A stretch of DNA of 64,000 nucleotides from an uncultured Bacteroidales bacterium (GTDB lineage Bacteria; Bacteroidota; Bacteroidia; Bacteroidales; Paludibacteraceae), in contig CAIUTB010000070.1 in NCBI GenBank assembly GCA_903901975.1, positions 1 through 64,000 on the forward strand, given 5' to 3'. Below are positions 1-64,000 of this stretch, piece after piece. The position numbers and the translations under genes are program-made. The notes below the pieces were generated by a model. The model was given only the letters and a program-made list of their open reading frames with translations. It searched no databases and was not told the DNA's origin. Each line of letters starts with the position of its first letter. Position 1 is the first letter of the stretch.

Positions 1-111
1 AACACTTTACTGCTGGAAAGATTTATTGAGATGTTTGCCATTAAACCATACTTACTCAAAAATAGCCAAAATGTCAAAGAGCTACTATTATACGGCACTA
101 TTGCCGCTTAA
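1..111 (+). CDS. C-terminal fragment of an unidentified protein
   Basis: An open frame enters from the left edge and ends with TAA at 109-111, giving 36 residues (NTLLLERFIEMF... ending YGTIAA). The last residues are mildly hydrophobic. It ends 2 bp before the converging stop codon of the minus-strand PAS gene, the tight tail-to-tail spacing expected of two real genes. No family is recognised from so short a piece. Confidence 0.5.
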   Translation, partial: NTLLLERFIEMFAIKPYLLKNSQNVKELLLYGTIAA

Positions 112-113
112 TG

Positions 114-779
114 TTAATGAAAGATTAACGAACTATTGTTATCAAGCTGCGTAGCTAAAAGTACCTTTTCCTCCTCCTGTTTATTTTGGAGATAAACAGC
201 AAATTTTTTGAGCATTTCTTGAGATTTAATCAATTCATTTTCTGCCTGTTTAAGCTCACTGATGTCAATAAAGGTGCAAATCACTTGCTTAATACTACCA
301 TCGTTATTCAATTGAAGCTCAGCATCTACATTTAACCACACCCGGTCTGCTTTTGAGGGTCGATAAACTCCCATTACTACATTGTGAACTGATTGTTGAG
401 TTGCTATGGCTTGTGGAACAGGATGTGTAGGTCCGGGAAATGCTGAACCATCTTGGTGAATGACATTCCAATCGGGATCGAATGAAGTTTTTCCCAACAG
501 TTGTTCTTCGCTAATGCCTAATAATTCAAGCGATTTAGGATTGCTCAGGAGTATTTCTGAATGAACGTTTTGAATCATAACACCCACTTGCATGTCCCAA
601 ACCATATTTTTAAATTTCAAATCACTCTCATTACTTTCAGCCAAATTGTTTTTAGAACTTTGGTCTGAATAGATTATTGAGGCCAACCTTTCGTTTTCAA
701 TCTTTAACTCATTATTCTCTGTCTGGAGTGTAAAAAGTTTCTTTGCAAATTCTATCTCAGATAAGGCATTATTATTCAT
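114..779 (-). CDS. PAS-domain protein ending in a degenerate histidine-kinase H-box region
   Basis: A 221-residue soluble protein with no signal peptide or membrane segment. Residues 1-40 look like a coiled coil, and about 55-165 form a PAS domain with its PAC tail (VICTFIDISELKQAE). The C-terminus (about 185-221) resembles the start of a HisKA_3 dimerisation helix (LQ..REEER..IA.ELHD), but the phospho-accepting His is replaced (ATQLDNN) and the protein stops a few residues later, with no ATPase domain. It is therefore probably a sensory or partner protein, or a truncated kinase, rather than an active kinase. A minus-strand promoter lies at 821-828. The PAS assignment is firm; the kinase-remnant reading is inference. 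Confidence 0.8.
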   Translation of the reverse strand: MNNNALSEIEFAKKLFTLQTENNELKIENERLASIIYSDQSSKNNLAESNESDLKFKNMVWDMQVGVMIQNVHSEILLSNPKSLELLGISEEQLLGKTSFDPDWNVIHQDGSAFPGPTHPVPQAIATQQSVHNVVMGVYRPSKADRVWLNVDAELQLNNDGSIKQVICTFIDISELKQAENELIKSQEMLKKFAVYLQNKQEEEKVLLATQLDNNSSLIFH

Positions 780-820
780 GAAATTCTACATTATTAATGA
801 GTCCTAAGGAATATTTATGA

Positions 821-828
821 CAAATATA
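821..828 (-). promoter_or_regulatory. Bacteroidota -7 box for the PAS gene
   Basis: On the minus strand this reads TATATTTG, a full match to TAnnTTTG, about 42 nt upstream of the PAS gene start codon. No convincing -33 element was found. Confidence 0.5.
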
Positions 829-948
829 TCAATATTTATTTATAATCCACGATATTATTTAAATTCAGAAAATAGTCCATCGCCTTAAATGTTAAAATAA
901 AACTTGATTTTCTTCGGATATTATGGTGTCAAATCCATTTTTTTATTG

Positions 949-956
949 TATATTTG
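949..956 (+). promoter_or_regulatory. Bacteroidota -7 box for gyrB
   Basis: TATATTTG, a full match to TAnnTTTG, sits 87 nt upstream of the gyrB start and implies a 5' leader of about 80 nt. The -33 region is not clear. Confidence 0.5.
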
Positions 957-1030
957 TCTGTTTTTTTGGATAGAACAGCTTAAATTGGAAATAAATAAAA
1001 AACTATCTTCAAACAACTGAAATTAAATAA

Positions 1031-3007
<1,977 letters not shown>

Positions 3008-3015
3008 ATTAGTTT

Positions 3016-3071
3016 ACAGTTGATAGTTGGCAGTTAATGGCTGGTCAACTATCAACTGTCAACTATCAACT
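3016..3071. repeat. Palindromic intergenic repeat after gyrB
   Basis: A perfect 14-bp inverted repeat: ACAGTTGATAGTTG at 3016-3029 and its complement CAACTATCAACTGT at 3046-3059, with a 16-nt loop. A further direct copy of the 3' arm (CAACTATCAACT) follows at 3060-3071, only 5 nt before the next ATG. There is no T-run, so this is a hairpin or dispersed repeat rather than a classic terminator. A related string (CTGCCAACTGCCAACTAC) lies at 20181-20198, beside the typA stop codon. Confidence 0.75.
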
Positions 3072-3076
3072 AAAAA

Positions 3077-3619
3077 ATGAATATAGCCGTTTTTTGTTCT
3101 TCAAGTAATCACATTGCCGACAATTATAAACAAGTCGGATTTCGACTGGGTGAAATGATTGCCGAAAGTGGAAATACACTTGTATATGGTGGAGCAACAG
3201 GTGGTTTGATGGATTCGGTTTCGGAAGGTGCGGCCTGTAAGAACGGACAGATTATCGGTGTAATCCCGCAAGCAGTTATCCGAATGAACCGGCAAAGTTC
3301 ACTGCCAACTCAGCTGATTACGGTGGAAACCATGAGTGAGCGAAAGGCAACCATGAAGGAGCTTTCGGATATTTTTGTGGTTTTGCCCGGAAGTTACGGA
3401 ACCTTGGACGAAATGCTCGATATAGTAACTTCTGCCATTGTGGGAGAACATAAAAAGCCTTTAATACTGTTAAATCAAAATGGTTTTTATAATCAGTTTT
3501 TGGGACAGATTGAGCTTATGCGAAATGAAATGTTTATACCTGTCGAAAATTACAAACCGATTGTTGTTGAAGATATTGAATCCTGTTTTGAATTAATCAT
3601 TCAATTCAAAAATTCATGA
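3077..3619 (+). CDS. LOG-family nucleotide phosphoribohydrolase
   Basis: A 180-residue cytoplasmic Rossmann-fold protein of the LOG (lysine decarboxylase-like) family. Characterised members release a free base from nucleoside 5'-monophosphates, including cytokinin ribotides. Seen here: the N-terminal Rossmann motif (VFCSSSNH), YGGATGGLMD, and the active-site segment SERKATM followed by PGSYGTLDEM, which matches the family signature PGGxGTxxE with Ser for the second Gly. The length is typical. It follows gyrB by 69 bp across a palindromic repeat, so co-transcription is possible. The true substrate is unknown. Confidence 0.88.
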   Translation: MNIAVFCSSSNHIADNYKQVGFRLGEMIAESGNTLVYGGATGGLMDSVSEGAACKNGQIIGVIPQAVIRMNRQSSLPTQLITVETMSERKATMKELSDIFVVLPGSYGTLDEMLDIVTSAIVGEHKKPLILLNQNGFYNQFLGQIELMRNEMFIPVENYKPIVVEDIESCFELIIQFKNS

Positions 3620-3663
3620 AAGAGCTTCAATTATGAAATATGAATTATAAATTTTGAATTATA

Positions 3664-4980
3664 ATGAATCTTTTTTGGAAAACACTCTTTGGAGCAATCA
3701 CTCCGACAGCTAAGCTCGAAAAGAATGAAGCTGATTTGGTAAAAGCCATGCACCGCTATGCTGAAGTCGAAAAATCGGTTGAACTTGCCGAATACAAAAA
3801 GCTCTACCACCTTGTAAAAGCTGCTGAATTTCAGGAGAATAAGAAGATTCTGCAAAACCGCAAGTATAAAGATACCGAAGAATACCGCATCTCAAATAAA
3901 TATAAGAAACTTCATCATTCCCCCGATATTTTACTTTATTATAAAGTGTTGGAATCAGATGATTTGCTGCAATACTTAAATTTTAAAACTACCCCTGAAT
4001 ACGAATTATTGGGCGATAAAAAGAAAGTAAAAGCTACGGAATCGCTTAAAAAAATGAAAGCTTATGAAAAATCGAAAGCTTTTAAAACCTACACACGCTT
4101 TCATAATTCTTTCATAATCAAAGAGTATGAAGATTTAAAAACTAAAGTTACAAAGCCCGAATTCAAAAAATCAAATGAATTTTGGGCGAATGAAAAACGT
4201 TGGCACAGTACTCCCGAATTTGTAATACAAGAACGTTTTTACGAATTGGCCAAAAATTCAGATATTGTTTTTTATGAAAATGAAAAGCCGGAACGTTTTG
4301 AAAAATACCGCAAGCTCAAGTTGACTTTTCAGGACGAATTTGAATGGAATACGCTTGATAAATCGCACTGGAACTTTGGGTTTCATTATAAGAGTGCAAA
4401 TCTGATTGAAGATCACTCGTTTGCAAATGAAAAACAGGCTAATAATTCCGGAAAAAATGTTTCGGTAGAAGAAGGTATTCTGAAACTGGAAACCAAACGC
4501 GAGAAAGTAAAAACACGCGCTTGGCATGAAAAAAAAGGTTTTATCCAGAAAGAATTCCATTACACTTCTGATGTTTTACAGACTGCCGAAAAGTTCCGTC
4601 AGAAATACGGAATTATCAGAGCAAAAATCCGTTGTACAGGTAATATTAATCATACATTTTGGCTTGGAGCAGATGATAAACTTCCTAATGTCAAGATATT
4701 CCATTTCGATGGAAAGAAAATAAATATTGGTAATGCCAACAAAAATATTTTTGATGGAATAAAAATTGCAGGTCTGAATACAAGTCAATACTATATATAC
4801 TCACTTATTTGGACCAAAAAAGAACTTATCTGGCAAATTAACAATCTTGAAGTTTATCGAACTGCAAGTAACATTCCTGAAAAAGAAATGTATCTGGCTT
4901 TCAACTCGTTTATTAAAGAAAAACAGCGGGGAACTACTGGTCATATCGAAGTCGATTGGGTGAGAGTATACACAAATTAG
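3664..4980 (+). CDS. N-terminal helical-repeat protein with a GH16-like C-terminal domain
   Basis: A 438-residue protein with no signal peptide. Residues about 20-220 are charged, Lys/Glu/Tyr-rich and helical, and contain diverged repeats of roughly 35 residues (EYrxLxxKxKxLxxSpdf-like; compare stretches starting DTEEY, TTPEY and IIKEY). From about 222 the sequence resembles a GH16/LamG-type jelly roll, opening with FQDEFEWNTLDKSHW and closing with IEVDWVRVYTN. The GH16 catalytic motif ExDxxE is not found; the corresponding stretch reads WLGADDKLPNVKIFHFD. I infer a non-catalytic, intracellular or non-classically exported glycan-binding-like protein. Function is unknown. Confidence 0.75.
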   Translation: MNLFWKTLFGAITPTAKLEKNEADLVKAMHRYAEVEKSVELAEYKKLYHLVKAAEFQENKKILQNRKYKDTEEYRISNKYKKLHHSPDILLYYKVLESDDLLQYLNFKTTPEYELLGDKKKVKATESLKKMKAYEKSKAFKTYTRFHNSFIIKEYEDLKTKVTKPEFKKSNEFWANEKRWHSTPEFVIQERFYELAKNSDIVFYENEKPERFEKYRKLKLTFQDEFEWNTLDKSHWNFGFHYKSANLIEDHSFANEKQANNSGKNVSVEEGILKLETKREKVKTRAWHEKKGFIQKEFHYTSDVLQTAEKFRQKYGIIRAKIRCTGNINHTFWLGADDKLPNVKIFHFDGKKINIGNANKNIFDGIKIAGLNTSQYYIYSLIWTKKELIWQINNLEVYRTASNIPEKEMYLAFNSFIKEKQRGTTGHIEVDWVRVYTN

Positions 4981-4981
4981 A

Positions 4982-5012
4982 AGCCCTCTAAATCCCCCAT
5001 AGGGGACTTTAA
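4982..5012. repeat. Dispersed CCCC/GGGG intergenic repeat (reverse orientation)
   Basis: Pattern AGCCCTCTAAATCCCCCATAGGGGACTTT, the reverse orientation of the copies at 5097-5125 and 25503-25532. Related shorter versions lie at 20111-20131 and 41907-41931. Each copy has a small internal C-run/G-run palindrome. Confidence 0.75.
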
Positions 5013-5063
5013 GAAATAAGTTTTAATAATATCATATTCGCTTTTGTATTATTTACAATCTAA

Positions 5064-6476
5064 ATGGATAATTCAGATACTTCAAATCGAGTCTTCAAGT
5101 CCCCCATGGGGGATGTAGGGGGCTTTTCAACCCACAAAATAAATGTCCTTAATCGTTTTGAAATTGGTGGCAACAACCGTTTTGTACTGATTGCAGGGCC
5201 CTGTGCCATTGAGTCAGAGCAAATGACGATGGAAGTAGCAGCTGAACTTAAACAAATCTGCAATGATTTAGACATTCATTTAATCTTCAAATCCTCATTC
5301 GATAAAGCCAATCGTTCTTCTGTAAAAGCACCTCGTGGATTGGGAATGAAGCGTGGTTTAGAAATCCTTCAACGTGTAAAAACTGAGCTTGATTTACCAA
5401 TTGTAACCGATGTTCATGAAACATGGCAATGCGCTCCGGTAGCCGAAGTGGCCGATATGCTGCAAATTCCTGCCTTTCTTTCCCGTCAAACCGATTTACT
5501 TATTGCTGCTGCAAAAACAGGTAAAATTGTTAACGTAAAAAAGGGACAGTTTATGGCGCCCTGGGATATGAAGAATGTGATAGACAAATTGCGTGACTCC
5601 GGTAACGAGAATATTTTGCTTTGCGAACGCGGTTCTAGTTTTGGCTACAATAACTTGATTGTCGATATGACCGGATTGGTTGAAATGCGCAGTTATGGGT
5701 ATCCGGTGGTTTTCGATGCCACCCATGCTGTTCAGAAGCCGGGTGGTCAAGGAACTTCAACGGGTGGTAACCGCGAGATGGTTCCATATTTGATGCGTGC
5801 TGCGTTGGCTGTGGGTGTCGATGCCATTTTTGCCGAAGTTCATCCCGATCCTGATCATGCGTTTAGCGATGGACCAAATCAGATTCATTTATCTAAAATC
5901 CGCGAAATCCTTGAGCAGGCCATTGCGATTGACAATATAACGAAAAACATCAAATCAAATCAAACTATATCGTACGGACAGGTCGCGACCTGTCCCTACA
6001 CAACTAAAATAAAACTGTTCCTAACTGACGTGGATGGAGTTCTGACTGATGCTGGAATGTATTATTCCGAAGCAGGCGATGAACTAAAGAAATTCAATAC
6101 GCACGACGGTATGGGTTTGCAACTGATTCGTGAAAAAGGAATAAAAACCGGCATCATCACTTCCGAAAATACCAACATGGTGGAGCGCCGATTCAATAAA
6201 CTGAAACTCGATTACCTGTATCAGGGTAAACGTGAGGGAGGAAAACTTGCCTCGGTGAAGGAAATCTGTGAGAAAGAAGGAATTACATTGGACGAAGTGG
6301 CATATATTGGTGATGATGTGAATTGTTTTGAATTACTTTCGTCGGTTGGTTTGGCTGCTTGCCCCGGTGATGCACTTGATGCTATTAAAAATATTTCGGG
6401 AATTATTCAGATGAAGAAAAAAGGTGGTGAAGGTTGTGTACGTGAATTTGTAGAAATGATTATAAGCAAGCTATAG
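5064..6476 (+). CDS. kdsA-kdsC: Fused Kdo-8-phosphate synthase and Kdo-8-phosphate phosphatase
   Basis: A 470-residue cytoplasmic fusion covering two successive steps of Kdo synthesis for lipopolysaccharide. Residues about 30-295 are KdsA (LIAGPCAIES, KSSFDKANRSS, ERGSSFGYNNL, DATHAVQKPGG), which condenses arabinose 5-phosphate with phosphoenolpyruvate. Residues about 318-470 are the HAD phosphatase KdsC (LTDVDGVLTDAG, GIITSEN, YIGDDVNC), which removes the phosphate from Kdo-8-phosphate. Residues 12-21 and the linker around 305-311 are encoded by dispersed intergenic repeats. The start is uncertain: ATG at 5106 would skip part of the repeat-encoded leader. kdsD follows after 3 bp, so the two genes form an operon. 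KdsA and KdsC are usually separate proteins. Confidence 0.92.
   Translation: MDNSDTSNRVFKSPMGDVGGFSTHKINVLNRFEIGGNNRFVLIAGPCAIESEQMTMEVAAELKQICNDLDIHLIFKSSFDKANRSSVKAPRGLGMKRGLEILQRVKTELDLPIVTDVHETWQCAPVAEVADMLQIPAFLSRQTDLLIAAAKTGKIVNVKKGQFMAPWDMKNVIDKLRDSGNENILLCERGSSFGYNNLIVDMTGLVEMRSYGYPVVFDATHAVQKPGGQGTSTGGNREMVPYLMRAALAVGVDAIFAEVHPDPDHAFSDGPNQIHLSKIREILEQAIAIDNITKNIKSNQTISYGQVATCPYTTKIKLFLTDVDGVLTDAGMYYSEAGDELKKFNTHDGMGLQLIREKGIKTGIITSENTNMVERRFNKLKLDYLYQGKREGGKLASVKEICEKEGITLDEVAYIGDDVNCFELLSSVGLAACPGDALDAIKNISGIIQMKKKGGEGCVREFVEMIISKL
5097..5125. repeat. Dispersed CCCC/GGGG repeat inside the kdsA-kdsC coding region
   Basis: AAGTCCCCCATGGGGGATG followed by TAGGGGGCTT. It is read in frame as residues KSPMGDVGGF near the N-terminus of the fusion protein. 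It lies in inverted orientation to the copy at 4982-5012, so the two copies flank the annotated start codon at 5064. Confidence 0.8.
5976..5995. repeat. 20-bp perfect palindrome encoding the KdsA-KdsC linker
   Basis: GGACAGGTCGCGACCTGTCC is fully self-complementary and lies in the string CGTAC...CTACA. It is translated as part of the inter-domain linker (GQVATCP). Its composition differs from the surrounding AT-rich sequence, and its form is that of a mobile intergenic palindrome that landed in frame. Confidence 0.85.
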
Positions 6477-6479
6477 AAA

Positions 6480-7442
6480 ATGGATTTTATTGAACGTAGC
6501 AAAGAAATATTCCAACAGGAAATATCTGAACTTCAGAAGTTAGCTGATAAGATTGGACCGGAAATAAACGAAGCAGTTGAGCTGATTTATGCCAGTAAGG
6601 GTAAGTTGGTTATTATGGGCGTTGGGAAAACCGGAATTATTGGGCACAAAATATCTTCTTCACTTGCTTCTACCGGTACTCCTTCTATATTTATAAATGC
6701 TGCAGAGGCCATGCATGGTGATTTAGGAATGGTAAGCAAAAATGATATTGTTGTACTGATTTCAAATAGTGGTAGTTCTTCCGAAATTCTGAATGTAGTT
6801 GCACCTTTAAAAAAGATTGGTTGTAAACTGATTGCCATGACAGGAAATCCCCATTCTGCTTTGGCGAAGGAAGTTGCTTTGGTATTGAATACTGGAGTCA
6901 CCAAAGAAGCCTGTCCACTTGATTTAGCACCTACAACATCAACTACAGCCACTTTAGTCATGGGCGATGCTTTGACAATTTGCCTCATGGAACGCCGTGG
7001 ATTTAAGGCTGAAAATTATGCACTTTACCATCCCGGAGGAGCTTTGGGTCGTAGGTTGATTTCCCGTGTGAAGGACGAAATGTTTACCGATGTTCCGAAA
7101 GTGTATGAAACGACTGTTTTCAAAGATGTTATTTACGAAGTGAGCAACAAACGATTAGGAATGACAATGGTTTATAATGCTCAAAATCAAGCTATAGGAA
7201 TCATAACTGATGGTGATATTCGTCGGGCTATTCAAAAATTTGATGAGCTGAAAAACCTGAAGGCTGTTGATTTTATGACTCAGGGTTTCAAACGGATTAA
7301 TCAGGAAGAATTACTGACTGATGCACTTGAAATGATGGATTTGAATAAAATTACCACTCTTACAGTAATTGATGAAACCGAACAGGTTGTTGGAATTCTT
7401 TCCATTCACAATATCATTGATTTTAGGAATCCAATAAACTAA
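6480..7442 (+). CDS. kdsD: Arabinose-5-phosphate isomerase (KpsF/GutQ family)
   Basis: A 320-residue cytoplasmic enzyme that converts ribulose 5-phosphate to arabinose 5-phosphate, the substrate of the KdsA half just upstream. An N-terminal SIS sugar-isomerase domain (about 30-170; GVGKTGIIGHKI, SNSGSSSE, PTTSTTATLVMGD, HPGGALGRRL) is followed by two CBS domains (about 200-320). The length is typical. Only 3 bp separate it from kdsA-kdsC, so three consecutive Kdo steps sit in one two-gene operon. Confidence 0.94.
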   Translation: MDFIERSKEIFQQEISELQKLADKIGPEINEAVELIYASKGKLVIMGVGKTGIIGHKISSSLASTGTPSIFINAAEAMHGDLGMVSKNDIVVLISNSGSSSEILNVVAPLKKIGCKLIAMTGNPHSALAKEVALVLNTGVTKEACPLDLAPTTSTTATLVMGDALTICLMERRGFKAENYALYHPGGALGRRLISRVKDEMFTDVPKVYETTVFKDVIYEVSNKRLGMTMVYNAQNQAIGIITDGDIRRAIQKFDELKNLKAVDFMTQGFKRINQEELLTDALEMMDLNKITTLTVIDETEQVVGILSIHNIIDFRNPIN

Positions 7443-7475
7443 TAAATAAAATATTTCTCTTTTGGGTTAGGGGTC

Positions 7476-8321
7476 ATGAGATTCAAAAAAATATATATTG
7501 AAATAACAAACAGCTGCAATTTCGATTGCAGCTTTTGTTTTAAAACGTCACGAGCAAACAAATTCATGTCACCGGATGAATTTCGGTTGGTGGTGGAGAA
7601 AATACGACCGTTTACTAACTACATTTACCTTCATGTATTGGGTGAACCACTTTTACACCCACAACTCGATGAAATTCTAAGCATTGCAGAAGCTGCCGGA
7701 TTGAATATCAACATTACTACCAATGGTGGTTTGCTGGAGCGAAAGAAAGAAATACTTTTCAGGCATTCTGTCCGTCAAGTAAACATTTCACTCCATGATG
7801 CTGAGGAGAATATAGCTCCCGAAAAATGGGATGATTACCTGAAATCATCACTTGATTTTGCTCAAAAGGCTGCCCCGGATATGTATATTTGTTTACGACT
7901 TTGGAATTCAACCAGTGAAACCAGCCAGGTATTTAATTCGCTATTTTTGAGTCGGATAGCTGCAAAATTCAATTTTGCAGAGGAAACATTAAATGGAAAT
8001 ACCAATGGAAATGGTATCAAATTAGCTGAACATATTTTTCTGCAACGTGCACCCCGTTTTGAATGGCCGGATGAAAAGCAAGTCGGAACACAAACTCTGA
8101 AACATTGCTATGCACTTCGTGACCATATTGCTATTCTGGCTGATGGTCAGGTTGTTCCTTGCTGTTTGGATGCTGATGCTAGTATATTACTTGGAAATAT
8201 CTTCACCGGAGATTTATTAGAAATTCTGAAAACTCAACGTACAATAGACATAAAAAAGGGATTCGAACAACGAAAAGTTGTCGAACCCCTTTGTGCTACT
8301 TGCGGGTTTATTGTAGACTAA
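7476..8321 (+). CDS. Radical SAM protein with a SPASM-type C-terminus
   Basis: A 281-residue cytoplasmic iron-sulfur enzyme. The radical SAM cluster motif CxxxCxxC is at C14, C18 and C21 (CNFDCSFCF). Further Cys at 211, 229, 230, 273 and 276 fit a SPASM-like auxiliary cluster (CYALRDH, VVPCCLDAD, CATCG). This architecture is typical of small peptide- or protein-modifying enzymes. It is clearly shorter than anaerobic sulfatase-maturating enzymes (about 370-400 residues), so I do not assign that role despite the sulfatases far downstream. No precursor peptide gene is visible nearby. The substrate is unknown. The start ATG follows a short string TTGGGTTAGGGGTC that resembles part of the dispersed C/G-rich repeat. 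Confidence 0.85.
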   Translation: MRFKKIYIEITNSCNFDCSFCFKTSRANKFMSPDEFRLVVEKIRPFTNYIYLHVLGEPLLHPQLDEILSIAEAAGLNINITTNGGLLERKKEILFRHSVRQVNISLHDAEENIAPEKWDDYLKSSLDFAQKAAPDMYICLRLWNSTSETSQVFNSLFLSRIAAKFNFAEETLNGNTNGNGIKLAEHIFLQRAPRFEWPDEKQVGTQTLKHCYALRDHIAILADGQVVPCCLDADASILLGNIFTGDLLEILKTQRTIDIKKGFEQRKVVEPLCATCGFIVD

Positions 8322-10814
8322 CTACTTGATATTCATACCCGCTCCTTCAATCTGTTTCTTTTCAATATTAATTTCAGTTTCCTCTTTACTCTGGAATTTT
8401 CCAAAGCGGTACGACAGTTTAAACCAGAATGTCAGTCCATCATAAGCATTGTAAAAGTCGGTCTTTGTATATTGTGTCGGAAATGATAATTGCAATGGAT
8501 AAGATTTGGTTACTTCAGCTGTAAGTGTTAAGTTATTGTTTTTCAGGAAACTCCGAGATACATCTACAAGAAAATATTGAATCGGTTTTTGAAGTGTGTA
8601 AATTTGAAGATTCCCTTTAGGAATCAACTGATATTGCGCATCCAACTTCAGTTTCCAGGGCATATTTATATGAGTACTTGCATAAAATACCCAATAGGGT
8701 TGAGCATTTTTACTTCCATCGGAATAAACATAACCCGCAATATTCTGAAGATTGTATCCAACATAAAAAAACAGATAACTCATTTCGTTGAAATTCATGG
8801 GTTTCTTAAAGAAATCAGGACCTTTCGTAATCAGGTCGAACGGAATAGGAAACGACAGAGACGCATTAAAATTTCCAATATTCTCGTAATTCTTATAAGT
8901 TTGATTGCTGTATAAAGAGTCTTTAAACGATTCTGAAGTCAGCATTGAGATATTTTTTGTAAAGGAATAACTTGTACGCAGACTTACAAAGTTGAATGCC
9001 GTAAAGTTCAGGTTATAATTGTCGTAGAAATTTGGCTTAAGATTTTGATTACCAACTGTTCCGGTATACTGGTCGAAATAGCCGGAACTATTCGGGTCGA
9101 GTGTATTGTAGGATGGGGCGGAAATTTTCCGTGAATATTGTCCGCGCAGGTTTAAAATAGGGGAGAACTCATACATTAAATTTAGAGTTGGGAAAATATT
9201 CAACAAAGTATCACCATAAGCTCTTGAACTGTTTGCAATCTTGCCCGAATATAATAAATTTTCCATACGCACTCCAACCGTGGTACTCAATTTTCCAAAC
9301 TTTTTACGTGCTTCAAGGTACAAAGCGAAATTCGTTTCATCGTAGTTGAAGTCTTTTGTCTGGTTTTCGATATACAGTCTGTTTGTAAAAATATCTGCTG
9401 TCGGACTCGATAAATTGTATTTGCCCAGGTTGTGAGCCAGTGCTTTACTAAACTTTCCACCGGTGTTCAACTGAAAAGGTTTGAACAGTAAATTAACATC
9501 ATATTTTAAATAAGCATTTGTTAGATTCAGGTTTATAGAGTTGATACCATAATTGGGAATCTGAGGCATGGATGAGTTAGCATTTCCATTGCGGGTATAA
9601 TTGGATAAATAAGCTGTTATTTGTAGGTTATTTGTGCCTGCCGAGTCTAATTGAGTCTTGAATTTAGCTACTAATTCGTGGTTCGCATTCCGATTTTGGT
9701 TAGTATATAATGAATAGTAATTTAATTGAGAAGGAGCTGGAAGACTTTGCGTGAAATTATTGGTTGAGTCATTGCTTATATTGTTTGCAATGTTGAGATT
9801 ATAATTGAAAATTAGGTTTGAACGAGGTGTAAGCCTGAAGTTAACCATGGGGCGGAAATAAAAATTATTGTTTAAATCCTTTGAAATTCCATCGTGTGTA
9901 AAAACCAGCCCTTTGAGTTTATCATTATTGTCGTTGTATCTCAGGTCAGATCTTGTTTCTATTGCTACTTCATGCGAATTATAGCCGGTTTGAAGTTGCC
10001 AGTTCACCTTTTTGACTTTCCCGTTCATCAGCAATGACGGTGAGTATTTATTTTCCCCCAAACTGTTACCGTAATGTAAATTCAGCGTTCCATTAAATGA
10101 ATTCAGAGCCACTGAACGTGTTATAATATTAATCACACTCCCATTGGTATTAGCTTCGAAGGATGCTCCAGGATTTTCTACCAGTTCAATTTTATCAATT
10201 GAGTTAGCTGGTAATCCCTGCAAAAAAGCCTTTAAGTCTTCGCCCGAAAGATTAGCGGGAGAACCATCAATATATACAGTCAGATTTCGACCATTAAAAG
10301 TCAGGTCACCGGTAGCGGATTTAATCACTCCCGGAATTTTCTTTACAGCATCTTCCATTGAACCGGATGTCAATGAAGGATTTCCTTTAACCAGATAGGT
10401 TGTTTTATCGGCATCAACTTTGATAAATTCCTGCTTATTTCCAAAAATAGTAACTTCATTCAGCTTAACTTCTTTTTTGCGGGTAAGTAGCTGTAGATCC
10501 GGTAATTTAATCTCTGTAGAATTTTCAGTTATTTCAAAATTCAATGAATCCGGTAAATACGATTCTGCAGACACTTTAAGTTGATATTTACCTGTTTTTT
10601 TTGGAAAAAGAAATTCATTCTCACATTTTTGTGAGGAAATTGTTTTAACCGGCCTTGAACCAGAGATTCCGGTATTTTTTATCACAATTTTTTTAGTTGT
10701 AAAGTCAGACTGGCATTTATTGTCTTCTGTCTGAATGCTGATTTTCAATGTAATATTCTGTGCTTGAGCAAAAAACACAAAGAAAAGAAACGGAAGGAAG
10801 GAGTATCTTTTCAT
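8322..10814 (-). CDS. TonB-dependent-receptor-like outer-membrane beta-barrel protein
   Basis: An 830-residue outer-membrane protein with signal peptide (MKRYSFLPFLFFVFFAQAQ). It has an N-terminal carboxypeptidase-regulatory-like domain (about 20-110), a plug domain (about 125-240; GSMEDAVKKIPGVI, VYIDGSPANLSGEDLK, NGSVINIITR) and a large C-terminal barrel of the OMP_b-brl_3 type. Such proteins are widespread in Bacteroidota and are often of unknown ligand. It is read from the minus strand, converging with the radical SAM gene (stops adjacent). No SusD partner is present, so it is not a classical SusC. Confidence 0.88.
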   Translation of the reverse strand: MKRYSFLPFLFFVFFAQAQNITLKISIQTEDNKCQSDFTTKKIVIKNTGISGSRPVKTISSQKCENEFLFPKKTGKYQLKVSAESYLPDSLNFEITENSTEIKLPDLQLLTRKKEVKLNEVTIFGNKQEFIKVDADKTTYLVKGNPSLTSGSMEDAVKKIPGVIKSATGDLTFNGRNLTVYIDGSPANLSGEDLKAFLQGLPANSIDKIELVENPGASFEANTNGSVINIITRSVALNSFNGTLNLHYGNSLGENKYSPSLLMNGKVKKVNWQLQTGYNSHEVAIETRSDLRYNDNNDKLKGLVFTHDGISKDLNNNFYFRPMVNFRLTPRSNLIFNYNLNIANNISNDSTNNFTQSLPAPSQLNYYSLYTNQNRNANHELVAKFKTQLDSAGTNNLQITAYLSNYTRNGNANSSMPQIPNYGINSINLNLTNAYLKYDVNLLFKPFQLNTGGKFSKALAHNLGKYNLSSPTADIFTNRLYIENQTKDFNYDETNFALYLEARKKFGKLSTTVGVRMENLLYSGKIANSSRAYGDTLLNIFPTLNLMYEFSPILNLRGQYSRKISAPSYNTLDPNSSGYFDQYTGTVGNQNLKPNFYDNYNLNFTAFNFVSLRTSYSFTKNISMLTSESFKDSLYSNQTYKNYENIGNFNASLSFPIPFDLITKGPDFFKKPMNFNEMSYLFFYVGYNLQNIAGYVYSDGSKNAQPYWVFYASTHINMPWKLKLDAQYQLIPKGNLQIYTLQKPIQYFLVDVSRSFLKNNNLTLTAEVTKSYPLQLSFPTQYTKTDFYNAYDGLTFWFKLSYRFGKFQSKEETEINIEKKQIEGAGMNIK

Positions 10815-10886
10815 ATTTATCTTTTAAAAGTTAAACCATATATAAATAGACTCAAAATACTGAAGTTTCTTACATAGAAATCTGAT

Positions 10887-11123
10887 TTATTTTTTCCGAT
10901 TAAAACCCGATTTTATCAAATCCCATTTGTTGAATAAAAGCCAACCAATAGACATCCATAAACCGTAAAAAAGATAATGGAAGATGTTGTGATATTCTCT
11001 TAAAATTACGGCATCCCAAATGAACCACAATGTAAACCAATAAACAAAATATAAACCAAAGTAAATTAGCAACTTGAATTTATCCGGTTTAACCCCAATC
11101 CAATTTTTGAACTTCTTGATCAT
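10887..11123 (-). CDS. Small two-helix membrane protein of unknown function
   Basis: A 78-residue basic protein with two predicted membrane segments rich in aromatic residues (about 18-40, LLIYFGLYFVYWFTLWFIW; and about 46-63). Its start codon lies 1 bp after the end of the ArgE-like gene on the same strand, so it is probably translated from the same mRNA. I recognise no family. Confidence 0.7.
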   Translation of the reverse strand: MIKKFKNWIGVKPDKFKLLIYFGLYFVYWFTLWFIWDAVILREYHNIFHYLFYGLWMSIGWLLFNKWDLIKSGFNRKK

Positions 11124-11124
11124 G

Positions 11125-12186
11125 TCATATTTCTAATTTATCTAGCAATTCAACATAAATCTCAATAGCTTCCACAATTTCACTGGTCAGTATAAATTCG
11201 TCAGCCGTGTGAGAGCGCACTGAGTCACCGGGGCCCATTTTAATACTTGGGAATGACATTAATGCCTGATCGGATAAAGTAGGTGAGCCAAATAATGAAA
11301 GCTTTAATTGTTCTCCCCGCATTACAATTGGATGATTTAATGGGGTGCCAGTGGAACTCAACCGTGTAGAACGAGCCTGTACATCACAAGCAACATTTGA
11401 ACGAATTTCTTCCAATATTTCTTCGTTGGAGTACATTTCGTTGCTGCGAACATCCACCACAAAGCTGCATTTGTCCGGAACAACGTTGTGTTGAGTTCCG
11501 GCAGTGATTTGAGTAACAGTCATTTTTACTGGTCCCAGCAAATCTGTTTTCTTCGCAAACTCATATGTCTGAAACCATTCTAAATCCTCTAGGGCTTTAT
11601 AAATGGCGTTTTCTCCTTCATTGCGAGCTGCATGACCAGCTATTCCGGTTGAAGTACAATCCAGAACCATCAATCCTTTTTCCGCTACAGCCATGTTCAT
11701 TTGGGTCGGTTCTCCCACGATTGCAAAATCAATTTTCGGTAATTCCTGCAACAAACTTTCTATCCCATTTTTTCCGGATACTTCTTCTTCGGCACTGGCT
11801 GCAAAAATCAGATTATAAGACTGTTGACCTTGTGTAAGGTAAAAGAAAGCATATAACAAACTGACTACACTTGCTCCCGCATCGTTGCTTCCAAGTCCAA
11901 GCAATCTTCCATTTTCTAATAATGGAATAAACGGATCATGAACCCAACCGCTAACCGGTTTCACGGTATCGATATGCGAATTCAACAAAATGGTTGGTTT
12001 TGCTGAATCAAATCCGGGGCTCAAAAGCCAGATATTGTTTTCTTTTCGTGAAACGACATAACCCTTTAGTTCTATGTAACGTTCCAAAAAATCAGCAACA
12101 GCCGTTTCTTCCCTACTAAAAGACGGAATTGCTATAAGTTGTTGAAGCAGTGCGACAGCGTCGTTGGTTTCTTCCTGATAGTGCAT
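11125..12186 (-). CDS. M20-family deacetylase, ArgE-like (acetyl- or succinyl-ornithine/citrulline)
   Basis: A 353-residue cytoplasmic zinc hydrolase of the M20 family. Metal and catalytic residues are visible in NSHIDTVKP (His, Asp), SNDAGAS (Asp), AASAEEEVSG (the Glu pair) and IVGEPT; the dimerisation segment contains AGHAARNEG. The closest functional match is the ArgE/LysK group of arginine biosynthesis. In Bacteroides the pathway uses succinylated intermediates, so N-succinyl-citrulline or -ornithine is a plausible substrate. The esterase gene lies 3 bp upstream on the minus strand. No other arg genes are here, so the substrate is inferred. Confidence 0.82.
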   Translation of the reverse strand: MHYQEETNDAVALLQQLIAIPSFSREETAVADFLERYIELKGYVVSRKENNIWLLSPGFDSAKPTILLNSHIDTVKPVSGWVHDPFIPLLENGRLLGLGSNDAGASVVSLLYAFFYLTQGQQSYNLIFAASAEEEVSGKNGIESLLQELPKIDFAIVGEPTQMNMAVAEKGLMVLDCTSTGIAGHAARNEGENAIYKALEDLEWFQTYEFAKKTDLLGPVKMTVTQITAGTQHNVVPDKCSFVVDVRSNEMYSNEEILEEIRSNVACDVQARSTRLSSTGTPLNHPIVMRGEQLKLSLFGSPTLSDQALMSFPSIKMGPGDSVRSHTADEFILTSEIVEAIEIYVELLDKLEI

Positions 12187-12189
12187 TTG

Positions 12190-13053
12190 TCAGATTAATT
12201 TATTCTTTTTCATCCACGTTTTCAATAAATCTGTCCAGTTATCTACCGGAATATTACGTTTTCGCATTCCAAATCCATGTCCACCAACTGCAAAAGTGTC
12301 CAGCTCAGCTTCAATCTTCTTCTCTTTCAATGCCTGATAAAGTTGAATACTATTTTTAACCGGAACAGTTTTATCATCCGTGGCGTGTACAATAAAGGTC
12401 GGTGGTGTTTTTTTTGTCACTTGAAGTTCATTCGAATAGAGTTTCACTAATTCATCAGAAGGTTTTTTGCCCAATAGGTTATTCCTTGAACCACGATGAG
12501 TTAATGTGCTATCCATTGTTACAACAGGATAGCCCAAAATCATAAAGGCCGGACGTTCTACGCTGGTTTTAAAGTGTGTGCCTACTGTTGAAGCGAGGTG
12601 ACCGCCGGCCGAAAAACCCATGATACCGATTTTCTTTTTATCGATTTTCCATTCGTTGGCACGTTCATGAATAATTGCCAATGCGGCCTGAGCATCAGTA
12701 AGCGGTACAAGGGTATGACCGTTGGGCATGCGGTAATAAAGCACAAAAGCGCTCACTCCCAGATCGTTGAACCATTTGGCAAAATCAGAACCTTCTTTTA
12801 TTTGTGAAACTCCTCCATATCCACCACCGGGACAAATTAATACGGCAGTACCATTTGCATTTTCTTTCGAAGCCGGAAATACGAACATACGTGGTTCAGA
12901 AATATCCATTAAAAATTCTTTGTCGCGGTATTTCTCCGGTGTAGTAATTTCATTACTTTCTTTTGGACCGTTTGGGTAAAGTTTAATTACTTCCTGCGCA
13001 TTCAATAAACTACTTAACATAACTATCAAAACTGAAAAAAGAATTTGTTTCAT
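12190..13053 (-). CDS. Exported alpha/beta-hydrolase esterase (BD-FAE/acetyl-xylan-esterase-like)
   Basis: A 287-residue secreted hydrolase with signal peptide (MKQILFSVLIVMLSSLLNAQ). Visible are the oxyanion-hole motif ICPGGGYGGV, the nucleophile elbow GFSAGGHLAS, a candidate acid in HATDDKTVPV and the catalytic His in GGHGFG. Family members deacylate acetylated or feruloylated polysaccharides in the periplasm. It is the first gene of a minus-strand operon with the ArgE-like gene (3 bp) and the small membrane protein. The partnership with an amino-acid deacetylase is unexplained. Confidence 0.85.
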   Translation of the reverse strand: MKQILFSVLIVMLSSLLNAQEVIKLYPNGPKESNEITTPEKYRDKEFLMDISEPRMFVFPASKENANGTAVLICPGGGYGGVSQIKEGSDFAKWFNDLGVSAFVLYYRMPNGHTLVPLTDAQAALAIIHERANEWKIDKKKIGIMGFSAGGHLASTVGTHFKTSVERPAFMILGYPVVTMDSTLTHRGSRNNLLGKKPSDELVKLYSNELQVTKKTPPTFIVHATDDKTVPVKNSIQLYQALKEKKIEAELDTFAVGGHGFGMRKRNIPVDNWTDLLKTWMKKNKLI

Positions 13054-13081
13054 GCTGTATTATAATTTAATTATTTTCCGA

Positions 13082-13089
13082 CAAAGGTA
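13082..13089 (-). promoter_or_regulatory. Bacteroidota -7 box for the esterase operon
   Basis: The minus strand reads TACCTTTG, an exact TAnnTTTG match 29 nt upstream of the esterase start. The rest of the divergent 314-bp gap (13054-13367) holds only this box and the + strand box at 13337-13344; no further gene was seen. Confidence 0.6.
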
Positions 13090-13336
13090 AAAAGGATTTT
13101 CCGAATTTCATTTTTATAGGTCAAATTTTTAATATTCTCATCCTTCAAATTCAGCAATTGATGCTATGGATGCACCACCAAATCTAGAAGATGTGCTTCC
13201 ATATTGATTTTATTTGGCTAAGGGACTAAAACAACATTTGCAATTTTCCTTTTTGCAGTATTTGACTTTGACTTAAAGTAATAGCATTTATGACATATTT
13301 CGAAATGAAATTTATGTTTTTTGCTTCTAAAACCAG

Positions 13337-13344
13337 TACCTTTG
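13337..13344 (+). promoter_or_regulatory. Bacteroidota -7 box for the inositol monophosphatase gene
   Basis: TACCTTTG, an exact TAnnTTTG match 24 nt before the ATG at 13368. Transcription would begin downstream of the more distal ATG at 13290, which supports the shorter protein. Confidence 0.6.
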
Positions 13345-13367
13345 TCAAATATCCTAATCACGAAAAT

Positions 13368-14150
13368 ATGAACACTACTTACAAAGAACTCACACTTGCT
13401 ACTTGTGAAATCGCAAAAATGGCAGGCCAATTTATGGCTGAAGAGCGCAAATCTTTCAACGACAATATGATCGAGAGCAAAGGAATGCACGATTTGGTGA
13501 GTTATGTGGATAAAGCTTCTGAAAAACAAATTATAGCGCAACTTCAACAATTATTACCTGAATCGGGATTTATTGCCGAAGAGGGTACATCCGATATTCA
13601 TGGTGAACGGTTCAACTGGGTGATTGACCCACTGGACGGAACAACCAATTTTATACAGGGAGTTCCAATTTATGCAGTAAGTATTGCGTTGCTCGATATG
13701 GAGGAACTGGTTCTTGGAGTGGTTTACGAAGTGGGTCTTGACGAGTGTTTTTATGCCTGGAAAAACGGTGGGGCTTACCTGAATACTCTGCCGGTTCAGG
13801 TTTCCAAAAGAGCAAATATCCACGATGCTTTAGTGGCTACTGGTTTTCCGTACTCAGACTTTAGTCGACTGGATGATTATATTGAAACATTGAAATGGAC
13901 CATGAAAAATGCACGTGGTGTTCGTCGGATGGGTTCTGCAGCAACTGATTTAGCATATGTAGCTTGTGGACGTTTTGATGCTTTTTGGGAATATGATCTC
14001 AAACCCTGGGATGTGGCTGCCGGTGCTTTGATTATTAAAGAAGCCGGTGGAATAGTAACTGATTATAAGGGTGGAAACAATTATCTTTTTGGACGTGAAA
14101 TCGTCGCGACAAATGGATTGCTTAAGTTAGCGCTTAATACTGGTCATTAA
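13368..14150 (+). CDS. Inositol monophosphatase family protein (SuhB-like)
   Basis: A 260-residue cytoplasmic Mg2+-dependent phosphatase. Metal-binding residues are in EEGTS (about 71-75), the signature DPLDGTTNF (Asp87 and Asp90) and the C-terminal motif WDVAAGALIIKEAGG. Family substrates include inositol 1-phosphate and other sugar phosphates; the real one here is not known. I chose the ATG at 13368 because a consensus promoter lies between it and the distal ATG at 13290, and because the resulting length is normal for the family. Confidence 0.92.
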   Translation: MNTTYKELTLATCEIAKMAGQFMAEERKSFNDNMIESKGMHDLVSYVDKASEKQIIAQLQQLLPESGFIAEEGTSDIHGERFNWVIDPLDGTTNFIQGVPIYAVSIALLDMEELVLGVVYEVGLDECFYAWKNGGAYLNTLPVQVSKRANIHDALVATGFPYSDFSRLDDYIETLKWTMKNARGVRRMGSAATDLAYVACGRFDAFWEYDLKPWDVAAGALIIKEAGGIVTDYKGGNNYLFGREIVATNGLLKLALNTGH

Positions 14151-14348
14151 CTCTAAGATTTTATTCCGCTTAATTAAAAATACAATTGAAAACTAAGAGT
14201 TGTTCACTTGCCTTTATACTTTTTCGTAATTTATTCACAATAAACCCAATTTCATTCGATTAAAATACAAGAATAGGTCGTTATTATTTTCTTTGGTTAG
14301 CGGTTTTATACCCAAAATCAATAAAAATAAAAAATAATGTGCTGAAAA

Positions 14349-14381
14349 TTTGGCTTATACCAACTTGTTTTTGTTATTTTG
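14349..14381 (+). promoter_or_regulatory. Putative topA promoter
   Basis: TTTG at 14349-14352 and TTATTTTG at 14374-14381 (one mismatch to TAnnTTTG) are 21 nt apart, the usual spacing. It lies 40 nt upstream of the ATG at 14422. Confidence 0.5.
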
Positions 14382-14421
14382 CACTCAATTTCAATTTAAC
14401 ATCCACCTAACTGATTGTAGA

Positions 14422-16830
14422 ATGTCTAAAAATCTTGTTATAGTAGAATCACCAGCCAAAGCTAAAACCATTGAAAAATTTCTTGGGAAAGACTATCAGG
14501 TAATGTCCAGTTTCGGGCATATACGTGATTTAGCAGAGAAAGGAATCGGGATAGATTTTGACAACAATTATCAACCTGAATATGTGGTTTCTACCGACAA
14601 GAAAAAAACGGTTGCTGAACTCAAAAAAGCAACAAAAGATGCAGAAATTGTATGGCTTGCCTCCGATGAAGACCGGGAGGGAGAAGCAATTGCCTGGCAT
14701 TTATACGAAGAATTAAAATTAAAAAAAGAAAATACACGCCGAATTGTTTTTCATGAAATTACAAAAGATGCCATTCTGAATGCTATCGAACATCCAAGGG
14801 ATATTGATATTCATCTGGTGGATGCTCAGCAGGCACGACGTGTCCTCGACCGGATTGTGGGTTTTGAACTGTCTCCGGTGTTATGGCGCAAGGTTCGCCC
14901 ATCCCTTTCGGCGGGACGAGTTCAGTCGGTCGCTGTACGTTTAATTGTGGAGCGTGAACGTGAAATTAATCAGTTCCTGGCAGATGCAAGTTATAAGGTG
15001 AGTGCCTTGTTTAATTCGGTTGATGTAAATGGGAAAGCCATAGAGCTGAAAGCAGAACTTTCTCAACGTTTTGCTACTAAAGCTGAAGCCATGGTTTTTC
15101 TGGAATCCTGCAAAAACGCACAATTCAGCGTGGATAATATCATTACAAAACCGACTAAGAAATCACCTGCACCACCTTTCACTACATCCACACTCCAACA
15201 GGAGGCAGCCCGTAAATTGGGCTTTTCGGTGGCGCAAACCATGCAGGTGGCGCAACGATTATATGAATCGGGTAACATTACCTATATGCGTACCGACTCC
15301 GTAAATCTTTCGGGGCTCGCATTGGGAACTTCCAAAGCCGAAATTATAAGTATGGCCGGTGAAAAATATGTCCATACCCGACAGTTCAATACCAAAACCA
15401 AAGGTGCTCAGGAAGCTCACGAAGCCATTCGTCCGAGCTATATGAATGCTCACACCGTCGAAGGAAGTTCACAGGAAAAACGGCTTTATGAATTAATCTG
15501 GAAACGTACCATTGCATCTCAAATGGCTGATGCTGAATTGGAGAAAACATCAATTTATATCCGTATTTCAGGCAACAAACAACAATTTATTGCTTCGGGC
15601 GAAGTGATTGTTTTTGATGGTTTTCTGAAAGTTTATATGGAGTCGACTGACGATGAAACGGATGCAGAAAACGAATCACTATTGCCGGCAATGAAAAATG
15701 GGGAGAAACTTTTTTCGGAAGAAATTGTGGCACAGGAACGTTTTTCACAAAAACCTCCACGCTATGGCGAAGCTAGTCTGGTGCGCAAACTGGAAGAATT
15801 GGGCATTGGACGTCCTTCGACTTACGCTCCAACTATTTCTACTATTCAGAATCGAAGCTATGTGGAAAAAGGTGACCGTACAGCTGAAAAACGCAATTAT
15901 AATGTATTGAAACTGAAAGCAGGAAAGATTACCGATAAAATAAAAGAAGAAAATACCGGTGCTGAAAAATCCAAGTTGTTTCCTACCGATATAGGTATGG
16001 TCGTTAACGACTTTTTGACTGAATATTTCCCGACTATTCTTAATTACAACTTTACGGCAGATGTTGAAAAAGAATTCGACTTAATAGCTGATGGTGAGAT
16101 AAAATGGACCATTGCTATTGATAAATTCTACAAAAAATTTCACCCGATTGTCGAAGACACGATGAAAAATTCAGAACGTCAGGTTGGTGAACGAATTCTG
16201 GGAACTGACCCTACAAGTGGTCGTCAACTCTCTGTAAAACTTGGGAAATATGGTCCATTGGCACAAATTGGAACAGCTGAAGAAGAAGAAAAACCACTTT
16301 TTGCATCCCTGCGTAAGGAGCAATCCATCGAAAGTATTAGTATGGAGGAAGCACTCGAATTATTTAAACTTCCGCGTCAAGCTGGCGAATTTGAAGGGAG
16401 CATAATGACAGTGGCAATTGGCCGGTTTGGACCTTATATCCGCCATGATGGAGCATTTTACTCACTTCCGAAAACTGATGACCCCATGGAAGTCAGTACT
16501 GAACGTGCCATAGAAATTATTGAAGAAAAGCGCGAAACGGAGAAAAACCGAATAATTAAAACCTTGGGCGAAAATGGAGAAATTCAAGTACTAAACGGAC
16601 GTTTTGGTCCCTATTTTACTTGTAATAAAATAAACTATAAAATTTTCCCCAAAGGAACTGATCCGGTTACATTGACATTGGAACGTTGTCAGGAATTGAT
16701 AGCCGCTCAGCCTGATGCTGGTGCTAAAAAGAAACCATTTGGACGAAAAGCCACTGCGGCTAAAACCGAAACAAAATCTAAAGCCAAGGCAAAACCCAAA
16801 ACTAAACCGAAGGCTAAGAAAAGTAAATAG
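14422..16830 (+). CDS. topA: DNA topoisomerase I
   Basis: An 802-residue type IA topoisomerase that relaxes negative supercoils. Visible are the N-terminal Toprim domain (LVIVESPAKAKTIEKF, ASDEDREGEAIAW), the HxxD/R core (RRVLDRIVGFELSP, SAGRVQSVAVRL) and the catalytic Tyr at about 288 in ITYMRTDSVNLS. The C-terminus has repeated Topo_C_Rpt units (GKYGPLAQIG, GRFGPYIRHDG, GRFGPYFTCN) instead of cysteine zinc fingers, and ends in a Lys/Ala/Pro-rich basic tail. The ATG at 14422 gives the canonical N-terminus and lies just after a promoter; an upstream TTG at 14350 would add 24 atypical residues. Confidence 0.95.
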   Translation: MSKNLVIVESPAKAKTIEKFLGKDYQVMSSFGHIRDLAEKGIGIDFDNNYQPEYVVSTDKKKTVAELKKATKDAEIVWLASDEDREGEAIAWHLYEELKLKKENTRRIVFHEITKDAILNAIEHPRDIDIHLVDAQQARRVLDRIVGFELSPVLWRKVRPSLSAGRVQSVAVRLIVEREREINQFLADASYKVSALFNSVDVNGKAIELKAELSQRFATKAEAMVFLESCKNAQFSVDNIITKPTKKSPAPPFTTSTLQQEAARKLGFSVAQTMQVAQRLYESGNITYMRTDSVNLSGLALGTSKAEIISMAGEKYVHTRQFNTKTKGAQEAHEAIRPSYMNAHTVEGSSQEKRLYELIWKRTIASQMADAELEKTSIYIRISGNKQQFIASGEVIVFDGFLKVYMESTDDETDAENESLLPAMKNGEKLFSEEIVAQERFSQKPPRYGEASLVRKLEELGIGRPSTYAPTISTIQNRSYVEKGDRTAEKRNYNVLKLKAGKITDKIKEENTGAEKSKLFPTDIGMVVNDFLTEYFPTILNYNFTADVEKEFDLIADGEIKWTIAIDKFYKKFHPIVEDTMKNSERQVGERILGTDPTSGRQLSVKLGKYGPLAQIGTAEEEEKPLFASLRKEQSIESISMEEALELFKLPRQAGEFEGSIMTVAIGRFGPYIRHDGAFYSLPKTDDPMEVSTERAIEIIEEKRETEKNRIIKTLGENGEIQVLNGRFGPYFTCNKINYKIFPKGTDPVTLTLERCQELIAAQPDAGAKKKPFGRKATAAKTETKSKAKAKPKTKPKAKKSK

Positions 16831-16904
16831 TTATTCGTTATTAAATTATTAGTTTCTCGTTATTTGTCCTTCGGGCGTTATTTTACTCCATCCAATCAGG
16901 TAAT

Positions 16905-16988
16905 AACACAAAGTAAAAAACGCAAAGTAAATATCACGAAGTAAATAACACGAAGTAATTAACGTGAAACGAATAACACGAAGTAAAT
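16905..16988. repeat. Six tandem 14-bp repeats upstream of the DUF4831 gene
   Basis: Six consecutive units of consensus AACACGAAGTAAAT run from 16905 to 16988. Units 3, 4 and 6 are nearly identical; units 1, 2 and 5 have diverged. A decayed seventh unit follows. The block ends 21 bp before the ATG at 17010. Confidence 0.85.
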
Positions 16989-17009
16989 AACCATAAATAA
17001 CCTGCCAAA

Positions 17010-18047
17010 ATGAGAAATCTGATTATTTTATCCATTCTGTCGATTATTAGCTTTGTTGTTAAATCGCAATCCGTTTTTTCACTCACTGAAGGCGAAGCTG
17101 TATTGGTCTATTCCTTACCAAAAACGGAATTCAGTATTGAAATTGAAACCGAAAAAACAATTCAAAAGACGGGTGTTTTCTACCGTTATTCCGAACGTTA
17201 TCTGGCTACAAATAAGGTGATTACCGAAGATAAAATAAACTTCAGATTAAAAAGCCTCAACGTAAAAGCCTTCGCCGTTCCCGATTCAAACAGAACCTAT
17301 TCAATCATACCAAGTCGTTTCTTGCAAACAAGTCGATTGTCGGTTAATGGAAAAGGTATTTTATGTGGGGTTAATGTGAACTGCGAAACAGAGAAAGAGC
17401 TTAATCCCTCAATTTTATTTCTGGTTAAAGATACCCCAAAAGACCAATTACTTCCTTTGGGTGAAGAATATATGATGGCTGGTTCGGAAGCAAAGCTGGC
17501 TGAAGGTGTGGCAAAACAAATTTACCGTATTCGCGAACGACGCTTAAGTTTGCTTACAGCCGATGTTGACAAACTGCCTGCCGATGGTGATTCGTTTAAA
17601 ACTGTACTTGACGGACTGAATAAACTGGAACGTGAGTTGACTGAACTTTTTTCAGGGAAAACAACGGTTGAAACTCAAACTCAGACCCTAAAGATTACCG
17701 CACAAAAAGCATTGAACAATGAAGTGCTATTCCGTCTTTCGGCTCTGAAAGGCATTGTTTCAGCTGATGATTTAAGCGGCGTTCCGTATTATATCAGTCT
17801 TATTCCGAGCACTGTGGCGCTTACACCTGCCAATCCAAAAGTAAAGGCTGAAAAGGCCGGACTCTATTACATTCTGCCAGCCTCCACACAGCTAACCTTA
17901 AGTGATGGGAATAATATTTTGTATGCACATGAATTTTTTGTTCCACAATTCGGTAAAACCGTTCCGCTACCGGAAAGTCTATTCCGTAAAAAAGGAATCA
18001 AAGTTCATATTGATAACCAAACCGGCCGATTGTTGAACATTCAATAA
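17010..18047 (+). CDS. DUF4831 family exported protein
   Basis: A 345-residue exported protein with an N-terminal signal peptide (IILSILSIISFVVKSQS). The sequence matches the pattern of the DUF4831 family known from Bacteroidota (GEAVLVYSLPKTEF, TGVFYRYSERYL, IYRIRERRLSLLTADVDKLPADG, YYISLIPS). No function has been assigned to the family, as far as I know. It follows topA by 179 bp and is preceded directly by the 14-bp tandem repeats. Confidence 0.75.
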   Translation: MRNLIILSILSIISFVVKSQSVFSLTEGEAVLVYSLPKTEFSIEIETEKTIQKTGVFYRYSERYLATNKVITEDKINFRLKSLNVKAFAVPDSNRTYSIIPSRFLQTSRLSVNGKGILCGVNVNCETEKELNPSILFLVKDTPKDQLLPLGEEYMMAGSEAKLAEGVAKQIYRIRERRLSLLTADVDKLPADGDSFKTVLDGLNKLERELTELFSGKTTVETQTQTLKITAQKALNNEVLFRLSALKGIVSADDLSGVPYYISLIPSTVALTPANPKVKAEKAGLYYILPASTQLTLSDGNNILYAHEFFVPQFGKTVPLPESLFRKKGIKVHIDNQTGRLLNIQ

Positions 18048-18205
18048 TGGTTAGATTATTCGCACTTTAAAGCAAGGGTAAAAATTTCAATAAACCTTGA
18101 TTGCGTACGGTTTTATTTCTTGCTAGCATAAACCAGCTTGATTCAAGGCTAAAGTTATCAGGATTAAAAATGAGAATGCTTACGAGTAGACTTTCAAGCC
18201 GGCTA

Positions 18206-19270
18206 TTAATACTCTTTACATTTTTCACCCCTTAATACTCGCAATCCGCTTCTAGCCAACGCTTCCATCTCATCCTCGCCCGGATAAACCGCTACTTTGA
18301 CCATCGGCGAAATCATGGTTTTAATGTATTCGACTATATATAAACTGTAAGCAATACCTCCGGTAAGAATAACCGCATCGGCTTCGCCATGTAATACGGC
18401 GAGCATAGCACCAATCTCTTTGGCTATATTATAAGCCATTGCTTCCAGTACAAGGGTGGCATGTTCATCTCCCATTACGGCTTTCTTTTCAGCCACAAGT
18501 TCTTCATTTATGCCCAAATGTGCCATCAACCCACCATTTCCAACCAACATTTTTTTGATTTCCTCATGAGTGTGTTTTCCGCTAAAACATAGTTCAACTA
18601 ATTGCCCTGCATCTAGTGTTCCGGCTCGTTCGGGTGAAAATGGACCATACCCATCCAAACCCTGATTGGAATCTATCACTTTGCCATTTTTGTGAGCTGC
18701 CACCGAAATTCCACCTCCTAAATGAGCAATTACCAATTTCAGTTTGTCATAGCTTGTACCATTGGCCGCAGCATATTTCCGGGCAATAGCTTTATGGTTT
18801 AATGCGTGAAATTGAGATTTTCGGGGCATTTGTGGCAAGCCGCTTATACGGGCTACTTCCTGGTATTCGTCCACTACTATTGGATCGGCTATGAAAGCCT
18901 GGCAACCCGGAATGCTTTCGGCAATTTCACGCGCAAGTACACCGCCCAAATTACTGGCATGTACCGGTGCATTAGGTGATTTCAAATCAGCAATTAATTT
19001 GTCATTAACGGCATATACGCCTGACTCAAGCGGACGAACCATACCACCACGACCTACTACCGCCGACAAATCGGATAAGTTAATCCCATCGTTTTTCAAA
19101 TACTCCAACATTAGGTTTTTTCGGAACTCGTACTGTTCAAACAGGTTGTTGTAAGGCTTTAACTCTTCGGCTGAATGACGGATAGTATGTAGACAAACTA
19201 GGGTTTCATCCTCATATACAGCAAATTTAGTGGAAGTTGATCCTGGATTTACGGAAAGAATTTTATACAT
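18206..19270 (-). CDS. buk: Butyrate kinase
   Basis: A 354-residue cytoplasmic enzyme of the acetokinase family that converts butyryl phosphate and ADP to butyrate and ATP. Visible are ILSVNPGSTSTKFAVYED at the N-terminus, GRGGMVRP, HLGGGISVAAHKNG, DGYGPFSPERAGTLD and the C-terminal LTGGIAYS, all typical of Buk. The partner gene ptb (phosphotransbutyrylase), usually adjacent, is not in the window. Branched-chain or related acyl phosphates are alternative substrates. A consensus promoter lies at 19303-19310. Confidence 0.92.
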   Translation of the reverse strand: MYKILSVNPGSTSTKFAVYEDETLVCLHTIRHSAEELKPYNNLFEQYEFRKNLMLEYLKNDGINLSDLSAVVGRGGMVRPLESGVYAVNDKLIADLKSPNAPVHASNLGGVLAREIAESIPGCQAFIADPIVVDEYQEVARISGLPQMPRKSQFHALNHKAIARKYAAANGTSYDKLKLVIAHLGGGISVAAHKNGKVIDSNQGLDGYGPFSPERAGTLDAGQLVELCFSGKHTHEEIKKMLVGNGGLMAHLGINEELVAEKKAVMGDEHATLVLEAMAYNIAKEIGAMLAVLHGEADAVILTGGIAYSLYIVEYIKTMISPMVKVAVYPGEDEMEALARSGLRVLRGEKCKEY

Positions 19271-19302
19271 GGCGTATAGGATTAAAGGAGTTAATGCGAA
19301 TA

Positions 19303-19310
19303 CAAAGATA
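19303..19310 (-). promoter_or_regulatory. Bacteroidota -7 box for buk
   Basis: The minus strand reads TATCTTTG, an exact TAnnTTTG match 33 nt upstream of the buk start codon. Confidence 0.55.
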
Positions 19311-19399
19311 AATTATTCGGTGGAGATTATTTATATTTATACAGATTATATTTGTATATATTTCTGATTTTTCAAAAACATCAATGGGCTAATATATAA

Positions 19400-19441
19400 A
19401 AAAAGGAGAAATAACCAATAAATGGCATATTTCTCCTTTTT
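19400..19441 (-). terminator. Intrinsic terminator after the minus-strand beta-barrel gene
   Basis: Perfect 13-bp arms (AAAAAGGAGAAAT at 19400-19412 and its complement at 19429-19441) with a 16-nt loop. On the minus strand the hairpin ends in a T-run, placed 29 nt beyond the stop of the gene at 19470-20108. Confidence 0.75.
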
Positions 19442-19469
19442 GAAATTTTTATTGCTAATTTGTTGACCT

Positions 19470-20108
19470 TTAAAACAAATAGACCAGATTAATAGAAAAT
19501 ACTCTGTTTGAACTTGTTAGTGCTGTTGGTAAGCCGGTTGTCGATGCAGGGCTATTTTTTATTCCCTGAGACCAGGTACCACCAAACTGAATTTTTTTGA
19601 ATAATTCGAGTCCCAGACCTAAGTTATAACCATAATCCACATGATCTATAAAGGTTGTATAAGTAGATTCCTGAGTGGCATCGGTAATTTCGTTTACCGT
19701 TTTTCCGCTCAGTTCGTAGCTGCCATAAACACCGGCAGTTCCATAAATACTTAAAAATCCAAGTATCAACCGATAACGTAGATTCAGAGGAACTTCCACA
19801 TAATTCAATTCCCGATAGCCTTTTTGAATAATTCCGGCAACGGTCGAGGTATCCGTAAATGCACTCCCTTTTTGAGTAAGAATGGCGGCTATTTCAAAGC
19901 CCAGGCCGGATTTCTTCGGCATTGCCTGATAAATCAATCCGATTTGATATCCATTTAAATTTTTGGAATCAAATCCAGCAGCAATATCAGCCTGACTGAA
20001 CGATTTTATCTCGTTAGCCATATTTACTCCGGTTTTGATGCCAAACTGAGCAAAAAGACCGGAAGTAATAGCTAAAAGTACACCTATAATAATGTATTTC
20101 GTTTTCAT
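19470..20108 (-). CDS. Outer-membrane beta-barrel protein (PorT-like, OMP_b-brl_2)
   Basis: A 212-residue exported protein: signal peptide (IIIGVLLAITSGLFAQ), then alternating hydrophobic strands typical of a small eight-stranded barrel (FGIKTGVNMAN, GYQIGLIYQ, LNLRYRLILGFLSIYGTAGVYGSYEL, YNLGLGLEL), ending in an aromatic residue (SINLVYLF). This matches the PorT/OMP_b-brl_2 group of Bacteroidota. The ligand or role is unknown. It is followed by a strong terminator. Confidence 0.8.
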   Translation of the reverse strand: MKTKYIIIGVLLAITSGLFAQFGIKTGVNMANEIKSFSQADIAAGFDSKNLNGYQIGLIYQAMPKKSGLGFEIAAILTQKGSAFTDTSTVAGIIQKGYRELNYVEVPLNLRYRLILGFLSIYGTAGVYGSYELSGKTVNEITDATQESTYTTFIDHVDYGYNLGLGLELFKKIQFGGTWSQGIKNSPASTTGLPTALTSSNRVFSINLVYLF

Positions 20109-20110
20109 AA

Positions 20111-20131
20111 CCCCTAACCCCTCAAGGGGAA
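20111..20131. repeat. Dispersed CCCCTAACCCCT/AGGGG repeat
   Basis: CCCCTAACCCCTCAAGGGGA and the next base, sitting just upstream of the start codon of the minus-strand beta-barrel gene. Same family as 41907-41931 and related to the longer copies at 4982, 5097 and 25503. Confidence 0.65.
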
Positions 20132-20194
20132 TAAAGTTAATATCGATTCTTTTCTTTTATTTACTATAAACATCAGCATACTGCCAACTGCCAA

Positions 20195-21994
20195 CTACTT
20201 CTTAGTCATTCGCTTTCGCTCGTTTTCGTCGAGGAAAATCTTACGCAAACGAATGCAAGTAGGTGTAAGTTCTACATATTCATCTTCTTTGATATATTCC
20301 AGTGCTTCTTCCAAACTGAAAACAATCGGTGGAATCAATTTGGCTTTATCATCAGCTCCGGAAGCCCGCATGTTGGTGAGTTTTTTTGGCTTGGTAACGT
20401 TTACCACCATATCACCCTCTTTTGAGCTTTCGCCAACAACCTGACCTGTATAAATCTCGTCTTGCGGAAAAACAAAAAAGCGCCCGCGATCCTGCAATTT
20501 GTCTAATGAATAAGCAAAAGCCGTGCCACCTTCCATGGCAATAATAGAGCCATTATTTCGTTTTTCAATATGTCCCCGGTAAGGTTGATATTCCAAAAAG
20601 CGGTGTGACATAATGGCCTCACCTGCTGACGATGTCAATACACTGTTTCTTAATCCGATAATCCCACGTGATGGAATTAAAAATTCGAGTTGTATGCGGT
20701 CGTTCATTACTTCCATGCTAAGCATTTCTCCTTTTCGGATAGCCACCATTTCAATGATTTTTCCCGAAGCTTCTTCCGGAAGGTTTATGGTGAGTTGTTC
20801 AATCGGTTCGCAACGTTTCCCGTCAATTTCTTTGTAAATCACCTGTGGTTGACCCACTTGCAACTCATATCCTTCGCGACGCATGGTTTCAATCAATACC
20901 GACAAGTGTAAAACTCCACGTCCGTAAACATGCCAGATATCTGAGTCTAAGTTCTTTTCTACACGCAACGCCAGATTTTTGTCCAGCTCCTTCATGAGTC
21001 GGTCGTGGATGTGTCGTGACGTAACGAACTTTCCTTCTTTTCCAAAAAATGGTGAAGTATTGATTGTGAAAACCATACTCATGGTTGGTTCGTCAATAGC
21101 AATCGGTTTAAGTGGTTCGGGATTTTGAAGATCGCAAACTGAATCGCCAATCTCAAATCCTTCAATACCAACTAACGCACAAATATCACCGGACTTTACT
21201 TCAGTTGCCCGGGTACGTCCCAGACCGGTAAAAGTGTGTAACTCCTTTATTCTGCATTTAATTGCTTTACCATCACGTTTTACCAGATTTACATCCATAC
21301 CTTCACGCAAGGTGCCACGATGAACACGACCCACAGCTATACGTCCTACATACGACGAATAATCGAGCGAAGTAATCAACATTTGAGGTGTTCCTTCCAG
21401 ATATTGTGGTTCCGGAATATGTTCGATAATCGCGTCCAGTAAAGGAATAATGCTGTCAGTTTCGTCTTTCCAGTCTTCCGACATCCAATTATGTTTAGCC
21501 GAGCCGTAAACAGTATGAAAATTAAGTTGATCTTCTGTAGCATCGAGATTGTACATAAGGTCAAAAACCATTTCATGTACTTCATCAGGCCGACAGTTTG
21601 GTTTGTCAACTTTATTAATAACCACAATCGGTTTCAATCCAATTTGTAAAGCCTTTTGAAGCACAAAACGGGTTTGTGGCATTGGACCTTCAAAAGCGTC
21701 AACCAATAAAAGGACGCCATCAGCCATATTCAATACACGTTCTACCTCTCCACCGAAATCGGCGTGCCCCGGTGTGTCAATTATATTAATTTTGTATCCC
21801 AGGTAATCGATGGATACGTTTTTGGCTAAAATAGTGATGCCACGTTCACGTTCAAGGTCGTTATTATCCATAATCAACTCTCCCGCATTCTCGTTATCCC
21901 GGAACAGGTGTCCGGCTAATAACATCTTGTCAACCAGCGTAGTTTTTCCGTGATCGACGTGGGCAATAATAGCAATGTTTCTAATTTTCTGCAT
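20195..21994 (-). CDS. typA: Ribosome-associated translational GTPase TypA/BipA
   Basis: A 599-residue translation-factor GTPase that acts on the ribosome and is linked to stress adaptation and large-subunit assembly. G-domain motifs are visible: [11 protein letters not shown] (P-loop), [24 protein letters not shown] (G3) and NKVDKP (G4). Domain II, the EF-G-like domains and the TypA-specific C-terminus ([18 protein letters not shown]) follow. The start is placed at the ATG at 21994 ([17 protein letters not shown]), because the promoter box at 22022-22029 overlaps the alternative upstream start at 22024. The stop abuts a small CCAACTGCCAACTA repeat. Confidence 0.95.
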
Positions 21995-22021
21995 GTAACA
22001 CAATCTTTTTTTTTGAGGGTG

Positions 22022-22029
22022 CAAAGGTA
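22022..22029 (-). promoter_or_regulatory. Bacteroidota -7 box for typA
   Basis: The minus strand reads TACCTTTG, an exact TAnnTTTG match 28 nt before the chosen start codon. Confidence 0.6.
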
Positions 22030-22156
22030 ACTAAAAAAATTCATTCATCATCTACCTTTCTTTTTGTCTAGTTGTCAGACAGTTGACGATACCTGGTGGA
22101 TTCATTGTTTTGCTGAATTTTAATGGATTATGAATAATTATTTTAAAATATTTGTA

Positions 22157-22164
22157 TACTTTTG
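22157..22164 (+). promoter_or_regulatory. Bacteroidota -7 box for the YhaM-like gene
   Basis: TACTTTTG, an exact TAnnTTTG match 27 nt upstream of the ATG at 22191. It overlaps the alternative upstream start at 22152, which therefore is not used. Confidence 0.6.
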
Positions 22165-22190
22165 TAAATAGTTCAACTCAACAAATTAAC

Positions 22191-23462
22191 ATGCTTACAA
22201 AAGAAAATAGAGACGCTATCGCATCATTGATAAATTTGGAAGTGAAGCAGGCAATCGGTTGCACCGAACCAATCGCTGTAGCACTCGCTGTGGCTAAAAC
22301 CAAAGAGTTGTTGGGCGCTGTTCCCGATAGAATTGAGCTTAAATTAAGTGCCAATATTCTCAAAAATGCTATGGGTGTTGGGATTCCGGGTACCGGTATG
22401 ATTGGCTTGCCTATTGCCATTGCTATGGGTGCTTTGGTAGGTAAATCAAAATATGGATTGGAAGTGTTGAAAGATATTTCTCCGGAATCAGTGGAATCTG
22501 GTAAGTTGTTAATTGAATCGATGTCTATGGATATTCAACTAAAAACTGATATATCCGAAAAACTGTATGTTGAAGTGATTAGTTATAAAGGTCAGGATAA
22601 AGCTCAGGTGATTATCAGCCGTAACCACAATCGTTTTTCATATATTGCCCTGAACAACGAAGTGATACTCAAACTGGATGAGGTACTTTCCATTGATGGA
22701 AAGTCCCCTGATTTAGCGCTGTCGTTCGATATCGTTTGCGAATTTGCTCTCGAGAGTCCGATTGACGAATTACGTTTCATTCTCAAAACAGTTGAAGTGA
22801 ATAAAGCAGCAGCCATTGAGTCCCTTAAAGGGGTTTATGGTCATAGCATTGCCCACACTTTAGCAGGCGGAATAATGGGCAATACTGTTTATGCTCATAT
22901 GTTATCGATTACTGCAGCAGCTTGCGATGCACGCATGGCGGGAGCAATGTTTCCTGTAATGAGTAATTCCGGAAGCGGAAATCAGGGAATTGCTGCGACC
23001 TTGCCCGTGTCGGTTTATGCCGAGGAAACCGGTAAAAGCGAAGATGAATTGATACGTGCGCTAACTCTGAGTCATTTGATGACGATCTATATGAAACAAA
23101 GTCTGGGACGGCTCTCGGGCTTGTGCGGAGCAGTAGTGGCAACTACAGGTTCAAGCTGTGGTATAACTTATCTGATGGGCGGAACGCGTGAACAGATTGG
23201 CTTTTCGATTAAAAATATGATTGGAAACATTACCGGCATGATTTGCGATGGTGCCAAACCCAGTTGTGCCTTAAAAGTTTCCAATGGAGTATCGTCAGCA
23301 GCCATTTCATCCTTGATGGCCATGGAAAACAAAGTAATTACATCTGTCGAAGGAATAACTGACGAGAGCGTAGATAAAACGATTCTCAATCTAACGAAAA
23401 TTGGCAGTGTAGGAATGTTGGAAACCGATAAGATAATTCTGGATATTATGACTCACAAATAA
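22191..23462 (+). CDS. yhaM: L-cysteine desulfidase-like protein (YhaM/CyuA, UPF0597)
   Basis: A 423-residue cytoplasmic protein related to the iron-sulfur serine dehydratase alpha domain. Characterised members degrade L-cysteine to pyruvate, ammonia and sulfide. Conserved cysteines that would hold an Fe-S cluster are in AIGCTEPIAVALA, CGAVVATTGSSCG and ICDGAKPSC. The segment MSNSGSGNQGIAATLPV is also characteristic of the family. The protein is single-chain and of normal length. An L-serine dehydratase role is less likely because the beta domain is missing. Confidence 0.85.
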   Translation: MLTKENRDAIASLINLEVKQAIGCTEPIAVALAVAKTKELLGAVPDRIELKLSANILKNAMGVGIPGTGMIGLPIAIAMGALVGKSKYGLEVLKDISPESVESGKLLIESMSMDIQLKTDISEKLYVEVISYKGQDKAQVIISRNHNRFSYIALNNEVILKLDEVLSIDGKSPDLALSFDIVCEFALESPIDELRFILKTVEVNKAAAIESLKGVYGHSIAHTLAGGIMGNTVYAHMLSITAAACDARMAGAMFPVMSNSGSGNQGIAATLPVSVYAEETGKSEDELIRALTLSHLMTIYMKQSLGRLSGLCGAVVATTGSSCGITYLMGGTREQIGFSIKNMIGNITGMICDGAKPSCALKVSNGVSSAAISSLMAMENKVITSVEGITDESVDKTILNLTKIGSVGMLETDKIILDIMTHK

Positions 23463-23510
23463 ATTGATATCATATCAAATGAATATGAAAAAACCAGGAG
23501 CTAAACGCCT

Positions 23511-24395
23511 CTAAAAACGCTTCTTCACAAGCACTTTCAATCCATCCGCAATAGTTTCGATGACAATTTCTTTGCCTTCCTCATAAGGTTCTCCATCATA
23601 ATGAAACGGTCCTGATTCTTCCCGTTGAAGCACGATTGATTTAGCGCGTAAGCTAGTCATAAACAAATCTTTATCTATATTCTTTGCAAACAGATTCAAT
23701 GCCAGTGTTGGGATTGCAATTACCGGGAAATTACTCATAATGGAAATATCAATTTGACCATCCTGAACACTAGCCTGAGGTGCAATGTAGGCATTATTTC
23801 CCCATTGGGAAGCGTTTGCAAAGGTCAGTACAAAAGCTTTTACATCCAGATCAATGCCTTCACCCAAAATATGATAGTTTTGGGATTTATAACTGAAATA
23901 TCCGGTAATAATTTTTTCGATATAACTCATGATTCCACGTCTTTTCCCTTTAGCAAATTCGGTGCTCACATAGGCATCGAAACCGGTCCCGCAGGTACAA
24001 AAAAACGGACGTTCATTTACCAGCCCATAATCCATCAGAATTGGTTCAGACTGATTTAACTGCTGAATGGCTTTCCTCAGATTCATGGGTATGCCTAAAT
24101 GTCGCGCCAACCCATTTCCCGACCCAATCGGGATGATACCCAGCAATGTATCGCTATGTATCAATGAACGGGCAACTTCATTTACAGTTCCATCGCCACC
24201 CACAGCCACCACTATATCAAAACCTTTTGCCACAAAGCTTTTTGCCAATTCGGTTGCATGTCCACGATAGGCTGTGAAAACAATCTCCGGCTTGCTAAAG
24301 TGTTGGTCTAATCCGGCTTGAATCAAAGCCGGAAGATCCTCTTTTCTTCCTGTTCCGGAAAAAGGGTTGATAATAAAGGCTATTTTTTTATTCAT
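23511..24395 (-). CDS. Diacylglycerol/lipid kinase family protein
   Basis: A 294-residue cytoplasmic or membrane-associated lipid kinase of the DAGK catalytic family (YegS/DgkB-like). N-terminal FIINPFSGTG, the nucleotide-binding motif VVAVGGDGTVNEVA and GIIPIGSGNGLARHLGIP are present, together with a C-terminal beta-sandwich containing GPFHYDGEPYEEG. The probable role is phosphorylating diacylglycerol or a related lipid during phospholipid recycling. It converges with the YhaM-like gene (48 bp between stops). Confidence 0.88.
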   Translation of the reverse strand: MNKKIAFIINPFSGTGRKEDLPALIQAGLDQHFSKPEIVFTAYRGHATELAKSFVAKGFDIVVAVGGDGTVNEVARSLIHSDTLLGIIPIGSGNGLARHLGIPMNLRKAIQQLNQSEPILMDYGLVNERPFFCTCGTGFDAYVSTEFAKGKRRGIMSYIEKIITGYFSYKSQNYHILGEGIDLDVKAFVLTFANASQWGNNAYIAPQASVQDGQIDISIMSNFPVIAIPTLALNLFAKNIDKDLFMTSLRAKSIVLQREESGPFHYDGEPYEEGKEIVIETIADGLKVLVKKRF

Positions 24396-24646
24396 TTACG
24401 GGTTCAAAAATGGGGAGCTAAATTACAACTAATTTGTCAATAATAAAAAGTCAACAATAATTAACTTCTCCACACGTTTTGTCCTGAATTAAAAAAAAAT
24501 GAAACGAACAAAGCATATAGAATATTTAATAAAATAATTTAAAGTGATGTCCCCCATGCCTAAATGATACCCTGAATTCTGCTAGCCAGTACGTTGGATT
24601 GGTTCAGCTTTAATCAAGCTAAGTAAATGATCCAAATTCTTTAATT
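24396..24646. other. Intergenic stretch without a recognisable gene
   Basis: The first 250 bp of the 410-bp gap between the lipid kinase and hicA. No protein-coding frame of useful length was found on either strand. It ends at a + strand terminator that has no annotated gene in front of it, so a small RNA is possible (see findings). Confidence 0.5.
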
Positions 24647-24684
24647 AACTTGCCTGGAAAATTAGATTTTCAGGCAAGTTTTTT
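24647..24684 (+). terminator. Intrinsic terminator with no annotated upstream gene
   Basis: Perfect 10-bp arms AACTTGCCTG (24647-24656) and CAGGCAAGTT (24671-24680) with a 14-nt loop. The 3' arm runs into a run of six T. The nearest + strand gene upstream ends 1.2 kb away, beyond a minus-strand gene. Confidence 0.7.
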
Positions 24685-24739
24685 GAGCAACAACCTTACT
24701 TTATAATCAACTTAAATTTACAATAAAAATTGAAAATAA

Positions 24740-24766
24740 ATTTGCAACTAAACATTAGTTGCAAAT
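24740..24766. promoter_or_regulatory. Palindromic operator of hicAB
   Basis: Perfect 12-bp inverted repeat with a 3-nt spacer: ATTTGCAACTAA at 24740-24751 and TTAGTTGCAAAT at 24755-24766. It ends 8 nt before the -7 box of hicA and covers the -33 region, the position expected for autorepression by the HicB antitoxin. Confidence 0.8.
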
Positions 24767-24774
24767 AATTGTTT

Positions 24775-24782
24775 TATCTTTG
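24775..24782 (+). promoter_or_regulatory. Bacteroidota -7 box for hicAB
   Basis: TATCTTTG, an exact TAnnTTTG match 23 nt upstream of the hicA start, directly downstream of the palindromic operator. Confidence 0.65.
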
Positions 24783-24805
24783 TCTGAAAATTAAACAATT
24801 TCTCA

Positions 24806-25048
24806 ATGTCAAAAGCCGGGAAACTTCTGATTCGATTAATCTCACAGCCAAAGGATTTTACCTACACCGAATTGAAAACGGTACTTAGTTCATTGGGTTA
24901 TGATGAAGAGCAAGGTGCCGGGTCAAGAGTTTGTTTTAAAAGCAAGACACATAAAATTAAGCTTCATAAACCTCATCCTGCCAATATCTTGAAACAATAT
25001 CAATTGAGTTTAATTATTGACGAACTAAAAAAAGAAGGATTAATTTAA
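24806..25048 (+). CDS. hicA: HicA-like mRNA interferase toxin
   Basis: An 80-residue basic protein with the double-stranded-RNA-binding-like HicA fold. Classical HicA toxins cleave mRNA with a catalytic His in a GSH motif. Here the aligned motif is GSR (Arg41, in GAGSRVCF), followed by the conserved C-terminal HKPHP segment (KLHKPHPANILKQYQ) and a helix (IIDELKKEGLI). This variant therefore lacks the canonical His and may use another residue, such as one in HKPHP. The start has no Shine-Dalgarno. It is the first gene of the pair, 16 bp before hicB. Confidence 0.85.
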   Translation: MSKAGKLLIRLISQPKDFTYTELKTVLSSLGYDEEQGAGSRVCFKSKTHKIKLHKPHPANILKQYQLSLIIDELKKEGLI

Positions 25049-25050
25049 AT

Positions 25051-25056
25051 AGGAGG
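25051..25056 (+). promoter_or_regulatory. Strong Shine-Dalgarno of hicB
   Basis: AGGAGG ends 8 nt before the hicB ATG. Such a perfect site is unusual among the genes of this window, and fits either recent transfer or a need for high antitoxin output. Confidence 0.6.
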
Positions 25057-25064
25057 AAAAACAC

Positions 25065-25397
25065 ATGAAAGATGTTTTGAATTATAAAGGATTTATTGGC
25101 AGTGTACATTTCTCTGCCGATGACAATGTGTTTTACGGGAAAATTGAAGGAATAAATGATTTGCTAACTTTCGAAGGCGAAACAGTAAAAGAACTTACAG
25201 ACGCATTTCATTATATCGTTGATGAGCATATTAAAGATTGTGAAATGGACGATATTTCCCCCGAGAAAAGTTACAAAGGTAGTTTTAATGTACGCATTAC
25301 CCCCGAACTTCACCGACGAATAGCTATATTAGCCAAAATGCGGGGTGAATCAATAAATAAATTTGTTTCGGAAACTTTGAGTCAGTCGGTTTCATAA
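25065..25397 (+). CDS. hicB: HicB antitoxin with a C-terminal ribbon-helix-helix domain
   Basis: A 110-residue antitoxin. Residues about 1-65 form the partial RNase H-like HicB fold (YKGFIGSVHFSADDNVFYGKIEGI, LLTFEGETVKELTDAFHYIVDE). Residues about 68-110 contain a ribbon-helix-helix DNA-binding domain (FNVRITPELHRRIAILAKMRGESINKFV). It should neutralise HicA by direct binding and repress the operon through the palindrome at 24740-24766. It follows hicA by 16 bp and has a strong Shine-Dalgarno. Confidence 0.92.
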   Translation: MKDVLNYKGFIGSVHFSADDNVFYGKIEGINDLLTFEGETVKELTDAFHYIVDEHIKDCEMDDISPEKSYKGSFNVRITPELHRRIAILAKMRGESINKFVSETLSQSVS

Positions 25398-25431
25398 GCA
25401 AAAAAATATTTCAAACTTCAGTATTTGTCCG

Positions 25432-25439
25432 TATCTTTG
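25432..25439 (+). promoter_or_regulatory. Bacteroidota -7 box for metG
   Basis: TATCTTTG, an exact TAnnTTTG match 98 nt upstream of metG. The leader contains a dispersed repeat. No T-box structure was recognised. Confidence 0.55.
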
Positions 25440-25502
25440 CACTCTCGGTTTAGTTTAAATCGCTTTAAGATAATTTTAAAATCACCATTTATTTGCCTAC
25501 CA

Positions 25503-25532
25503 AAAGTCCCCCAAGGGGGATTTAGGGGGCTT
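25503..25532. repeat. Dispersed CCCCC/GGGGG repeat in the metG leader
   Basis: AAAGTCCCCCAAGGGGGATT followed by TAGGGGGCTT, in the same orientation as the copy at 5097-5125. It ends 5 nt before the metG ATG, so its hairpin would occupy the ribosome-binding region. Confidence 0.75.
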
Positions 25533-25537
25533 CAATT

Positions 25538-27577
25538 ATGACTAACTTTAAACGTACCACCGTAACCTCTGCTTTGCCTTATGCCAATGGACCTGTTCAT
25601 ATCGGTCATCTGGCAGGTGTTTATGTTCCTGCTGACATTTATGTGCGCTACCTTCGGCTGAAAGGCGAAGAAGTTCTTTTTGTTGGTGGATCAGACGAGC
25701 ACGGTGTTCCCATTACCATCAAAGCCAAAAAAGAAGGCCTAAGCCCTCAGGATATCGTGGATCGCTATCATGGAATTATCAAAAAATCCTTCGAAGATTT
25801 CGGAATTACTTTTGATATTTACTCACGTACCACTTCCAAAACGCACCGCGAACTGGCTTCGGATATTTTCAAAACCATTTACGACAAAGGCGGTTTTATT
25901 GAAAAAACCAGCGAACAATATTACGACGAAACGGCTCAGCAATTCCTGGCCGACCGCTATATAACAGGCAAATGTCCACATTGTGCGAACGAAAATGCCT
26001 ATGGCGACCAATGTGAGTCCTGCGGAACGTCATTGAGTCCAACCGATTTGATTAATCCAAAGTCAGCTATCAGTGGTTCAGCTCCCGTAATGCGCGAAAC
26101 CAAACACTGGTATCTTCCGCTTGATCAGCACGAAGCCTGGTTACGCAAATGGATTCTGGAAGACCATAAAGAATGGAAACCAAACGTGTACGGACAGTGC
26201 AAAAGCTGGCTCGACATGGGCTTACAGCCACGTGCTGTAAGTCGCGACCTCGATTGGGGAATTCCGGTGCCGGTAGTCGGTGCAGATGGGAAAGTGCTGT
26301 ATGTGTGGTTCGATGCCCCGATTGGGTATATATCAAACACCAAAGAATTGCTTCCTGACTCTTGGGAAAAATGGTGGAAAGATCCGGAAACACGCTTACT
26401 GCATTTTATTGGAAAAGATAATATCGTATTTCATTGTATCGTTTTTCCGGCAATGTTGAAAGCGGAAGGTTCCTATATTTTGCCCGATAATGTTCCGGCA
26501 AATGAGTTTTTAAATTTGGAAGGCGATAAAATTTCTACGTCCCGCAATTGGGCAGTGTGGCTTCACGAATACCTGGAAGATTTTCCCGGGAAACAAGACG
26601 TATTGCGTTATGTGTTGACGGCAAATGCACCCGAAACCAAAGACAACGACTTTACCTGGAAAGATTTTCAAGCACGTAATAACAACGAATTAGTAGCTAT
26701 TTTTGGTAACTTTATCAATCGTGCATTGGTGCTTACTCAGAAGTATTTTGATGGCAAAGTCCCGGCATTGGGCGAATTGACCGATTACGATAAACAAACC
26801 CTGCAAGAATTTGTAAACGTAAAAGCCGATGTGGAAAAATTACTCAACAATTTCCGCTTCCGCGATGCACAAAAAGAAGCCATGACCTTGGCTCGGATTG
26901 GGAATAAATATTTGGCTGACACCGAACCATGGAAAGTCGCTAAAACCGATATGGAGCGTGTGGCAACCATTATGCATTTGAGTTTGCAAATTGCTGCTAA
27001 TCTCGCCATTGCATTCGAACCATTTTTACCTTTTACGTCAGCAAAACTACGGAAAATGTTGAATCTGGAATCGTTTAACTGGGCAGATTTGGGGAAAATA
27101 GATTTACTGGCAACGGGAGCACAACTGGGAACACCGGAATTGCTTTTCGAAAAAATCGAAGACGAAACGATGGCTGCTCAGGTTCAAAAATTACTGGATA
27201 CTAAACTTGCCAACGAAGCCGCAGCGTACAAACCAGCTCCTGTAAAAGAAAATGTGGCTTTCGACGATTTCACGAAAATGGATATTCGGGTAGCTACAGT
27301 GCTTGATTGTCAAAAAGTACCAAAAGCTGATAAATTGTTGCAATTCCGCCTGGCTGATGGCCTGGAAGAACGTACTATTTTGTCCGGTATTGCCGCTTAC
27401 TATCCAAATCCGGAAGAACTGATTGGCACACAGGTTTGCTTTATTGCTAACTTCGAACCACGCAAACTTCGGGGCATAATGAGCGAAGGTATGATTCTTT
27501 CGGCCGAAGATGCAGATGGAAAACTGGTACTTATTCGTCCTGGCACAATCGTTACGAATGGAGTGGAAGTGAAATAA
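25538..27577 (+). CDS. metG: Methionyl-tRNA synthetase
   Basis: A 679-residue class I aminoacyl-tRNA synthetase that charges tRNA-Met. Visible are the HIGH motif (PVHIGHLAG), a zinc-knuckle insertion with Cys pairs ([18 protein letters not shown]), the KMSKS-type loop as KISTSRNW, an anticodon-binding helical domain, and a C-terminal EMAP/OB tRNA-binding domain (about 570-679; [30 protein letters not shown]). The length matches bacterial MetG with the C-terminal extension. It is followed by an intrinsic terminator. Confidence 0.96.
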
Positions 27578-27615
27578 ATAACTTAAATCCACCCTAAGAG
27601 TGACTTTAAGTAATG

Positions 27616-27646
27616 TCCGATTGATTAAATTCAATCGGATTTTTTT
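27616..27646 (+). terminator. Intrinsic terminator after metG
   Basis: Perfect 9-bp arms TCCGATTGA (27616-27624) and TCAATCGGA (27631-27639) with a 6-nt loop, followed by seven T. Confidence 0.85.
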
Positions 27647-27713
27647 AACTGTACTCCCTATTTTTTTAGATAAAATACTTCTTAAGTTTATAGATTTTAT
27701 CAATTTAAATTTT

Positions 27714-27721
27714 TAATTTTG
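27714..27721 (+). promoter_or_regulatory. Bacteroidota -7 box for the lipoprotein-protease pair
   Basis: TAATTTTG, an exact TAnnTTTG match. It overlaps a possible TTG start at 27719, so the real start codon must be the ATG at 27782. Confidence 0.6.
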
Positions 27722-27781
27722 CGCCCTTGCCCATCCGTTAATTTGTCAATCAATAATACGACATACTTAATTCTATTTTTT

Positions 27782-29425
27782 ATGAAATTAACAAGATTAT
27801 TTCTTTTTGTTTTATTGATCTTTTTACTCAATAGCTGTTCCTTCGGGTTTTTTATGAGTAAAAATCAGGAAGTTACAATCAATAAGGATAGCCTTAACAC
27901 TATTCAGATAAATAAAAAAACTCCTGAAATGAAAAACAATAAATATATCCTGCCCCGTAATGGCATGCCTCAGCAACTGGAAATTAAACGTGACGGATAC
28001 AAAAAAGAATATAAGGTGTTGGTACCCTACAAATTATCAGCCGAAGGATTCGCAACTATTGCTGTTAATGCTGCCGTAGCTGGCACTGCCACAGCATTAT
28101 CCGTGACTGAAATAGGCACGTTGGGTGTTGTCTGTTTATCAACTGTGTCTTCGATGATTGGAGGAGTTTGGGGAAGTATGTTCTTAGCAATAGACCCTAA
28201 ATTATGGAATTACGATAGCAGTATTAATATAAAAGACAAGCTAATTAAAATTCCACTCAGAGATTCTCTAACTAAAGAAATAAAATTCAATAAAGTATCT
28301 TTTGATGTAAGTCCTGAAAATTCCGAAGACTACAATGTGACTTATTCCGATTACAAAAAGGGGAAATTTAAAACTAAAGTCAATACTAAAACGGAAAACG
28401 GAATCAAAATTGATGCCAGTTATTTCGCTGACGAATTGAATAAGATCCTCCAAAACAACCGATTTATCGATACTACAGGCTTGGTACTTAAATCAAACTT
28501 CAACCAAAATGCCTATCTGAATGCCACTATATTTGCTTACAAATTTTTTTGGGTAGCCAACACATTAAATAATACCGCCGATAGGACTAAAACCGGTTTT
28601 ATTAATCTTGAAGTAAAAGTAAAATGGGATTTACTTGATTACTACAAGAAATCAATCTACTCGGATACAATTAAATCCAAATCTGGTGAATTCATAAGTT
28701 TTATAGAAGCGGCAAATTCAAGCTATGAAAAAGATGCAATCAAAGATGCCCTGGAAGCAGGACTCTACAGCTTTATGAATACAGATAAATTTCAGAATAT
28801 CATGAAGTTGCCTAAAGTCAGCAGAACCGATACATTAAAACAACTGGAGATAAAAACCTCAAAAAGTTTTGTTTCGTCCATCGAACTTGCTGTGGAGGCC
28901 TCGGTAACCATTAAGACCAAAGAAGGTCATGGAAGTGGTTTTTTAATTTCTGAAGACGGATATATTATCACGAACTATCATGTAATTAGCGATTCTGCAA
29001 AACTTGAAGTAATTATGCATGATGGAACAAAAGTTCCTGCCAGAATTATAAGGTTCAATAAAGAAGCAGATCTGGCATTATTGAAAATAGATAAGAATAA
29101 TCTTGTACCATTTCTGATACCTCAAGAGAAATCATCCCTAATTGGTCGGGAAATATATGTTATTGGAACACCTTCTGCTCAGGATTTATCTCAAACGCTC
29201 ACAAAAGGTATCATATCCTCCATCCGTAAACAGGCTAATGGTTCAACCCTGATTCAGACTGATGCAAGTATGAGTCCGGGTAACAGTGGAGGTCCTGTTA
29301 TCGACAAAGATGGAAAATTAGTGGGCGTTGTCAATGCTAAAATAGTTGGAACAGGTGTAGAAGGCATATCATTCGCAATACATGCTGCTGATATTACAAA
29401 AAATCTTTCTCTGAAATTAAAGTAA
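27782..29425 (+). CDS. Lipoprotein with C-terminal trypsin-like (HtrA-type) protease domain, copy 1
   Basis: A 547-residue lipoprotein: signal peptide with lipobox LLNSC (Cys19). A PEGA-like segment (about 30-85) is followed by a hydrophobic Ala/Gly-rich stretch (about 88-137), probably a membrane hairpin. Next come a middle domain of unknown fold (about 150-350) and a chymotrypsin-fold protease (about 365-547). The catalytic triad is visible: His400 (NYHV), Asp430 (ADLALLK) and Ser502 (PGNSGGP). No PDZ domain follows, unlike DegP/HtrA. The ATG at 27782 gives the lipobox start and lies after the promoter. A paralogue follows after 20 bp. The role is probably envelope proteolysis; targets are unknown. 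Confidence 0.85.
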   Translation: MKLTRLFLFVLLIFLLNSCSFGFFMSKNQEVTINKDSLNTIQINKKTPEMKNNKYILPRNGMPQQLEIKRDGYKKEYKVLVPYKLSAEGFATIAVNAAVAGTATALSVTEIGTLGVVCLSTVSSMIGGVWGSMFLAIDPKLWNYDSSINIKDKLIKIPLRDSLTKEIKFNKVSFDVSPENSEDYNVTYSDYKKGKFKTKVNTKTENGIKIDASYFADELNKILQNNRFIDTTGLVLKSNFNQNAYLNATIFAYKFFWVANTLNNTADRTKTGFINLEVKVKWDLLDYYKKSIYSDTIKSKSGEFISFIEAANSSYEKDAIKDALEAGLYSFMNTDKFQNIMKLPKVSRTDTLKQLEIKTSKSFVSSIELAVEASVTIKTKEGHGSGFLISEDGYIITNYHVISDSAKLEVIMHDGTKVPARIIRFNKEADLALLKIDKNNLVPFLIPQEKSSLIGREIYVIGTPSAQDLSQTLTKGIISSIRKQANGSTLIQTDASMSPGNSGGPVIDKDGKLVGVVNAKIVGTGVEGISFAIHAADITKNLSLKLK

Positions 29426-29445
29426 ACTTAAAAATATCACACTTT

Positions 29446-31086
29446 ATGAAATCGTTGAAATTAATTCTTATTTGTTCCCTGACAATGTTGCTGAATAGTT
29501 GTAGTTTAGGGTTTTTGATTGGCAAAACTCAAAATATTGACATTGTGAAAGACTCACTTACAACCATACAAATCAATAAAAAAGATCCGGAAATAAAGAA
29601 TACTAAATATGTCTTGCCAAGAAATGCTGAACCACAACAAGTAGTACTTAAAAGAGAAGGTTATAAAACTCAGTATAGAGTGATAACTCCTTACAAACTT
29701 GACCCTGCAGGCTATGCAACAATCGGATTAAATGCATTAATAATCGGAGTGCCATTCACTGCATTCGCTGCAGCAATTGAAGCTCCTACCCTAATTCCTT
29801 TTTTCCTCGTTTCAACTACAATTGGAGGGTATTATGGTTATATGGCGACTTTATTGAACAATAAATTCTGGCAATATGATAATCAGATTTTACTTAATGA
29901 CAGCTTTGTTAAGATTGTTGTCAGAGATTCAATCACCAAAGAAATTCAACTAAACAAGGTATCAGTTGATATCAGCCCTGAAAACTCCGAAGATTATTAT
30001 CCAAGTTATCAGGATTATAAAAATGGGAAATTGAAAACTAAAGTCAATATAAAAGCTGAAAATGGAATTAAAATTGACGACACCTATTACTCTGATGAAC
30101 TGAATAACATTTTGAAGAAGAATGGATACATTGATACAACAGGTCTTGTGTTAAAATCCAATTACAATCAGAATGCCTACCTCGATGCCAAAGTGTTAGG
30201 ATATAAATATATTTGGATTCAGAATAATGGACGGCCAACTGATATTCGTAAAACAGGGTTTATCAATGTGGAATTGAAAATAAAATGGGATGTACTCGAT
30301 TTTTATAAAAAACCAATTTATTCAGATACCATCAAATCTAAATCAGGTGAGTTTGTAAGCTACGTCAAAAGTGCTAATTCCGTTTATGAAAAGGATGCAC
30401 TGAAAGATGCTATGGAAACCGGACTTTATAGCTTGTTGAATTCAACGAAATTTAGGAGCGTTATGAAAATGGAAAAAGTCAGCATAACAGATACACTTAA
30501 AACTTTTGAACTAAACACCGGAAAAGTTTACGTTTCCTCAATTGAACAAGCGGTACAATCTTCGGTTACTATCAGAACGCCAAAAGGACATGGCAGCGGC
30601 TTTTTTGTTAGCGAAAATGGATACATTGTAACTAATTATCATGTAATTGCTGATACAGCCAAACTAGAAGTAATTTTGAACGATGGATCAAAATTGAAAC
30701 CCAAAATAGTACGTTTGAATAAGGAGTCAGATTTAGCTTTGCTGAAAATTGAGAAAAATAACATAGTGCCCTTTAAGATTTCGGATACAGAGTCTACCGG
30801 AATGGGAAAAGAAATTTATGTAATTGGCACACCATCTGCTGAAGATTTATCTCAAACTCTGACAAAAGGAATTATTTCTTCCATTCGAAAACAGGCAAAC
30901 GGCTCTAAAATTATACAAACAGATGCCAGCATTAGCCGGGGTAACAGTGGTGGACCGCTAATCGACAAGGAGGGAAAGTTATTGGGAATTGTGAATGCAA
31001 AACTGATTGGTATGGGCATTGAAGGAATTTCATTTGCTATGCCTGCAAGCGAGATTACTAAATCTCTGGTAATTAAATTAAAGTAA
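29446..31086 (+). CDS. Lipoprotein with C-terminal trypsin-like (HtrA-type) protease domain, copy 2
   Basis: A 546-residue tandem paralogue of the previous gene, similar along its whole length, with the same layout: lipobox LLNSC (Cys19), PEGA-like segment, hydrophobic stretch (about 90-137), middle domain and PDZ-less protease. The triad is intact: His399 (NYHV), Asp429 (SDLALLK) and Ser501 (RGNSGGP, with Arg where copy 1 has Pro). The hydrophobic stretch is the most diverged part. It is co-transcribed with copy 1 (20 bp) and followed by a clear terminator. Duplication followed by divergence of target range is an inference. Confidence 0.85.
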   Translation: MKSLKLILICSLTMLLNSCSLGFLIGKTQNIDIVKDSLTTIQINKKDPEIKNTKYVLPRNAEPQQVVLKREGYKTQYRVITPYKLDPAGYATIGLNALIIGVPFTAFAAAIEAPTLIPFFLVSTTIGGYYGYMATLLNNKFWQYDNQILLNDSFVKIVVRDSITKEIQLNKVSVDISPENSEDYYPSYQDYKNGKLKTKVNIKAENGIKIDDTYYSDELNNILKKNGYIDTTGLVLKSNYNQNAYLDAKVLGYKYIWIQNNGRPTDIRKTGFINVELKIKWDVLDFYKKPIYSDTIKSKSGEFVSYVKSANSVYEKDALKDAMETGLYSLLNSTKFRSVMKMEKVSITDTLKTFELNTGKVYVSSIEQAVQSSVTIRTPKGHGSGFFVSENGYIVTNYHVIADTAKLEVILNDGSKLKPKIVRLNKESDLALLKIEKNNIVPFKISDTESTGMGKEIYVIGTPSAEDLSQTLTKGIISSIRKQANGSKIIQTDASISRGNSGGPLIDKEGKLLGIVNAKLIGMGIEGISFAMPASEITKSLVIKLK

Positions 31087-31106
31087 ATTTGATTCAGAAT
31101 TTATAC

Positions 31107-31141
31107 GTCCGACCGATAAAATATCTGTCGGACTTTTTTTT
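31107..31141 (+). terminator. Intrinsic terminator after the lipoprotein-protease pair
   Basis: Arms GTCCGAC (31107-31113) and GTCGGAC (31127-31133), extended by four more pairs (GATA/TATC) after one mismatch, then a run of eight T. Confidence 0.85.
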
Positions 31142-31157
31142 GTATTAGAATTTTTAG

Positions 31158-31165
31158 TATGTTTG
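31158..31165 (+). promoter_or_regulatory. Bacteroidota -7 box for the YjbR-like gene
   Basis: TATGTTTG, an exact TAnnTTTG match 22 nt upstream of the ATG at 31188. Confidence 0.6.
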
Positions 31166-31187
31166 CATATCTCAATTTTTGAAAATA

Positions 31188-31544
31188 ATGAATGTAGAGG
31201 AACTCCGAGAATATTGCCTTAGTCTGAAAGGAACTACCGATGAATTTCCTTTTGACGATGTGAATATGGTACTGAAAGTGCAGGGGAAAATGTTTGCACT
31301 GATACCACTCGACAACCCCGAAACACAAATTTCACTGAAATGTGACCCTGAGCGAGCCATTTCCTTACGTGAAGAATTTTCATCCATTGTTCCTGCCTGG
31401 CATTTTAATAAAAAACATTGGAATACCGTTCTGATTTCACCTTCTATTTCGCAAAAGTTCTTATGCGAAATGATTAACCACTCCTATAATCTGGTCGTCG
31501 CAGGATTACCAAAAAAAGTACGGGAAGAACTTGATTTAAAATAG
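31188..31544 (+). CDS. MmcQ/YjbR family protein
   Basis: A 118-residue cytoplasmic protein with a CyaY-like fold. Features of the family are visible: N-terminal helix NVEELREYCLSLKGTTDEFPFD, the central V.KVQGKMFALIPLD strand pair, and PAWHFNKKHWNTV followed by the C-terminal helix with the SYNLVVAGLPKKVREEL ending. Members are called DNA-binding proteins, but a molecular role is not established. The ATG at 31188 is preferred to the TTG at 31179 because it gives the usual N-terminus. This is the last gene before the polysaccharide locus. Confidence 0.9.
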   Translation: MNVEELREYCLSLKGTTDEFPFDDVNMVLKVQGKMFALIPLDNPETQISLKCDPERAISLREEFSSIVPAWHFNKKHWNTVLISPSISQKFLCEMINHSYNLVVAGLPKKVREELDLK

Positions 31545-31547
31545 AAC

Positions 31548-31569
31548 CACCAGTCCGGTGTTTTTTTTT
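31548..31569 (+). terminator. Short hairpin terminator after the YjbR-like gene
   Basis: A 4-bp stem CACC/GGTG with a 5-nt loop, followed by nine T. The stem is weak but the position, 4 nt after the stop codon, is right. Confidence 0.5.
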
Positions 31570-31640
31570 GTTTGCTGAAACAATATTTTAACTCAAAAAT
31601 ATGTTTTACAACAGAAAGACCAAAATATTACAAAAAAACT

Positions 31641-31697
31641 TTTGCTATAATAAAACAAAGCAGTATTTTTGGTTGACCAAATTATTGGTATGCCAAT
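31641..31697 (+). promoter_or_regulatory. susC promoter with overlapping tandem operator
   Basis: A -33 TTTG at 31641-31644 and a -7 box TATTTTTG at 31664-31671 are 19 nt apart. The -7 box runs directly into a palindrome TTTGGTTGACCAAA (31668-31681). A second, imperfect palindrome ATTGGTATGCCAAT (31684-31697) follows with its centre 16 bp downstream. The same composite recurs at 47730 and 58227. The half-site TGGT/ACCA resembles operators of FadR-type GntR regulators (inference). The implied 5' leader of susC is about 205 nt; 31698-31884 holds no gene or other structure I could support. Confidence 0.75.
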
Positions 31698-31884
31698 TAT
31701 TTTGTGAATAATAATTACAATAGCATGATAATCATTTATATACATTAGTTTAGACTGAAAAACACGAACATTTTTTCGATTTCAAAAAATTAAGATACAG
31801 AGATAATAATCAAAATCTCTTAAAATTTCAATTTATTTAATTCAGAATATAAAACTCAAATTCACAATAAAAATTAATACCTAA

Positions 31885-34800
31885 ATGAAAAAAAACAAAA
31901 AAAGCAAACAATTCCTCAGGAACATGATGTGGTTGTTCGCACTATTATGTATGAACACAGCTGCAACATTTGCACAGCTCAAAGTAAACGGAACTGTCAC
32001 TGACAGTAAGAAAGAACCATTGATTGGTGTTAACATCAAAGTAGTCGGGACCAAAACAGGTACAATTACTGATGCTAACGGTAAATTTAGTGTTAGTGTT
32101 ACTGATACTAAAGCATTTCTGGCTTTTTCTTATATCGGCTTTAAACCCGTAGTTCAGGCTGTCGGGAACAGCAAGCAACTCCTTATTGAAATGGAAGAAG
32201 ATAGCAAAACCATGGATGAAGTAGTGGTTGTTGCCTATGGTACTCAACAAAAATCACACTTGACCGGAGCAGTTTCGTCAATAAAAGGAGAAAAGATGGA
32301 TGACCTTCCTGTATCGAGAATCGATCAGGCACTGCAAGGAAAGTTGGCAGGCGTGCAAATTCAAAATGTCGACCCGGAGGCAGGTGAAGCTCCGGTAATC
32401 AGAGTACGTGGTATGGGCTCAATCAGTGCTGTAGTTTCCCCCTTGGTTGTAGTAGATGGTTTTCCTATCTCAGATGGTCTTTCATCGGTAAGTATGGGCG
32501 ACGTTGAATCTATTGAAGTATTAAAGGATGCTGCTTCGGCTGCTATGTATGGTTCTCGTGCAGCTGGGGGTGTAATTTTGGTTACAACGAAAAGTGGTAA
32601 TATTGCCAAACCAAAATACAATTTTAAGATGCTTACCGGATTTCGAACCGTCTTAAAAGTTCCGGAAGTTTTAAACACATCGCAATATACAAAACTCATG
32701 TATGATGAGGCAGCATTGCGTATGCAGGATCCAGCTGTAGATGGAACTTCAGCAACTATGACCTTTAACCAAATAACAAATACTGAAAAGGCATCCTATT
32801 TATTGCAACAAATGTATTTAGATCAACCAACTGATTGGTTTGATCAAGCACTGCGCAATTATGGTATGAATCAAAACTATCAGTTAAGTGCATCAGGCGG
32901 TGATAAAAATATAAAGTATTTCATTTCCGGAAATTATAATAGTGAAGCCGGGGTAATGAGGTACAGCAATTATGACAAGTATAATTTACGTGCAAAAATT
33001 GATATCAATTTATCGAAAGCGGTAACAATAGGCATAAACATTACGCCATCATACAGTCGAAAACAAAATCCGGCGGTTGACTTAACCGATTATATCCGCT
33101 ACCCATCCTGGTTACCGGTGAGGCATAATGCCGCAACAGCTGCTGCAACAGGTAAAATTGCAGGCGACTACGCACAAGCTATGGATTTTACAGGTGTAAT
33201 ATTAAGTGGACCCGGGTATAACAATGAAGTATGGGACTTGACAACAGCAAAGCTTTCGGGTTCGGCAGTTCAAACACCTGTATCGGTAAATGAACGGACC
33301 AGTATTGTAACCGATGATTACCGCATGCAAAGTAATGCGTATATGACGATTAATATCTTACCTGGTTTACAGTTTAAGACCTCTAATGGTGCTTATACGG
33401 CTTATAAAGAATATAATAATAAACAACAAACGAATGCAAAATCGGCATCATCTTTTAATACTTTACAAAGACAAACTACTTTGCAAACGGAATTATTATC
33501 TGAAAATACCTTGAATTTCACCAAAAAAATTGGGAATCACGACATTAGTGCATTGGCTGGATTTACATATCAACAAACAGGAAAGAAATACAACCAGATA
33601 GTTGCCCAGAATTTTTTGGACGATAATATGCTTTCATTTAATTATGCTTCGTCATTAATTACTGATGACCCTTATGCTGCAACTCCCGTTAGTGGTATAA
33701 CGTCATTCTATTATACAGAAGCTATAGAATCCTTTATCGGAAGGTTGAACTATGCTTACATGGGCAAATATTTATTTTCGGCAAGTTTACGTTCCGATGG
33801 TAGTTCCAAATTTGCTGACGGGCATAAATGGGGAACTTTCCCTGCCGGCTCTATTGGCTGGAGAGCATCTGAAGAAAAATTACTGAAACAAATAGACTGG
33901 TTATCAAATTTAAAAGTCCGTGCAAGTTTTGGATTAACAGGAAATAACAACATTCCTCAATACTCGTATGCAAATAAAATCAATCTGAATAACTATGTTT
34001 TAGGTGCAGGGAATGGAACATCAGTTACCGGAATGTCTTCGAATGATACTTTTCTTGGAAATCCGGATATTACCTGGGAACAAACTGAAGAAGGAAATTA
34101 CGGTATTGACTTAGGATTATTTAATAGCCGACTAAATGTTACTGTTGAATATTATAATTCAAATACTATACAGTTATTACTTCAACAACCTGCTATGTAT
34201 ATTACCGGTCATCAAACATCCTGGCAAAATATAGGAAAAGTAAATAATCAGGGCGTTGAAATAGAGCTTTCAACCACAAACATTGATTCCAAAGGATTTA
34301 CCTGGAAAACTACCGGTAATATTTCAACAAATAAAAACACTTTATTGAATTATGGCGATAATACCTATATAGATAATTTTGGTGAAAAAACCGAAGTGTA
34401 TCGTGCTATTGTTGGTCAACCATCCATTCAGTATTATGGGTTTAAAAGTGACGGCGTTTATACTACTTTTACAGAAGTTGCTGCTGCTTTGGCAAAAACC
34501 GATGCCAATGGAGTCCTTTTCAATTACGGTTATTTTGTTCCAAAAATTGGGGCACTTAAAGTTGTTAATTTGAATGGTGATAATATTATAGATGGTAATG
34601 ACCGTATGGTACTTGGTAAACCTACCCCTGATTTTACCTGGGGTATTACGAACACTTTCACATACAAAGATTTCGATTTGAGTTTTATGTTTCAGGGAGT
34701 ACAGGGATTGAAAATTGTGGATGGAAATATGAAATACGATGAAAATCTAAGAAGTAATGTAGCTTATATTAAAAACAGATTTGTAAGTCCGATGTTTCCG

Positions 34801-35142
34801 GGCGATGGCAAAACAGTTTATGCAGCAAACACTTCCGGCTCATACCTTATGTTGACCGATTATGCAATCGAAGATGGTTCCTATGCATCCATGAGAGACT
34901 TAACTTTTGGATATAAAGTACCTCTCAAAATAGTAAAGTCTGTAGGTTTAAGTCAATTCAGAATTTATTTTTCAGGACAAAACCTCCTTTACTTTATGGC
35001 TCCCGGCTTTAAAGGCGTAAATCCTGAAGCACGTAGAACTAGCGGTCCGTACTCAAGCGCATTTCCTTTGGTTGACGGATATCAACGCGGTGTCTTTCCT
35101 CTAAATAGGACCTATACATTTGGTGTTGACATTAACTTTTAA
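31885..35142 (+). CDS. susC: SusC/RagA-type TonB-linked outer-membrane glycan transporter
   Basis: A 1085-residue outer-membrane barrel that imports oligosaccharides with its SusD partner, powered by TonB. It has an N-terminal signal peptide ending near TFAQ, a carboxypeptidase-regulatory-like domain (about 30-115; VNGTVTDSKKEPLIGVNIKV), the TonB box/plug region (MDEVVVVAYGTQ, ALQGKLAGVQIQN, VRGMGSIS, VVDGFPI, EVLKDAASAAMYGSRAAGGV) and a long barrel. The SusC signature and length are typical. It is the first gene of the locus, 57 bp before susD, driven by a promoter with a palindromic operator. The ligand is inferred from the neighbours: alginate and/or a sulfated uronate glycan. Confidence 0.95.
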   Translation: MKKNKKSKQFLRNMMWLFALLCMNTAATFAQLKVNGTVTDSKKEPLIGVNIKVVGTKTGTITDANGKFSVSVTDTKAFLAFSYIGFKPVVQAVGNSKQLLIEMEEDSKTMDEVVVVAYGTQQKSHLTGAVSSIKGEKMDDLPVSRIDQALQGKLAGVQIQNVDPEAGEAPVIRVRGMGSISAVVSPLVVVDGFPISDGLSSVSMGDVESIEVLKDAASAAMYGSRAAGGVILVTTKSGNIAKPKYNFKMLTGFRTVLKVPEVLNTSQYTKLMYDEAALRMQDPAVDGTSATMTFNQITNTEKASYLLQQMYLDQPTDWFDQALRNYGMNQNYQLSASGGDKNIKYFISGNYNSEAGVMRYSNYDKYNLRAKIDINLSKAVTIGINITPSYSRKQNPAVDLTDYIRYPSWLPVRHNAATAAATGKIAGDYAQAMDFTGVILSGPGYNNEVWDLTTAKLSGSAVQTPVSVNERTSIVTDDYRMQSNAYMTINILPGLQFKTSNGAYTAYKEYNNKQQTNAKSASSFNTLQRQTTLQTELLSENTLNFTKKIGNHDISALAGFTYQQTGKKYNQIVAQNFLDDNMLSFNYASSLITDDPYAATPVSGITSFYYTEAIESFIGRLNYAYMGKYLFSASLRSDGSSKFADGHKWGTFPAGSIGWRASEEKLLKQIDWLSNLKVRASFGLTGNNNIPQYSYANKINLNNYVLGAGNGTSVTGMSSNDTFLGNPDITWEQTEEGNYGIDLGLFNSRLNVTVEYYNSNTIQLLLQQPAMYITGHQTSWQNIGKVNNQGVEIELSTTNIDSKGFTWKTTGNISTNKNTLLNYGDNTYIDNFGEKTEVYRAIVGQPSIQYYGFKSDGVYTTFTEVAAALAKTDANGVLFNYGYFVPKIGALKVVNLNGDNIIDGNDRMVLGKPTPDFTWGITNTFTYKDFDLSFMFQGVQGLKIVDGNMKYDENLRSNVAYIKNRFVSPMFPGDGKTVYAANTSGSYLMLTDYAIEDGSYASMRDLTFGYKVPLKIVKSVGLSQFRIYFSGQNLLYFMAPGFKGVNPEARRTSGPYSSAFPLVDGYQRGVFPLNRTYTFGVDINF

Positions 35143-35199
35143 CAATTAATATAACTAGTTTATATCCAACAAAAAAATAACTCCAAATAAAAAATAGAT

Positions 35200-36747
35200 A
35201 TGAAAAACAAAAATATAATATTAGCCTGGTTTGTAATCCTTATTTTTTCAGGATGTGATTCATTAATCACCGACAAACCCGAATCAATGCTTATCCAAGA
35301 CAACTTTTTCACAACACAAACTCATATAAGCGAAGGTGTTGTCGGATGTTACAAAGGCATGTGTAAGACTATTAATGAGGAATGGAAGTTTACAGAAATG
35401 AGAAGCGACAATTCATGTGTGGCCTATACCAGTACCAGTTCCGGCGACCGTTCGGATTATTGTTTTATGAAGTTTTTTAATCCTCCTACCAGCCTACCTA
35501 TTATGAGGGATTATTGGTATGTGCTTTTTCAGAATATTTCCAACGTTAATGCAATTTTACCATCAGTAGCTGCGGGGTCAACTTATGTATCTTCTGAATC
35601 ATTAAGAGCTCAGTACGAAGCAGAATTATTATTTATACGCGCTTATCATTATTACACCTTAGTAAATCTTTGGGGCGATATGTTCAAAGTTACGAAAGTT
35701 ATCGGTCCGTTAGATGCAAAGACGATAGTACGTTCGCCGGCAACTGAAATTTATGATGAGATTATTTTCCCCGATTTAATTAAAGCTGCTGATCAACTTC
35801 CTGCTACTTATTCTGCTGCTGAGGCTGGTCGAATCACGAAATGGGCTGCAAAAGCCATGTTGGCTAAAGCATATATGCAAAAAGGTGATTTACAAGATAT
35901 TCCAAAGGCACAAACATTATTAGAAGAAGTAATTGGGACTACTCAATATTGCAATTTAGTTACCACCAAAGGAACAGCAGTCAGTGCATATGCCAATGTA
36001 TTTAGCGTTGATAATGAAATGAATCCGGAAATTATTTTTGCAATACGTTTTAGCAGGTCTAACTCTCTTGGATCTTCATTCTGGGGAACTTTTGCTCCTG
36101 ATGGTTCAGCAGCTAACATTATCAAAGCAGGAACGCCGGTAGGTGACAACAACCCGACTCCTGAGTTTATGTCTAAGTTCAGTGACCCAACCGACACACG
36201 AAAAGATGCATGTTTCAGAGTCTGGGATAAAAATGCAAGTACTCATGAACAATATATCTCTAAATATATAGATCCGAGTATGGTTATTGCACTTCAGGGT
36301 GAAAATGACTGGCCTGTTATCCGTTATTCTGATTTATTGTTGCTTCATGCTGAAATTTTGGCCCAAAGTGCTAATCCGAATGATGCATTAGCTGACGTAA
36401 ATAAAGTCAGAGTAAGAGCAGGCGTTAAACCATACCTTAATTTTGCTTCAAAAACGGAAGCCTTGGATTCGGTTTATCAGGAACGTAGAATAGAATTGGC
36501 TTTTGAAAATCACCGTTGGTTCGATTTATTACGAATGGGAAAAGCATACGATGACCCAAACAAAGCATTATCTATTTTGACAACCGCGATTTTTACAACT
36601 GACTATTTATTACTGTATGGTCAATTTAACAAAATTGCACCTCCTGTTCAATCAAGTTTTACCATCGAGCGTATGTTATTGCCAATTCCTCAACAGGAAA
36701 TTGATACAAATAACAAGATGGTCATTCCACAAAATCCAGGTTATTAA
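35200..36747 (+). CDS. susD: SusD/RagB-type surface glycan-binding lipoprotein
   Basis: A 515-residue surface lipoprotein (lipobox IFSGC, Cys19) that caps the SusC channel and captures oligosaccharide. Typical SusD features are visible: the N-terminal SusD-like region (DNFFTTQTHISEGVVGCYKGM), TPR-like helices (AELLFIRAYHYYTLVNLWGD, GRITKWAAKAMLAKAYMQKGD), and the C-terminal signature WPVIRYSDLLLLHAEILAQ, VRVRAGVKPY, YQERRIELAFENHRWFDLLR. The protein ends PQNPGY, as many SusD proteins do. It is co-transcribed with susC and the following lipoprotein. Confidence 0.95.
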   Translation: MKNKNIILAWFVILIFSGCDSLITDKPESMLIQDNFFTTQTHISEGVVGCYKGMCKTINEEWKFTEMRSDNSCVAYTSTSSGDRSDYCFMKFFNPPTSLPIMRDYWYVLFQNISNVNAILPSVAAGSTYVSSESLRAQYEAELLFIRAYHYYTLVNLWGDMFKVTKVIGPLDAKTIVRSPATEIYDEIIFPDLIKAADQLPATYSAAEAGRITKWAAKAMLAKAYMQKGDLQDIPKAQTLLEEVIGTTQYCNLVTTKGTAVSAYANVFSVDNEMNPEIIFAIRFSRSNSLGSSFWGTFAPDGSAANIIKAGTPVGDNNPTPEFMSKFSDPTDTRKDACFRVWDKNASTHEQYISKYIDPSMVIALQGENDWPVIRYSDLLLLHAEILAQSANPNDALADVNKVRVRAGVKPYLNFASKTEALDSVYQERRIELAFENHRWFDLLRMGKAYDDPNKALSILTTAIFTTDYLLLYGQFNKIAPPVQSSFTIERMLLPIPQQEIDTNNKMVIPQNPGY

Positions 36748-36766
36748 TTCAAAAAAATAGTTTATT

Positions 36767-38134
36767 ATGAAATATATAGAAAAATCGGTACAGTTAATCA
36801 CACTGTCAATACTAATGGTGCTTGCTGCTGGACTTAACTCCTGTAATATTGATGAACCGGCTCAAAAAGCAACTCCAAAAACGTTTGAAGAGTACAAAAC
36901 CCAATTGCGAAAGTTTGTTGATTCTGAAAAATTATTTGTCGACAGTTGCAAGGTTGGCTATAATATTAATGAATTTGCTCCCATTTCGGGCACATCTTTT
37001 CTTGCTTATCAAGCTGCTTACCTTAAAGATTTACATAAGGTTGATTCAGTATTAATTAAAGCTGATTCTGCTGTTCAAAAACTCCCTGTTGTTACTATTG
37101 CTGATTTGGTAATGGCTAATGCATATTTAGGGCAAATCATTGCAGGAACCAGCTCATCGAGTAACGGGAAAAATTTTAGAGGAAAAATAAATATTTCCGA
37201 CAGACGTATCTTAAATGACTCCATTACATCCTGTTTAAATCTTAATAGTTTAGTAACTGTAGGTACAGGTGGAGTAGCTGGTGTTGACAATGTGATTTCT
37301 GAAGACAAAACCAAGTTTTTAACAGCAATTTCGCTGGCAATTGCGACTCGTGATGCTACTACTACAATTGACAGGCAGGTAAAAGATGCATTAATACCCT
37401 TAAAAGCAGCTCGTTTAGCTTTTTTGGCAGCTAGAATCCCTTCTGATTTACCAACTTTTATTGCTAATTCAAGTGCCTTTATTACGGCTCAACTTGCTTT
37501 AGTAAATAACGCTACAATCGGTTATAATGTCAATGAATACCTTGCAACGCTTAGAAACAATTACCTGAAAGTGCTGAACACAGCCCAAACGACAGTAGGA
37601 ACTACAGGTGCTACCTGGGTGCAGGTTTCTGCTGCCATGACTTCGCTGACAACTCCACGTTCAGCTTTTATTCCGAATGTTGCCGATAAAAGAACCTTAA
37701 ATGACACCATAGTAGCAGATTCAACTCTAAATACAAAACTTAGTGTAGGTACATTAAATGGAAATATTTCGCTTGCTGTTCAGACGAATTTAAAATCTGC
37801 GCTCATAACCGCTACTGCTACTCGCGAGAATGCAAATTCAACTGATGGTCAGGTTAAATCCGGTACTTATGCACTGACATTGTATAAAAAAGCTGTTGTA
37901 GCATCAATACCTTTGCACTTTGCTATTAATACTTGCACCACCTTAAACACTGCAACATTAGTCGGAACTACTACCGGAAAAGTACCTCAATCTGCAAAAA
38001 CAGCTTTTACAACTGCAATAACATCTGCAACAACTATTCGGGATGCAAAAGCAACTACTGAGGCTCAAATGATTGATGCAGGAGTACAATTAGAAAAGGC
38101 AAGAGTCTTATTTTTAGCGTTTATCATCAAATAA
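36767..38134 (+). CDS. Surface-type lipoprotein of helical (FIVAR-like) repeats, third PUL gene
   Basis: A 455-residue lipoprotein (lipobox GLNSC, Cys26) in the SusE/surface-glycan-binding position, 19 bp after susD. The rest is Ala/Thr/Leu-rich and repetitive. A unit of about 75-80 residues appears three times (starting near SDRRILNDSI, ADKRTLNDTI and FAINTCTTLN), each ending with the pattern TRdA..T..QV.....L..A...F. A second motif, GYNxNEY, occurs twice. The layout resembles FIVAR-like three-helix domains rather than the beta-sandwich SusE/F type. I infer a glycan-binding spacer or stalk protein on the cell surface. No catalytic residues are recognised. Confidence 0.75.
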   Translation: MKYIEKSVQLITLSILMVLAAGLNSCNIDEPAQKATPKTFEEYKTQLRKFVDSEKLFVDSCKVGYNINEFAPISGTSFLAYQAAYLKDLHKVDSVLIKADSAVQKLPVVTIADLVMANAYLGQIIAGTSSSSNGKNFRGKINISDRRILNDSITSCLNLNSLVTVGTGGVAGVDNVISEDKTKFLTAISLAIATRDATTTIDRQVKDALIPLKAARLAFLAARIPSDLPTFIANSSAFITAQLALVNNATIGYNVNEYLATLRNNYLKVLNTAQTTVGTTGATWVQVSAAMTSLTTPRSAFIPNVADKRTLNDTIVADSTLNTKLSVGTLNGNISLAVQTNLKSALITATATRENANSTDGQVKSGTYALTLYKKAVVASIPLHFAINTCTTLNTATLVGTTTGKVPQSAKTAFTTAITSATTIRDAKATTEAQMIDAGVQLEKARVLFLAFIIK

Positions 38135-38142
38135 CAACTAAT

Positions 38143-38178
38143 AAATCCACTGTTTGATACTCTATCAACAGTGGATTT
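38143..38178 (+). terminator. Terminator-like hairpin after the SusC/SusD/lipoprotein genes
   Basis: Perfect 12-bp arms (AAATCCACTGTT at 38143-38154 and its complement at 38167-38178), lengthened by GATA/TATC inside the loop. The downstream T-run is poor (TTTAGTTATT). It may only partly terminate and so reduce expression of the enzymes relative to SusC/SusD. Confidence 0.6.
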
Positions 38179-38249
38179 AGTTATTCCAGAAAACTTGTCG
38201 ATTAGGATTTTGGCAAGTATGTTAGCATCTAATTAATTCAAATTTTTCA

Positions 38250-40643
38250 ATGAAAAAGAGATTACATTTTCTAATCGTCTTTGCGCTCCTTGCATCTATA
38301 ACTCTTGTTGCCAAAAACTTCAAGGTTGCCAACATCAAGGAACTAAACACCGGAGTAAAGACAGCTGTAGCAGGAGATAGTATTATCCTCGCAAACGGCA
38401 TTTGGAAAGATGTTCAAATCGTTTTCAAAGGAAACGGAAAAAAAGGGAAATTCATAAGCTTGAAAGCAGAAACTCCTGGCAAAGTTTTTCTTGAAGGAGA
38501 ATCATCACTTTCATTATCTGGAAATTGGTTGCATGTTTCAGGGTTGGTTTTCACAAAAGGATACACTCCGGGCACAACTACCATTTTATTTAAAACCTCC
38601 GACACAGATTATGCATACAACTGTGTGGTTTCTAATTGTGTGATTGATAAATTTAATCAACCGTACCGCGAAACAATTGACAACTGGGTGGCATTATGGG
38701 GAAAAAACAATTCAGTGGAACATTGCTATTTCGGTGGAAAAACCAACGAAGGCACAACCTTGATTGTATGCCCAAATGACTCAAATAGTATTCATAATCA
38801 TCACTGGATTCACCGCAATTTCTTTGGCCCACGCTCACGTTTGGGTTCAAATGGCGGTGAATCTATCCGGATTGGTACAGGCGAAGTTTGTACGCTGAGT
38901 TCAGAAACAGTAGTTGAAGGAAATTACTTTGAGCATTGTAATGGTGAAGTTGAAATTATTTCAAACAAGTCTTGTAATAATCAGTTTATTAACAACACTT
39001 TTTTCGAATCGGAAGGTAGTTTGGTACTTCGTCACGGGAATAATGCGCTGGTAAAAGGGAATTGGTTTATTGGCAATGGGAAACCATTTACCGGTGGAGT
39101 CAGGGTAATAAACGAAGGTCATAAAATTTACAACAACTACTTTTACAAACTTCGTGGTGATGAGTTCCGTTCACCGCTTACCATCATGAATGCAATTCCG
39201 GATTCGCCACCAACAGGTTACGCGGCAGTTAGAAATGTCGTTCTTTCCAACAATTCATGGATAGATTGCACGTTACCATGGAACTTCTGCGTGGGAGTTG
39301 GTGAACGAAATCGCACCGTCACTCCTCAAAGCACACAAATTATCAATAACATTGTTTATTGCCCTAACGATACAGCTTTAATAAAAAGCTACGATAAAAC
39401 TGATGGCATTACTTTCAGCAATAATCTGATGATCAGCAAAAAAGGATTAACTTCCGACAAGGGAACAATCGCAGGTGAAATTTTAAAATCACAACTAAAT
39501 GACATTGAACTGGTTTACAGCAAAATTCCTGCTCAAAAGGTTTCGTTTATCAGCACTGATATAATGGGTCAACAACGTACAAACCCGGTGATTGGTGCAT
39601 TTCATGATAAAGATGAGAAAGCAAAAACTGAAATCGCCAATGCCAAAAATTGTGGTCCACGCTGGTATAACCCCGATTTGACACCAATCAAAAAAGAGTT
39701 TTCAAAAGGCAAAACCATTAAAGTAAAAGCCGGAACAGATAATTTGATTGAAGCGGTTGAAAAAGCTGCAGCAGGTGATATTATCATGTTGGGCGAAGGG
39801 GAACATATCCTCACCAAAACAATTACGCTAACAAAAAGTATTACTATTACAGCCTCATCAAAACTGGCGGTAAAACCCGTTATAAAAATGAAAACTGCCA
39901 AAGGTGATGAACCTTTGTTTGACTTAGCATCAGATGTTTATGTACATTTCAAAAGTGTGAGAATCGATGGCGAAGGTGATAATAAATTAGCCAAAACTCC
40001 GAAATATGCATTTGTAACTGCTGAACATGCGTTAGGTTATTCCTTGTTTATCGACAATTGCGACATTTTTGATTTCAGCGTTGAAGGTAGTGCTGTTTTC
40101 AATAGTTTGATTAGCACTATGGCCGATTCGATTGTGGTCAAAAACTCGACAATACGTGATTCATACAGCGGATTCAATCTCCACAAAGAAAAAGAAGATG
40201 GAAAGTATAATGCTGAATCAGTAGTCTTTAGCAATTCTGTTTTTGCCAATCTATCGGATTGTGCGCTTGATTATTACCGGGGTGGTTTTGATGAATCGAC
40301 AATTGGCGGTTCACTTTCTATCAATCACTGCATTTTCGATTCGGTTGGAACTACAAAGAAAGAGTCGATTCTAAAACTTTCGAGAATTATGTTCGTGAAA
40401 ATCAATAATTCCATTTTCTCGAATTCCGCAGTAAAATCATCCATGTTGCTTTGGGGTTTGTACAATAAAGCATCGAGAAGCTGCTTTTATAATTGCCCAA
40501 AACCGGAAACTACTAAAGGCGCAAGAATAACCACTTCAAGTGTGGAAAATCCTTTGTTTGATTCGAAGACATATTCATTATCAGCCAATTCACCCTTAAA
40601 AGGCAAGGCGGTTGATGGTTCGAATATCGGACTACGTAAATAA
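38250..40643 (+). CDS. Two-domain PL6 family lyase (alginate lyase / chondroitinase B-like)
   Basis: A 797-residue exported beta-helix lyase with signal peptide (FLIVFALLASITLVAKN) and no T9SS tail. Residues about 25-400 are the PL6 catalytic helix; the beta-elimination pair is visible as Lys240 (IISNKSCNNQF) and Arg261 (VLRHG), aligning with the catalytic Lys/Arg of chondroitinase B and PL6 alginate lyases. Residues about 480-797 form a second right-handed beta-helix (AVEKAAAGDIIMLGEGEH...), as in the long two-domain PL6 enzymes. It cleaves uronate polysaccharide by beta-elimination. Next to the PL5/PL38-type lyase, alginate is the favoured substrate; dermatan-type glycans are the alternative. 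Probably periplasmic. Confidence 0.88.
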   Translation: MKKRLHFLIVFALLASITLVAKNFKVANIKELNTGVKTAVAGDSIILANGIWKDVQIVFKGNGKKGKFISLKAETPGKVFLEGESSLSLSGNWLHVSGLVFTKGYTPGTTTILFKTSDTDYAYNCVVSNCVIDKFNQPYRETIDNWVALWGKNNSVEHCYFGGKTNEGTTLIVCPNDSNSIHNHHWIHRNFFGPRSRLGSNGGESIRIGTGEVCTLSSETVVEGNYFEHCNGEVEIISNKSCNNQFINNTFFESEGSLVLRHGNNALVKGNWFIGNGKPFTGGVRVINEGHKIYNNYFYKLRGDEFRSPLTIMNAIPDSPPTGYAAVRNVVLSNNSWIDCTLPWNFCVGVGERNRTVTPQSTQIINNIVYCPNDTALIKSYDKTDGITFSNNLMISKKGLTSDKGTIAGEILKSQLNDIELVYSKIPAQKVSFISTDIMGQQRTNPVIGAFHDKDEKAKTEIANAKNCGPRWYNPDLTPIKKEFSKGKTIKVKAGTDNLIEAVEKAAAGDIIMLGEGEHILTKTITLTKSITITASSKLAVKPVIKMKTAKGDEPLFDLASDVYVHFKSVRIDGEGDNKLAKTPKYAFVTAEHALGYSLFIDNCDIFDFSVEGSAVFNSLISTMADSIVVKNSTIRDSYSGFNLHKEKEDGKYNAESVVFSNSVFANLSDCALDYYRGGFDESTIGGSLSINHCIFDSVGTTKKESILKLSRIMFVKINNSIFSNSAVKSSMLLWGLYNKASRSCFYNCPKPETTKGARITTSSVENPLFDSKTYSLSANSPLKGKAVDGSNIGLRK

Positions 40644-40670
40644 TTTTCAATCACTTACAAATTATTTTTT

Positions 40671-41903
40671 ATGAACAAAATAAATTTTCTGGTGTTTTCT
40701 TTATTTTCAATTTTCATTCTGCCAACAAATGTCGCTTCTGAAAATTCGACAAGAAAAGCTGATATAAATAATCCGGTCAATCTGATTTATGCCAATATAA
40801 TTCGTGCCGAAAAACCACGGATAATTCATTTGGCAGACAGTTTTTTAAATCTAAAACCGGTTACGGTTACTTCGTTTACCAGTCCCCGGAGTGCAGGTGG
40901 TATTCACGATTATTATTCCGAAGCCACTTATTGGTGGCCTGATCCGGCAAATCCAACAGGCCCATATATTCGCAAAGATGGATTGAACAATCCGGAAAAT
41001 TTTGATTTTCACCGACAAGCCATCAGCCAGCTATCCTGGGCTGTTGGTACGTTAACTTCTGCTTATTTATTGACCGGAAAAGCAATTTATGCAGAAACTG
41101 CCGCAAAACATTTGAAAGCCTGGTTTGTTAATTCTGAAACCAGTATGAACCCGAATTTCCTTTATGCTCAGGCCATTAAAGGCGTGAATACCGGTCGTGG
41201 CATTGGAATAATTGATGGAATTCCATTTATCGAAGTTACAAAATCGGTTCAGGTGTTGGAAAATACTTCGTATTTGTCAAAATCAGACAATGAAACAATT
41301 CATGCATGGTTCAAAACTTTTATGAATTGGCTCAATACACATCAATATGGAATTGATGAGATGAATGCCAAAAACAATCATGGCACCTGGTGGCATGCTC
41401 AGGTTGCAGCTTATGCTCAATTTGTTGGTGATAAAACCATTTTGGAAAAATGTCAAAAACACTATACTGAAATTTTATTGCCAACACAAATGGCAGCAGA
41501 TGGCAGTCTTCCCCTCGAAATTGAACGTACAAAACCATATTCCTATTCGCTCTTTTGCCTTGATGGTTTTGCTACCTTAACATGGATTTTAACCGACAAA
41601 GAATTTAATGGTTGGAATTTTACATTGGCTGATGGTCGTGGAATGCAAAAAGGGGTTGATTATATAAAACCTTATGTGATCGATAAAAACAACTGGCCAT
41701 TCAAAAAAGACATTTCGCATTGGGATGAACAGCCGGGACGCAGACCGTTTATGTTTTTTGCAGCTATCATTCAGCAACAACCTGAATGGATTACGATCTG
41801 GGAAAAATGCAGTGCGGATTTTCCAACCGACGAAAGTCTGAGAAATATGCCGGTAAAAAATCCGATTCTTTGGCTTGGTATGAAAAAACCGGTTAAGTCA
41901 TAA
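40671..41903 (+). CDS. Alginate_lyase-domain (PF05426) lyase, PL5/PL38-type
   Basis: A 410-residue exported enzyme with signal peptide and an alpha/alpha-toroid fold. Typical segments are visible: YYSEATYWWPDPANPTGPYI, GRGIGIIDG and the active-site stretch MNAKNNHGTWWHAQ (Asn235, Asn236, His237), then LPLEIERTKPYSYS. The NNHGTWW motif is characteristic of this family, and Bacteroides alginate loci combine such a PL38 lyase with a PL6 lyase. It is 27 bp after the PL6 gene. It has no T9SS tail and is probably periplasmic. It should cleave alginate or another glycuronan by beta-elimination. Confidence 0.85.
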   Translation: MNKINFLVFSLFSIFILPTNVASENSTRKADINNPVNLIYANIIRAEKPRIIHLADSFLNLKPVTVTSFTSPRSAGGIHDYYSEATYWWPDPANPTGPYIRKDGLNNPENFDFHRQAISQLSWAVGTLTSAYLLTGKAIYAETAAKHLKAWFVNSETSMNPNFLYAQAIKGVNTGRGIGIIDGIPFIEVTKSVQVLENTSYLSKSDNETIHAWFKTFMNWLNTHQYGIDEMNAKNNHGTWWHAQVAAYAQFVGDKTILEKCQKHYTEILLPTQMAADGSLPLEIERTKPYSYSLFCLDGFATLTWILTDKEFNGWNFTLADGRGMQKGVDYIKPYVIDKNNWPFKKDISHWDEQPGRRPFMFFAAIIQQQPEWITIWEKCSADFPTDESLRNMPVKNPILWLGMKKPVKS

Positions 41904-41906
41904 ACG

Positions 41907-41931
41907 ACCCCTAACCCCTAAAGGGGAACTA
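41907..41931. repeat. Dispersed CCCCTAACCCCT/AGGGG repeat
   Basis: ACCCCTAACCCCTAAAGGGG followed by AACTA, placed just after the stop codon of the PL5/PL38-type gene. Same family as the copy at 20111-20131. Confidence 0.65.
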
Positions 41932-42025
41932 AATTAGTTCCGTCTAGTATTGTTATGTTAATATGTTAAATTGATATTTCCAATCTGTAATGCTGTTAAG
42001 TAATAATTTTTCAAATATTTCAAAA

Positions 42026-43216
42026 ATGAAAACTAAATTAAAGAGTTTAATAATCTTATTATTAGCATTTTCAACTATACTTTCTGCCAAAAATTACAAA
42101 GAAATTCGCTGGCTGAAAACAGCCATCGACCGCTCGCAAGAGCAACTTTTAGCTGCTTCGGAAAATTATAAATCCGGAAAATTGAATCCACGTTCGTTCG
42201 AAAACGGCAAGCTGTATTTTGCTAATTATAAAGACTGGACTTGTGGGTTTTTCCCCGGTTCGCTTTGGTACATGTACGAACTTACTAATAATGAGAAATT
42301 TAAAAAGGAAGCTGAATTTTATACCGAAATTCTTGATCAGGTTCAATACAGGAAAGATACTCACGATTTAGGTTTTATGCTTTATTGCAGCTATGGAAAT
42401 GGTTTTCGGTTAACCGGAAATGAGAATTACAAGAAAGTGCTGGTTACTGGTTCAAATTCTTTGATGACACGCTTTCATCCCGAAGTTGGTTTAATAAAAT
42501 CGTGGGATGGGCGCAAAGACTGGCAATATCCTGTAATTATTGATAATATGCTGAATTTGGAAATGTTGTGTGAAGTCAGTAAACTAACCGGTGAAGTTAT
42601 GTATAAAAAAGCTTCTGTTTCGCATGCAAATAAAACGTTGGAAAATCATTTTCGTCCTGACAACAGCTGTTTTCACGTAATAAATTACGACAGCATCAAC
42701 GGAAAAGTGATAAGTAGAGTTACGCATCAGGGATTTAGTAACTCTTCAGCATGGGCTCGTGGACAGGGATGGGCAATTTATGGATTTACCATGATGTATC
42801 GCGAAACCCGTGACCCGAAATACCTCGATCAGGCACGCAAAGTAGCAGCTTTCCTGCTGAATAATCCAAATTTACCTGCCGACAAAGTTCCTTATTGGGA
42901 TTTTAATGCACCCAATATTCCCGATGCTCCCCGCGATGCTTCAGCCGGTGCACTTTACGCCTCGGCATTGATTGAACTTAGCGGTTTTGTAAAAAACGGT
43001 AAAGAATATCTGGATGCTGCTGAAAAAATTCTAATCAGCTTATCATCATTTTCTTATCTGGCCGAAAAAGGCGAAAATGGATTGTTTATTTTAAAACATT
43101 CTACAGGAAACTTGCCTGCAAAAAAAGAGATAGATGTACCGCTTAATTATGCTGACTATTATTTTATTGAAGCCCTGAGTCGGTATATGAAGGCAAAAAA
43201 CATCAATATTCATTGA
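42026..43216 (+). CDS. GH88 unsaturated glucuronyl hydrolase
   Basis: A 396-residue exported alpha6/alpha6-barrel hydrolase. It hydrates the unsaturated uronyl residue that polysaccharide lyases leave at the non-reducing end, releasing it from the rest of the oligosaccharide. The catalytic Asp residues are visible as Asp114 (DTHDLGFML) and Asp173 (IIDNMLNLEML), equivalent to the two Asp of characterised UGL enzymes. The start at 42026 gives a proper signal peptide (LIILLLAFSTILSAKN); an ATG at 41990 would add 12 residues. GH88 acts on glycans in which uronate alternates with another sugar, so it argues for a second substrate besides alginate. Confidence 0.93.
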   Translation: MKTKLKSLIILLLAFSTILSAKNYKEIRWLKTAIDRSQEQLLAASENYKSGKLNPRSFENGKLYFANYKDWTCGFFPGSLWYMYELTNNEKFKKEAEFYTEILDQVQYRKDTHDLGFMLYCSYGNGFRLTGNENYKKVLVTGSNSLMTRFHPEVGLIKSWDGRKDWQYPVIIDNMLNLEMLCEVSKLTGEVMYKKASVSHANKTLENHFRPDNSCFHVINYDSINGKVISRVTHQGFSNSSAWARGQGWAIYGFTMMYRETRDPKYLDQARKVAAFLLNNPNLPADKVPYWDFNAPNIPDAPRDASAGALYASALIELSGFVKNGKEYLDAAEKILISLSSFSYLAEKGENGLFILKHSTGNLPAKKEIDVPLNYADYYFIEALSRYMKAKNINIH

Positions 43217-43235
43217 AAAACACTAACAAACTTTC

Positions 43236-43261
43236 GATTTTCTAGCCTTGGCTAGAAAATC
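43236..43261. repeat. Perfect inverted repeat upstream of the GH2 gene
   Basis: Arms GATTTTCTAGCC (43236-43247) and its exact complement (43250-43261) are separated by only 2 nt. It ends 14 nt before the GH2 ATG. There is no T-run and no similarity to the TGGTyGACCA operators. It could be a dispersed repeat, a processing hairpin or a second type of operator. Confidence 0.75.
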
Positions 43262-43275
43262 ATAAAACCCGAATA

Positions 43276-45951
43276 ATGCTTAACAAGAAATTAAAATCAT
43301 GGTTAATTTCAGGCATCCTACTGAACGCACTGTTTTGCTTTTCTCAACTTGAAAAAGAGAGTATTAATGAATCTTGGAGACATGTTACGCAAGATGTTAC
43401 CGGTGCTGAGAAATCTGATTTTCAAGATTTGTCATGGCAAAAGGTTAATCTCCCACATACCTGGAATAATACTGACGCTTATACTTTTAAAAAATATTAT
43501 AGAGGTATTGGTTGGTATCGTAAAGATTTGTTTCTGACAAAAAAACAGATTGACAAGAAACTTTTTATCAATTTTGAAGGCGTGTTTGTAAAAGCCGATA
43601 TTTATGTGAATGGAAAATTTGTTGGTCAACATAAAGGCGGTTATACGGCTTTCACTTATGATATTTCAAATTTTGTGTCAATTCCAGGTAAAAACATTAT
43701 CGCTGTTAAGGTTGATAATAGTAAAAATTTAGATTTGCCTCCTATTTCGGGTGATTATACTATGTTTGGTGGAATATATAGAGATGTCTATTTAATATCT
43801 ACCAATAAAATTCACTTTGATCAACTGAACTTTGGGTCGGGTGGTGTTTTTGTCGAAACACCTGTGGTAAGTGAAAAAAGCGCGACAGTAAAAGTCAGAG
43901 GAACAATTGTAAATCAGTCTACGGAAAGCAGGAATTTGATTGTAATTTCGAAAATTATAGATAAATCAGGAGCAATAGTTTCAGAAATAAAATCTAAACT
44001 TAAATTGAATGCCGGTACAAGTGGTAATTTTGAACAATTGTCTGAAAAGATAATGCAACCTAATTTATGGTCAACCGAAAATCCATATTTATATACTGTT
44101 CAGACTTCTGTACTTTCGGATGACAAAAAACAAGAAATATTTCATTTGCAAAGTCAACCGTTGGGTTTTAGATGGTTTAGTTTTAGTCCTGATTCGGGAT
44201 TTTATTTAAATGGGAAATACCTAAAATTAGTTGGGGCAGCTCGTCATCAGGATTATATGGGTTTAGGAAATGCGTTGGATAATGATCTTCAACGGCGAGA
44301 TATTGAATTATTGAAAGCGATGGGAGGTAATTTTATTAGAGTGAGCCATTACCCACAGGATCCATCACTGATAGAGATGTGTGATAAATTGGGAATTTTA
44401 GTATGGGAAGAAACTCCACTGGGAAATACTTTTTATGACAGTCCAGAATTGAAATCGACCTGCATAAGTAGTTTGAAAGAAATGATACGTCAAAACTTCA
44501 ATCATCCAAGTATAATAATGTGGGGTTACATGAATGAAATTGGACTTGGGACTTCAAAGTTATCTGATAAAGAAAAGAAAAAAGAAACATTTAAAATTAC
44601 AGTAAAATTTGCAAAGGAATTAGATAGTATTGTTCATAGTGAAGATAAATACAGGTTATCTACCATGGCACAAAATTCAGGAGGCAAAGATTATTATAAG
44701 AATTATGGATTTTCGAATACTCCAAACCTAATAGGCTGGAACACCTATTATGGATGGTATAAAGATGGCTTTAACCAATTTGGTGAGTTTATGGACAAAA
44801 TGCATTCTGAATCTCCCGAAATCGTTTCGTTAATAAGTGAATATGGAGCAGGTGGAGATGGGCGTTTACACAGTTTGAAACCGGAGCAATTTGATTTTAG
44901 TATCGAATGGCAACAGTTATATCATGAATCATATTTAGATCAAATATTTAGTCGAAAATTTATTGCAGGTGCTGCCGTTTGGAATTTTATCGACTTTAGT
45001 GCCGCTGGTCGTCAGGAAAGTATGCCTCATATCAATAATAAAGGATTATTGTATAACAATCGTACTCCTAAGGATGTATATTTTCTATATCAGGCCTGGT
45101 TGTTAAAAACACCTGTTATTCATATTGCCAGTCGAGATTGGCAAATACGTAAAGGAATCCAGTCATCGGTTAATGACAAATCTGTTATTCAGCCAATAAA
45201 GGTATACTCTAATCTTCAAAAAGTGGAATTGTTTGTGAATGGAAAATCAATTGGAATTCAAAGTACAAATAAAGGAGTAGCTATATGGAAAGTCGCGTTT
45301 GTGAACGGCAAAAATTCATTAATTGCAAGGGGAGTAAATGAAAACATTACTTGTGAAGATGCCATGCAAATTGATTTTGAAATAATACCTGCACTGCTCC
45401 GTCAGGCGAACGAAAAAACCTTCGAACTGGCTGTAAATGTTGGTAGTAATTGTTTTTTTATTGATCCTGTTAATAACACAACATGGTTACCGGATCAGGA
45501 ATACAAATCTGGTAGTTTTGGTTATATTGGTGGAGAGATATTTCGAACTTCTGAAAAAAGAATTGGTCATCAGTCAGAAGTAAATCAAACCCCTAATGTT
45601 CCACTATATCAAACGTTTAGATACGGTTTAACCGACTATAAATTTGATGTTTCTGATGGTGAATATGAGGTAGAATTACACTTTGCTGATTTGAGTAGCA
45701 AACAAACAAAATCGGTATATGATGTAAACGAATCAGAAGAGAAAAGCAAAGAAATCAGTCAGTTTAATATTGTGATAAATGGAGTTATGATGCTTGAAGA
45801 TTTTTGTCCGGCAGTACAATATGGCTCATTAAATGCAGTTCCGAAAACTTTTGTTGTGCAAGCAAAAAACTTAAAAGGGATTACTGTATCATTTGAAAAG
45901 GAAATAGCTAACACATTCTTAAATGCAATAAAGATTAGAAGATTAAATTAG
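43276..45951 (+). CDS. GH2 family glycosidase with C-terminal malectin-like domain
   Basis: An 891-residue exported enzyme. The GH2 sugar-binding, immunoglobulin-like and TIM-barrel domains run from about 25 to 620 (VNLPHTWNNTD, YRGIGWYRKDL, FEGVFVKADIYVNG). The acid/base is Glu421 (WGYMNEIG) and the nucleophile Glu522 (SLISEYGAGG). A DUF4982-like segment (about 640-690) is followed by a malectin-like/CBM57-type domain (about 715-891; NVGSN, GGEIFRTSEKR, YEVELHFADL, FEKEIANTFLNAIKI). Activity could be beta-galactosidase, beta-glucuronidase or another; the residues seen do not decide. It probably trims desulfated oligosaccharide in the periplasm. Confidence 0.88.
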   Translation: MLNKKLKSWLISGILLNALFCFSQLEKESINESWRHVTQDVTGAEKSDFQDLSWQKVNLPHTWNNTDAYTFKKYYRGIGWYRKDLFLTKKQIDKKLFINFEGVFVKADIYVNGKFVGQHKGGYTAFTYDISNFVSIPGKNIIAVKVDNSKNLDLPPISGDYTMFGGIYRDVYLISTNKIHFDQLNFGSGGVFVETPVVSEKSATVKVRGTIVNQSTESRNLIVISKIIDKSGAIVSEIKSKLKLNAGTSGNFEQLSEKIMQPNLWSTENPYLYTVQTSVLSDDKKQEIFHLQSQPLGFRWFSFSPDSGFYLNGKYLKLVGAARHQDYMGLGNALDNDLQRRDIELLKAMGGNFIRVSHYPQDPSLIEMCDKLGILVWEETPLGNTFYDSPELKSTCISSLKEMIRQNFNHPSIIMWGYMNEIGLGTSKLSDKEKKKETFKITVKFAKELDSIVHSEDKYRLSTMAQNSGGKDYYKNYGFSNTPNLIGWNTYYGWYKDGFNQFGEFMDKMHSESPEIVSLISEYGAGGDGRLHSLKPEQFDFSIEWQQLYHESYLDQIFSRKFIAGAAVWNFIDFSAAGRQESMPHINNKGLLYNNRTPKDVYFLYQAWLLKTPVIHIASRDWQIRKGIQSSVNDKSVIQPIKVYSNLQKVELFVNGKSIGIQSTNKGVAIWKVAFVNGKNSLIARGVNENITCEDAMQIDFEIIPALLRQANEKTFELAVNVGSNCFFIDPVNNTTWLPDQEYKSGSFGYIGGEIFRTSEKRIGHQSEVNQTPNVPLYQTFRYGLTDYKFDVSDGEYEVELHFADLSSKQTKSVYDVNESEEKSKEISQFNIVINGVMMLEDFCPAVQYGSLNAVPKTFVVQAKNLKGITVSFEKEIANTFLNAIKIRRLN

Positions 45952-45973
45952 CCAAATTGTAATTTCAAGCATT

Positions 45974-47647
45974 ATGCAAAATAAACTATCTCACAACATA
46001 CTGAATTTCGGTTTAATAAGTTTAGTTTCTGTATCTGCTTATTCTCAATCCGAGAAAAAAGCTACTGAAAAACCTAATATACTCTTTATTGCTGTCGACG
46101 ATTTAAAACCAATTTTGGGTTGCTATGGTGATAAAATAATTAAAACTCCGAATATTGACCGGCTTGCAAAAAACGGAACTGTTTTTCTTCAAAATTACTG
46201 CCAACAAGCTGTTTCAGGTCCAACACGTGCAAGTATCTTGACCGGAATGCGACCTGATTATACAAAAATATGGGATTTGAAAACCAAAATGCGTGACGTG
46301 AATCCTGACATACTAACCATTCCACAATATTTTATTAGTCAGGGTTATAGCACACAAGGAATTGGTAAAATCTACGATGCACGCTGTGTTGATAAAAAAA
46401 TGGATGCTCCATCCTGGAGCGTTCCATTTTATAATTATATGAAGGCTGATATCAATTATCTGGACCAAAAATATGGCGAACCATTTCAAACTTATTATCA
46501 ACTTGCTGAGACTAAAAAATTAGCAGAAAAATTCACTGCTGAAGCTAAGCAAAATGGAATGAAAGAAGAGGAAATTGATGTCTACGTGCAAAAACGTATA
46601 AAACCTTCGGTTGAATGTGCCGATGTTCCGGATAATGCATATGTTGATGGCGCCAATGTATTAAAAGCAAAGGATATACTTAAAAAACTTAAAAGTGAGA
46701 ATAAACCATTTTTCTTTGCTGTTGGATTTTTGAAACCTCATTTACCTTTTGTTGCTCCCCAAAAGTATTGGAATTTATACAAACGAGACGAAATGCCGGT
46801 TGCCGTTTATCAAAAACCTGCTCGTAATAGTCCGGCCATAGCCTATCATAGTTCATCCGAATTAATGGCATATAGCGACATTCCGGAATTAACGAGTTTT
46901 ACTGACCAAAAAATCGGGATAAATCTGCCGCTCGACAAGCAAAAAGAACTAATTCACGGATATTATGCCGCTGTGTCGTACACCGATGCACAAATTGGGA
47001 TTTTACTTAATACGCTGGACTCACTTGGTCTGACAAAAAATACAGTTATTGTACTTTGGGGTGATCACGGCTGGCATCTTGGCGACCATTCACTTTGGTG
47101 TAAGCATACTGATTTTGAACAAGCTACCCATGCACCTTTAATTATTTCAGCGCCAGGTTTTAAAGCTTCCAGTACTAAGTCACAAACAGAATTTATAGAT
47201 ATTTTCCCCACTTTGTGTGATTTAGCTGGAATTTACATTCCTCCTCATTTAGACGGTAAAAGTCTCGTTCCGGTTATGAAAAATCCAAGAACAACAACAA
47301 AGGATTATTCCATAAGCCAGTATCCAAGGAGCGAAGATAAGAACGAAACCAACCGCTTGGGTTATGCTGACGGTAAATATATGGGTTATTCATTACGAAC
47401 GTCTCAGTATCGGTTTACTATTTGGATGAAAGATTATTTTCGAAGCAATTTAGCTTTTGATAAAAACCTGATAGTAGCGATGGAATTATATGATTATCAG
47501 AAAGACCCTAACGAAACAATAAATGTGGTTGATGAGAAGAAATATACTGAAGTTAAAAAGGATTTGTACAGTAAGATGCTGTTTTTTTTCGAAGCAGAAC
47601 GCCATAAACTTGCATTGAAAAACGAACTTAAAATCGAACAAAAATAA
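45974..47647 (+). CDS. Serine-type sulfatase, iduronate-2-sulfatase-like
   Basis: A 557-residue exported S1-family sulfatase. The signal peptide is followed by the metal-binding IAVDDLKPILGCYGD and the active-site motif SGPTRASILTG, where Ser81 must be oxidised to formylglycine. WGDHGWHLGDH near the middle supplies further metal and sulfate ligands. The Ser-type site requires an anSME-type maturase. Overall it resembles iduronate-2-sulfatase-like enzymes, suggesting removal of sulfate from a uronate or neighbouring sugar. It is 22 bp after the GH2 gene and is the last gene of the first transcription unit. It is the most diverged of the three related sulfatases here. Confidence 0.92.
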   Translation: MQNKLSHNILNFGLISLVSVSAYSQSEKKATEKPNILFIAVDDLKPILGCYGDKIIKTPNIDRLAKNGTVFLQNYCQQAVSGPTRASILTGMRPDYTKIWDLKTKMRDVNPDILTIPQYFISQGYSTQGIGKIYDARCVDKKMDAPSWSVPFYNYMKADINYLDQKYGEPFQTYYQLAETKKLAEKFTAEAKQNGMKEEEIDVYVQKRIKPSVECADVPDNAYVDGANVLKAKDILKKLKSENKPFFFAVGFLKPHLPFVAPQKYWNLYKRDEMPVAVYQKPARNSPAIAYHSSSELMAYSDIPELTSFTDQKIGINLPLDKQKELIHGYYAAVSYTDAQIGILLNTLDSLGLTKNTVIVLWGDHGWHLGDHSLWCKHTDFEQATHAPLIISAPGFKASSTKSQTEFIDIFPTLCDLAGIYIPPHLDGKSLVPVMKNPRTTTKDYSISQYPRSEDKNETNRLGYADGKYMGYSLRTSQYRFTIWMKDYFRSNLAFDKNLIVAMELYDYQKDPNETINVVDEKKYTEVKKDLYSKMLFFFEAERHKLALKNELKIEQK

Positions 47648-47729
47648 GTTGTTTTTTGAAAAATCTATGTTTTACAGCATGTTTCAGTAAAAAGCCATGA
47701 AATTATTTTTTTATTATTGATTCTTGTAT

Positions 47730-47762
47730 TACTTTTGGTCGACCAATGCACTGGTCGACCAA
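47730..47762 (+). promoter_or_regulatory. Promoter with tandem palindromic operators, second transcription unit
   Basis: The -7 box TACTTTTG (47730-47737) overlaps palindrome TTGGTCGACCAA (47735-47746). A second palindrome CTGGTCGACCAA (47751-47762) follows with its centre exactly 16 bp downstream, the same spacing as in front of susC. The -33 element is weak, which fits regulation. It lies about 150 nt upstream of the PL6 start at 47891. Confidence 0.78.
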
Positions 47763-47890
47763 ATTTTTACAGATATTAAAAGAAAATCTGGCATACATAC
47801 TAATTTTTTGTTTCATTTCAATTGCTTCTAATGCTTACAAATACATTAACCAATTCAACCTTTGGTATTTTTCAGAGTCTAACAATAAAA

Positions 47891-49408
47891 ATGAGACAAG
47901 TACTTATCGTTTATTTTTTCTTTATCTCAATAGTTGCTTCGCTGGCAGCTGAGAACCAAAATCAGGAAATTTTGGTTTCTACTATTGCTGAGTTAAATTC
48001 GGCAATTTTACAGGCAAAACCAGGAGCTAGAATAATTCTCAAAGATGGAATTTGGAAAAACACAGCTATAAATTTTAATTCAACAGCTACCGTATCAGCT
48101 TATATAACTTTGTGTGCTCAGACTCCGGGGAAAGTAATTTTAAGTGGAAATTCGACTTTGATTTTTTCAGCACCTTATTTGGTGGTTGACGGATTTGTGT
48201 TTCGAAATGGTTCGATTGATGGTGGCTCAGTAATAACCTTTAATTCTGATAATTGCAGACTTAGTAATACTGTTATTAAAGATTTCAATCCGTCAAATTT
48301 TCAAACAGCATATTATTGGGTATATTTTCAGGGAAGTTATAACCGAATGGATCATTGCCTTTTCAAAGGAAAAAGTAATATGAACCCGGTGGTACAAAAT
48401 TTCGAAGAAAATGCTCGTTACAATAAGGTAGACAGCTGTATTGTAAAGGATATTCCTTATGTAAAACATGCCAACGGTCGTGAAATTTTCCGAATTTTTG
48501 GTTACGGTCATGCCGACCAACCGGGTGACGACGGTGCTTATTTTACTATCGAATATAATCTTTTTGACCATGCCGATGGAGAAGGTACTGAAATTATTTC
48601 CCTCAAATCGAATAACAACATTGTTCGTTACAATACAGTCATCGCTTCAAGAGGTGGCTTGGTTGGCAGACGTGGAAAAAACAATATCTTTGAAGGAAAC
48701 TTTATTTTTGGTCAGGGTCAGGCTGGTACAACCGGCATTCGGGTTGCCGGCAGCAATCATCGGGTTATCAATAACTATATTTCCGATGTAACAGAAGATG
48801 GGCTGAGACTGATAACGGGTGAATATTATGAAAAAAGTCTGACATCGAATTTTGCACCCAAAAAGAAAGAACTGCCAAAGTATTTGCAGGTAAAGGATGG
48901 TTATTTTGCTCATAACACTATTGTAAACTGTACTGGAAACGGCATCGATATTGGATTTGCGTATGAAAATCACTGGCCAAATTTGCAAATGATATTACTC
49001 CCTGAAAATAACAAATTTGTAAACAATGTTGTGTTTAATTGCACTGGCAATTCAATCATCGAAGCGGTTCAGGATAAGAATCCACCCTTAGATGTATTTT
49101 CATTCAAACCTAATATTTTTGAAGGAAATATTAGTTGGGGCAGCAAAACGAGCGGTTTGGGAGCAACGAAAGGGATTAAAATGATAAATCCAAAATTTAC
49201 ATTTTCGAAAGACGGATTTCTTCGTCCGGATAAAAACAGTCCGCTTATCAATGGGGGTGTAAATTCAGATCTTACAACGGATATGGATGGTCAGAAAAGA
49301 GATGATTTGAAAGATATAGGCGCTGACGAATTAGCTGACTCACCTATAATACATCATCCTTTAAACTCGAAAGAAATAGGTCCAAAATGGCTGATAATCA
49401 AGAAATAA
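47891..49408 (+). CDS. Single-domain PL6 family lyase
   Basis: A 505-residue exported beta-helix lyase with signal peptide (MRQVLIVYFFFISIVASLAA) and no T9SS tail. The catalytic Lys239 (EIISLKSNNN) and Arg260 (GLVGRRGKNN) are in place, but the His that follows Arg in the first PL6 protein is Arg261 here, hinting at altered specificity. The C-terminal segment (LINGGVNSDLTTDMDGQKRDDLKDIGADE) is typical of PL6. I chose the ATG at 47891 for the signal peptide; the ATG at 47822 would add 23 residues ahead of it. It opens the second transcription unit and is followed 15 bp later by two related sulfatases. Confidence 0.88.
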   Translation: MRQVLIVYFFFISIVASLAAENQNQEILVSTIAELNSAILQAKPGARIILKDGIWKNTAINFNSTATVSAYITLCAQTPGKVILSGNSTLIFSAPYLVVDGFVFRNGSIDGGSVITFNSDNCRLSNTVIKDFNPSNFQTAYYWVYFQGSYNRMDHCLFKGKSNMNPVVQNFEENARYNKVDSCIVKDIPYVKHANGREIFRIFGYGHADQPGDDGAYFTIEYNLFDHADGEGTEIISLKSNNNIVRYNTVIASRGGLVGRRGKNNIFEGNFIFGQGQAGTTGIRVAGSNHRVINNYISDVTEDGLRLITGEYYEKSLTSNFAPKKKELPKYLQVKDGYFAHNTIVNCTGNGIDIGFAYENHWPNLQMILLPENNKFVNNVVFNCTGNSIIEAVQDKNPPLDVFSFKPNIFEGNISWGSKTSGLGATKGIKMINPKFTFSKDGFLRPDKNSPLINGGVNSDLTTDMDGQKRDDLKDIGADELADSPIIHHPLNSKEIGPKWLIIKK

Positions 49409-49423
49409 AATAAAAATGTATCC

Positions 49424-50995
49424 ATGAAAAAACTAATTCAGAACAGCAGCTTAAACCTTGCTTTATTAGGGCTGGCAACTTTGCCGGTAATGGCTCATCA
49501 AGCTGAGCCAAAGCAACAAAGACCCAATGTTTTATTCATTCCGGTTGACGATTTGAAACCATTGATTTCAGCATACGGTGATAAAATGGCCATCACACCC
49601 GGCATGGACCGATTGGCAAGAGAAGGTATGGCATTCCAGAATTGCTATGTACAACAGGCTATTAGCGGTGCAACCCGTGCCAGCTGTCTTACCGGCATGC
49701 GTCCTGATAAAACCAAAGTCTGGGATTTAGTTACCAATTTTCGTCAGGTGAATCCAAATGCTGTAAGTATTCCGGAGTATTTTATTCAAAATGGGTATGA
49801 AACGGCCGCAACTGGAAAAATATATCACGAAGGTAGTGCCGGTCCCGGTCACGATGCAGCTTCGTGGTCAATTCCTTTTGAGAAAGATAATGCCAAAACA
49901 TACGTGAACTTTGTACCTGAAAAAGGCAAAAAAGGGCCTGCAACTGAATGCGCTGATGTCCCCGATAATGCTTATCAGGATGGTGTTGCAGCAGAAATAG
50001 GCATTAAATTAATGCAAAAATTAAAAGATGGCGGGAAACCCTTCTTTTTATCCATTGGCTTTCACAAACCACATTTACCATTTGTTGCACCTAAAAAATA
50101 CTGGGATTTATACAAACGAGATCAATTCCAGATTGCGCCTTTTCAACATAAAGCAAGTGGCAGTCCGGATATGGCTTATCATGTTTCCGGTGAATTGAAA
50201 ATGTATACCGATATTCCTCAATTCGACAGTTATTCCGAAAAAGAATTGGATCATTTGTCGGCTGATAAGCAAAAAGAATTAATTCATGGTTATTATGCAG
50301 CTGCTTCGTATATGGATGCGCAGCTGGTAAAAGTGTTGAACGAATTGGATCGGTTGGGATTGACCGATAACACGATTGTGGTGCTTTGGGGCGATCATGG
50401 CTGGCATTTGGGCGACCATGGCTTGTGGAACAAACATACTGATTTTGAAAATGCAACACATGCTTGCTTATTAATGAAAGGCGTTAAAGGCAGTCCGAAA
50501 AACATCAAACCAACCACACAGTGCGAATTTGTAGACATTTTCCCAACGCTTTGCGAAATGACCGGAATTCCTACACCAGGTTGGCTGGATGGAATCAGTT
50601 TGATACCGGCAATTAAGAATCCTACTGCTGAGTTGAGACAATACTCATTAAGCCAATATCCGCGTGGAAAAGCAATGGGTTACTCCATTCGAACAAAACG
50701 ATTCCGTTATACGGTTTGGATCGGCGATTACTATTCAGCCGAAAAACCATTTAGCGAAGCCAATATTCTTGCACGTGAAATGTATGATTATCAACAAGAT
50801 CCACTGGAAACTAAAAGTTTAATTGGAGATAAATCATATCTAAAAGATGAGACTCAGATGAAAATATATTTTGAAGAAGCTATGGAACGTGAACATATTC
50901 AGTATATTGCGTTTTCAAAACGAGCAAACTACCAAAACCCTATAAGCACAACTCCTGAAAAAAAAGGGCGTTATGCCGGTTCAAGTGTTGAATAA
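49424..50995 (+). CDS. Serine-type sulfatase, iduronate-2-sulfatase-like (tandem copy A)
   Basis: A 523-residue exported S1 sulfatase with signal peptide (NLALLGLATLPVMAHQ). Metal-binding residues are in IPVDDLKPLISAYGD. The active-site motif reads SGATRASCLTG, so formylglycine would form at Ser81, and Ala replaces the usual Pro (S-x-A-x-R). WGDHGWHLGDHGLW is intact. It is closely related along its full length to the next sulfatase (24 bp downstream), so they are a tandem duplication. The C-terminus carries PEKKGRYAG, a short basic tail. It probably desulfates oligosaccharides produced by the PL6 lyase in front of it. Confidence 0.92.
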   Translation: MKKLIQNSSLNLALLGLATLPVMAHQAEPKQQRPNVLFIPVDDLKPLISAYGDKMAITPGMDRLAREGMAFQNCYVQQAISGATRASCLTGMRPDKTKVWDLVTNFRQVNPNAVSIPEYFIQNGYETAATGKIYHEGSAGPGHDAASWSIPFEKDNAKTYVNFVPEKGKKGPATECADVPDNAYQDGVAAEIGIKLMQKLKDGGKPFFLSIGFHKPHLPFVAPKKYWDLYKRDQFQIAPFQHKASGSPDMAYHVSGELKMYTDIPQFDSYSEKELDHLSADKQKELIHGYYAAASYMDAQLVKVLNELDRLGLTDNTIVVLWGDHGWHLGDHGLWNKHTDFENATHACLLMKGVKGSPKNIKPTTQCEFVDIFPTLCEMTGIPTPGWLDGISLIPAIKNPTAELRQYSLSQYPRGKAMGYSIRTKRFRYTVWIGDYYSAEKPFSEANILAREMYDYQQDPLETKSLIGDKSYLKDETQMKIYFEEAMEREHIQYIAFSKRANYQNPISTTPEKKGRYAGSSVE

Positions 50996-51019
50996 GATAA
51001 ATTTAATTGAAATCAGAAA

Positions 51020-52603
51020 ATGAAAAGATTAATTAAAAACAGTAGTTTAAACCTTGCTTTGTTAGGTTTGGCTACTATGCCAACAATGGCACAAAAAACG
51101 GAAACAAAGAAAACACGTCCTAATGTATTATTTATTGCCGTTGACGATTTAAAACCTTTAATTGCCGCTTATGGTGATAAAATGGCTATTACTCCGGGAA
51201 TGGATCGTCTGGCAAATGAAGGTATGGCTTTCCAGAACTGTTATGTTCAGCAGGCTATCAGTGGTGCTACCCGTGCCAGCTGTCTTACAGGAATGCGTCC
51301 CGACAAGACAAAAGTGTGGGATTTGATAACGAATTTCCGTCAGGTAAACACTAATGCAGTTAGTTTGCCTGAGTATTTCATTAAAAACGGTTACGAAACA
51401 GCAGCCGTTGGAAAAATTTATCATGTAGGTAGTGCAGGTCCGGGACATGATGCGCCATCCTGGTCAACTCCCTGGATTAATGATAAAGCTGAAACATACG
51501 TGAATTTCGTACCTGAAAAAGGCAAAAAAGGTCCGGCAGTTGAATGTGCCGATGTGCCTGATAATACCTATCAGGATGGTGTTTGTGCTGAAATTGGGAT
51601 CAAGTTACTAAACCAATTGAAAGGAAATGGAAAACCATTTTTCCTTGCAGTAGGTTTCCACAAGCCACATTTACCATTTGTTGCACCCAAAAAATACTGG
51701 GATTTATACAAACGTGATCAATTCAAAATTGCTGAATTTCAACATAAAGCTGCCGGAAGCCCGGATTTAGCTTATCATGTTTCGGGTGAGTTGAAAAGCT
51801 ATACCGACATTCCACAGTTTGACAGTTATTCGGAGAAAGATTTGGATCATTTGCCTGTTGATAAGCAAAAAGAACTGATTCATGGTTATTACGCAGCTGC
51901 ATCGTATATGGATGCTCAACTGCTAAAAGTGCTGAATGAATTAGACCGACTAAAATTGAGCGATAACACCATTGTGATACTTTGGGGCGACCACGGTTGG
52001 CATTTAGGCGATCACGGGCTTTGGAATAAACACACCGATTTTGAACAAGCAACACATGCTTGTATGCTAATGCGTGTAAAAGGAATGAAACCCGGCATTA
52101 AACCACTAACACAATGCGAATTTGTGGACATTTTCCCAACTTTGTGCGAACTGGCCGGAATTCCAACTCCAAAATACCTGGACGGATTAAGCCTTGTTCC
52201 TGCCATGAAAAATCCGGCTGCTGAATTAAGAGAATATGCATTCAGTCAGTATCCACGCAAGGATGCCATGGGTTACACCATTCGCACCAAACGTTTCCGT
52301 TACACTGAATGGATTGGCGACCTTTATTCAGCTGAATTTCCTTACAGTCAGGCAAAAATCGTTGCGAGCGAAATGTATGATTACGAAAAAGATCCATTGG
52401 AAACAAAAAGTCTGATTGGTGATAAAGCATACAGCAAAGAAGAAGTGATGATGAAGCAACTATTCACCGAAGCAATGAACCGTGAACATGTTCAATATGC
52501 AAATTATTCAAAATTAGCAGATTGGCACGAACCTATCAGTACAACTCCTGAAAAAAAAGGTAAAAAAATCAAGAAAGACCGGAAAAACGGTGATGTTGAA
52601 TAG
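51020..52603 (+). CDS. Serine-type sulfatase, iduronate-2-sulfatase-like (tandem copy B)
   Basis: A 527-residue exported sulfatase, paralogue of the preceding gene with the same S-x-A-x-R active site (SGATRASCLTG, Ser81), IAVDDLKPLIAAYGD and WGDHGWHLGDHGLW. Differences from copy A are scattered (for example APSWSTPW for AASWSIPF), so both look functional. The C-terminus is longer and more basic (KKGKKIKKDRKNGDVE). Two near-identical sulfatases in a row may desulfate different positions or chain lengths of the same glycan. It is followed after 8 bp by the DUF6250 gene. Confidence 0.92.
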   Translation: MKRLIKNSSLNLALLGLATMPTMAQKTETKKTRPNVLFIAVDDLKPLIAAYGDKMAITPGMDRLANEGMAFQNCYVQQAISGATRASCLTGMRPDKTKVWDLITNFRQVNTNAVSLPEYFIKNGYETAAVGKIYHVGSAGPGHDAPSWSTPWINDKAETYVNFVPEKGKKGPAVECADVPDNTYQDGVCAEIGIKLLNQLKGNGKPFFLAVGFHKPHLPFVAPKKYWDLYKRDQFKIAEFQHKAAGSPDLAYHVSGELKSYTDIPQFDSYSEKDLDHLPVDKQKELIHGYYAAASYMDAQLLKVLNELDRLKLSDNTIVILWGDHGWHLGDHGLWNKHTDFEQATHACMLMRVKGMKPGIKPLTQCEFVDIFPTLCELAGIPTPKYLDGLSLVPAMKNPAAELREYAFSQYPRKDAMGYTIRTKRFRYTEWIGDLYSAEFPYSQAKIVASEMYDYEKDPLETKSLIGDKAYSKEEVMMKQLFTEAMNREHVQYANYSKLADWHEPISTTPEKKGKKIKKDRKNGDVE

Positions 52604-52611
52604 AAAATTGA

Positions 52612-53286
52612 ATGAAAAAAATTCTGATCATACTATGTGTTTTTAGTAGTTTGCTTGCATTTTCTCAAAAGGAGAATGCAGGTAAGCTCCTGTATTCTGA
52701 AAATTTCAATAAAGATTGGACGAACTGGATTGTTGAATTTGAACAAGTTGAAAGTTCAACTATTGGACTGATTGACAACAAATTAGATATTTCTTCGTCA
52801 AAAGGAGCAACAGTTTGGTTTAATCATAAATTGTCAGGAAATATTATGATTACCTACAATGCAACATTAGTCGATGCGGGTGGGAAAAATGACAGAGTAT
52901 CTGACCTGAATGCTTTTTGGATGGCCTCAGAACCTCAAAAGGAAAATCCATTTGGACGAAATGGCCATTTTGAAGCGTACGACAATTTGAATTTATACTA
53001 CGCCGGAGTTGGCGGGCATTACAACAAGTACACACGCTTTAGAAAATATAACAGCAATGGCGAAAAGCCGGTATTGAAAGAGTACAGCGATGCTCCTCAT
53101 TTATTGATTGGGAATAAAACCTACACAATCAAAATTGTGCTGAATAACGGCCTGATTCAATATTATTTAAACGATGAACTGTATTGGGAACTAAAAGACG
53201 AAACACCTTACAAAGAAGGTTATTTCGGTTTCAGAACCACAATCAGTCACCAACAATTCTCAAATTTCAAGGTTTATCAATTATAA
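52612..53286 (+). CDS. DUF6250 family exported protein (concanavalin-like fold)
   Basis: A 224-residue exported protein with signal peptide (IILCVFSSLLAFSQ). Segments NFNKDWTNWIVEFE, ATVWFNHKLSGNIMITYN, RVSDLNAFWMAS and GYFGFRTTISHQQFSNFKVYQL match the DUF6250/DUF1961-like pattern of glycan-locus proteins with a jelly-roll (lectin-like) fold. Function is not established: it could be a lyase, a hydrolase or a binding protein. It sits between two sulfatases, 8 bp after one and 11 bp before the next, so it is part of the desulfation and uronate-degradation block. No T9SS tail. Confidence 0.75.
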   Translation: MKKILIILCVFSSLLAFSQKENAGKLLYSENFNKDWTNWIVEFEQVESSTIGLIDNKLDISSSKGATVWFNHKLSGNIMITYNATLVDAGGKNDRVSDLNAFWMASEPQKENPFGRNGHFEAYDNLNLYYAGVGGHYNKYTRFRKYNSNGEKPVLKEYSDAPHLLIGNKTYTIKIVLNNGLIQYYLNDELYWELKDETPYKEGYFGFRTTISHQQFSNFKVYQL

Positions 53287-53297
53287 AATTTAAAACA

Positions 53298-54653
53298 ATG
53301 AAAAACAATGAATTTATGAAAGCTGCCGGTATAGTTGCGGCTGGAATGTTAGGAATAAACAGTCCGATTAATGCACAAGCTAAAGAACCTAAGAAACCAA
53401 ATATCATTTTTATTTTGGCTGACGATTTGGGTTATCCTGAAATAAGTTGCAATGGTGCGGACAGTTACAAAACACCAAATATTGATAAACTGGCGGCTCA
53501 GGGACTACGTTTCACTCATGCGTATGCCAACCCGTTGAGTGGCCCTTCACGCGCAGTTCTTCTTACCGGAAGATATGGTTTTCGTACCGGTGCAACCAAT
53601 CAGGATGCCTGTTCAGAAGTGTTTTCTCCTTCTGAAAAAATGCTACCAACTTACTTAAAATCTGCTGGTTATGCATCGACTGCTATTGGTAAATGGGGGC
53701 AATTACCTCTCGATCCATCTGATTTTGGGTTTGACGAATATCTTCGCTTTTTCGGAAGTGGAGTGTATTGGACAGAGCCGGGGAAAAAACAAAATTATCG
53801 TGTAAACGGAACTGATTTAGTATTAAAAGAAAATGAGTATATGCCGGATTTAATGCATAAGCAAATGGTAGAATTCATATCTAAGAATCAAAACAAACCA
53901 TTTTTTGCCTATTATCCATTGTCACACGTTCACGGTGAAATTACTCGAACACCTGACAGTAAGAGCAACAAAGATTATTACGACGACAATATTAGCTACA
54001 TGGACAAATTGGTGGGTGAATTACGCACCGAACTTGATAGACTGAAACTAAGCGATAATACTATTTTGATATTCTTCAGCGATAACGGAACTGCCGGAGG
54101 TAAAGCTGACAGAGCCACAATTGGAGGTCGAAGATTGATTGGACAAAAAGGATCGATGGAAGAAGGTGGCAGTCTTGAACCACTGATTGTTTACTGGCCG
54201 GGGGTCACTCCAAAAGGGAAAGTATGTACTGATTTGATAAGTTCATCCGATTTTCTGCAGACATTTGCTGAAATAGCCGGTGCTGAATTACCAAAAGATG
54301 TTGTATTGGACGGTCAGAGTTTCAATGCTCAGATTCATGGTCAGAAAGGATCACCACGGACTTCACTTTTCGTGCAACTTGCGAATAATTATTGGGTTCG
54401 GAGTCAGGGATGGAAACTTAATCAGGACGGCGAATTGTTTGATATGAGTAAAGCTCCTTTTGAAGAAATTCTTGTTCCGGCCGACACAAAGATTCCTGCT
54501 GCAATAGCTGCACGAGCTAGTCTTCAGTCCGAACTTGACCGTTTGAATCCGAAGGCCGGTTATATCGATCATGGTGATGGAACAGGTCGTCATGGAAATA
54601 AAGCAAAAAATAAAGCAAAAAAAGAAGCTAAAAAGAAACAGGCAGTTGAATAA
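53298..54653 (+). CDS. Serine-type arylsulfatase-like sulfatase
   Basis: A 451-residue exported S1 sulfatase of a different subfamily from the other three. N-terminal signal (MKAAGIVAAGMLGINSPINAQ), ILADDLGYPEISCNGAD with the metal-binding Asp pair, the active-site motif SGPSRAVLLTGRYGFRTG (Ser81, canonical S-x-P-x-R), and FFSDNGTAGG for the second metal site. The C-terminus is strongly basic (Lys/Ala-rich). The start at 53298 avoids overlap with the DUF6250 gene; an ATG at 53184 lies inside that gene and would add 38 atypical residues ahead of the signal. Target sulfate position is unknown. Confidence 0.92.
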   Translation: MKNNEFMKAAGIVAAGMLGINSPINAQAKEPKKPNIIFILADDLGYPEISCNGADSYKTPNIDKLAAQGLRFTHAYANPLSGPSRAVLLTGRYGFRTGATNQDACSEVFSPSEKMLPTYLKSAGYASTAIGKWGQLPLDPSDFGFDEYLRFFGSGVYWTEPGKKQNYRVNGTDLVLKENEYMPDLMHKQMVEFISKNQNKPFFAYYPLSHVHGEITRTPDSKSNKDYYDDNISYMDKLVGELRTELDRLKLSDNTILIFFSDNGTAGGKADRATIGGRRLIGQKGSMEEGGSLEPLIVYWPGVTPKGKVCTDLISSSDFLQTFAEIAGAELPKDVVLDGQSFNAQIHGQKGSPRTSLFVQLANNYWVRSQGWKLNQDGELFDMSKAPFEEILVPADTKIPAAIAARASLQSELDRLNPKAGYIDHGDGTGRHGNKAKNKAKKEAKKKQAVE

Positions 54654-54686
54654 TTTTCTGAATACAAGCAATAATAAACATGCTAA

Positions 54687-56474
54687 ATGGCTAAGAAAAT
54701 AAGTATAATTTCACTGATAATATATTTTTTTTTGCAAAGCGTCAATTGCCAGACAACAACATTAGTTTCGATTGATGCTAATGGGAAACTGAGCTATAAA
54801 GCGGATGTAAAAGGAATGGTGATTCCCGACTTTAGTGGTGTTGGTTATCAGAATTCTGAGAAGCCAATTCCGGTTGTGCCTGTGGTAAAAACCCTAACAG
54901 CGGTAGTTGGTGATAATGTCGCCAATGTCCAGGCAGCCATAAACGAAGTTGCAGCAATGCCTTTGCTAAATGGAATTCGGGGTGCTATACTTTTCAAAGC
55001 CGGAACGTATGAAATGAGCAGCACAATAAATGTAACATCAAGTGGCATTGTGTTGCGTGGCGAAGGACAAACTACTGTTTTTAAGGCAACTGGAATCGTG
55101 CAGTACGATTTAATTCATATTATCGGAGCATCAGGTAAGGCTGATTTAACATCTACTCAAAAACAAGTGACTGATGCGTTTGTTCCTGTTGGCACTAAAT
55201 CAGTAACGGTTCAAAGCGGTCATACTTTTGCCGTAGGCGATTGGGTGCATTTCCGTCGTGAACCCAATACTGCCTGGATTCATATGCTTGGCATGGATAC
55301 GCTTTCGCATATTGACCCATTGGCAACAGACTGGACGGCTAGTTCGTATAAAATTAGTTTCGAGCGTAAAATTACCGATGTTCAGGGTAATGTACTTACC
55401 TTCGATGCACCGGTAATGGATATTATTGACCCGGTTTACGCTAATGCTTTTGTGCTGAAATTTACTTCAGCGCGAATTTCAAATTGTGCTGTTGAGAATC
55501 TGAAAATGACTTCGAGTTTCCTTTCTTCTACTGACGAACTACACGGTTGGAATGCCATTTATATGGATAATGTGGAAAACTGCTGGGTGAAAAAAGTAAT
55601 AGCCTATTCCTTCGGCTATTCTTGCGTAAATGTGAATGATGGTGCTTCTTTCGTAACGGTTGACAGTTGCTCCATGTTGGATGGAATTTCCCAAATCACG
55701 GGTGGACGCCGATATTCGTTTAATTTAAATGCACAACGTTCTCTTGTTCAAAATTGCACAACCAGAAATGGACGTCACGATTTTGTGGATGGTAGTCGCA
55801 CACCTGGTCCAAATGTATTTTATAACTGTACAGCCACCTTGGAACATGCTGATATTGGTCCACATCATCGATGGTCGACAGGCATTTTGATTGATAATGT
55901 CAGCACCGACGGTCAAATTCGGGTTCAGGACCGTGCTGATTCTGGTTCAGGACACGGATGGTCGGGTGCACAAATCATGTTTTGGAACTGTACATCGCCC
56001 GATTTTGTCGTGCAAGACCCACCATCATACCATTGTAACTGGGCAATTGGGTGCATAGGGCCAATTACCAATGTGGGTCAGTGGACAACAAATCCGCTGG
56101 GAATTGTAGAATCGAAAGGAACAAAAATCGTTGCTATTCCAAGTTTATTTAAAGCTCAGCTGGCTGAACGATTGAAAAATCTGGCTACTGCTGTTGTAAT
56201 TCCCAAAGTTTCAGCTATTGACTTTCAGGTAATTCCAAATCCGGCTACAAATCAAATTCAAACAAGAATATTATTGGAGCAGCCTTCAAAAATTCAATTA
56301 ACTCTTTGTGATGTAAATGGTAAATTAATCAAATCACTACTTTCAAATCACCAGATTGAAATTGGAATGAATGTTTTGAATTTCAACTTTACTGATATTA
56401 AATCAGGAGTATATTTAGTAAAACTTTCAAACGGAAATTTTCAGAAGTCTACAAAACTAATTATACAGAACTAA
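54687..56474 (+). CDS. Pectate-lyase-superfamily beta-helix protein with T9SS tail
   Basis: A 595-residue secreted protein. A signal peptide (LIIYFFLQSVNCQ) is followed by an N-terminal strand region (PDFSGVGYQNSEKPIPVVPV), the start of a Pectate_lyase_3-like right-handed beta-helix (ANVQAAINEVAAMP, GIRGAILFKAGTYEM, GIVLRGEG), and a long helix with many NC repeats. The last 75 or so residues are a type A T9SS sorting domain (IPNPATNQIQ ... GVYLVKLSNG), so it should be exported to the surface. A lyase or epimerase-like activity is likely, but I know no characterised close relative. The partial gene at 63314 is a paralogue. It is the first T9SS-tagged gene of the locus. Confidence 0.8.
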   Translation: MAKKISIISLIIYFFLQSVNCQTTTLVSIDANGKLSYKADVKGMVIPDFSGVGYQNSEKPIPVVPVVKTLTAVVGDNVANVQAAINEVAAMPLLNGIRGAILFKAGTYEMSSTINVTSSGIVLRGEGQTTVFKATGIVQYDLIHIIGASGKADLTSTQKQVTDAFVPVGTKSVTVQSGHTFAVGDWVHFRREPNTAWIHMLGMDTLSHIDPLATDWTASSYKISFERKITDVQGNVLTFDAPVMDIIDPVYANAFVLKFTSARISNCAVENLKMTSSFLSSTDELHGWNAIYMDNVENCWVKKVIAYSFGYSCVNVNDGASFVTVDSCSMLDGISQITGGRRYSFNLNAQRSLVQNCTTRNGRHDFVDGSRTPGPNVFYNCTATLEHADIGPHHRWSTGILIDNVSTDGQIRVQDRADSGSGHGWSGAQIMFWNCTSPDFVVQDPPSYHCNWAIGCIGPITNVGQWTTNPLGIVESKGTKIVAIPSLFKAQLAERLKNLATAVVIPKVSAIDFQVIPNPATNQIQTRILLEQPSKIQLTLCDVNGKLIKSLLSNHQIEIGMNVLNFNFTDIKSGVYLVKLSNGNFQKSTKLIIQN

Positions 56475-56477
56475 CAC

Positions 56478-58166
56478 ATGAAAAACTGGTCCAAAACTCA
56501 TCATACTAGGATTGTTTTTATTGCACTCATATGTTTGATTGTAACCAATACAGAAGCTGCTACCATTAATGTCAGCACGCTTAATGCATTACAAACTGCT
56601 GTAACCAACTCAACATCCGGAGATATTATCAATCTGGCAAACGGACATTACAGTAACTGCAACCTAACAATTTCAAAATCAAATATAATAGTTCAGGCAG
56701 CAACCCCGGGTGGTGTTTTTTTGGATGGGACAAGTATAATTAGCATTTCAGGAAATAACAATAGCTTTGGGGGCTTTCAGTTTACAGCAAATGTTACGGC
56801 AAGCGGCACCAATACAATTGCAGTTAATGGAAATTCAAATTCAATTACCCAACTGAATTTCAATGGTTATTCTGCCGACCATTTCCTCTATATAACTGGT
56901 CAATATAATGTGGTTAGCTATTGTAATTTTCAAAACAAACTTGCCGTAATGACAGCCAAAGCGGGTACCGGTGATATGGTACAAATTATTCCAAATGCAA
57001 CAAATCCCGTTTACACTACTATTCGATACTGCTCATTCCAGCACATGCCGGGCATGGGTGGCGATTATGGTAATGAGTGTATCAGAATTGGCAACAGCAC
57101 ACTTTCTACATATATATCCCGAACAGTGGTTGAATATTGCTATTTTGAGGATACTGGTTTGGGTGACAGCGAGGCAATCTCTGTCAAATCCAGAGAAAAC
57201 ATCTTGCGTTACAATACGATGAAAAACAATCCCGATGCAATGTTTTGCTTCAGAAATGGAGACAATAATGTTGCTTACAGTAACTTCTTTATAAATTCAG
57301 GTGGAATAAGAGCAAAAGAGGCCAATAATATTTTTTGTTATAACAACTATTTTGAAAAATCGGGTCTTACCGGCACTATGAATGCTGTAACCTATATTTA
57401 TGATACATCTAGTTCAACGCATGTATTGGATAATATTAATTTCTTACATAATACCTTTGTCGATTGTGGTAATATTGATTTTGGTGGCGTAGGTGCAACC
57501 AATGGCACCTGGGCAAACAATCTTTTTAAAAAATCGGGAACAATTTTCACAAACCCCAATGCCGGAACAAGCTTTTCAGGAAATATTTATAGTGGAACAT
57601 TAGGAATTTCAATTCCAACGGGCATGAGTTCAGCAGACCCACAACTTGCCCTGAATGCTTATGGATATTACGGTTTAACTGCTACAAGTCCGGCAATTGC
57701 TACAGCAAGCAATGATTACCCGGCCTTAATAACTATCCCCGGAATTGATACCTTATTGTTGGATATAAAAGGTCAAAACAGACCTGTTTCAAGAATTTTA
57801 AAAGATGTAGGTTGTGATCAGTTTAATGCAACAGCTACAGTCATAAATCATCCTATGAAACTGTCGGATGTTGGCCCTTCGTATCTTCAAACATCAACCG
57901 GAATTGAAACTCCTAAAGAAAATTTGAATCTAAAGGTTAATTTAGTTGCTAAATCTTTGATTGTGAATTATATTTTGGCTCAGATTTCAAAAGTCAATCT
58001 TTCAATTTTCAGCATATCAGGGTCTCTGGTTAAAACAATAAACTTGAGTGAAAATGAAAGTCAACAACAATCTATCGATATTTCTAATCTACAACACGGT
58101 GTATATCTGATTCGAATAAATGCTGATAATTCCACTGAAACTATAAGATTTATTATTTGGAATTAG
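56478..58166 (+). CDS. PL6 family alginate lyase-like protein with T9SS-like tail
   Basis: A 562-residue secreted beta-helix lyase, 3 bp after the previous gene. The signal peptide (IVFIALICLIVTNTEAAT) leads into the PL6 helix (about 28-470; AVTNSTSGDIINLANGHY). The catalytic Lys237 (AISVKSREN) and Arg259 (FCFRNGDNN) are visible; Asn follows Arg where the first PL6 protein has His. The C-terminal 85 residues have the T9SS fold pattern (LSIFSISGSLVKTINL ... GVYLIRINADN) but lack the usual NP motif at its start. It is a close paralogue of the next PL6 gene. Probably cell-surface or extracellular and endo-acting. Confidence 0.88.
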   Translation: MKNWSKTHHTRIVFIALICLIVTNTEAATINVSTLNALQTAVTNSTSGDIINLANGHYSNCNLTISKSNIIVQAATPGGVFLDGTSIISISGNNNSFGGFQFTANVTASGTNTIAVNGNSNSITQLNFNGYSADHFLYITGQYNVVSYCNFQNKLAVMTAKAGTGDMVQIIPNATNPVYTTIRYCSFQHMPGMGGDYGNECIRIGNSTLSTYISRTVVEYCYFEDTGLGDSEAISVKSRENILRYNTMKNNPDAMFCFRNGDNNVAYSNFFINSGGIRAKEANNIFCYNNYFEKSGLTGTMNAVTYIYDTSSSTHVLDNINFLHNTFVDCGNIDFGGVGATNGTWANNLFKKSGTIFTNPNAGTSFSGNIYSGTLGISIPTGMSSADPQLALNAYGYYGLTATSPAIATASNDYPALITIPGIDTLLLDIKGQNRPVSRILKDVGCDQFNATATVINHPMKLSDVGPSYLQTSTGIETPKENLNLKVNLVAKSLIVNYILAQISKVNLSIFSISGSLVKTINLSENESQQQSIDISNLQHGVYLIRINADNSTETIRFIIWN

Positions 58167-58226
58167 GTTTCACTGATTAAAATTGCCATTATATTTATAT
58201 AAACTTTTATTTTAATAAGAAATCAC

Positions 58227-58243
58227 TAACTTTGGTTGACCAA
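58227..58243 (+). promoter_or_regulatory. Promoter with palindromic operator, third transcription unit
   Basis: The -7 box TAACTTTG (58227-58234) overlaps palindrome TTGGTTGACCAA (58232-58243), the same composite as at 31664 and 47730. No second palindrome at the 16-bp spacing is found here. It lies 37 nt upstream of the PL6 start at 58281. Confidence 0.75.
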
Positions 58244-58280
58244 TTGAACAATATTTTAATTTAAACAAAAATCTATTATT

Positions 58281-60050
58281 ATGAATTTAAAAATTCAACT
58301 TTTTAAAAATATTCTATTTCAGACAAAAAGCGTAAATATTAAAACACTTGCTTTTATTGCCTTATCTGTTTTTTTAGGAAATGAAGTTGCAAAAGCTACT
58401 ACCATCACAGCCACTTCTATCACCGATTTACAAACCAAAATAAATGCAGCAAACTCGGGTGATATTATCAACCTGGCAAATGGACGTTATATGAATAGTT
58501 CCATTAGCATTTCCAAATCAGGAATAACCGTTAAGGCAGCAACTGCGGGAGGTGTTTTTATGGATGGGAATAACAATATTGTCATTGCAGGAAATTCAAA
58601 CACTTTTAGTGGATTTCAATTCACAACTAACAATATGTCAGGAAGTTTGCCTGTAGAAAGTCCAACTAATGCCGTGACTGTAAATGGGAACAGCAACACC
58701 ATTACTCAATTAAATTTCAATGGTTATTTTGCTAGTAAGATGATACAGATTGCCGGACTAAACAACACTGTTTCGTATTGTAATTTTCAGAATAAACCTA
58801 CAGACACATCTATAGCAAAAAATGGCGATGGTGATATGCTTCAGATAATTCCTAATGCTACAAATCCCGGAAATAATTTAATTCGTTATTGTTCGTTTCA
58901 GCACATGCCCGGTGGTGGTGGAGACTGGGGAAATGAATGTATTAGAATAGGTGATGGTGCCTATTCAACTATGATTTCACGCACGATAGTTGAATATTGT
59001 TATTTTGAAGATACAGGTTTGGGCGATAGTGAGGCCATCTCTGTAAAATCAATGGAAAATACACTCAGGTATAACACCATGAATAATAATCCGAATGCAA
59101 TGTTTTGTTTCCGAAATGGAGATAACAATGTAGCTTATGGTAACTTCTTCATTAATTCTGGTGGAATCCGATGCAAACAATCCAACAATGTATGGATTTA
59201 TAATAATTATTTTGAAATGGCCGGTACAGGATGGGATAGTTCATTGCCGGGTTCGGGAACAAGAGCCATCTATTTTTTGACTTATGCCGGTTATAATAAC
59301 AATTATAATGTGTTTCACAACACCTTCTATAAATGTGGTGAAACTGAAATACAAACCGGTATGACAAATTGTAGCTGGGCAAATAATGCGTTTTATTCAA
59401 CTTCAGGCAATATCTTTACAAGTTCAGGTACTACAGCTGGTCAAACTTTTGTGGGAAATATATACCTGGGTTCACTAGGATTAACAATCCCAACAGGTAT
59501 GACCAATACCGATCCAAAACTGACTTTGAATTCGGATAATTATTACGGATTATCAGCTACAAGTCCGGCCATAAATTCTTCCAGTGCAGTTTATCCAAAA
59601 ATGTTTATTATACCGGGAATTGACACTTTGCTTTTAGATATTCAGGGTCAGGCACGACCAGTTTTGAGAGCGCAAAGAGATGTAGGTTGCGAAGAATACA
59701 ACGCCACTGGAACCGTTATAAACAAACCACTTGCGCTGAGTGATGTAGGTCCAAGCTATCTAAAGACAATTACAACCAAAATTGAAACCCCGAAAGAAAA
59801 CTTACATTTTAATGTTCAGGTCAATTCAGCAACTAAAAACTTAGTTTTGAATTATTCTTTGCCACAAATTTCAAAACTAAATCTGACAATTTATTATTTG
59901 AATGGAACTATAATTAAATCTATTGATATGAATGATTCTGAAAACTATCTACAGTCCGTTGATATCTCAAATTTAAAAAACGGGATGTATTTAGTTCGAT
60001 TAGTTGCCGGAAATATTTCTGAATCACGCAAATTCATTATAAATCAATAA
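58281..60050 (+). CDS. PL6 family alginate lyase-like protein with T9SS-like tail (paralogue)
   Basis: A 589-residue secreted PL6 lyase, closely related over its length to the gene at 56478. A long N-terminal signal region (IKTLAFIALSVFLGNEVAKA) precedes the helix (NAANSGDIINLANGRY). Catalytic Lys256 (AISVKSMEN) and Arg278 (FCFRNGDNN) are conserved. It has insertions relative to its paralogue, such as SGSLPVESPTN (about 120-130). A T9SS-like tail ends the protein (LTIYYLNGTIIKSIDM ... GMYLVRLVAGN). It is the first gene of the third unit, with its own operator, and is followed 4 bp later by PL7 lyases. Confidence 0.88.
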   Translation: MNLKIQLFKNILFQTKSVNIKTLAFIALSVFLGNEVAKATTITATSITDLQTKINAANSGDIINLANGRYMNSSISISKSGITVKAATAGGVFMDGNNNIVIAGNSNTFSGFQFTTNNMSGSLPVESPTNAVTVNGNSNTITQLNFNGYFASKMIQIAGLNNTVSYCNFQNKPTDTSIAKNGDGDMLQIIPNATNPGNNLIRYCSFQHMPGGGGDWGNECIRIGDGAYSTMISRTIVEYCYFEDTGLGDSEAISVKSMENTLRYNTMNNNPNAMFCFRNGDNNVAYGNFFINSGGIRCKQSNNVWIYNNYFEMAGTGWDSSLPGSGTRAIYFLTYAGYNNNYNVFHNTFYKCGETEIQTGMTNCSWANNAFYSTSGNIFTSSGTTAGQTFVGNIYLGSLGLTIPTGMTNTDPKLTLNSDNYYGLSATSPAINSSSAVYPKMFIIPGIDTLLLDIQGQARPVLRAQRDVGCEEYNATGTVINKPLALSDVGPSYLKTITTKIETPKENLHFNVQVNSATKNLVLNYSLPQISKLNLTIYYLNGTIIKSIDMNDSENYLQSVDISNLKNGMYLVRLVAGNISESRKFIINQ

Positions 60051-60054
60051 TTTA

Positions 60055-61086
60055 ATGAGAAATTGTTTATTGATTATGATCGTATTGCAGTTTAGTATTA
60101 AGTTGGTCGCAATTAATCAACTGCTTCCACCAGGTTCAAACTTTGATTTGAGTGCATGGAAGTTGCAAACCTTGGACCAGAATTTATTATTTACCGAAAT
60201 CGCTGCAAGTTCACTTGTTAGTGGTTATACAAGTGATTTTTTTTACACAAATTCTTCGGATGGGTCTATTGTTTTCAATGTCCCAAGTAACGGTACACCA
60301 ACAAGTGGAAGTACTTATCCCAGAGTTGAATTACGACAAATGACCAGCGGCGCTAACTGGAAAATGACTGATGCGACTGAGCATTACCTTACGGCTCAAT
60401 GTAAAATTGTAGCAGTCGCAGCAGCAAAACCGCAAACAATTATCGGCCAGATTCATGGCAGCGAAACGAATTCAGAATTATTAAAAATTCGCTGGACAGG
60501 TTATCTTCCCAACCTGTGCAAAATTGAAGCCCGTTATGAACTAAATGATGCCACACAGGCCGAATATGGTGTGACTTTGGCATCCGGTTTATCGCTCGGA
60601 GATTTGATTGAGTATACAATAACAATGAAAAACGGAACAATTACCTGTACTGTAAATGGAGTTTCGGCTTCTCAAACATATACTACAGCTATTTTTGGGA
60701 CAACAGATGCTTATTACTTTAAAGCCGGAAATTATCTCCAATATAATCCGCAAACTGTTCCCGATCCTACTGTCATTTATGGTCAAAACCAGTTTTATAA
60801 ATTATCGTTGAATAAACTAACAACCGTTGATCAAACAATTTCAGAATCAAATGAAGTCAGTATTTATCCAAATCCGGCAAAAGACAAAATAAAAATTAAT
60901 GATACTTCTTCAATTAATTCTAATATTAATCTTCAAATTTATGACTGGAATGGAAGACTAGTTAAATCCATGAATTGCGTTGATAATCAATCTCTTGATG
61001 TTTCTGATTTAGCAAAGGGTATTTATCTGGCGAAAATAATTAATAACACAAGTTCTAATACAGCAAAATTTGTAATTTCAAAATAA
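60055..61086 (+). CDS. PL7 alginate lyase with T9SS tail (copy 1)
   Basis: A 343-residue secreted jelly-roll alginate lyase (Alginate_lyase2). After the signal peptide comes LPPGSNFDLSAWKLQ. The three PL7 motifs are present: RVELRQM (Arg90-Arg94), GQIHG (Gln132, Ile133, His134) and YYFKAGNYLQY (around Tyr221-Tyr227). QIH rather than QVH is associated with cleavage of G-containing blocks. The last 70 or so residues are a type A T9SS domain (IYPNPAKDKIKIN ... KGIYLAKI). It should act endolytically outside the cell. A tandem paralogue follows after 75 bp. Confidence 0.93.
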   Translation: MRNCLLIMIVLQFSIKLVAINQLLPPGSNFDLSAWKLQTLDQNLLFTEIAASSLVSGYTSDFFYTNSSDGSIVFNVPSNGTPTSGSTYPRVELRQMTSGANWKMTDATEHYLTAQCKIVAVAAAKPQTIIGQIHGSETNSELLKIRWTGYLPNLCKIEARYELNDATQAEYGVTLASGLSLGDLIEYTITMKNGTITCTVNGVSASQTYTTAIFGTTDAYYFKAGNYLQYNPQTVPDPTVIYGQNQFYKLSLNKLTTVDQTISESNEVSIYPNPAKDKIKINDTSSINSNINLQIYDWNGRLVKSMNCVDNQSLDVSDLAKGIYLAKIINNTSSNTAKFVISK

Positions 61087-61161
61087 CAATAACCTGTTAC
61101 ATATATCAAAGTAACACTAGCACAAAATATTATAGAAATTCAAAGTAGAATATAAAATTTG

Positions 61162-62181
61162 ATGAAAAAACAAATTCTGATATTGTCCATTTTGCTTCTA
61201 AGTTTAAAATTAGTCGCTTTAAATCCACAGCTTCCACCGGGTTCAAATTTTGATTTGGATGCGTGGATCTTACAAACCATAAATACTGGTAATCTATTTG
61301 AAGAGAAATTACCACCCGATCTACGAAACGGATTTACCAACAATCTTTTTTATACCAATACAGATGATGGATCATTGGTTTTCAAAGTGCCAAGTAATGG
61401 TGGAACAACGAGTGGCAGCGGTTATCCCCGTGTAGAATTTCGACAGGTAAAAAATGCGGCTTATTGGAATATGACCGACACAGCCGAACATTATTTAACT
61501 GCTCAATGTAAAGTTATGGTCGTTGCAACAGCTAAACCACAAACCATTATTGGGCAAATTCATGGAAACGAAACAAATTCGGAACTTCTAAAATTGCGTT
61601 GGACGGGTTATCTGGCAGGTAAATGTTATGTGGAAGCTCGGTATCAAACAAATGATGCCGCAAGGACCGAATACGGAGTGAAACTTGCCACCGGATTGTC
61701 GCTTGGAGATATGCTTACTTATACAATTACAATGAAAAAAGGAATAATTGTGGCTACAGTCAATGGCACAAGCGCTACTCAAAGCTATACAACTGAATTT
61801 TACGGAACAACAGATTCTTATTATTTCAAAGCAGGCAACTATCTTCAATACAGCAGTACCGATGCGAATATTTACGGTCTAAATCAATTCTATAAATTGT
61901 CGCTGTTAAAACAAGAACCAACTGAATTAATGAAAGTCAAAAGCGGATTTTTAAAGATTTTTCCAAATCCGGCAAAAGACAATATCGTAATCAATTCCTA
62001 CCTTTCAACTTCAGCCAATATAAATTTTCAAATTTTAGACTGTAGTGGAAAATTGATTAAATCAATGAATTCTATTGGAGATCAATCTATTAATGTTTCA
62101 GATTTATCAAATGGAATATATCTCGTAAAACTAAATTCTCAGTCATTTTCAACATCAACTAAATTATTGATAATCAAATAA
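61162..62181 (+). CDS. PL7 alginate lyase with T9SS tail (copy 2)
   Basis: A 339-residue paralogue of the preceding PL7 lyase, with LPPGSNFDLDAWILQ, RVEFRQV (Phe in place of the usual Leu), GQIHG (Gln132-Ile133-His134), YYFKAGNYLQY and a type A T9SS tail (IFPNPAKDNIVIN ... NGIYLVKL). The ATG at 61162 is used; a TTG at 61159 would add one residue. The two enzymes may differ in block preference or chain length, but the sequence does not show this. The next gene follows after 5 bp. Confidence 0.92.
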   Translation: MKKQILILSILLLSLKLVALNPQLPPGSNFDLDAWILQTINTGNLFEEKLPPDLRNGFTNNLFYTNTDDGSLVFKVPSNGGTTSGSGYPRVEFRQVKNAAYWNMTDTAEHYLTAQCKVMVVATAKPQTIIGQIHGNETNSELLKLRWTGYLAGKCYVEARYQTNDAARTEYGVKLATGLSLGDMLTYTITMKKGIIVATVNGTSATQSYTTEFYGTTDSYYFKAGNYLQYSSTDANIYGLNQFYKLSLLKQEPTELMKVKSGFLKIFPNPAKDNIVINSYLSTSANINFQILDCSGKLIKSMNSIGDQSINVSDLSNGIYLVKLNSQSFSTSTKLLIIK

Positions 62182-62186
62182 TCACA

Positions 62187-63308
62187 ATGAAACAATCGTT
62201 CAATAAATTCTCAAAAATCAGTTTGGCTTTTCTGTTTATTTTAATTCCGGTAAATATATTTTCACAGGCTTTATTAACTGCAGATGGTCCCGGAAATACT
62301 TATGAGTTGATAAACAGCATTTTAGCTCCAACCGGTGGCGATGTGGTTGAGAATCCTGAATGTGTACATCCCGAATTTGGAAGACATATTGCCGAAGTGT
62401 GGGACGCCGATTTAGGTCAATATGTTTTTGAGTTTTACATTCATGTTAGCCCTGATAATGACCGTTGCATAAACTTCGATAGACAACGGGTTGAAATAAA
62501 AACCTACGATGCTTCCCCCGCAAATTTAAAAGGTACTTCCGGCGAAACTGTTATTTATAAATGGCGTTTTAAAGTTCCAACCGGTTTTCAACCCTCTTCA
62601 AATTTTACTCACATTCATCAGGTTAAGGCAGTTGGAGGAGATGAATCTGATCCACTTTTTGTATTGACAGCCCGAAAGGGAACTCCAAATAAACTGGAAC
62701 TAAACTATTATGAAAGTTCAAGTCTGAGTTCTGTAAAATTCAGCTCGGTTAATCTATCTCTATTCGAAAACACATGGGTAGAGGCAACAGAACGTATTAA
62801 AGTAAATAATGTTGGAGGTACTTATTCAATTACAATTAATAAAGTAAGTGATGGCACTACAATTTTGAGTTATACTAATAACAATATATTGACTATAAGA
62901 GCAGATAATTCATTTATTCGTCCAAAGTGGGGAATTTATCGAAGCTTGTTAAGTTCACAGGATTTGCGTGATGAATCGCTTCGTATTAATAATATTTCGA
63001 TTACAGAGGATATTTCATCAAAAATTGATTCGAATACAGCAGCGGATGAAAATAAATTCAAAGTGGGAATTAGTACAGATACCAATAAATTGCTATTTGA
63101 GTACAATTTGTCTGATAAAATGGATGTTGAAATTGATGCTTATTCCTTGAACGGACAGAAAGTTAAATCAATTTTCACCGAAAAAAACCAGGATTCGGGG
63201 TTTTATCAAAACTCTGTAGATATTTCTGATTTGAAATCAGGAATTTATTTAATTCGCATACAATCGGGCAATTATTCACAAAACTGCAAAATAATTATTC
63301 AAAAATAA
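62187..63308 (+). CDS. Secreted jelly-roll protein of unassigned family with T9SS-like tail
   Basis: A 373-residue secreted protein: signal peptide (LAFLFILIPVNIFSQ), a beta-rich domain (about 30-275) and a T9SS-like tail (IDAYSLNGQKVKSIF ... GIYLIRIQSGN). The domain contains FDRQRVEIKTYD and FTHIHQVKAVGG. These recall the paired RxE and Q/H active-site strands of jelly-roll lyases such as PL7, PL13 and PL20, and a basic/His-containing groove is likely. No known family could be named with confidence. Its place directly behind two PL7 lyases supports a role as a polysaccharide lyase or glycan-binding protein acting outside the cell. Confidence 0.75.
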   Translation: MKQSFNKFSKISLAFLFILIPVNIFSQALLTADGPGNTYELINSILAPTGGDVVENPECVHPEFGRHIAEVWDADLGQYVFEFYIHVSPDNDRCINFDRQRVEIKTYDASPANLKGTSGETVIYKWRFKVPTGFQPSSNFTHIHQVKAVGGDESDPLFVLTARKGTPNKLELNYYESSSLSSVKFSSVNLSLFENTWVEATERIKVNNVGGTYSITINKVSDGTTILSYTNNNILTIRADNSFIRPKWGIYRSLLSSQDLRDESLRINNISITEDISSKIDSNTAADENKFKVGISTDTNKLLFEYNLSDKMDVEIDAYSLNGQKVKSIFTEKNQDSGFYQNSVDISDLKSGIYLIRIQSGNYSQNCKIIIQK

Positions 63309-63313
63309 ATAGC

Positions 63314-64000
63314 ATGAATTTAAAAATTCAAGTATTTAATTGCAAATTGCTTTTGTTTATAATAATTGTAATATCTTCATATTCTATTTGTTATGGACAA
63401 GCAACCTGGCAATCATCCATCGTAAAGTTTGCTACAGATGGCAAATTGATGTATGTGGCTGATGCAAATCTGAATCGGGTGGTTGATTTCAGTTGGGCAG
63501 GTTATAAAAACAGCAATGAGCCCATACCAACCATTACAAAAATTATTTCTACGTTAAATCCGGCTGTAGGTGTAGATAATACAACTGCGATCAACAGTGC
63601 TATTACTGCTGCAGCTTCCGTTACACCCGATGCTAACGGTTTTCGGGGTGTCATTTTGTTGAAAAAAGGGAATTATCAAATCAATGGAACAATCAATTTG
63701 AATGTCAGTGGCGTCATTGTACGTGGCGAAGGGAATGATCCTGCAGGAACAGTTCTTACTGCAGTAGGAAATACACCTAATCAGCGAAGTGTTTTTGTGG
63801 CAGGTGGTGGTACCAGTGCTCAATGGAAACAAGTTGGTTCGGTAAAGACTAATATCACCACACAATTTGTTCAGGTGGGATCAAATCAATTTAACGTGGC
63901 AAGTACCACCGGATTTGCCGTGGGTGATGAAATTTGCGTTTATCATCCATCCTCAGCAGCCTGGATTACTGCTGTTGGTGGAGGTGGTGTTGATACTGCA
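63314..64000 (+). CDS. Pectate-lyase-superfamily beta-helix protein, 5' part only
   Basis: An open frame from the ATG at 63314 runs off the right edge of the window (229 codons visible). The signal peptide (LLLFIIIVISSYSICYGQ) is followed by VKFATDGKLMYVADANLNRVVDFSWAGY, DNTTAINSAITAAASV, GFRGVILLKKGNYQI and GVIVRGEGN. It is a paralogue of the beta-helix protein at 54687, sharing the same N-terminal pattern and the GfRGaILxKxGxY step. It starts 5 bp after the jelly-roll gene, so the third transcription unit continues beyond the window. The T9SS tail cannot be checked. Confidence 0.85.
   Translation, partial: MNLKIQVFNCKLLLFIIIVISSYSICYGQATWQSSIVKFATDGKLMYVADANLNRVVDFSWAGYKNSNEPIPTITKIISTLNPAVGVDNTTAINSAITAAASVTPDANGFRGVILLKKGNYQINGTINLNVSGVIVRGEGNDPAGTVLTAVGNTPNQRSVFVAGGGTSAQWKQVGSVKTNITTQFVQVGSNQFNVASTTGFAVGDEICVYHPSSAAWITAVGGGGVDTA

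Follow-up and report, generated by a model that had tools for sequence, protein, structure and literature searches.

We consider it likely that three sites in the analysed stretch of DNA (64,000 nt, hereafter the window) are operators of an AusR-type GntR/FCD repressor, and that most promoters under this repressor have a second input, from a Cur-type activator. The sites stand before a susC gene and two PL6-type genes, a regulator gene of the expected type is present elsewhere in the same genome, and a Cur-type box lies at a fixed distance upstream of the operator at most of the promoters concerned.

Putative operator sites in the window

The motif TAnnTTTGGTYGACCAA had three exact matches in the window, all on the + strand, at 31664, 47730 and 58227 (Table 1). 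The first-pass annotation had placed the motif at these positions and nowhere else in the window, and this was confirmed; the mean count in 100 dinucleotide shuffles was 0.00. The first bases of the operator, TTGGTnnACCAA, are common with the TTTG of the -7 box. The earlier claim of a second palindrome exactly 16 bp on at two of the three sites also held, its centre lying 16.0 bp downstream of the first centre at the susC site and the first PL6 site. No second palindrome was found at 58227. When up to two mismatches to TTGGTYGACCAA were allowed, the window contained 23 matches against a shuffle mean of 13.7, and 23 was reached in 3 of 100 shuffles. On these counts, the strict form of the motif alone is striking.

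The downstream genes, annotated at first pass as susC and two PL6 genes, encode a SusC/RagA protein and two Chondroitinas_B (PL6-type) proteins. The nearest solved chain to the first PL6-type protein (47822..49408) is 7o79, a poly(beta-D-mannuronate) lyase (E 1.7e-120), and the protein probably starts at Met 47891 and not at TTG 47822. For the second PL6-like protein (58281..60050), alginate lyase and chondroitinase B were matched in the PDB, but weakly.

Table 1. Putative regulatory sites in the window and the genes behind them
Feature	Positions	Strand	Evidence
Cur/BT4338-type box TATGTTTTACAACAGA upstream of susC	31600..31615	+	13/14 fixed positions; operator centre 67.0 bp off
-7 box fused to operator, susC promoter, TATTTTTGGTTGACCAA	31664..31680	+	exact match
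Second operator copy TTGGTATGCCAA, centre 16 bp downstream	31685..31696	+	
SusC/RagA outer-membrane transporter	31885..35142	+	NCBIfam TIGR04056, 824 bits vs cut-off 368
SusD-like lipoprotein	35200..36747	+	position after susC; NCBIfam NanU/SusD matches under their cut-offs
Cur-type box TATGTTTTACAGCATG upstream of PL6 gene	47666..47681	+	12/14 positions; operator centre 67.0 bp off
-7 box fused to operator, PL6 promoter, TACTTTTGGTCGACCAA	47730..47746	+	exact match
Second operator copy CTGGTCGACCAA, centre 16 bp downstream	47751..47762	+	
PL6-type lyase	47822..49408	+	PF14592 E 1.2e-51
-7 box fused to operator, second PL6 promoter, TAACTTTGGTTGACCAA	58227..58243	+	exact match
PL6-like protein with T9SS C-terminal sorting domain	58281..60050	+	PF14592 E 8.2e-23, PF18962

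The candidate regulator and its predicted regulon

A GntR+FCD gene is located outside the window, on contig C75 (7194-7910) of the same genome, behind its own fused operator. Its product scored above cut-off for PF00392 (GntR HTH) and PF07729 (FCD), and the FadR-type GntR regulator that had been guessed to lie beyond the window was thus found. With a Z. uliginosa AusR-type protein as the query, the C75 gene was the one match in the genome at E <= 1e-5 (39% identity, E 6.8e-45), and the family-regulator profile gave one match at E <= 1e-50 in the Z. uliginosa genome. In the phylogenetic tree, all 49 AusR-like rows (18 of the 22 family regulators, 28 from the 79 named loci and 3 of class level) were on one side, opposite 5 other FCD proteins, with support of 100/100. 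This was the second tree, from which three very long rows (three of the eight paralogs) had been dropped; in the first tree, where they were kept, one Zobellia paralog with a branch length of 10 stood among the Paludibacteraceae rows. Asp152, His156, His199 and His221, where an FCD domain would be expected to hold its metal, were invariant in 15/15 and 19/19 regulator rows, the 15-row alignment covering 15 of the 22 family regulator proteins. No susC gene was found near the C75 regulator, and the gene is not inside the alginate PUL of its own genome. In four relatives (G055, G075, G079 and G105), the regulator gene adjoins a susC-like gene. Location inside an alginate PUL is taken here as a usual, not a defining, feature of AusR-type regulators.

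A genome-wide scan, proposed at first pass as a check for matches at many unrelated promoters, found eight exact fused sites in the 3.97-Mb genome, each at a fitting gene. Two near-exact fused sites were found besides. Two of the ten own promoters considered below were added after looser searches that saw the operator or the Cur box. The sites precede susC, PL6, kduI, a KDG-kinase-like gene and the regulator gene. Of the earlier proposal of three co-regulated units, the operator shared by susC and the two PL6 genes stood and the number did not, as the regulon is wider than three. The own promoters carry one to three palindromes, with three at the C60 promoter. The looser palindrome TTGGTnnACCAA occurred at 16 places in the genome, against 8 in the reversed control; 11 of these were in regulon promoters and 2 inside genes (C43, C55), and 3 in promoters without TA at -5 (C96:71167, C107:9975 and C125:3513) were left uncounted.

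Among 150 genomes of the family, the motif was present in 14 of the 22 with the regulator and in 2 of the 128 others (Fisher p 1.9e-12). Within the own genus, it was present in 11/11 genomes with the regulator and in 0/2 without it. All 48 strand-matches (45 promoter regions) in the 14 regulator genomes with the motif were at regulon or associated genes, several of which are named by N-terminal resemblance only: kdgK-like (13), susC-like (9), kduI (8), PL6 (7), regulator (4), SASA esterase (4), and a kdgF-like cupin, a sulfatase and an FN3 secreted protein (1 each). Eight of the family's 22 genomes with the regulator had no exact match (G026, G058 and six of genus g33), and G182 had none either.

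Of 79 named loci selected solely by their regulator, 40 had fused operators; the count for three control patterns was 0. The fusion of operator and -7 box is also present in flavobacteria. In the named loci, TA was found at -5 in 70 of 244 strand-counted palindromes (baseline mean 0.113, highest baseline offset 0.193, p 2.6e-4). TA at -3 was raised too (0.27; TATATTTGG), and the two positions tie at 47 when counted by locus. The looser TAnnTTTGGTnnACCAA had a considerable background in class-level genomes, with 22 matches against 7 in reversed controls (12 genomes), and 0 matches against 8 in controls in G114.

The Cur-type box upstream of the operator

A Cur-type box (TATGTTnTAnAACATA, at least 12/14 positions) was located 67/68 bp upstream of the operator, centre to centre, at seven of the ten own promoters and in 0 of 2,000 shuffles. 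Five of these boxes were at the eight promoters picked by the operator alone. The consensus scored was wwwTATGTTnTAnAACATAwww, with 14 fixed positions, as given in PMC6989115, where direct activation of fusA2 by BT4338 is also described; the own fusA2-like gene also has a Cur-type box. The boxes are a feature absent from the first-pass annotation.

The box at own kduI is at about 52 bp, and PL6b (the second PL6 promoter of the window, at 58227) and kdgK are without one. Across genomes, susC-like promoters had the box at 67 bp in 7 of 9 cases and at 52 bp in 1, PL6 promoter regions had it in 5 of 6, and KDG-kinase-like promoters carried the operator without it in 13/13 genomes. A composite search of 393 Bacteroidales genomes gave five matches, spread over 2 genomes; 29 gaps were allowed and the five shared a single one, and the reversed control gave 0 matches. 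The spacing of 67-68 bp was absent from the 79 named, mostly non-Bacteroidales loci. By sequence alone, the window contained 2 Cur-type boxes against a mean of 0.87, and 2 was reached in 19 of 100 shuffles, which is not significant. The case for the Cur-type box rests on the spacing; the sequence alone is weak.

It is possible, though rather unlikely, that the GntR repressor is correctly assigned and that the upstream box is something other than a Cur site, either a conserved promoter feature or the leftover of a promoter duplication. Genome-wide Cur-type matches at up to two mismatches are near background (62 vs 44 in the control), and no Cur gene is assignable among the three HTH_Crp_2 (Crp-type) genes of the genome, which are candidates and at which no strong autoregulatory Cur box was found (best 11/14). 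The own spacers between box and operator are 48% identical, against 34% for shuffles, and the equal spacing may therefore partly reflect shared ancestry. However, the box recurs at 67-68 bp before unlike genes, in other Bacteroidales genera and in another Bacteroidales family, and conservation lies in the box and not in the spacer. The box agrees with the BT4338 consensus from the literature at as many as 14/14 positions. Since all 13 kdgK promoters do without it, the box is dispensable for the promoter as such.

Proposed mechanism and comparison with known systems

From the sites, the gene, the spacing and the distribution described above, we infer binding, repression, effector, activation and transcription starts as follows. 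The operator TTGGTnnACCAA overlaps the TTTG of the -7 box, and therefore a regulator dimer bound there would occupy the core promoter and keep RNA polymerase out. The stretch predicted to be covered at the susC, PL6, kduI, kdgK and regulator promoters is TTTGGTnnACCAA. The second operator copy 16 bp downstream may strengthen repression. Unsaturated uronates would be released by the lyases, and a product of the uronate-to-KDG route, possibly 4-deoxy-5-hexoseulose uronate, KDG or a similar compound, would release the repressor from the promoter by binding to its FCD domain. Transport, lyases and downstream enzymes would then be switched on, as would the regulator. Most of the promoters would also be bound, 67-68 bp before the operator centre, by a Crp-family activator of the Cur (BT4338) type; with the -7 box in use, its site would lie at roughly -68. 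This activator would act once preferred sugars are exhausted. The promoter would thus require both the presence of the inducer and carbon limitation.

Some members of the FadR family activate as well as repress, and the regulator might accordingly activate instead of repressing, or do both. This has a low probability, as at every exact site the operator extends over the -7 box and the region where transcription is expected to start, which is the position of a repressor, and as a repressor role is reported for AusR, the GntR-family protein that controls alginate catabolism in Zobellia galactanivorans (PMC8073546, PMC7874173, PMC8286568). A role of the palindromes in RNA, as terminator or attenuator hairpins, is less probable still. 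The palindromes at 47734-47763 pair together (12 pairs) before a T run and are listed as terminator-like. This hairpin is real, but terminator-like matches in the region are at background (11 vs 11.7 in shuffles), single sites and asymmetric second copies do not form it, and the co-occurrence with the regulator and the -7 phasing would be left unexplained; the candidate was rejected. Chance or composition in AT-rich promoters, favoured by the weak two-mismatch counts only, is already contradicted by the controls (exact pattern absent from the shuffles and from the reversed own-genome control, control patterns at zero over the named loci) and deserves practically no weight.

For the AusR-type repressor acting with a Cur-type activator, we lean slightly towards a portable two-input unit in a group of Bacteroidales. 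This unit would combine an AusR-type operator merged with the -7 box and a Cur box 67-68 bp upstream, and would be set before dispersed uptake and depolymerisation genes, while the cytoplasmic KDG-kinase-like gene has the operator alone. As the operator is welded into the -7 box, repressor and sigma factor would read the same bases. As the box is at susC-like and PL6 genes and not at the KDG-kinase-like gene, the expensive outer steps would come under global carbon control, and every step under pathway control.

The regulator resembles AusR in having GntR and FCD domains, in belonging to the same family and in sharing a side of the tree with the Z. uliginosa homologue. The regulon takes in alginate lyases, SusC and KDG-route genes, the Zobellia susC promoter has the same fusion of operator and -7 box, and the one, two or (C60) three palindromes per promoter correspond to the single, double or triple AusR operators described for alginate promoters in PMC7874173. 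In contrast to AusR, the host belongs to the Bacteroidales, identity is about 38-39%, second copies are 16 bp apart instead of mostly 13, the regulator is outside the PUL in its own genome, a Cur-type box stands at a fixed distance, and the regulon adds kduI, a sulfatase and secreted FN3 proteins. UxuR and ExuR, the FadR-family uronate regulators of enterobacteria, share the GntR and FCD fold, TTGGTnnACCAA-like operators and a role in uronate catabolism, but their curated NCBIfam models score 57 and 53 bits against cut-offs of 396 and 442.

In Bacteroides, the use of carbohydrates is regulated by Cur (BT4338), a member of the Crp family (PMC6989115, PMC10294740), and Cur-type boxes together with local regulators have already been reported for the araR, xylR and fucR operons (PMC3878776). 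Most of the promoters described here share 12-14 of the 14 consensus positions. They differ from the known Cur systems in that one spacing between box and repressor operator recurs across a dispersed regulon, and the Cur protein is represented by candidates only. What is new here is the Cur/BT4338-type box at a fixed 67-68 bp upstream; the portions of the literature consulted do not join AusR operators with Cur, which is no proof of absence.

The joining of polymer-specific and global carbon control is little known for PUL promoters of Bacteroidota. The fusion of operator and -7 box would provide a definite mechanism of repression, and the fixed Cur spacing makes a directly testable prediction regarding helical phasing and AND logic. 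In genomes without annotation, the search pattern finds uronate regulons and also the -7 boxes belonging to their promoters. Judging from sequence, AusR-type control would be widened from marine flavobacteria to Paludibacter and other Bacteroidales.

Fused operator sites in the host genome

The first-pass annotation had described one palindromic operator, TTGGTyGACCAA, fused to the -7 box at three promoters of the window, with a second palindrome 16 bp downstream at two of them. Both descriptions held. The motif TAnnTTTGGTYGACCAA matched exactly three times, and not again, in the whole 64 kb and in 0 of 100 dinucleotide shuffles, and the second palindrome was centered 16.0 bp downstream at two of these sites. 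The core palindrome with two mismatches was only mildly enriched (23 window matches versus 13.7 expected). The double operator at 47734-47763 can also be read as a hairpin resembling a terminator, with 12 pairs and a run of T's after them.

The genome-wide scan proposed by the same annotation covered the host genome (3.97 Mb, 170 contigs; the window is bases 1-64000 of C70). TANNTTTGGTYRACCAA was found at eight places and the reversed control at none. The kduI gene scored over the cut-off of NCBIfam NF002091. The SDR gene following it passed the gluconate-5-dehydrogenase model and failed the KduD models, and the PfkB kinase passed no NCBIfam cut-off; the names of the SDR and the KDG-kinase-like kinase are therefore given by likeness. 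A perfect TTGGTCGACCAA, with no TA at -5, was also present on contig C125 (L248, 3513-3524), 26 bp before the gene of a 522-aa secreted-looking protein, which is a possible further regulon member.

Operator sites in the host genome; the near-exact sites were added later
Site	Position	Strand	Sequence and further copies	Gene following the site
Fused	C70:31664			susC
Fused	C70:47730			PL6
Fused	C70:58227			PL6
Fused	C70:68459			secreted FN3 protein
Fused	C75:7004			regulator
Fused	C79:15631	minus		sulfatase
Fused	C96:60377			PfkB kinase, KDG-kinase-like
Fused	C144:14432			kduI, then SDR
Near-exact	C79:16980		TACTTTTGGTGTACCAA; second copy 16 bp on	secreted protein
Near-exact	C60		TACTTTTGGTCGACCAT; two more palindromes	secreted protein

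The regulator and its co-occurrence with the motif

The search for a GntR-type gene beyond the 64-kb window, also suggested earlier, led to C75:7194-7910, which encodes a 238-aa protein with GntR and FCD domains. Asp, His, His, and His, the residues expected to bind the FCD metal, are invariant across all aligned relatives. The flavobacterial relatives include Zobellia uliginosa DSM 2061, the first row of their alignment. The Z. uliginosa homologue, used as the query, found one protein in the host genome at E ≤ 1e-5. Among its own neighbors (10 of 14 ORFs scanned) are susC, susD, heparinase-II/III-type lyase, SDR, MFS, and PfkB genes, and passages of PMC8073546 place the gene of AusR, the alginate-catabolism repressor of Zobellia, in such a locus. 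In a second tree, 49 AusR-like rows grouped apart from five other FCD proteins (100/100); in the first tree, very long paralog rows blurred this split. By the tests run, the regulator belongs to the AusR-type group; the host genome differs in where it places the gene. In one relative (L015, G144:C5:20816-21502), the regulator match has one in-frame TAA, and two exact operators are still present in that genome.

Among 150 family genomes, 22 carried the regulator (E ≤ 1e-20), 16 the motif, and 14 both (Fisher P = 1.9e-12). Within the host's genus, the motif was present in 11/11 genomes with the regulator and 0/2 without. Two genomes (G024 and G043) had the motif without the regulator, at one place each, facing no gene of the pathway. 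The exact motif was not found in eight regulator-bearing genomes, namely, G026, G058, and six of the genus labeled g33. The g33 regulators (L026-L030, L032) are about 50% identical, and operator preference may be altered in this genus. The 14 genomes held 48 strand-matches in 45 promoter regions, since three matches are a second reading or copy within one promoter (G075, G079, and G094). These 48 preceded genes that were kdgK-like (13), susC-like (9), kduI (8), PL6 (7), regulator (4), SASA esterase (4), kdgF-like cupin (1), sulfatase (1), and FN3 protein (1), with part of the proteins classed by Pfam scan and the others by N-terminal likeness; two, at esterase promoters of G079 and G094, point away from the gene.

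The fusion extends beyond the family. In 79 named loci selected by the regulator alone, TA..TTTGGT..ACCAA occurred 52 times, in 40 loci, and three control patterns occurred 0 times. At class level, 11 of 12 regulator genomes contained it, with 22 matches versus 7 for the reversed control; for 15 of these matches, the regulator was no more than about 25 kb away on the same contig. The susC promoters of flavobacteria have two or three operator copies, mostly spaced by 13 bp, of which the first is fused to the -7 box, whereas the spacing in the host genome is 16.

Cur-type boxes and a model of control

Boxes fitting wwwTATGTTnTAnAACATAwww, given as the Crp/BT4338 (Cur) consensus in passages of PMC3878776 and PMC6989115, lie upstream of the fused operators. 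Scored over 14 fixed positions, a box of at least 12/14 stood 67 or 68 bp away, center to center, at 7 of 10 host promoters and in none of 2,000 shuffle sets; for promoters picked by the operator alone, the count was 5 of 8. The host kduI promoter had matches of 12/14 at 70 bp and 11/14 at 52 bp, and no box was found upstream of the operator at the host kdgK promoter and that of the second PL6-type gene. Over 57 strand-counted fused sites of the family loci, matches of at least 12/14 fell at 67/68 bp (17), 51/52 bp (5), 17 bp (2), and 70 bp (1). None of this strength lay upstream of 70 fused sites in the 79 named loci.

Across the 14 genomes, the box was found at susC-like promoters (67 bp in 7/9, 52 bp in 1), PL6 promoter regions (5/6), esterase promoters (2/2), regulator promoters (1/4), kduI promoters (51-52 bp in 5/8, at least 11/14 positions), and 0/13 kdgK-like promoters. 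The kduI promoters with a box (among L039-L042, L046, L047, and L012) mostly have it 51-52 bp from the operator, not 67. The two spacings differ by 15 bp, which is no whole number of helical turns.

A composite of box and operator, with gaps of 32-60 allowed, was run on 393 Bacteroidales genomes. It occurred at five places in two genomes (four in the host and one in G545, of another family), always with a gap of 51, and the reversed control gave none. As 12 of the 393 have the regulator, most regulator genomes lack the exact composite. In G545, three promoters had boxes of 11-12/14 at 67 bp. The strongest BT4338 target in Bacteroides thetaiotaomicron is fusA2, and a fusA2-like host gene also has a Cur-type box (fragment scoring 832.6 bits; the cut-off of 1000 is for the whole protein). 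Against the Cur reading, matches to the box alone were close to background across the genome when two mismatches were allowed (62 versus 44), the spacers between box and operator are partly alike, and none of the three Crp-type host genes could be assigned to Cur.

Pairing of local regulators with Cur boxes is already known in kind, according to passages of PMC3878776, and the AusR paper may already describe how the operator overlaps the -7 box. The fixed pairing of an AusR operator with a Cur box did not appear in the literature searched.

Window positions 38250-63308 encode PL6, Alginate_lyase (PF05426), Alginate_lyase2 (PF08787), GH88-like, GH2, and four sulfatase-type proteins, so a sulfated uronic-acid polymer may be among the substrates in addition to alginate. 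At 27719-31086, upstream of the polysaccharide locus, two neighboring genes encode paralogous trypsin-like proteases.

The sites, the gene, their distribution, and the spacing are observed; binding of any kind, the effector, whether control is negative or positive, and the start points are inferred. The most likely mechanism is repression by promoter occlusion, in which the GntR protein would cover the -7 box and the region of the transcription start. A uronate breakdown product would release it, as passages on AusR describe, and a Cur-like protein would activate transcription from about -68.
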